The notes: generated by a model not told the origin, from the sequence alone. Shown: positions 1-24,028, numbered from the stretch's first letter. The stretch: 24,028 nucleotides of DNA from a virus (IMGVR_UViG_3300031707_000172:1-24028), one strand, 5' to 3'. Program-made: numbers and translations.

Positions 1-192
1 AATAATAAAAACAATAAGTTAACTATGTTGTCCCTCCTAAGAACCTCTGAGTTAACAGAGAAAACAATAATAAAAACAATAAGTTAACTATGTTGTCCCT
101 CCTAAGAACCTCTGAGTTAACAGAGAAAACAATAATAAAAACAATAAGTTAACTATGTTGTCCCTCCTAAGAACCTCTGAGTTAACAGAGAA
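1..192. repeat. Three tandem copies of a 65-bp non-coding repeat
   Basis: Near-identical units start at 1, 66 and 131; the third diverges after about 192. Each unit holds two GTTAAC hexamers (a self-complementary site) about 27 nt apart, and a small hairpin: CTCTG, six-base loop AGTTAA, CAGAG. The window opens exactly at a unit boundary, so more copies may lie upstream. There are no spacers between units, so this is not a CRISPR array. An iteron-like replication or packaging region, or an assembly end, are both possible; nothing here decides between them. Confidence 0.9.
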
Positions 193-275
193 GTTAATTT
201 AAAAACAACTTTCATAGAACAAAATTCTTAAAACACTAATTCTCTTGATAATCTTAAATCCTATAGTCCTTACGG

Positions 276-322
276 TTTTGTCGAGATCAACCTCGGACTA
301 GTGATTTTGTCGAGATCAACCT
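276..322. repeat. 18-bp direct repeat pair
   Basis: The sequence TTTTGTCGAGATCAACCT occurs at 276-293 and again at 305-322, a spacing of 29 bp. The second copy runs on into CCTAAGAAC, a string also found inside each 65-bp unit at 1-192, which suggests the two repeat families are related parts of one regulatory or structural region. Confidence 0.8.
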
Positions 323-369
323 AAGAACAATGTTTAAGTATTTCACATTAAACTAATTCAGATTATACC

Positions 370-541
370 TTATTTCATGTATTTTTTCATAATCGAACCA
401 GGAAGGCCCCAAAGACGCTTTAACCTATCGTGAGCCCATTGGAACTCAAAGTAATTTCTAAATATGGTTTACGGCCCAGCAAATGGCATTGTCATAGGCA
501 GCCGACCAATCAAACGCGCGCCATCTTCGCCAAGGCAATTC
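370..541 (-). pseudogene. Possible decayed C-terminal coding remnant
   Basis: On the minus strand, 541 down to about 461 reads as a Trp-rich peptide (segments such as RAFDWSAAYDNAICWAVNHI) ending in TAG. A neighbouring frame continues at once as FRNYFEFQWAHDRLKRLWGL and closes with GSIMKKYMK and TAA at 370-372. One frameshift near 460-465 would join the two into a natural-looking C-terminus. The block is richer in GC than its surroundings. A 28-residue plus-strand reading from ATG 464 is also open, so the coding interpretation is uncertain. I recognise no family. Confidence 0.27.
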
Positions 542-542
542 T

Positions 543-582
543 ATAATTAAAAATAAAAATGGCGAATCCGCAGACTCGCCAT
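543..582 (-). terminator. Rho-independent terminator of the minus-strand genes
   Basis: Bases 559-565 (ATGGCGA) pair perfectly with 576-582 (TCGCCAT) around a ten-base loop. Read on the minus strand, the stem is followed at once by a T-rich run (rc of 543-558). It lies about 70 bp past the end of the minus-strand gene at 654-1424, as expected for the terminator of that unit. Confidence 0.8.
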
Positions 583-653
583 AAGAAAGATTGTTAATAC
601 CAAATTACATAAGCTGGCATAGGGACTTTCATAACTCCCTTAAAAACTATATA

Positions 654-1424
654 TTATTTTAAGTACGGATTTTTTGGACCTAGGTTTACGCGATTTTCAA
701 CAATATTAATTAAATTTTTTGCAGATTCAGTTTCAGATAAATTAAGTTTCTTTTTTAATGAATTTAGAGCATCTTGTGTCGGCTTATCTAATTTGCCGGT
801 TAATTCTAATGGTTTTAGTAAAAATATTTCACCATTCATAGCCAATTCATTTAATTGTTCTTGTGTTTTAACGGGAAATGATTGTGGTGCTGGTTCTGGT
901 GCTGGTGCTGGTGCTGGTGCTGGTGCTTTTGGTGCAGTTTGATCGGGGATAGATTTTGATGATTCTGATTCGTACGGTAAATTGGCCACGTTTCTATAGA
1001 AGTTTGCGATACCACCATCAACTCGATCTAACGCGTCTTTTACCGTCTTAACATCTAATTGCATAGAAGCCGGCACTTTTAATAGTAATGAATTGGTTGA
1101 TGATACAAACCGTTTAAGATCTTGTGATGCTTCGTCTAATTCTGATCGTCCCATAAGATATCGTGATTGCATATATTTTTCGAAAGAGCGCGCATAGTCT
1201 TTTAAGCTTTGAGCCTCCGGAACGCTTTTTTGCTCTGCATCTTCCCATTTTGTAGACAAGTTATTAAGCCTTATCGATAATTCTTGTAATAATTGGCCTA
1301 AATTATCACCTGGAAATGTCATTGGGCTTTCCTGAGCGATAGCTTTTAGGAAGTTAGAACGATTTCCATAAGACGCTAATCGATAAAACAATTCTACTTT
1401 CTCAGTCAATTTCTTATTTTTCAT
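654..1424 (-). CDS. Unknown phage protein with Ala-Pro linker and possible peptidoglycan-binding-like end
   Basis: This 256-residue protein has no family I can name with confidence. Residues 1-150 are hydrophilic and look mainly helical. An Ala-Pro/Glu-Pro linker follows at about 165-182, encoded by a GGTGCT-type hexamer repeat at 886-927. The last 70 residues contain a segment (GKLDKPTQDALNSLKKKLNL) that loosely resembles the GxxDxxTxxAL pattern of PG_binding_1 modules; this is a weak likeness. The ATG start has an AAGGA site a few bases upstream. No signal peptide or membrane segment is visible. It is the last gene before a good terminator. The two-domain, linker-joined build would suit a virion or lysis-associated protein, but that is inference. 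Confidence 0.75.
   Translation of the reverse strand: MKNKKLTEKVELFYRLASYGNRSNFLKAIAQESPMTFPGDNLGQLLQELSIRLNNLSTKWEDAEQKSVPEAQSLKDYARSFEKYMQSRYLMGRSELDEASQDLKRFVSSTNSLLLKVPASMQLDVKTVKDALDRVDGGIANFYRNVANLPYESESSKSIPDQTAPKAPAPAPAPAPEPAPQSFPVKTQEQLNELAMNGEIFLLKPLELTGKLDKPTQDALNSLKKKLNLSETESAKNLINIVENRVNLGPKNPYLK
886..927. repeat. Hexanucleotide microsatellite encoding an Ala-Pro linker
   Basis: GGTGCT-type hexamers in tandem, with a single variant (GGTTCT), encode the Ala-Pro linker of the minus-strand gene. Such arrays can change length by slippage, so linker length may differ among related phages. Confidence 0.8.
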
Positions 1425-1484
1425 GATTCCTTGTCCATAAGTAATGTCAAAATGCCTAACTTAAATGTTAAAATATTGCTCTGA

Positions 1485-1835
1485 TTATTTAATTAATTGA
1501 TCCCAGTGAAGGTTTTCAACGATATATGACGCTCCCGGTGGCCCAAAATTATTTTTCAATATGCTGGAAATCCCAAGCTTGACAAAGATAACCAAAGAAG
1601 CTACGTTCCTATTTGTTATATTAAAAAAATCTCTTAGCACTAATATTCTAAGATTTTGTAATTTTATTATTTCCGGATAATTTGGGTCAGCAGAAAATCG
1701 ATCATCAAACTCTTGACCAGAGATAGTTTCATGGATATATAACTGCTGTTCTAGTTTTTTCTGGATACCTGGGCTTACATTGTTGGAAAATATTAGGCCT
1801 GATGGTAATGGGATCATGAAGATATATGTTTTCAT
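1485..1835 (-). CDS. Hypothetical protein
   Basis: A 116-residue protein that I do not recognise. It is mixed hydrophobic and polar, with a moderately hydrophobic stretch near residues 80-95 (ASLVIFVKLGISSIL) that could be an amphipathic helix or a weak membrane segment. No clear Shine-Dalgarno site precedes the ATG at 1835. It lies upstream of, and in the same direction as, the gene at 654-1424 with a 60-bp gap, so the two may be co-transcribed from the 1836-1867 divergent interval. The function is unknown. Confidence 0.6.
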   Translation of the reverse strand: MKTYIFMIPLPSGLIFSNNVSPGIQKKLEQQLYIHETISGQEFDDRFSADPNYPEIIKLQNLRILVLRDFFNITNRNVASLVIFVKLGISSILKNNFGPPGASYIVENLHWDQLIK

Positions 1836-1873
1836 GCCGTTAATACTTCAATGTTAAATAAAGGGAGATGTTT

Positions 1874-2452
1874 ATGAATTTTAAAAACAATGAAAATATA
1901 TTTGATTTAATTGAATCATTACATGATAGGATAAATCTAATTGAAAAAGAAATAGATCCACCATTTTTTCATTTTGCATTGCGAGAAGACTTAAAAGATG
2001 ATTTAAGATTTATTCCGACTAAAGGTGAACCACTAGCAACAGGGTATGATGTTAGAGCGGCACAATTAGATAGAAACCCAATTATTATTAAGGCTGGTCA
2101 ATATGCTAAAGTGCCATTAGGGTTTCGATCATATTGTCCAGATGGATGGTATTATCAGCTACATCCACGAAGCAGCTCGTTTGCAAAAAAATACATGCAT
2201 AACCTGATCGGAATTATTGATGAATCATGGGAAGGGATAACAACTTTGGTTGCTCAATATCTTCCAGACGTATGTTCTTTAGGAAAAGACTTAGTTATTA
2301 ATTTTGGTGATCCGATTGCTCAAATTATTCCAGTTAAACGATTAGATGTAACAGTAATTCCATTAAGCAATCAGCAGTATGATGAAAAGTGTATTAGAAG
2401 AAATGCCGTAAGGAAAACCGGCGGATTCGGCTCTACATCAGAAGGTAAATAA
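1874..2452 (+). CDS. dut: dUTP diphosphatase (trimeric dUTPase family)
   Basis: It should hydrolyse dUTP to dUMP and pyrophosphate, keeping uracil out of DNA and feeding thymidylate synthase. In the 192-residue product all five dUTPase motifs are in order: I TGYDVRA (56-62), II HPRSSS (97-102), III GIIDESWEG (113-121), IV GDPIAQII (145-152) and V RKTGGFGSTS (180-189). The motif III aspartate is kept, but the usual Tyr is Trp and the preceding Asp is Ser, which is unusual. A 45-residue N-terminal extension precedes the core. I prefer ATG 1874 to the in-frame ATG at 1868: the AAGGGAG site at 1861-1867 abuts the first but sits 6 nt from the second. The stop overlaps the next ATG by one base (TAATG). 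Confidence 0.93.
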   Translation: MNFKNNENIFDLIESLHDRINLIEKEIDPPFFHFALREDLKDDLRFIPTKGEPLATGYDVRAAQLDRNPIIIKAGQYAKVPLGFRSYCPDGWYYQLHPRSSSFAKKYMHNLIGIIDESWEGITTLVAQYLPDVCSLGKDLVINFGDPIAQIIPVKRLDVTVIPLSNQQYDEKCIRRNAVRKTGGFGSTSEGK

Positions 2453-2997
2453 TGAATTCTAAAGATAAAGAATGTTGGGTTCAAACATTTTCTGGAAAAA
2501 AAATATTTCCATTAAATCCCGAGCCTGATAAAATAGATATATATGATATGGCTCATTCATTATCTAATTTATGTAGATTTAATGGCCATTGTTTAGTATT
2601 TTATTCCATAGCTCAACATTCTGTATTAGTCTCAGATATATGCAAAAAGAAATATAAATTAAAAGGTTTATTGCATGACTGTAGTGAAGCTATTTTAAGC
2701 GATATAGCTAGTCCATTAAAAAAAACATCCATATTTGAACAGTATAGATTATGTGAAAAAAAATATCAGGCGGCAATTTATAAAAAATATGGATTAAGTG
2801 AAGATGAGCCTGACGAAGTTAAATTAGCAGATTTAATTGCCTTATCTACTGAAGCAAGAGATTTATTAGCAGTAATTCATCCTGAATGGGCAGAATATTT
2901 AAATCAATATAGCCCAATGCCAAATAAAATAACACCATTGCCACCAAAACAAGCAAAAGAATTATTTCTAAAAAGATTTAACGAATTAATAAAATGA
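2452..2997 (+). CDS. HD-domain phosphohydrolase, YfbR-like 5'-nucleotidase family
   Basis: A 181-residue protein with the HD metal-binding signature: H56 (in IAQHSVLV), H75-D76 (in LLHDCSEA) and D127 (in LADLIAL), preceded by the DMAHSLSNLCRF motif typical of phage YfbR-like proteins. Members of this family dephosphorylate deoxynucleoside 5'-monophosphates, and in some phages related HD enzymes act on dNTPs. Its coupling to dut by a one-base overlap supports a role in shaping the dNTP pool. The stop overlaps the next gene as ATGA. The exact substrate cannot be read from the sequence. It may also be one of the broader phage HD hydrolases of untested activity. Confidence 0.85.
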   Translation: MNSKDKECWVQTFSGKKIFPLNPEPDKIDIYDMAHSLSNLCRFNGHCLVFYSIAQHSVLVSDICKKKYKLKGLLHDCSEAILSDIASPLKKTSIFEQYRLCEKKYQAAIYKKYGLSEDEPDEVKLADLIALSTEARDLLAVIHPEWAEYLNQYSPMPNKITPLPPKQAKELFLKRFNELIK

Positions 2998-3470
2998 AAA
3001 ATGAATTAGAAATAGACAAATACGGAGATAAGTTTTGGTATAAAAACGGCAAACGACATCGAGAAGATGGTCCTGCTATTGAATATGCCAATGGAGATAA
3101 GGTTTGGTTTAAAAACGGCAAACTACATCGAGAAGATGGTCCTGCTGTTGAAGATGTCAATAGAGATAAGTCTTGGTATAAAAACGGCAAACTACATCGA
3201 GAAGATGGTCCTGCTTGTGAATATGCCAATGGAAATAAGTTTTGGTATAAAAATGGCAAATGTCATCGAGAAGATGGTCCTGCTATTGAATATGCCAATG
3301 GAGATAAGTTTTGGTTTATAAACGGCAAACAACATCGAGAAGATGGTCCTGCCCTTGAAGAAAAGAATGGAACATACTTTGAATATTGGCTTGATGGAAA
3401 ACAATTAAATTTTCCGAATGATATTAGATTGACAAAAGACCAGATGGAATTATATATTGCTTTCATGTGA
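2994..3470 (+). CDS. REDGPA-repeat protein (MORN-variant-like)
   Basis: A 158-residue protein built from five 23-residue repeats of the form DKFWYKNGKxHREDGPAxE (residues 12-126), followed by a distinct tail (TYFEYWLDGKQLNFPNDI, then a short helix). The repeat resembles the short beta-hairpin MORN-variant family found in phages and in YwqK-type proteins; the biochemical role of these is not established. It starts inside the stop codon of the HD gene (ATGA), so translation is probably coupled. The same module, decayed, appears twice at 18704-19099, with close DNA identity in the tail. No signal peptide is seen. Confidence 0.8.
   Translation: MKNELEIDKYGDKFWYKNGKRHREDGPAIEYANGDKVWFKNGKLHREDGPAVEDVNRDKSWYKNGKLHREDGPACEYANGNKFWYKNGKCHREDGPAIEYANGDKFWFINGKQHREDGPALEEKNGTYFEYWLDGKQLNFPNDIRLTKDQMELYIAFM
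3027..3371. repeat. Five tandem 69-bp coding repeats
   Basis: Five 69-bp units, in frame with the REDGPA-repeat gene, share long identical stretches such as CATCGAGAAGATGGTCCTGC. Copy number could change by recombination without breaking the frame. Confidence 0.9.
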
Positions 3471-3479
3471 GGATGAAAA

Positions 3480-3731
3480 ATGAAAAAAGAAAAAAATATA
3501 ATTAAAAAGAAAATGTATTATGATGTGCATATTACAGCTCAATTACCGGCAACACTAATATATCGTATTTTTGCCGAATCACCAGAAGAGGCCGCTGAAA
3601 TGACAAAGAACGCTCATCCAAATGGTGTTAAATACAAATTAGTTGGAAGGAAAGATATAAAGCTAACCGTATATGATGCTGGATGCTCCATGATAAAGCT
3701 AGTTAAAAATCTTGTAGGTATATTGCGATGA
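3480..3731 (+). CDS. Small hypothetical protein
   Basis: An 83-residue basic protein that I do not recognise. After a lysine-rich start it contains a YDVHITAQLPAT strand and an ESPEEAAEMTKNA helix, a beta-alpha pattern common in small phage proteins of unknown function. An AGG-containing site lies a few bases upstream of the ATG, next to the preceding stop. Its stop overlaps the SET gene as ATGA, so the two are probably translated together; a link to the methyltransferase is possible but not shown. Confidence 0.7.
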   Translation: MKKEKNIIKKKMYYDVHITAQLPATLIYRIFAESPEEAAEMTKNAHPNGVKYKLVGRKDIKLTVYDAGCSMIKLVKNLVGILR

Positions 3732-4213
3732 GTAGTGTTTTTAATAGAAATCTTATAATAATTGAAACGGCAAATGGTAATGGTGTCAATACATTGGTTG
3801 ATGTCCCGGCAAAAACAATTATATTTGAATTTAAAGGTGATTTTTTTACACGAGATACTTTAAAACATGACCAATCATATACTTTGCAAATTGGGAAAAA
3901 TAAGTTTCTTGGCCCGTCAGGAGGATTTGATGACTATATTAATCACAGCTGCAATCCAAACTGCGGCCTTGTGATTGTTGGCTCTAGAGCATTCTTATTG
4001 TCACTTTATGTTATTAAAGCAGATACGGAAATAACATTTGATTATTCAACATCATCAAATGATACGCTTGAACAATGGCAAATGAATTGTAAATGTGGCC
4101 AATTTTGTTGTCGCAAAATTATTAGCGGTTATCAATATCTGAACAAAACAATTAAAGAAAAATATCAAAAACTTGATGTTGTTCCATCCTATATAATAAA
4201 AGAGCATGGTTAG
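3728..4213 (+). CDS. SET-domain protein-lysine methyltransferase
   Basis: A 161-residue protein with the core of a SET domain: the pseudoknot motif NHSCNPNC (72-79), then EITFDY (101-106) with the conserved catalytic-site tyrosine, and a post-SET cysteine cluster CxCxxxxC (C121, C123, C128) which with C79 would bind one zinc. SET enzymes transfer methyl from S-adenosylmethionine to lysine side chains. The N-terminus (NGNGVNTLVDVPAKTIIFEF) matches the usual first strands of short SET proteins. There is no targeting domain, so the substrate is open: host ribosomal or nucleoid proteins or a phage protein. It overlaps the upstream gene by ATGA and is directly abutted downstream by a homing endonuclease. 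Confidence 0.88.
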   Translation: MSSVFNRNLIIIETANGNGVNTLVDVPAKTIIFEFKGDFFTRDTLKHDQSYTLQIGKNKFLGPSGGFDDYINHSCNPNCGLVIVGSRAFLLSLYVIKADTEITFDYSTSSNDTLEQWQMNCKCGQFCCRKIISGYQYLNKTIKEKYQKLDVVPSYIIKEHG

Positions 4214-5056
4214 ATGATATTGACCGATATATCTAATTTTAAACAATTTTCGCATGTAGCCAATAATCGCCTTAATAAGTATACTAAAAATGAACAATAT
4301 TTCTCTAAAATTAACTCAGAAGACAAAGCGTATTTTTTAGGATGGATTGCCTCGGATGGACATATAAGACGAAAAAGGTTTACTATTAAATTAAAATATG
4401 ATGATAGTTATGTTCTTGAAGTTTTTAGTAAGTCATTAAGTTCTAATTTGCCAGTTCATTGTAAAAAATATAATAATAAAGAATGGGGCATATTAGACGT
4501 TAGCTCAATTGCCATGACAAAAGATATAATTAAAGCGTTGTCAATATCTTTTGGAAAAAAAGATTCTACTATATCTATGCCTAAATTAAACAATAAACTT
4601 AAATGGTGCTTTCTTAGAGGGTTGTTTGAGGGGGATGGCCATATACGTAAGTTTAATAATAAAATTAAAAGACCACGTATAATAATTTCATCTGTTTCAA
4701 ATCAAATGAAGATTGATATTAAAAATTTTTGTAATTTGTTTGGAATAGATAGCTGTATACCAAAAAATAATAAATCCATTCAAATTAGCGGTAGACACTC
4801 CATTAAATTCATTGGTTATGTCTATGATAAATGCAATGACCTAAAATTAGAAAGAAAATATAACGAGTGCATGAGCTGGATAAATAACTGGAAACCAAAA
4901 ACGCGCAAACTAAATATTGAAATTGCCGATGAAATACGATTATTAAAATCATCTGGAATTAAAATAAAAAATCTTAGCAAAATGTTTCACGTAAATAATT
5001 CTTCCATACATAACATATTAAATAATAAATCATACAAACCCAAGGAGCTTAGTTAA
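4214..5056 (+). CDS. Free-standing LAGLIDADG homing endonuclease
   Basis: A 280-residue protein with two LAGLIDADG helices, FLGWIASDG (41-49) and FLRGLFEGDG (133-142), both keeping the catalytic acid. The C-terminal 40 residues look like a resolvase-type helix-turn-helix (ADEIRLLKSSG, then MFHVNNSSIHNIL) that would add DNA specificity. Such enzymes cut a cognate intronless or empty site and spread by homing. The ATG follows the SET gene stop (TAG) with no gap and no Shine-Dalgarno site of its own, which implies re-initiation after SET translation. The ribosome site of the next gene (AAGGAG near 5043) lies in its 3' end, so the insertion leaves both neighbours expressible. Confidence 0.9.
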   Translation: MILTDISNFKQFSHVANNRLNKYTKNEQYFSKINSEDKAYFLGWIASDGHIRRKRFTIKLKYDDSYVLEVFSKSLSSNLPVHCKKYNNKEWGILDVSSIAMTKDIIKALSISFGKKDSTISMPKLNNKLKWCFLRGLFEGDGHIRKFNNKIKRPRIIISSVSNQMKIDIKNFCNLFGIDSCIPKNNKSIQISGRHSIKFIGYVYDKCNDLKLERKYNECMSWINNWKPKTRKLNIEIADEIRLLKSSGIKIKNLSKMFHVNNSSIHNILNNKSYKPKELS

Positions 5057-5059
5057 CAT

Positions 5060-5713
5060 ATGCTGCATTTTTATGTGCTGGATTTAGAGACGACCGGTTT
5101 AAATTCCCAGTTGAATGAAATTACCGAAATATCAATAATTAGATGTTCCGATAAAGTTCAATTAACGGAAATGGTAAAATGCGATTATCCAGAAAGGGCT
5201 AGTTATGACGCCCTCAGATTAACAAATAAAACAATTGATGATTTGAAAAAAGGGCTTTCAAAATCTGATGTCATAAATAAAGTTAATCGTTTTTTTGAGC
5301 AAGATGGTCAGGCCCCAAATGCAAGATGTATCATTGGACATAACATAATATCATTCGATAAACGTTTTTTGCATAATCTATGGGGATCAAAAGATAAAGA
5401 GTTTCCTGCAGACCTGTATTTAGATACCATTAAGATGACCCAAGAATATCTTAAATCGCCAATTGGTCAACAAACGCAATTAATTAAAACCGCAACTGGT
5501 AGAACAGCCGTAAATCTTCATGCCTGCTGCGATATGATGAAAATTAGAAAATTTGCTGAAAAACACTCTGCTATTTCTGATACCCGCAATACTTACCTTT
5601 TATGGAATGATTTGATTAAAAATAAAGGCGTCGATCATTTGCCATTGATAAAAAATCATCCGCATAGAACACCAAAAGAAGAAGATAATTCAGAGTTCGA
5701 TGCCCAGGAATAA
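5060..5713 (+). CDS. DEDDh-family 3'-5' exonuclease (DnaQ-like)
   Basis: The 217-residue protein carries the three exonuclease motifs: ExoI LDLETTGL (D8, E10), ExoII IGHNIISFDKRFL (D100) and ExoIII HSAISD (H169, D174). These residues bind two metal ions that remove 3' nucleotides. Proteins of this size in phages serve as stand-alone proofreading or DNA/RNA-trimming nucleases. The last 30 residues are charged and probably disordered. It starts 3 bp after the homing endonuclease and overlaps the next gene by 14 bp. No polymerase lies in the window, so partnership with one is only inferred. Confidence 0.9.
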   Translation: MLHFYVLDLETTGLNSQLNEITEISIIRCSDKVQLTEMVKCDYPERASYDALRLTNKTIDDLKKGLSKSDVINKVNRFFEQDGQAPNARCIIGHNIISFDKRFLHNLWGSKDKEFPADLYLDTIKMTQEYLKSPIGQQTQLIKTATGRTAVNLHACCDMMKIRKFAEKHSAISDTRNTYLLWNDLIKNKGVDHLPLIKNHPHRTPKEEDNSEFDAQE

Positions 5714-6365
5714 AGCTTTAGGAATTGAACGATTATATGATAGGATATATAAAAAAATATTATTAGTAGAGTCTTATTCAAGATACGAAAATCTTAGCGA
5801 TATCATCAGATTATGCCGATTAAAACCATCAATAATGCTAAAGTCCAAACGCTTGCCAACAAATTATAAACTTGATAATAAGTGGTTTGATGAGTTCGGT
5901 AATTCTCTTAATATTTCTGAAGATAAAAAAGTAAGTATAATTTTTGATGATTTAAGTATAGATAGAAAAAGAATTATTTGCACCGACTTATATCATAATT
6001 TACCTATTTATAAAATTGCAAAAATAAGTAAATTATTATATGTGGCATTAGGAAAAGATGAGGATATATTTACAGATAATATCGTTTTCGCACTCTTGGG
6101 TATTGATAATTTTTTAAGAACTTATTACGTTTATAATAATAAAATTAATATATGCTCACCGCTTAATCTTGGACTTGAGACTTTAACACTTATTGTGCAG
6201 AATAAAAATGTTCAGTTTTTTATTGAGCAAAAAATCGAAGGGTTTGTTATGTTCCCTTGTCAAAAACAAAAGGGGTGGCTAACTGTATATCCGCCTCACG
6301 AAATGGTTATGGAAATTATAAATCGTGAAAGTGGTTTAATTAACAAAATATTAAAAGGAGGATAA
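5700..6365 (+). CDS. Hypothetical protein
   Basis: A 221-residue protein that I cannot place in a family. It begins with a basic helical region, has a central hydrophobic segment (LPIYKIAKISKLLYVALG) and ends in a mixed alpha/beta part. No Walker, zinc or nuclease motif is visible. The ATG lies inside the last codons of the exonuclease gene, indicating translational coupling, and its 3' end carries the AAAGGAGG site that serves the IF-1 gene. Confidence 0.7.
   Translation: MPRNKALGIERLYDRIYKKILLVESYSRYENLSDIIRLCRLKPSIMLKSKRLPTNYKLDNKWFDEFGNSLNISEDKKVSIIFDDLSIDRKRIICTDLYHNLPIYKIAKISKLLYVALGKDEDIFTDNIVFALLGIDNFLRTYYVYNNKINICSPLNLGLETLTLIVQNKNVQFFIEQKIEGFVMFPCQKQKGWLTVYPPHEMVMEIINRESGLINKILKGG
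6354..6361 (+). promoter_or_regulatory. Strong ribosome binding site for IF-1
   Basis: AAAGGAGG matches the 16S anti-Shine-Dalgarno sequence almost fully and sits 9 nt before ATG 6371. It is the strongest such site seen in the window. Confidence 0.85.
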
Positions 6366-6370
6366 TTTAT

Positions 6371-6583
6371 ATGGCGGATATGTTAGAATTTGAGGGAGAG
6401 GTCGTAGATTCATCTAAGGGGCTGTTTAATGTAAAGGTTAGCGATTCTCATGTTATAACGTGTACACTTGCTGGCCGTATTAGAATGAACAGCGTTAAAA
6501 TATTAATCGGTGATAAAGTAAAAGTTGAAATCTCTCCATATGATACAACAAAAGGACGAATTGTTTATAGAAAACGAGAGTAG
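6371..6583 (+). CDS. infA: Translation initiation factor IF-1
   Basis: A 70-residue protein (bacterial IF-1 is usually about 72) with the full S1/OB-fold pattern of IF-1: LEFEGEVVDS, FNVKVSDSHVITCTLAGRIR, and the hallmark block ILIGDKVKVEISPYD followed by TTKGRIVYRKRE. IF-1 binds the 30S A site and works with IF-2 and IF-3 in start-codon selection. A very strong Shine-Dalgarno site, AAAGGAGG at 6354-6361 with 9-nt spacing, implies high expression. The sequence is clearly IF-1 rather than a general S1-domain protein. A nuclease gene begins directly after its stop. Whether it replaces or modulates host IF-1 cannot be told from sequence. Confidence 0.93.
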   Translation: MADMLEFEGEVVDSSKGLFNVKVSDSHVITCTLAGRIRMNSVKILIGDKVKVEISPYDTTKGRIVYRKRE

Positions 6584-7582
6584 ATGGGGATTCTGAATAA
6601 AACAAATATTTTCATACAAAAGGCTAATGTTATTCACCAGTCAAAATGGAATTATAATAAAACTATTTATGTTAGCGCAAAAACAAAAGTAATAATAACA
6701 TGTGATATTCATGGTGATTATTCCCAAACTCCACATAATCATCTACAAGGTCAAGGTTGTCCAAAATGCGCTGGAGTTGCAAAAAAAGACACAGATCAAT
6801 TTATAAAAGAAGCTGTTAAAAAATATGGAGATAAATGGATTTATACAAAAGTTAATTATGTTAATTCTAAAACTAAAGTAATCATAATTTGTCCTATTCA
6901 TGGTGATTTTATACAAACTCCACATAATCATCTACAAGGTCAAGGTTGTCCAAAATGCGCTGGAGTTGCAAAAAAAGACACAGATCAATTTATAAAAGAA
7001 GCTGTTAAAAAATATGGAGATAAATGGATTTATACAGAAGTAAATTATATTAGTGCCATTATAAAGGTAACGATAACTTGTTCTATTCATGGTGATTTTG
7101 AACAAACTCCAAATAGTCATCTGCAAGGCCAAGGTTGTCCAAAATGTGCTATATACGCAAAGACAAAATATGCCGAACAATTTATAAAAGAAGCCATTGG
7201 AAAGCATGGAGATAAATGGATTTATACAGAAGTTGATTATATTAATGCCTATACAAAAGTAACGATAACATGCCCTGTTCATGGTGATTTTGAACAAACT
7301 CCACATAATCATCTACAAGGTCGTGGCTGTCCAAAATGCACCCATATTATCTCTAAACCTGAAACTATATGGATTGATTCTTTAAACATAGATCCAAAAT
7401 ATCGTCAAGCAAAAATAAAGATTGGTAAAAAATATATAAAGGCTGATGCTTATATTCCAGAAACAAATACAGTTTATGAGTTTCATGGTAATTATTGGCA
7501 TGGAAATCCAAGAATATATAAATCGAAAGATATTAATAAAACAAATAACAAAACCTTTGGCGAATTATATAAAAAACATTAG
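6584..7582 (+). CDS. Zinc-repeat/Vsr-like endonuclease, four repeats, frameshifted near its end
   Basis: A 332-residue product with four 63-residue repeats (about residues 8-262), each reading YxKVNYxNxKTKV, C-x-x-HGDFxQTP, HLxGxGCPKC. The two Cys/His pairs suggest a treble-clef zinc finger; I associate this pattern with Pfam DUF723, recalled and not checked. The C-terminus is a Vsr-like or PD-(D/E)XK nuclease: KADAYIPETNTVYEFHG, then YWHGNP. It stops early (TAG 7580-7582) because a run of A's at 7571-7576 is one base shorter than in the sister gene at 8504; the missing tail lies in the next frame to 7662. The ATG directly follows the IF-1 stop with no Shine-Dalgarno site. Function is probably that of a mobile or site-specific nuclease. 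Confidence 0.82.
   Translation: MGILNKTNIFIQKANVIHQSKWNYNKTIYVSAKTKVIITCDIHGDYSQTPHNHLQGQGCPKCAGVAKKDTDQFIKEAVKKYGDKWIYTKVNYVNSKTKVIIICPIHGDFIQTPHNHLQGQGCPKCAGVAKKDTDQFIKEAVKKYGDKWIYTEVNYISAIIKVTITCSIHGDFEQTPNSHLQGQGCPKCAIYAKTKYAEQFIKEAIGKHGDKWIYTEVDYINAYTKVTITCPVHGDFEQTPHNHLQGRGCPKCTHIISKPETIWIDSLNIDPKYRQAKIKIGKKYIKADAYIPETNTVYEFHGNYWHGNPRIYKSKDINKTNNKTFGELYKKH
6650..7330. repeat. Tandem 189-bp coding repeats of the first zinc-repeat nuclease
   Basis: Units of 189 bp (63 codons) recur. The stretch around 6739-6840 is repeated nearly base for base around 6928-7029, indicating recent duplication or gene conversion within the gene. Confidence 0.8.
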
Positions 7583-7662
7583 ACCGCGAAAGGTTAATTA
7601 AAGATGCCGGATATAATTTAGTAATAATGTGGGAAGATGTTTTTTTAAAAAATAACGGGTAA
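7571..7662 (+). pseudogene. Out-of-frame C-terminal tail of the preceding nuclease
   Basis: Adding one A to the six-A run at 7571-7576 restores a frame reading TLDRERLIKDAGYNLVIMWE and so on to TAA at 7660-7662. This matches the intact paralogue (TLDRENLIKNAGYELIVKWE). The nuclease therefore either lost its last helix and strand recently or the base is a homopolymer error in the assembly. Confidence 0.8.
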
Positions 7663-7680
7663 TTAATATAGAAAACTAGA

Positions 7681-8466
7681 CTAATCTATTTTGTAGGTTT
7701 TAAATCCAATTATTCTATATAACGTAGGTTTACTTATATTATATATTTGACAAATTTCTTTTGGCGATTTCGTTTTATTTTTAAATATATGTCTAATTTC
7801 GGCCGCTTGCACATTGCTTAATTTGGCATTTGGCCGATCTTCTCCCTTTAATTTTGAAAGAGATTTTAATACATTTTCGCTAATTATTTTTCTTTGCTCA
7901 TATGTTTTTTTGGTCCCTTTCATTGAATTGCTTTTGCCCAATTTAGCCATACTTATTTTTAGTTTAGCCACACCCGTTTGTTTTTTCCCAAACATAGCAT
8001 TTTTTTCACCAGATCTATCTATACTATATTGTTTTTTAGTTTCAATACTATGTTTACGCCCTAGCACTGGAACTCTTCTTTTTTGTGCGGCCCTAAGTTT
8101 TTCCCGAGTTTCTTTTGTGGGGTGAGTTCCATACAAAGGGTGACTGACTCCGGATCCAAGCCCTTCCCCTCCAGACGTTTCATTGTATCCTAATTGTTTT
8201 TTATTAGACCCAAAAAATTCTATCCAAAATTTCTCGGCATCATAACTATCTACCTCATTATCAAATCTCTCAATGTCAAAAAATATAAAATTATCGGCTC
8301 CGTATTTTGATAAAGCACAATGAATAGCTCTAAACCCTCTGCCATATTTTTCTTTTCCGCCAAACGCAACCTTTTTGTGCTCGCTCCATCTTCGAGTTAA
8401 ATTATTGGTTTTGCCGATGTATAATTTATTATTTAATTTATTTTGAATTAAGTAAACATAAAACAT
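7681..8466 (-). CDS. GIY-YIG homing endonuclease with NUMOD3-like motifs
   Basis: A 261-residue protein. The GIY-YIG core spans residues 1-100: YVYLI (3-7), LYIGKT (15-20), Arg in NLTRRW (22-27), E78 and GYNETSGG (93-100). Then come NUMOD3-like segments with the HPLYGTHPTKET and GRKHSIETKKQ patterns, and a C-terminal helix-turn-helix (ICQIYNISKPTLYRI), the same modular order as SegA or I-TevI-type enzymes. I start at ATG 8466 because the domain begins there; a longer reading from 8538 would overlap the plus-strand gene and adds residues with no domain. It lies between two related zinc-repeat nuclease genes on the opposite strand. Confidence 0.9.
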   Translation of the reverse strand: MFYVYLIQNKLNNKLYIGKTNNLTRRWSEHKKVAFGGKEKYGRGFRAIHCALSKYGADNFIFFDIERFDNEVDSYDAEKFWIEFFGSNKKQLGYNETSGGEGLGSGVSHPLYGTHPTKETREKLRAAQKRRVPVLGRKHSIETKKQYSIDRSGEKNAMFGKKQTGVAKLKISMAKLGKSNSMKGTKKTYEQRKIISENVLKSLSKLKGEDRPNAKLSNVQAAEIRHIFKNKTKSPKEICQIYNISKPTLYRIIGFKTYKID

Positions 8467-8503
8467 TTTAATAATATCTCTACATGCTATATAACAATCA
8501 GAT

Positions 8504-9574
8504 ATGGTAAATGACTTAACACAAACGGTAAAATTCATACAAAAAGCAAATACTGTTCATCCATTAAAAAAATATGGTTATACAAAAGTTAATTATGTTC
8601 ATTCTAAAACTAAAGTAATCATAATTTGCCCTATTCATGGTGATTTTGAACAAACTCCAAATAGTCATCTGCAAGGTAAAGGCTGTCCAGAATGTGCTAT
8701 ATACACAAAGACAAAAGATGCCGAACAATTTATAAAAGAAGCCATTGGAAAGTATGGAGATAAATGTAGTTATACAAAAGTTGATTATAAAAATAACTAT
8801 ACGAAAGTAACGATAACATGTCGTATTCATGGTGATTTTGAACAAACTCCAAGTAGCCATCTGAAAGGGCGGAGCTGCTCAGAATGTGCTGGAAATGTAA
8901 AAAAAGATACAGAGCAATTTATAAAAGAAGCCATTGGAAAGTATGGAGATAAATGGATTTATACAAAAGTTAATTATATTAATGCCTATACAAAAGTAAT
9001 AATGATATGCCGTATTCATGGTGATTTTGAACAAACTCCAAGTAATCATCTGCAAGGCCAAGGTTGTCCAGAATGTGCTATATACGCAAAGACAAAAGAT
9101 GCCGAACAATTTATAAAAGAAGCCATTGGAAAGTATGGAGATAAATGTAGTTATACAAAAGTTGATTATAAAAATAACTATACGAAAGTAACGATAACAT
9201 GTCGTATTCATGGTGATTTTAAACAAATTCCAATTGATCATCTGCGAGGTCATGGTTGTCCAAAATGCACCCATATTATTTCCAAATCAGAAACCATATG
9301 GCTTGACTCATTAAATATCGAGCCAAAATATCGGCAGGCAAAAATAAAGATTGGTAAAAAAAATATAAGAGCCGATGCTTATGTTCCAGAGACAAATACA
9401 GTTTATGAATTTCATGGTAAGTTTTGGCATGGTTCCCCTAAACACTTTAATCAAAATGATATTAATCCAAGAACAAAAACAACCTATGGCGAATTATACA
9501 AAAAAACATTAGATAGAGAAAATCTAATAAAAAATGCTGGATACGAATTAATTGTTAAATGGGAAGGAGATTAA
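8504..9574 (+). CDS. Zinc-repeat/Vsr-like endonuclease, four repeats, intact
   Basis: A 356-residue protein closely related to the product of 6584-7582. Four 63-residue repeats begin near 11, 74, 137 and 201, each with a C-x-x-H-G-D-F motif and a later C-x-x-C. The C-terminal nuclease (about 262-356) has D291 and E302 eleven residues apart, then EFHGKFWHGSP, which recalls the HGCFWHGH motif of Vsr mismatch endonucleases, and ends in LIKNAGYELIVKWEGD. The repeats probably bind zinc and DNA. It ends 2 bp before a convergent gene. The Shine-Dalgarno site is weak. Repeats 2 and 4 share an identical KCSYTKVDYKNNYTKVTITC segment, a sign of internal duplication or conversion. Confidence 0.85.
   Translation: MVNDLTQTVKFIQKANTVHPLKKYGYTKVNYVHSKTKVIIICPIHGDFEQTPNSHLQGKGCPECAIYTKTKDAEQFIKEAIGKYGDKCSYTKVDYKNNYTKVTITCRIHGDFEQTPSSHLKGRSCSECAGNVKKDTEQFIKEAIGKYGDKWIYTKVNYINAYTKVIMICRIHGDFEQTPSNHLQGQGCPECAIYAKTKDAEQFIKEAIGKYGDKCSYTKVDYKNNYTKVTITCRIHGDFKQIPIDHLRGHGCPKCTHIISKSETIWLDSLNIEPKYRQAKIKIGKKNIRADAYVPETNTVYEFHGKFWHGSPKHFNQNDINPRTKTTYGELYKKTLDRENLIKNAGYELIVKWEGD
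8590..9270. repeat. Tandem coding repeats of the second zinc-repeat nuclease
   Basis: Long, nearly identical tracts occur around 8705-8830 and 9075-9215, two units apart, and the units also match those at 6650-7330. The two genes together form a dispersed family of recombining 189-bp units. Confidence 0.8.
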
Positions 9575-9576
9575 AA

Positions 9577-10521
9577 TTAAATATTTATTTTATTTAGGAA
9601 ATCATATAGCCGATTCAATAACATTATTTTACCAGATGATGAAGATGTCGGCTTATTTTGTAAAGCTATCATTTCCGTTGGCCGTTTTTCTGGTATATCT
9701 TTCGATTTAACATCTTGCTTACCATCATAGTTATAAGCGATGTTGTGTAGCACTCCGCCATCAGTAACAAAATGTGAATATTCTGGATTTTGCAATATAT
9801 CTCTTATCAAATCAATAGGTTTACCGTTTAACTTTGCTTGACGATCTACTAATCGTACACCAGAACTATAATCGTTATAATCCTCTATATGAGGAGACGC
9901 GGCGCCTGGTTGTAGAGGTCTTCCATCTATTTCGTGCATACCATGAATCCCAAGTTTGCCCGGAGCTATGTCATTAGAAAGGACTATATCTTTTTTACTA
10001 CCTGCAACAAGTTCTCCAGGCACATGCCCACGTTCTTTTAATTGCTGTTGAATGATTTGATTATGATGCTCAAAAGTATCTGTATCCGTCATTTTTCCAC
10101 TAAGAAATTGTTGAACAGAATAAGTTTTGCCACCTATAGTTTGAGGTGCCCCTGATAATGGTTTTGGCGGCAATTTTGTTTTTGCCGATTTCCATATCTG
10201 ATCTGACATTTTTGTAGTTGGCAATATACACCCAAAAGCATCTGCCACTTTCTGAGCTGCTGGACCGCCTAGAGGAGTTCGCACATAATCGATATCGTCT
10301 CCAACCGCTATATAGTCAGAAAGCACGTTATAAACCAACGTAGAGCCGCCTTCAGATATTGTTATAGGTATTAGGGAGCGAAGAAAGTTTGGAAAATTGC
10401 CACGAATAATCTCGTTAGAAATTAAATCATCACGATTTCCAGAACCTACCATTTTCATTATGCTTGATATAAAAATCGACCCCGGTAATGCTGTTGCTGG
10501 TCTTGACGGGAAATTAGCCAT
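9577..10521 (-). CDS. Unknown protein, paralogue of the gene at 11283-12173
   Basis: A 314-residue protein in an unnamed family shared with the product of 11283-12173. Shared blocks in order are GNFPNFLRSL (41-50), DYIAVGDDIDYVRTPL (69-84), AQKVADAFGCILPTTKM (89-105), PGELVAGSKKDIV (168-180), HGMHEIDGRPLQP (193-205), HIEDYNDYSSGVRLV (211-225) and a DGGVLHN segment (254-260). Conserved His, Asp, Lys and Arg residues suggest an enzyme, but I cannot assign a reaction. No signal peptide is seen. It is the last gene of a minus-strand trio; its ATG overlaps the GIY-YIG stop (ATGGCTAA). Confidence 0.75.
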   Translation of the reverse strand: MANFPSRPATALPGSIFISSIMKMVGSGNRDDLISNEIIRGNFPNFLRSLIPITISEGGSTLVYNVLSDYIAVGDDIDYVRTPLGGPAAQKVADAFGCILPTTKMSDQIWKSAKTKLPPKPLSGAPQTIGGKTYSVQQFLSGKMTDTDTFEHHNQIIQQQLKERGHVPGELVAGSKKDIVLSNDIAPGKLGIHGMHEIDGRPLQPGAASPHIEDYNDYSSGVRLVDRQAKLNGKPIDLIRDILQNPEYSHFVTDGGVLHNIAYNYDGKQDVKSKDIPEKRPTEMIALQNKPTSSSSGKIMLLNRLYDFLNKINI

Positions 10522-11305
10522 TATTGTCCAAATCTTTTAGTTTATCTCTACTTATTTTTTTTACTTTATTTTCACAATACCTACACCTATATGCCAAACT
10601 ATCGGGGGACTTTGCCTGTTTATTAAACTCATTATTATTTTTCACTAAATTACAAACCGAGCAAGCCTTATGGTTTTCGGGTAAGCTGGCCTCTGGAACA
10701 ACGACCTCCATGTATGCATTTTGATAACGAACTATTGCGCATATTGTAGCAAAAGAACATTCGTATTTAGCCGATAATTTGTTTATGATATTTTTCTTCT
10801 TTAACATTCTATCATTATTGTATTCGGTTCTAATATCTTTAACCTGTTCATTGGAGAACATTCTGCCTTGTGATATTTTTCCTTTGTGAGAGTCGCGCAT
10901 TCTTTGGATTGACTCTTCAGAATATTTGAAACCAATGTGTGCTAACCTCATTTTTTCTATCGATTTTGTGGAATGTCTACCGGCCCTACCGCCAGAAGAT
11001 AAATTATACCCAATACTTTGGTCGTTAGAATTTAACAAACCAATCATACTTTCTTCATGGCTATAAGCTTCATCTTCCGAATCAAAATAATTAATGATTT
11101 CATATGTGAAGTTATCTTTGCCATATTTATTGATAGCTTTATGTAAGAACGAATATGAGTTTGATTTTGGTTTAGTGGAAGTGTATATGTGATCTAAGAA
11201 ACGGGTTTGTTTTCGTCCACCACCTTTTCCAATATATATTTTTCCGTTGATTGTATTAGTTATTTTGTAAACGTAATATTTTTTAACGGTATATTTTTCT
11301 TGCAT
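10514..11305 (-). CDS. GIY-YIG homing endonuclease with C-terminal zinc finger
   Basis: A 263-residue protein: GIY-YIG core at 9-105 (YVYKI 11-15, YIGKGGG 24-30, E84 or E85, GYNLSSGGRAG 99-109), NUMOD3-like segments (HSTKSIEKMRLAHIG and YSEESIQRMRDSHKG), a helix-turn-helix-like stretch near 170-195, and a C-x2-C...C-x2-C zinc finger (C215, C218, C241, C244) of the kind found in phage HNH and GIY-YIG proteins. I use ATG 11305; the codon before is an in-frame TTG. It overlaps the upstream gene by 23 bp and the downstream gene by 8 bp, so it sits exactly between two paralogues without breaking either. Confidence 0.88.
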   Translation of the reverse strand: MQEKYTVKKYYVYKITNTINGKIYIGKGGGRKQTRFLDHIYTSTKPKSNSYSFLHKAINKYGKDNFTYEIINYFDSEDEAYSHEESMIGLLNSNDQSIGYNLSSGGRAGRHSTKSIEKMRLAHIGFKYSEESIQRMRDSHKGKISQGRMFSNEQVKDIRTEYNNDRMLKKKNIINKLSAKYECSFATICAIVRYQNAYMEVVVPEASLPENHKACSVCNLVKNNNEFNKQAKSPDSLAYRCRYCENKVKKISRDKLKDLDNNG

Positions 11306-12173
11306 CAAAAGCCCCGTCAGAGTTAATTAAAGATGAAACCGATCCATCATTTAATATATCATAAATATTTTTTTCAGCACCATTAACAGTTGCTTTTGAA
11401 TATATTAGTCTAACTCCATGTGCATAATCCGAATAATTGATGCTATGACTAACACTATTCACTCCCTGTATTGGTTTACCATGAGCGAACCAACCATATA
11501 TGGAAACATTACCACGACGAGACAATAGGCTTTTATCAATTATTATATCTTTCTTATGACCTGCAACTAATGTGCCAGGTTCTTTCCCAATCAATTGATT
11601 TTTGATTTGTTCATTACTCCACTCGAATCTTGCAGTCCCCTCCATTTCTTCATTATACGGGGGGCCATGAGGAACAGCCTCTAGTTTTATTGCGGCAGAT
11701 CTATAGATATCATCAACCATTTTTTTTGTTGGAAGAACGCAGCCATATAAATCCGCTATTTTTTGGGCAGTTATCGGGTTCATAGGCATCCTACAATAAT
11801 CATTATTAGTTCCAATGCTCAAATAATCTGGGGAAACAAAGTAAGTAATTGTATTTGCACCCAAGGAAACATGAACTGGCTGAAAATTTCTTAAAAAATC
11901 TGGGACATTGCCTTTTTGAAACTCATGCAGTATATTTGCTTCGCGAGACGAGTGGTCATTTTTCATATTATCATGAAGAAACTTTGAACCTGTAGCCGCA
12001 TCAGAAGACTTTGCTGGTATATTAGCGAAATCATTAACTTTAATAATTTCTGCAGTATCAATAGTTTGCGTGGTAGTTTCAGATAAAACAGCTGCGGCAA
12101 CTTTTGAGACATCTGTTATATTTTTGTTATTGAAAATGCTGCTGAAAATATCTAAGATTTTTGAAAATGACAT
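11283..12173 (-). CDS. Unknown protein, paralogue of the gene at 9577-10521
   Basis: A 296-residue protein with the same conserved blocks as its paralogue: NVPDFLRNFQPV (89-100), DYLSIGTNNDYCRMPM (116-131), AQKIADLYGCVLPTKKM (136-152), PGTLVAGHKKDII (199-211), IYGWFAHGKPIQG (225-237), HSINYSDYAHGVRLI (243-257) and a final SLINSDGAF (281-289). The first 85 residues are a less conserved, polar extension. Its C-terminus ends abruptly after the last shared motif, where the GIY-YIG gene overlaps it, so the true end may have been replaced when the endonuclease arrived. Function unknown; it has enzyme-like conserved polar residues. Confidence 0.75.
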   Translation of the reverse strand: MSFSKILDIFSSIFNNKNITDVSKVAAAVLSETTTQTIDTAEIIKVNDFANIPAKSSDAATGSKFLHDNMKNDHSSREANILHEFQKGNVPDFLRNFQPVHVSLGANTITYFVSPDYLSIGTNNDYCRMPMNPITAQKIADLYGCVLPTKKMVDDIYRSAAIKLEAVPHGPPYNEEMEGTARFEWSNEQIKNQLIGKEPGTLVAGHKKDIIIDKSLLSRRGNVSIYGWFAHGKPIQGVNSVSHSINYSDYAHGVRLIYSKATVNGAEKNIYDILNDGSVSSLINSDGAFDARKIYR

Positions 12174-12219
12174 GTATTTTGCCTTGGATTTTTAATTAAT
12201 TTAACTTGAAAGATATGCA

Positions 12220-12250
12220 TTAACAATATCAGGATATGGATATATGTTAA
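12220..12250. promoter_or_regulatory. Inverted repeat upstream of the purine-enzyme gene
   Basis: TTAACAATATC (12220-12230) pairs with GATAT-a-TGTTAA (12239-12250), eleven base pairs with a single-base bulge and an eight-base loop. It lies in the divergent interval 12174-12268, four bases before the Shine-Dalgarno site. It could be an operator dyad or an RNA hairpin controlling translation. Confidence 0.5.
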
Positions 12251-12253
12251 TCT

Positions 12254-12260
12254 TTGGAGG
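12254..12260 (+). promoter_or_regulatory. Ribosome binding site deciding the start at 12269
   Basis: TTGGAGG, followed by an 8-nt spacer, leads to ATG 12269. It shows that an in-frame TTG at 12254, which is part of the site itself, is not the start. Confidence 0.8.
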
Positions 12261-12268
12261 CGTTATTT

Positions 12269-14467
12269 ATGACTGAACAATTTGAAACAGGCTTAACATT
12301 TGCTGAGGGGCTTACATATGATGATATTTTATTAATTCCACAGTATTCAGAAATAGAAAGCCGTTCTAAAATTGATTTATCAGTTCAATTATCTAAAGGA
12401 ATTAAATTAAAAATACCGATTGTTCCAGCCAATATGAAAACTATAACGTCTTATGATATGGCGGAGGAGATTTTTAATCTTAAAGGAATGGCTGTCGTTC
12501 ATAGATTTATGCCGATTGAAGATCAAATAGAGTTAGCCACAAAATTAGTTAATCGTAATATTGCTTCAAACCCTCTAGACTACGTCGGATTTTCGGTTGG
12601 TGTTAAACCAGAAGATTACGACAATCTTCACAAATTAATTAAAGCAGGAGTTAAAATAATCTGTATTGATATTGCTCATGGTGATTCATTAATGTGCGTT
12701 AATATGATTAAATATATTGCTTCAAAGTATCCAAATGTATTTTTGATTGCTGGTAATGTGGCGACTTATGATGGCACCATGAGATTGTTTGAAGCCGGTG
12801 CTGATATGGTTAAAGTTGGTATTGGGCCTGGTTGCTTTGCAGCTGGAACAAGGATATTAATGTCTAATGGTTTATATAAAAATATTGAAAATATAATACC
12901 TGGCGATTATGTTATTAATAAAAATGGAAAATCAGTTAAAGTATTAGCTTCTTTTCCTACTGGCACAAAAAATGTTGTAAAATTAAAAAATAATTCATTT
13001 TATAATGACACTTATGTTACCACGGACCATCAATTTTGGGTTGGGGATTTATCATCGGTGTCAGATAATACTTTATCTTCAAGCGGTTACGCTAAAATTT
13101 TAGATCGGAAAAGCAAAACTATTCCGAAGCAATCTAAATATAAATGGAAGCGTATTTCTGATGCTCAAAATGACGTACTGCTTTTCCCCAAAAATATAAA
13201 TTTCACAATGCCAGAAACTTTTAACTTATCTTTAAATAAAAGAGATGCTGGTAATTGTGTGACTGGATATTTTTATTCAGAAGATGTTCAAATAGTTCCA
13301 AATTACGATAGTGGATATTTATTTGGAACATTTTTAGGTAACGGCTGTGCATCCTGCACTGTTACTAAAGGCAGCCATTCCGGAATGGTATCATGGTATT
13401 TTGGAAAAGAAGAAATTGATATCGCGAATAAAGTAGTCAAATCTATTAAAAGTATCTTTAATAAAGACGCTATTATCGTGGAGACAAAAAATACAATTGA
13501 TGTTAAATTTTATTACAAACCTTTAGCGGACTTTTTACTTACATTTGATAAAAAAGAAAACAAACATTTACCTGCAAATTTATTCGTAAATAATAAAAAA
13601 TATTTAACTGGATTGTATGATGGACTTTTAGATAGTGATGGACACTATGCCACCGACGGGAGAAAAAGTGTAACAAGCACTTCAATTAAAATAATTGAAT
13701 TATTTAACGTAATTCATTTTATGCTGAACGGGCATTTACCAAATAATACTTTTATCGGCAAGAGAATAGGAGGATTAAAAGGATGTAACATAGATAATAT
13801 GAATGAGGCATACCTATCGCGCACATTAAAATCTGGTGAAAAAAGATTGACTGATGATTATCAAATAGTTAAAATATTAAAATATGAAGAGTTAAATATG
13901 GAAATTCCAGTATATGATATTACTGTTGATTGTTGTACTCATAGTTTTATAGCTAATAATATGATTGTGCACAATTCTCTTTGCACAACTAGAATTGAAA
14001 CGGGTAATGGAGTTCCTCAATTAACCGCAATTATGCATGCATATTCTGCCAAGGTAGAGTTTGAACATAAAACTAATAAAAAAGCTTTTATCATGGCTGA
14101 CGGTGGCGTGAAAAATTCTGGAGACTGTGTTAAAGCGCTTTGTTATTCGGACCTTGTTATGGCCGGAAACTTATTCTCTGGCACAGACGAGACGCCTGGA
14201 ACAATTCTGACCATTGATGGGATGCAATATAAAGAATATGTTGGGAGTTCTACTCATAAAACATCGAGAATAGAAGGGGTTGCTGCATTAGTGCCAACAA
14301 AAGGACCTGTACGAAATATTGTTAAAAGGTTATGTGAGGGGCTTCAATCTGGAATGGCGTATCAAGGTGTCAGCAATTTATCTGATTTGAAAATAGAACA
14401 CAGAATGGCAAGAATAACAAATGCAGGATTAGTAGAGTCTTATCCTCATGACGTTAGGACTAAGTGA
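12269..14467 (+). CDS. IMP dehydrogenase/GMP reductase family enzyme with an intein
   Basis: A 732-residue precursor. Removing the 381-residue intein (189-569) leaves a 351-residue TIM-barrel enzyme, the size of GMP reductase or a CBS-less IMP dehydrogenase. N-extein: GLTYDDILLIPQYSEIESRS and PIVPANMKTIT (the PANM pattern favours GMP reductase), then AGNVATYDG and VKVGIGPG. C-extein: SLCTTR with catalytic Cys 572, MADGGVKNSGD, GPVRNIVKRLCEGLQSGM and RITNAGLVESYPHDV, closer to IMP dehydrogenase. It would act on IMP or GMP in the purine pool. The family is sure; the reaction is not. The stop overlaps thyA (TGATG). Confidence 0.9.
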   Translation: MTEQFETGLTFAEGLTYDDILLIPQYSEIESRSKIDLSVQLSKGIKLKIPIVPANMKTITSYDMAEEIFNLKGMAVVHRFMPIEDQIELATKLVNRNIASNPLDYVGFSVGVKPEDYDNLHKLIKAGVKIICIDIAHGDSLMCVNMIKYIASKYPNVFLIAGNVATYDGTMRLFEAGADMVKVGIGPGCFAAGTRILMSNGLYKNIENIIPGDYVINKNGKSVKVLASFPTGTKNVVKLKNNSFYNDTYVTTDHQFWVGDLSSVSDNTLSSSGYAKILDRKSKTIPKQSKYKWKRISDAQNDVLLFPKNINFTMPETFNLSLNKRDAGNCVTGYFYSEDVQIVPNYDSGYLFGTFLGNGCASCTVTKGSHSGMVSWYFGKEEIDIANKVVKSIKSIFNKDAIIVETKNTIDVKFYYKPLADFLLTFDKKENKHLPANLFVNNKKYLTGLYDGLLDSDGHYATDGRKSVTSTSIKIIELFNVIHFMLNGHLPNNTFIGKRIGGLKGCNIDNMNEAYLSRTLKSGEKRLTDDYQIVKILKYEELNMEIPVYDITVDCCTHSFIANNMIVHNSLCTTRIETGNGVPQLTAIMHAYSAKVEFEHKTNKKAFIMADGGVKNSGDCVKALCYSDLVMAGNLFSGTDETPGTILTIDGMQYKEYVGSSTHKTSRIEGVAALVPTKGPVRNIVKRLCEGLQSGMAYQGVSNLSDLKIEHRMARITNAGLVESYPHDVRTK
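12833..13975 (+). mobile_element. Intein with LAGLIDADG endonuclease domain, in the catalytic loop of the purine enzyme
   Basis: An in-frame 381-residue insertion between GPG and SLCTTR. Intein blocks are clear: Cys1 in CFAAGTRILM, TTDH of block B (63-66), a DOD endonuclease with motifs LFGTFLGNG (163-171) and YDGLLDSDG (262-270), block F VYDITVDCCTHSFIANN (360-376), penultimate His380, last Asn381 and Ser as the +1 residue. All residues for protein splicing are present, so the active site should be rebuilt on excision. The first endonuclease motif has Asn where a catalytic Asp is expected, so cutting may be impaired. Confidence 0.95.
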
Positions 14468-15324
14468 TGGAAAACGAAGAGGAGCGGAACTACCTTGACT
14501 TATTAAAAAACATATTAGAGAATGGCGAGACTCGAAATGACAGGACTGGAATTGGCACTAAATCTATTTTCGGCACAATATTAAGGTTTTCTCTTAAGGA
14601 AAACACTATACCATTATTAACCTCAAAGAAAATGCATGTTCGTGGTATTATTGAGGAGCTATTGTTTTTTATTCGAGGAGATACGAATACAAAATTGCTT
14701 GAGGAAAAAGGCGTTAATATTTGGAGAGGGAATACAAGCCGCAAATTTTTGGATAGTCGTAATTTATTTCATTACAGCGAAGGTATGATTGGGCCGATGT
14801 ATGGAGCGCAATGGAGGAATTTTGGCGATGGAAAGACAGTCGGAGAGGATCAATTAAAAAACGCATTGTCATTAATTAAAACGGATCCTGAGAGTCGCAG
14901 GATTATTATTAGTGCATACAATCCCAATGTTTCAAAGCTTTGCGTATTGGACCCATGTCATTTTTTCATGCAATTTTACGTCAGCGGGGATGAATTAAGC
15001 TGTCAATTTCAAATGCGTAGCGTTGACAGCTTTTTAGGGCTTGGATATAATTTAGTTTGTTATGCCACGTTAACTCATTTAATGGCAAAAGCATCTGGTC
15101 TAAAAGCAAATGAATTAATATTTGTTGGCGGCGACACTCATATTTACAACAATCATATAAATCAGGTTAAAGAGCAAATATCTCGTAAGCCATATCCGTT
15201 CCCCAAGCTTAATATAAATAAAGATATAGGTTCAATTGAAGATATGGAAGATTTGTCATTTGAAAATTTTAAATTAGACGGATATATTAGCCACCCAGCA
15301 ATAAAAGGAAATATGGCAATATGA
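14467..15324 (+). CDS. thyA: Thymidylate synthase (ThyA family)
   Basis: A 285-residue protein that converts dUMP and methylene-tetrahydrofolate to dTMP and dihydrofolate. Seen: NDRTGIGTKSIFG (24-36), EELLFFIRGDTNTK, IGPMYGAQWRNFG, the active-site loop LDPCHFFMQFYV with Cys164, RRIIISAYNP, MRSVDSFLGLGYN (183-195) with the phosphate-site Arg184 and uracil-reading Asn195, and GDTHIYNNH (222-230). Asn195 (rather than Asp) argues for dUMP, not dCMP, as substrate; a dUMP hydroxymethylase of the same fold is a remaining alternative. ATG 14467 shares its A with the upstream TGA; an in-frame GTG lies one codon earlier. It overlaps folA by ATGA. Confidence 0.93.
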   Translation: MENEEERNYLDLLKNILENGETRNDRTGIGTKSIFGTILRFSLKENTIPLLTSKKMHVRGIIEELLFFIRGDTNTKLLEEKGVNIWRGNTSRKFLDSRNLFHYSEGMIGPMYGAQWRNFGDGKTVGEDQLKNALSLIKTDPESRRIIISAYNPNVSKLCVLDPCHFFMQFYVSGDELSCQFQMRSVDSFLGLGYNLVCYATLTHLMAKASGLKANELIFVGGDTHIYNNHINQVKEQISRKPYPFPKLNINKDIGSIEDMEDLSFENFKLDGYISHPAIKGNMAI

Positions 15325-15812
15325 TAAAAATAATTGCGGCAGTTTCCATGAACGGCATTATCGGAGTAAAGACAAAAGACAGATCAATGATTCCATGGCA
15401 TTATAAAGAGGACATGCAGTTTTTCAAAAAAATGACAACTGGACATAATATCATAATGGGGCGACAAACCTGTATTGATATTGGTAAGCCGCTTCCAAAC
15501 AGAAAAAATATAGTTGTTTCAAATATTCTTGGGCCGACATCATTATTTAATCATATTGTAAAATCAACAGATGAAGCAGTCGCATTATCAGACATAGACA
15601 AAGATATTTGGTTCATAGGTGGTGGGTCAATATATAAAGATGCGTTAAAGTTTGCATCTGAAATATACCTCACTATTATTCCAATAACAATAGACGAGAC
15701 ATTGTACGATTCAGTTGTCAGATTTCCATGGGTGAATCCGCTGATTTTCCGACATGAATATTATGAAAAATTATCGGAAAATATGCATGTAATTAAGTTC
15801 TCTAAGAGTTAA
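15321..15812 (+). CDS. folA: Dihydrofolate reductase
   Basis: A 163-residue enzyme that regenerates tetrahydrofolate from the dihydrofolate made by ThyA, using NADPH. Family marks: IIAAVSMNGIIGV at the N-terminus, IPWHYKEDMQFFKKMT (24-39) with the active-site acidic residue, GHNIIMGRQT (nucleotide site), LPNRKNIVVS, and IWFIGGGSIYKDAL (the glycine-rich cofactor turn). Length is normal for bacterial and phage DHFR. It follows thyA with an ATGA overlap, the common thyA-folA pairing. Confidence 0.93.
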   Translation: MIKIIAAVSMNGIIGVKTKDRSMIPWHYKEDMQFFKKMTTGHNIIMGRQTCIDIGKPLPNRKNIVVSNILGPTSLFNHIVKSTDEAVALSDIDKDIWFIGGGSIYKDALKFASEIYLTIIPITIDETLYDSVVRFPWVNPLIFRHEYYEKLSENMHVIKFSKS

Positions 15813-15833
15813 TAATTGGTTGGCATATCGATA

Positions 15834-15858
15834 TATATTGCAGAGGAGACTGCATATA
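15834..15858 (+). promoter_or_regulatory. Hairpin presenting the ribosome site of the helicase gene
   Basis: TGCAG (15839-15843) and CTGCA (15850-15854) pair around the loop AGGAGA, which is itself the Shine-Dalgarno site. A one-base bulge lets TATA on either side extend the stem. The TTG start lies at 15860. Such a loop could hold the site open or respond to temperature or a protein. Confidence 0.45.
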
Positions 15859-15859
15859 A

Positions 15860-17356
15860 TTGATTGAAACAGTAAGCCAGCTAATAATTCATGATAATAA
15901 GCATTGTCAGTATATTACGAACAATATAGTTATATTTAACAAGCTCAAGAGACATTTATCATACAAGGCAGTTGGTGTTGAATATACAGCTGCTTATAAG
16001 AATGGGTGGAGTGGCATTACATATTTAATGGATAAACACGGATATTTTTTACTTGGTTTATTAAGCAATGTCAAAGAGTTTTTGGCTGAAAATAAAGATT
16101 ATCCGACAATTACAGACAATAGAAAAAAAGTAATTACAAATGAAAGTATTGATTTAACAGAAAAATTAAAAAATATAAATATAACTCCAAGAGATTATCA
16201 AGAAAAAATAGTTGAGGTATCGTTAAATAATTCAAAGGGTATAGTTAGGGCGTGTACAGGTAGTGGCAAGACCATCTGCACCGCTATGATAACTGCAAAA
16301 GTTAATAAGCCTACCATCATATATGTTATTGGGCTAGATTTGCTGCAACAATTTCACGATCTATTTTCCTCTTTATTTGATGAGGAGATTGGGTTTATTG
16401 GAAACGGAATATGTAATGTTAGGAGAATAAACATTGCAAGCATATGGACAGTTGGAAGATCATTAAAATTAAATCCAAAGGGCATTGTTGATGAAGAGGA
16501 TGATTTAGTTGAGAAAGAGCCGAGCCAAGAACAAGCGGCTCAGGTTGTGAATATGTTAAAAATATCTAAGCTACATATTTTTGATGAGAGTCATGTTATT
16601 ACTACCGACACAATAAAGCACATACTTAACACAATTGATCCTGAGCATATTCTTGGGTTTTCTGGTACGCCTTATCGTGATGACGGAACAGATATGCTTA
16701 TTACTGGTATTCTTGGAGAAAAAATTATTGATGTTAGTGCATCATTATTAATTAAAAGCGGAGTTCTTGCTCAGCCAATAATTAAGTTTATTTCAGTTCC
16801 GCCAATACATATGCAGATGGCGCAATATCAAACAGTATATAAGGCATACATAGTTGATAATGAGGCCAGGAATAATTTAATAATTCAGCAAGCAGAAGAA
16901 TTGCTTGAAAAGAAATATACTCCACTTATTTTATTTAAACAGATAAAGCATGGGGCACTTTTATTCGAGATGATGAAGGAACGTGGAATTAAATGTGAAA
17001 TATTAGATGGTAATGATTCGTTAGAAAGAAGGACCGAAGTTAAGAAAATGTTGGAAAATAAAGAGATAAGCTTAATACTGGCCAGCACTATATTTGATAT
17101 TGGAGTAGACTTACCAGTACTTAATGCTCTAATTTTAGCTGGCGGAGGAAAGAGCAGTATTCGTACATTGCAAAGAATTGGCCGCGTTATTCGTTCATAT
17201 CCTGGTAAGAAGGTTGCGGCCATTGTTGATTTTTATGATCAAGTTAAGTTTCTAAAAAAGCATGCCGAGTTAAGATATGGTATTTATAAAAACGAAAATG
17301 GGTTCAAAATATTTAAGACAAAAGAAATGTATAAGCTTGATAGGCACGCAGAATAA
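15860..17356 (+). CDS. Superfamily 2 DNA helicase, UvsW-like
   Basis: A 498-residue ATP-dependent helicase with RDYQ (111-114), Walker A CTGSGKT (132-138), FDESH (241-245), SGTPYR (268-273) and QRIGR (438-442). The N-terminal 100 residues (GWSGITYLMDKHGYFLLG) resemble the UvsW family N-terminal domain that binds branched DNA. T4 UvsW unwinds R-loops and drives branch migration, moving replication from origin-dependent to recombination-dependent mode; a like role is inferred. The start is TTG 15860, with AGGAGA 11 nt upstream in a hairpin loop; the next Met is residue 57, inside the N-terminal domain. It opens a unit with replication genes downstream. Confidence 0.9.
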   Translation: MIETVSQLIIHDNKHCQYITNNIVIFNKLKRHLSYKAVGVEYTAAYKNGWSGITYLMDKHGYFLLGLLSNVKEFLAENKDYPTITDNRKKVITNESIDLTEKLKNINITPRDYQEKIVEVSLNNSKGIVRACTGSGKTICTAMITAKVNKPTIIYVIGLDLLQQFHDLFSSLFDEEIGFIGNGICNVRRINIASIWTVGRSLKLNPKGIVDEEDDLVEKEPSQEQAAQVVNMLKISKLHIFDESHVITTDTIKHILNTIDPEHILGFSGTPYRDDGTDMLITGILGEKIIDVSASLLIKSGVLAQPIIKFISVPPIHMQMAQYQTVYKAYIVDNEARNNLIIQQAEELLEKKYTPLILFKQIKHGALLFEMMKERGIKCEILDGNDSLERRTEVKKMLENKEISLILASTIFDIGVDLPVLNALILAGGGKSSIRTLQRIGRVIRSYPGKKVAAIVDFYDQVKFLKKHAELRYGIYKNENGFKIFKTKEMYKLDRHAE

Positions 17357-17361
17357 ACATC

Positions 17362-18699
17362 GTGGAACATTGCTGCTATCTAATTAGAAACTCTGTTAAT
17401 AACAAAGTTTACGTTGGCGTTACTAAAAAGACAATAGATCAGAGATTTGCTGAACATGCAAAAATTTCCAATTTCAAAAATGATAAAAACAAATATGCCA
17501 TCAATCACGCTATTGCTAAGTATGGCAAGGATAATTTTAATATAATTGAGCTTGAAAAGTTCGGAAGTTCTGATTTAGCTTACGCTGCCGAAGTCAAATA
17601 TATAAACCAATACCAATCAAATAAAGCTAAATATGGCTATAATGAAACGTCCGGGGGAAAAGCTGGATCGATTTATAAATTATCGCTTAATAAAAAGTTA
17701 ATTTGCGACGTATTGACAGGTTATTGTGAAGGGTTAAAGGTTAGAGACATGGCTAATAAACATGGTATCTCTTACTATAGAATTTTTGATATCACAAGAT
17801 TAATATTCTCTAAAGATCATGAAATACCTAAAGAGTTAATTGAGCGCGTAAGATGTAAAAAATACAAGTCAAGCAAAAGAAAAAAAATAAACAAAGATAT
17901 AGCAATAAATATATTATCTGATTTTTCTACTGGCAAATATTCAATAACAAAATTAGCTAAAATATATAATGTTTCAACTTCTAATATGTTTAGCATAGTT
18001 AAGCGGCTTACATTTTCTTACATTGTGATTGATACTAAAATAACAAAAAAGATTAACAAAATTTTAACAAATAAAAGGTTGCGCAAGATGGCGAAGACGA
18101 TTCAAAATAATGATGATATTGTTGGAAGCTTCTCTGATTACCCAAATGATGCTTATAAGAAGTTTTTTGATAAGTTTTTGGAAACAGATAAATTGGAGAT
18201 AAAGGCATGGAGACCGATTAATGTATTGGCGTATTTTTGTAATAAATACGAGCAGCATTATAATGAAAAATATAAGTTTAAATTCAATAGCCCTAAACCA
18301 TCTAATTGTTATGAAATGTTTCAGATTAAAAAGTTAGCATCAATGATAAGCTCGGATCCGGAAATATTAAAATCTTATATTGATTGGGTTTTTAAGACAC
18401 GTGTAAAGGAAGCTAAACGAAAATTAACATCGATAGCGTTTTTAACAGTAGAAAGCCTGTCGGTCGAATATAAGATGAAATACTTGTTTACAAATAGCCA
18501 TAAAATTCAATTAAGCAGATCTTTTCCTTTACCAATTGAATATAAATCAATTCTTGATAAGGCCGGATTAAGCATTAATACATACGGGGATCTAGCATTT
18601 TTAGTTCAAATGCAAAATCCAGGGGAAAGGGTGTTGGCGGCATTCGAAGAATTAAAAATTATTGGATTTAGTTTTGAAACGTTGAAAAAAGTCATTTGA
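17362..18699 (+). CDS. GIY-YIG homing endonuclease fused in frame to an unknown phage protein
   Basis: A 445-residue reading with two parts. Residues 1-240: GIY-YIG nuclease (CYLIRN, VYVGVTKKT, R28, E77, GYNETSGGKAG 92-102), then two helix-turn-helix-like segments (VRDMANKHGISYYRIFDI and ITKLAKIYNVSTSNMFSI). Residues 243-445: a separate domain that looks like a conserved phage replication or regulatory protein (WRPINVLAYFCNKYEQHY, LKSYIDWVFKTRV, KLTSIAFLTVESL) that I cannot name. The start is GTG, 5 bp after the helicase stop. No stop separates the parts, and an ATG at 18088 with AAAAGG upstream could begin the second part alone. Confidence 0.82.
   Translation: MEHCCYLIRNSVNNKVYVGVTKKTIDQRFAEHAKISNFKNDKNKYAINHAIAKYGKDNFNIIELEKFGSSDLAYAAEVKYINQYQSNKAKYGYNETSGGKAGSIYKLSLNKKLICDVLTGYCEGLKVRDMANKHGISYYRIFDITRLIFSKDHEIPKELIERVRCKKYKSSKRKKINKDIAINILSDFSTGKYSITKLAKIYNVSTSNMFSIVKRLTFSYIVIDTKITKKINKILTNKRLRKMAKTIQNNDDIVGSFSDYPNDAYKKFFDKFLETDKLEIKAWRPINVLAYFCNKYEQHYNEKYKFKFNSPKPSNCYEMFQIKKLASMISSDPEILKSYIDWVFKTRVKEAKRKLTSIAFLTVESLSVEYKMKYLFTNSHKIQLSRSFPLPIEYKSILDKAGLSINTYGDLAFLVQMQNPGERVLAAFEELKIIGFSFETLKKVI
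18088..18699 (+). other. Possible internal product: unknown replication-region protein
   Basis: ATG 18088, preceded by AAAAGG at 18073-18078 with a 9-nt spacer, would give a 203-residue protein starting MAKTIQNNDDIVGSF. The N-terminal region is acidic and then rich in aromatic and charged residues. This is likely the original gene, onto whose 5' end the endonuclease was fused. Confidence 0.55.
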
Positions 18700-18703
18700 T
18701 TAA

Positions 18704-18889
18704 CATGAACTTATAGATTATTCCGTAAACTGGTATAAAAACGACGAATTTCATCGAGAAGATGGTCCTGCTATTGAAACAAAAAACGGAACATATTTTG
18801 AATATTGGCTTGATGGAAAACAACTTAATTTTCCGAATAATATTAGATTAACAAAAGACCAAATGGAACTATATATCACTTTCATGTGA
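18704..18889 (+). pseudogene. Decayed REDGPA-repeat gene, first copy
   Basis: In frame, this reads WYKNDEFHREDGPAIETKNG, then the full tail of the gene at 2994-3470 (TYFEYWLDGKQLNF, then NNIRLTKDQMELYITFM) and TGA at 18887-18889. There is no usable start: the bases around 18705-18720 resemble the start of the intact gene but are shifted and lead to a TAG. Only one repeat remains of the five. Confidence 0.8.
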
Positions 18890-18899
18890 GATCTTGAAT

Positions 18900-19099
18900 A
18901 TGAAAAATGGATTAGAAATAGACGAATACGGAAATAAGTTTTGGTATAAAAACGGCAAATGGCATCGAGAAGATGGTCCTGCTGTTGAACTTAATAACGG
19001 AACATATTTTGAATATTGGATTAAACATGAGCGAATAAATTTCCTAATAATATTAGGTTGACCAAAGAACAAATAGAATTATTAGCCGCTTTTATTTGA
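18900..19099 (+). pseudogene. Frameshifted REDGPA-repeat gene, second copy
   Basis: ATG 18900 opens with MKNGLEIDEYGNKFWYKNGK, nearly the start of the intact gene (MKNELEIDKYGDKFW), with one HREDGPA repeat. A one-base deletion in the T-run near 19041 moves the frame, giving an early stop at 19059-19061 (53 residues). In the next frame the tail continues as PNNIRLTKEQIELLAAFI to TGA 19097-19099. It may still make the short product. Confidence 0.8.
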
Positions 19100-19136
19100 A
19101 ATTTTGAATATTAAAAAAAAGGATTAAAAATATATA

Positions 19137-19520
19137 ATGATAGAAAAAAATCAATTTGTTAAGGTATTTTTTAAAAATTCAATATGCGCAGATGGATTTG
19201 TGGAACATTGGACAAACCAAAATGCGGTGTTAATATCTATGGATGGTAAATCGCGTTTCATAATTCAAAATGTTTCTGAAGATGTAATAGCCGTTAAAAT
19301 ATTTCTTGATATTATAAAGCCAAAGCCAAAACAACATGTGGAAAAACAACCGGAAACCATTAATCAAGATGATAAATATTTTAAAATAAAATCATTAATT
19401 GAACTTAGAAAACTTCAATTAGAACAAGAAAAAAAGATTATATCAGAAAAGTTAAAAGAACACTCTCCAATATATTCCAAACAAATAAAATACCAAAATC
19501 CATTTACGGGGTCAAAATAA
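19137..19520 (+). CDS. Hypothetical protein with possible Sm-like N-terminal barrel
   Basis: A 127-residue protein. Residues 1-62 alternate strands and turns (FVKVFFKNSICADGFVEHW, AVLISMDGKSRFIIQNVSED, VIAVKIF) in a way that recalls small Sm-like or SH3-like barrels; this is a pattern likeness only. Residues 80-115 form a charged helix, likely coiled coil (SLIELRKLQLEQEKKIISEK). An AAGGAT site precedes the ATG. The gene lies directly upstream of the helicase loader with no gap, which suggests a part in replication, untested. Confidence 0.65.
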   Translation: MIEKNQFVKVFFKNSICADGFVEHWTNQNAVLISMDGKSRFIIQNVSEDVIAVKIFLDIIKPKPKQHVEKQPETINQDDKYFKIKSLIELRKLQLEQEKKIISEKLKEHSPIYSKQIKYQNPFTGSK

Positions 19521-20231
19521 ATGTCGCAAGATTATTTTTCCAGATCAAAAGCATTAAACAATATACCTCAAAGAAAAATACAGGAAAAATTATTAACAAT
19601 AGAAAACTCAAATGATTCGACAGATACCAAAAATATAAAATCAATAGCCTATAATCGATATGCCGAATCAAATATTCCATTAGAATACTGGGAGCTAAAA
19701 ATGGAAAGAGATTTTATTGGCGATAAATCATTATTAGCAAAATATGAAGAAGTTGTAAATGATTTGAAATTTGCCTATACTAACGGCACTTCAATTTGTT
19801 TTGCCGGCCCACATGGAGTAGGCAAAAGCTTTTCATCAATTTCAATACTTAAAAAAGCTTCACAAAAAGGATTCTCTTGTCAATATTCCGAAATGACAAA
19901 TATTATATCTGTAATAACACAGGCATCGTCCGAAGAAAAGTTCCTTGCCAAACGAGAGCTGTCAATTGTTGATTTTCTAGTAATTGATGAAGTTGATATC
20001 CGCTTCTTCTCTTCTTCGGAAGCTGCAAATGAATTATACGCAAAAAACCTTGAATCAATATTCAGAACCAGAAAACAAAATAAACTACCAACTATTATCT
20101 GTACCAATAGCCCAAATATATTAGAGAGTTTTACCGGGGCATTAAAACAAAGCCTTGGAAGCTTATTCTCAAACAGCATGCAAATAGTGCCTGTTTTTGG
20201 CGAAGATTTTAGAAAGATCAAGAAAGGTTAA
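19521..20231 (+). CDS. DnaC/IstB-like AAA+ helicase loader
   Basis: A 236-residue AAA+ ATPase. Walker A GPHGVGKS (96-103), Walker B FLVIDEVD (152-159), sensor 1 TIICTNS (191-197) and a late Arg/Lys-rich end. The N-terminal region with RYAESNIPLEYW matches the segment before the ATPase core in DnaC-like proteins. Such loaders place a hexameric helicase on DNA. The gene lies 7 bp upstream of a DnaB-like helicase, its expected partner. Confidence 0.88.
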   Translation: MSQDYFSRSKALNNIPQRKIQEKLLTIENSNDSTDTKNIKSIAYNRYAESNIPLEYWELKMERDFIGDKSLLAKYEEVVNDLKFAYTNGTSICFAGPHGVGKSFSSISILKKASQKGFSCQYSEMTNIISVITQASSEEKFLAKRELSIVDFLVIDEVDIRFFSSSEAANELYAKNLESIFRTRKQNKLPTIICTNSPNILESFTGALKQSLGSLFSNSMQIVPVFGEDFRKIKKG

Positions 20232-20238
20232 TTACTAC

Positions 20239-21648
20239 ATGTCATTCTCAACTTTAGATTTACATATTCTTAAAACTCTGATATCAAATAAAAAACATTC
20301 GGCTGATTTTGCAAACGAATATGATGCCAAATTATTTGAACCAGATATTTGGAATTTTGCAACACTAATCCTATCTTACATCAAAACATATAAAGATACA
20401 CCGACTAAACGGGTTATTATTGAAAAACTTGGTAAAACTAATAATAAATTAATTGATTATGTTGAAAATGTTTGGAAAGAAATAGACTCTGTATCTTATG
20501 ATGATAGGGAATATAAATTCGATCTTGAAAGACTTAAAAAAAGATATGCTGAAAAAGAACTCCTAGAATTAAAAGATAAATTGGCCGGTTTAGAAGTAGG
20601 CAGAATAGACGTAAATAAACAATTGGTTGAACTTCAAAAAGTCACACAGAATGTCAAAGCGCTAAATCAAGTAAAATCATATGAGCGCAAAACATTAAAA
20701 GACTCTGTCGGTCAATTTAAAGAAGAATATAATGCAAAGATGGATAACCCTACCTTTGACAAAGGGCTTCTTACAGGATACTCTTTTCTTGATCATGCTA
20801 CAGATGGATTAAGACCAGGAGAGCTTTTATTGATTGGCGCAGAAAGTGGTGGCGGTAAAAGTATGCTGCTAATGAATATGGCAATACAATTATGGATGCA
20901 AAATAATACAATAGATATGGAATCGGAATTTACCAAAGGAATCGATGTATTGTATTTTTCATTAGAAATGCCTTTCAAACCAACATTAAATCGTGTCATG
21001 TCAAGACTTGCCAATGTTCCATCACAAAAAATTCGAAATGCTAAATTAAATCAAGAGGATATGGGTAGAATAAAAAAAGCCTTAAAATTTATTAAAAACT
21101 ACCCTAATCAATTTGAAATCATTGATATTCCTCGTGGCGCAACAATGGAAGCAATGGAACAAATGTTTGAAGATGCAAAATCTCAATTTAATCCAAAGGT
21201 TGTGGTCATAGATTATCTCGGTCTAATGGATTATGATGGTGGAAAAGATATGGATGATTGGCTGAAACTTGGAAAAATTGCCGAGAAAATCCATGAGTTT
21301 GCCCGCGTTCATAATATTATTGTCTTAAGCGCCGTACAATTAAATAGAATAAAGGCGGGTAAAGAATCTGAAGATGCCGTTGGTATGCATAGAATCGGTA
21401 GATCGGCCCTTGTGATTATGAACGCGAATATTGCTTTACAATTAATAAAACATAACAAGAATGAAGATCTCCATTCTTGCATGGAGTACGCTATTATTAA
21501 GAATAGAGATGGCATGCTCGGTAAAGGCAGGTTAATAAAAAATCTAAAATGCGCAACTCTAATTGATGAAAGATATGAGCCTGACACAAGCACGTATGAT
21601 TTATATAGTATAGATGATATTTCTGAAAAGCTTGAAAAATTAGAATAA
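20239..21648 (+). CDS. Replicative DNA helicase, DnaB-like
   Basis: A 469-residue RecA-fold hexameric helicase. Residues 1-150 are a helical N-terminal and linker domain that would bind primase and loader. The motor has TGYSFLDHATDGLRPGELLLIG (written here as TGYSFLDHATDG, 179-190), Walker A GAESGGGKS (200-208), the SLEMPF segment (241-246), Walker B KVVVIDYLGLM (320-330) and the SAVQLNR motif (364-370). ATG 20239 is chosen over an in-frame start at 20197, which would overlap the loader by 35 bp and adds no domain; AAAGG lies about 11 nt before it. The stop overlaps the following nuclease gene (TAATG). Confidence 0.92.
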   Translation: MSFSTLDLHILKTLISNKKHSADFANEYDAKLFEPDIWNFATLILSYIKTYKDTPTKRVIIEKLGKTNNKLIDYVENVWKEIDSVSYDDREYKFDLERLKKRYAEKELLELKDKLAGLEVGRIDVNKQLVELQKVTQNVKALNQVKSYERKTLKDSVGQFKEEYNAKMDNPTFDKGLLTGYSFLDHATDGLRPGELLLIGAESGGGKSMLLMNMAIQLWMQNNTIDMESEFTKGIDVLYFSLEMPFKPTLNRVMSRLANVPSQKIRNAKLNQEDMGRIKKALKFIKNYPNQFEIIDIPRGATMEAMEQMFEDAKSQFNPKVVVIDYLGLMDYDGGKDMDDWLKLGKIAEKIHEFARVHNIIVLSAVQLNRIKAGKESEDAVGMHRIGRSALVIMNANIALQLIKHNKNEDLHSCMEYAIIKNRDGMLGKGRLIKNLKCATLIDERYEPDTSTYDLYSIDDISEKLEKLE

Positions 21649-23597
21649 TGAATGGAAGTAAAAGCACAGAAAATTGTTTTAAGCATTTCCTTAAGAGAGC
21701 GAAAAATAAATTTGGAAACAAATTTGATTATTCAAAATCTATTTATATTAACGCTAAAACGAAAATATTAATTATTTGCCCAATTCATGGAGAATTTTAT
21801 CAACTTCCATTAAACCATTTAGTAGGACACGGATGCAAAGAATGTGGCAAAGAGGCCGGCGCAAAAAAAATAACATTAACCGGAAATATCTTTTTTAAAA
21901 GGGCAGGGAAAATACATAATAATAAATATTCTTATCTTAAATCTGTATATGTTGATTATACTACCGCGTTAACAATAACATGTCTAATGCACGGAGATTT
22001 TTCACAGTCTCCGTCAAACCATTTGATTGGGCATGGCTGCGTGGAATGTTCTAAAAAAAACTCTGCACGAAAACGATCAAAACCAATAGCTGCCTTTATT
22101 ATTGAAGCATTAAAAAAACATAATGGGTATGACTACTCGAAATCAATTTACGTGAATAGAAGCGCGCCCATATTAATTATTTGTCCAGTGCATGGCGAGT
22201 TTTGGCAAATTCCAGCAAATCACTTAAATGGTGCTGGTTGTCCAAAATGTAGTAGAAGCTCCGCAAATAAGAAAAAATCTAAATATTATAAAAATTTTAA
22301 AGCGTTAGCGAATATAGTTTACAATTTCAAGTATAGTTACTTAAGCGAATATGTGAATCGAAGCACTAAAGTATTAGTATTATGCAAAGATCATGGAAAA
22401 TTTTGGCAAGCGCCCATAGTACATTTAAAAGGATTTGGGTGCCCAGGTTGTCGCAAAGAACTTCGAGCAGAAAAAAGATCACTATCAGTACATGAATTCA
22501 CAATTAAATCACAAAAAACATTTAATGGCCAATGCGATTATTCATTAGTTAATTTTAAAAAAATGGACGACTTAATAACCATCACATGTTTAACTCATGG
22601 CAAGTTTAAGCAGAAAGCGAAACATCATTTAATAACCGGATGTCCAAGATGCAGAAAGCATGAGGTTATCAATTCTACAATTCCGGCTAGAAAGTATAAG
22701 TTTATTAAAAATTCTGTTAAATATCATGGAAATAAATATACTTATCTTGATCTTGATTTTAAAAACCTAAACTGTGCGGTGAATATAGGCTGTAAAACGC
22801 ACGGGCCGTTCTCCGTGATTCCGCACCATCATTTAGGCGGATATGGTTGTCCAAAATGCAAGGCGGAAACTAGATATAAACGCAACGCAATTTTTTTTAA
22901 AGAAAAAGCAGGATCGTCTCATAATAATTTTTACGATTATTCGCCGGTAATTTCAATAAAATCTTTTAATGATATAATACGCATATTGTGCCCTAAACAT
23001 AATTTGATTAAAGTTAAAGCGTTTTCACATATGAATGGTTCTAGATGTAGGCAATGCGCATATGAGACGGAACGCTTAACATTAGATCAATTTAATCAAA
23101 AGGCTTACTTAATTCACAGGGGTAAATATATATATGATTTAGTTAAATTCTGTATTGTTATGGATAAAATTAAAATAATTTGTCCACGCCACAATGTTTT
23201 CACACAAACCGTAGCCTCCCATTTAAGAGGTAGTGGGTGCCCTAATTGTTCTAAATTAGTTTCACGAGGAGAGTCTGAATGGTTAGATCATCTTAAAATA
23301 CCCTCTGAATTTAGAAACAACAAATTGACAATAAATGGCAGATCGTTCTTTCCGGACGGATATGATACTATTAACAATATAATATACGAATATAACGGAG
23401 ATTATTGGCACGGAAACCCAAATATATATCCTCCGGACGGTATAAACAAGTTAAATAAAATAAAATTCTCTCAATTGTACGAAGAAACCGTTGAAAAAGA
23501 AAATTTCTTAAAAAGCATTGGATTAAAAGTCATTTCAATATGGGAAAGTGATTGGGTTAAATATAAGGAAACGTTATGCAAAACAAAGAAGTTGTAG
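21648..23597 (+). CDS. Zinc-repeat/Vsr-like endonuclease, eight repeats
   Basis: A 649-residue protein with eight 63-70-residue repeats (about 8-540), each with the form YDYSKxxYxNxxTxxxIxC, HGxFxQ, HLxGxGCxxC. Repeats 7 and 8 have Asn after the His instead of Gly (CPKHN, CPRHN), and repeat 5 lacks the usual GxGC spacing. The C-terminal nuclease (544-649) keeps D570 and E581, eleven apart as in the 8504 gene, then YNGDYWHGNP and a final VISIWESDW. It has diverged far from the two genes at 6584 and 8504. ATG 21648 shares a base with the helicase stop, so translation is coupled. Probably a mobile nuclease using its repeats for DNA recognition. Confidence 0.85.
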   Translation: MNGSKSTENCFKHFLKRAKNKFGNKFDYSKSIYINAKTKILIICPIHGEFYQLPLNHLVGHGCKECGKEAGAKKITLTGNIFFKRAGKIHNNKYSYLKSVYVDYTTALTITCLMHGDFSQSPSNHLIGHGCVECSKKNSARKRSKPIAAFIIEALKKHNGYDYSKSIYVNRSAPILIICPVHGEFWQIPANHLNGAGCPKCSRSSANKKKSKYYKNFKALANIVYNFKYSYLSEYVNRSTKVLVLCKDHGKFWQAPIVHLKGFGCPGCRKELRAEKRSLSVHEFTIKSQKTFNGQCDYSLVNFKKMDDLITITCLTHGKFKQKAKHHLITGCPRCRKHEVINSTIPARKYKFIKNSVKYHGNKYTYLDLDFKNLNCAVNIGCKTHGPFSVIPHHHLGGYGCPKCKAETRYKRNAIFFKEKAGSSHNNFYDYSPVISIKSFNDIIRILCPKHNLIKVKAFSHMNGSRCRQCAYETERLTLDQFNQKAYLIHRGKYIYDLVKFCIVMDKIKIICPRHNVFTQTVASHLRGSGCPNCSKLVSRGESEWLDHLKIPSEFRNNKLTINGRSFFPDGYDTINNIIYEYNGDYWHGNPNIYPPDGINKLNKIKFSQLYEETVEKENFLKSIGLKVISIWESDWVKYKETLCKTKKL

Positions 23598-23752
23598 GGT
23601 CTGCCGTTAGAGTTGAATACATCGAAAAAGAAGATAGGCTATATTTGGTTTTTGAAATAACTAACGAAAAATATAAACAATCTATTAAAAAAGATTGGAC
23701 TCGTGATATAGAATTTAAAGTAGTTGACAAACAATTAATTTTAGAGATATAA
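23576..23752 (+). CDS. Small hypothetical protein
   Basis: A 58-residue protein (start MQNKEVVGSAVRVEYIEKED, end VVDKQLILEI) read from ATG 23576 to TAA 23750-23752. A clear AAGGA site lies about 6 nt upstream, and the ORF overlaps the end of the nuclease by 22 bp. The predicted pattern is a small all-beta fold with strands at VRVEYI, RLYLVFEI and EFKVVD. I do not recognise a family. The good ribosome site and tight spacing to the next ATG (23754) support it as a real gene. Confidence 0.65.
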   Translation: MQNKEVVGSAVRVEYIEKEDRLYLVFEITNEKYKQSIKKDWTRDIEFKVVDKQLILEI

Positions 23753-23753
23753 A

Positions 23754-24028
23754 ATGCCTACATACGCTCATATTTGCACTGACGATTCATGTAATAACGA
23801 ATGGGAAGACTTTTACAGCACTACCAAGGAGCCACCGACCACATGCCCAAAATGCAGCAAAGAGACCGCTAAGAGGGTTATCTGTGGCACTAACCGGGGT
23901 ACTGTTGAGCTATACGGGCAAGACTTGCTTAATAAAATTAAGGGTGACGCAAAGCAATTACAGGCTGACGCATCAAGATCCGAAAAATTATATTCAAATT
24001 TATTGGGCGAAGGACAATATGAGAAATT
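23754..24028 (+). CDS. Zinc-ribbon protein, partial at the window end
   Basis: The first 91 residues of a gene that runs past the window. It starts MPTYAHICTDDSCNNEWEDF and has a C-x4-C...C-x2-C pair (C8, C13, C31, C34 in TTCPKCSKETAKR), the same layout as FmdB-type zinc ribbons common in phages, followed by a glycine and leucine segment (GTVELYGQDLLNKI). Its base composition is richer in GC than its neighbours. The function is unknown; small zinc ribbons often bind nucleic acid or a replication partner. Confidence 0.75.
   Translation, partial: MPTYAHICTDDSCNNEWEDFYSTTKEPPTTCPKCSKETAKRVICGTNRGTVELYGQDLLNKIKGDAKQLQADASRSEKLYSNLLGEGQYEK

Follow-up and report, generated by a model that had tools for sequence, protein, structure and literature searches.

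Zinc-repeat arrays joined to a Vsr-like nuclease: three probable free-standing homing endonucleases in a caudoviral phage

Homing endonucleases combining CapR-like repeats with an EDxHD/Vsr nuclease have been described from group I and group II introns of phages (NAR 2025, PMC12350094), and that report presents the group as large and mostly unannotated, with thousands of UniProt matches. The T5orf172 homing endonucleases, such as gp174 of ICP1, also carry CapR/DUF723 zinc repeats, and in-frame loss of repeats by intragenic recombination was reported for them and modular retargeting was proposed (2023, PMC10448857). In addition, I-Bth0305I, an EDxHD homing endonuclease from a phage intron, has a target that is almost 60 bp long (PMC3943268), and Hef-like enzymes (phage U5 Hef and F-LimIII of LIMEstone1) possess a related nuclease of the Vsr/MTES_1575 type. 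This paper deals with three proteins, A, B and C, encoded by a viral stretch of DNA of 24,028 nucleotides (IMGVR_UViG_3300031707_000172:1-24028, referred to hereafter as the window). In each of them a chain of zinc modules is joined to a nuclease of the Vsr/EDxHD type, and they are very probably homing endonucleases that a caudoviral phage carries as free-standing genes.

The closest described systems share much with these proteins. The intron enzymes (PMC12350094) likewise consist of several domains of about 60 amino acids related to CapR, DUF4379 and DUF723, followed by an EDxHD/Vsr-like domain of about 100 amino acids. However, they are intron-borne and have 3-5 repeats, whereas A, B and C stand free between phage genes and have up to 8; an Rfam search of the window found no intron, so that intron-borne mobility was dropped as an explanation. 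The T5orf172 enzymes carry multiple repeats of the same zinc family, but their nuclease is GIY-YIG-like and that of A, B and C is Vsr-like. I-Bth0305I belongs to the same Vsr-related catalytic class and has a long DNA-binding region; the PDB search gave no sequence match to its structure. Many relatives with zinc repeats of the A/B/C type are annotated as Hef-like and occupy similar insertion neighbourhoods (tail tube, baseplate), but their tails of about 285-295 amino acids include an extra Mom-like GNAT domain, which is missing from the tails of A, B and C (about 100-114 amino acids). The zinc-repeat plus Vsr-like architecture is therefore already known (PMC12350094), and module exchange has already been proposed for the T5orf172 enzymes (PMC10448857). 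The accessible part of PMC12350094 contains no analysis of repeat change or of read-out; the comparison of read-out surfaces and the near-isogenic repeat alleles described below are additional to the published literature searched, and the finding that local copies draw on a shared pool of repeats with little positional orthology is also new.

The window has no near DNA match among GenBank phage records, and about 35% of it is mobile nuclease or intein sequence, with the element boundaries as set in this analysis. The original prediction had placed three related open reading frames with 4, 4 and 8 repeats at 6584, 8504 and 21648, and an ORF and repeat scan confirmed them there. Gene A (6584..7582, plus strand; ORF, Pfam and repeat scan) encodes 4 zinc repeats and a Vsr-like nuclease truncated by a frameshift. 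Its repeats, each with the core unit C-x-x-H ... C-x-x-C, lie at 6602..6772, 6791..6961, 6980..7150 and 7172..7342, and its nuclease domain occupies 7337..7662, the frame being broken at a run of six adenines (A6) near 7575 and the rest lying in the next frame up to 7662. The gene starts immediately 3' of the stop codon of an IF-1-like gene (6371..6583, plus strand), a phage-encoded homologue of the translation initiation factor that is kept in the relatives G007, G011 and G014. A homing endonuclease gene of the GIY-YIG + NUMOD3 type (7681..8538, minus strand) lies between A and B, sharing 35 bp with B at its start. Gene B (8504..9574, plus strand) is intact, with 4 zinc repeats at 8528..8698, 8720..8890, 8909..9079 and 9101..9271 and a Vsr-like nuclease domain at 9266..9571 (D-x10-E, HGKFWHG). 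Gene C (21648..23597, plus strand) encodes 8 zinc repeats, which start at 21678, 21882, 22083, 22284, 22488, 22692, 22890 and 23082, and a Vsr-like nuclease domain (23256-23594, plus strand); its ATG overlaps the last base of the stop codon of a gene for a DnaB-like helicase (20197..21648, plus strand), and at the 3' end C reaches into the start of the following gene. Around A and B, scans for promoters and terminators gave no signal above the shuffled background.

The repeats, which are spaced at 63-68 residues in A, B and C, belong to the zinc-module family that includes DUF723, as had been suggested in the original prediction, and in the literature this family is predicted to bind DNA. Pfam matches, far stronger than chance would give, were found to DUF4379 (2e-15, 9e-12 and 2.5e-9), DUF723 and CapR; in A, B and C alike the first two exceed the curated cut-offs, and CapR does so in A and B. 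An NCBIfam search returned only spurious thioredoxin-like and other matches. The four zinc ligands, examined over 439 unique repeats of relatives, are conserved at 99 (C), 98 (H), 100 (C) and 100% (C), and by analogy with the named CapR-like families the repeats are expected to bind zinc. The motif C-x-x-H-G had been attributed to every repeat, but repeats 7 and 8 of C read C-x-x-H-N. The family is large, since protein B has matches in 800 of 50,697 phage records, and it varies in repeat number from 1 to 11; three sister contigs hold copies with 1, 3, 4, 5 and 8 repeats. Such proteins are classified as 'endonuclease' in PHROGs (phrog_681, phrog_559). Separately, DUF4379 matches near dnaB in three related genomes (G005-G007) were considered as homing endonuclease gene remnants and rejected; they are FmdB-like zinc-ribbon ORFs.

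The nuclease domain was recognized by its fold. The predicted D-x10-E spacing is present in A, B and C, and it is also common in the wider nuclease superfamily, as judged by eye from the listed tails; the HGxxWHG motif is exact in A and B, but C has NGDYWHG instead. The D, E, G and WHG are invariant in five aligned nuclease sequences. At E<=1, Pfam gave no match of A, B or C to the Vsr profile PF03852, which is matched weakly by 3 of 16 Hef-like relatives, and no T5orf172/GIY-YIG nuclease domain was matched by Pfam in the three proteins. Searching PDB sequences with alignments of the nuclease and of the full-length proteins yielded no significant match; the fold search succeeded. An AlphaFold2 model of B, made with 32 relatives (mean pLDDT 90.3, pTM 0.40), was matched by Foldseek to E. 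coli Vsr (1vsr, probability 1.00, E 9e-3) and secondly to the Vsr-DNA complex (1cw0, probability 0.96). Both the architecture and the Vsr-like fold class are thus directly supported, and by analogy with the named families the domain would be a metal-dependent cutter. The closest fold is nevertheless that of a mismatch nickase with no zinc-repeat array, which is not a homing enzyme.

Each repeat in the B model consists of a helix, a beta-hairpin, a short helix and a zinc knuckle. In the model of C (pLDDT 80, pTM 0.30) the linkers between most repeats are of low confidence. A superhelical array, which had been anticipated, is not predicted in either protein, given the pTM of 0.40 for B and 0.30 for C and the low-confidence linkers. 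Because the modules are well defined but their mutual arrangement is not, the models portray the array as beads on a string rather than a rigid superhelix.

That the genes are mobile is borne out by their presence or absence at exact junctions between relatives. The relative G007 (210 kb) has the gene order of the window with the elements missing: at the site of A, the GIY-YIG gene and B, its IF-1 gene and the end of the next gene overlap by 4 bases, and at the site of C an 'EAVRIEY' ORF follows dnaB directly. It also lacks the LAGLIDADG and GIY-YIG genes. The IF-1 junction is also empty in G014, and in relatives IF-1 adjoins the next gene (in one case a small ORF) without a nuclease gene. Since related contigs have both the IF-1 and the dnaB junction unoccupied, the elements are inserted in alleles that exist without them. 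Furthermore, the 3' junction of dnaB is occupied by an HNH endonuclease in L010 and L011 and by a 3-repeat member of the zinc-repeat nuclease family in L120, and such varied occupants are the pattern of an endonuclease hotspot.

By analogy with the named families, A, B and C would cleave DNA and home. The chain of 63-68-residue modules (helix, beta-hairpin and short helix, with zinc held by CxxH and CxxC) would most likely wrap around or track along the target as separate beads and would place the nuclease at its site in a phage without the gene; the double-strand break would then be repaired from the gene-bearing phage, and the gene would thereby be copied in. The repeats behave as modules that can be exchanged, so that an enzyme which gains, loses or converts a unit is probably retargeted or detuned. 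It is improbable that these genes are weapons rather than selfish genes, that is, repeat-guided nucleases directed against competing phages, satellites or host DNA. Related proteins do bear Mom-like acyltransferase domains, REase-Mom fusions in jumbo phages were proposed to be a restriction system (PMC7824862), and homing endonuclease-like nucleases, some of them T5orf172 enzymes, attack satellites in ICP1 (PMC10448857). However, exact insertions beside essential phage genes with presence and absence between relatives point to homing, many other homing elements lie within the same 24 kb, none of the three window proteins has a modification domain, and a PADLOC search for defence systems gave no convincing match (one hit, below usefulness). 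The two roles are compatible with each other.

Gene A ends early because the A7 run of its neighbour is A6 here. In the next frame it reads on as TLDRERLIKDAGYNLVIMWEDVFLKNNG and then a stop codon, and its last ~28 residues sit in the other frame. The frameshift is shared by the near-identical contig IMGVR_UViG_3300032053_000073. Gene A is probably decaying, to judge from the position of the frameshift in the nuclease domain; B and C look intact in their sequences. Programmed frameshifting at A6 was also considered, but the run is short and the downstream frame unsupported, and decay was preferred.

Repeat number had been said to change in whole units, and this is directly observed in two pairs of near-identical phages, each pair being separated by 2 SNPs and one in-frame repeat. 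The window and the 61-kb contig IMGVR_UViG_3300032053_000073 are identical over about 23 kb except for 2 SNPs and one 189-bp repeat, with further small indels near the left end of the window. The 189-bp unit (63 residues) that is missing in the contig combines the last part of A repeat 1 with the first part of repeat 2, a step from 4 repeats to 3, and the difference is flanked by 123-bp perfect direct repeats. In the second pair (L093 and L094), which is unrelated to the first, 6,969 bp contain 2 SNPs and one 192-bp repeat is gained or lost, a step between 5 repeats and 4. Assembly collapse is a possible source of such length differences. Exchange of repeats at the DNA level, another part of the original prediction, has support of two kinds: perfect repeats, 123 and 134 bp long, occur inside the genes, and positional orthology is lacking. 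In B, the junction of repeats 3 and 4 (9087) is identical over 134 bp to that of repeats 1 and 2 (8706). Moreover, repeats of local copies at the same position from the C-terminus are 78.1% identical, compared with 76.7% between proteins generally and 79.6% within a protein, and the local-copy repeats are thus a shared pool.

The most variable columns in the 439 unique repeats include 27, 28, 42, 44, 46, 47, 50 and 52 (hv8), which in the B model lie in the loop leading into the hairpin, where the second hairpin strand ends, and on or just after the short helix. The short helix and two loops are the likely reading surface; the eight columns may contact bases, and the number of repeats may set the length of the target. 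The hv8 set was fixed before any locus information was used, and index-matched repeats were then compared in 197 distinct complete proteins, the same locus being defined by shared flanking genes. When tails were matched at 50-59% identity, seven columns (hv8 without 42) were 40% identical in same-locus and 15% identical in different-locus pairs, as against 27% and 22% for control columns. With scaffolds matched, the excess identity at the same locus was +0.222 for hv8 (bootstrap 0.167-0.277, n=290 pairs) and +0.063 for six other hypervariable columns (0.035-0.095, n=290 pairs); after removal of the nine discovery-group proteins the values were +0.186 and, for the control, +0.069 (n=201). A tail-identity match between L076 and L128 resembled an alignment-overlap artefact and was disregarded.

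The original prediction asked for the variable positions to be compared with the insertion locus, and a link holds for part of the family: hv8 tracks locus in two large groups, but not at the dnaB junction. Tracking is strong for the tail tube/sheath locus, for the baseplate locus and for three single pairs, and it comes mostly from the Hef-like class at the two large loci and not from the nuclease class of the window itself. At a third locus there was no contrast between read and control columns, the signal is missing in a few small loci, and the small loci taken alone (36 pairs) gave no difference between read and control columns. Compared with fixed specificity positions of the TALE or zinc-finger type, hv8 tracks locus in two large loci and not in all. 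At the dnaB junction the 8-repeat C and the 3-repeat L120 protein have zero read-out residues in common, so that one junction can be used by different arrays.

Shared descent alone, with the hypervariable columns changing slowly within lineages for structural reasons, is an unlikely cause of the tracking: same-locus copies are indeed related and their tails are more alike, but the controls matched on tail identity and on repeat-scaffold identity remove overall relatedness, and the excess is small at control columns whose entropy across the family is similar. It is also rather doubtful, if somewhat easier to entertain, that the repeats bind nucleic acid mostly non-specifically (by avidity, or as RNA binders), with the nuclease or another feature setting the site and repeat number drifting. 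The wide range of repeat number, the near-identical phages one whole repeat apart and the 8- and 3-repeat copies without common read-out residues at one dnaB junction would suit such binding. So would dN/dS, which in local repeats is about 0.8-1.05 at the hypervariable columns versus 0.41, near 1 and not clearly higher; the permutation of omega was not significant in these repeats (p 0.06-0.27), and positive selection is therefore not claimed. Drift, however, would not single out hv8 among columns of comparable variability; within the two large loci the hv8 columns are conserved repeat by repeat beyond matched controls, and a shift of the repeat index drops identity to the background of 0.12-0.16.

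Tentatively, then, the repeats could be a natural swappable DNA-reading code, in which the eight columns pick bases, arrays are assembled from whole units and the shared pool retargets homing nucleases. If this were true, they would join TALE and zinc-finger arrays as a third natural scaffold for modular DNA recognition, and a real code would provide a compact programmable DNA-binding module with a nuclease already attached. In a large and barely characterised family, the question of which residues read DNA becomes directly testable, the assets being eight named columns, natural single-repeat deletion alleles and empty junctions as candidate targets.

Several observations were made on the relatives. 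The longer tail, a nuclease plus a Mom-like GNAT domain, occurs in about one third of the complete repeat proteins in the first locus set (for example L092:2972-4624, L103, L143, L153 and about 30 other loci), and the Pfam Mom family matched 8 of 16 tested (best 7e-7). The Mom-REase fusions (PMC7824862) seem to be none other than the proteins annotated as Hef-like, and a single zinc-repeat reader may serve both nuclease and DNA-modifying domains. F-LimIII of LIMEstone1 (L317:17735-19378) has the same kind of nuclease and tail with DUF7487 in place of the zinc repeats; the cutting module thus joins different readers.

Other genes of the window also differ in their state between relatives. The IMP dehydrogenase/GMP reductase gene (12254-14467) contains an intein at about 12833-13975, and its copies in G007 and G014 are without it. 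A paralogous gene pair (9577-10521 and 11283-12173) has a GIY-YIG gene between its members, which are uninterrupted neighbours in G007 and G014. A phage protein of about 200 amino acids, which is standalone in G007 (L013:2171-2773), carries at 17362-18699 an in-frame N-terminal fusion to a GIY-YIG nuclease. Between this fusion and the next gene there is a degraded, partly duplicated copy (18731-19134; 73-88% DNA identity) of 'WYKNGKxHREDGPA'-type repeats, which are also found in an ORF at 2994-3470. A SET-domain protein is encoded at 3728-4213 (Pfam SET, 1.8e-11) and is kept in G007.
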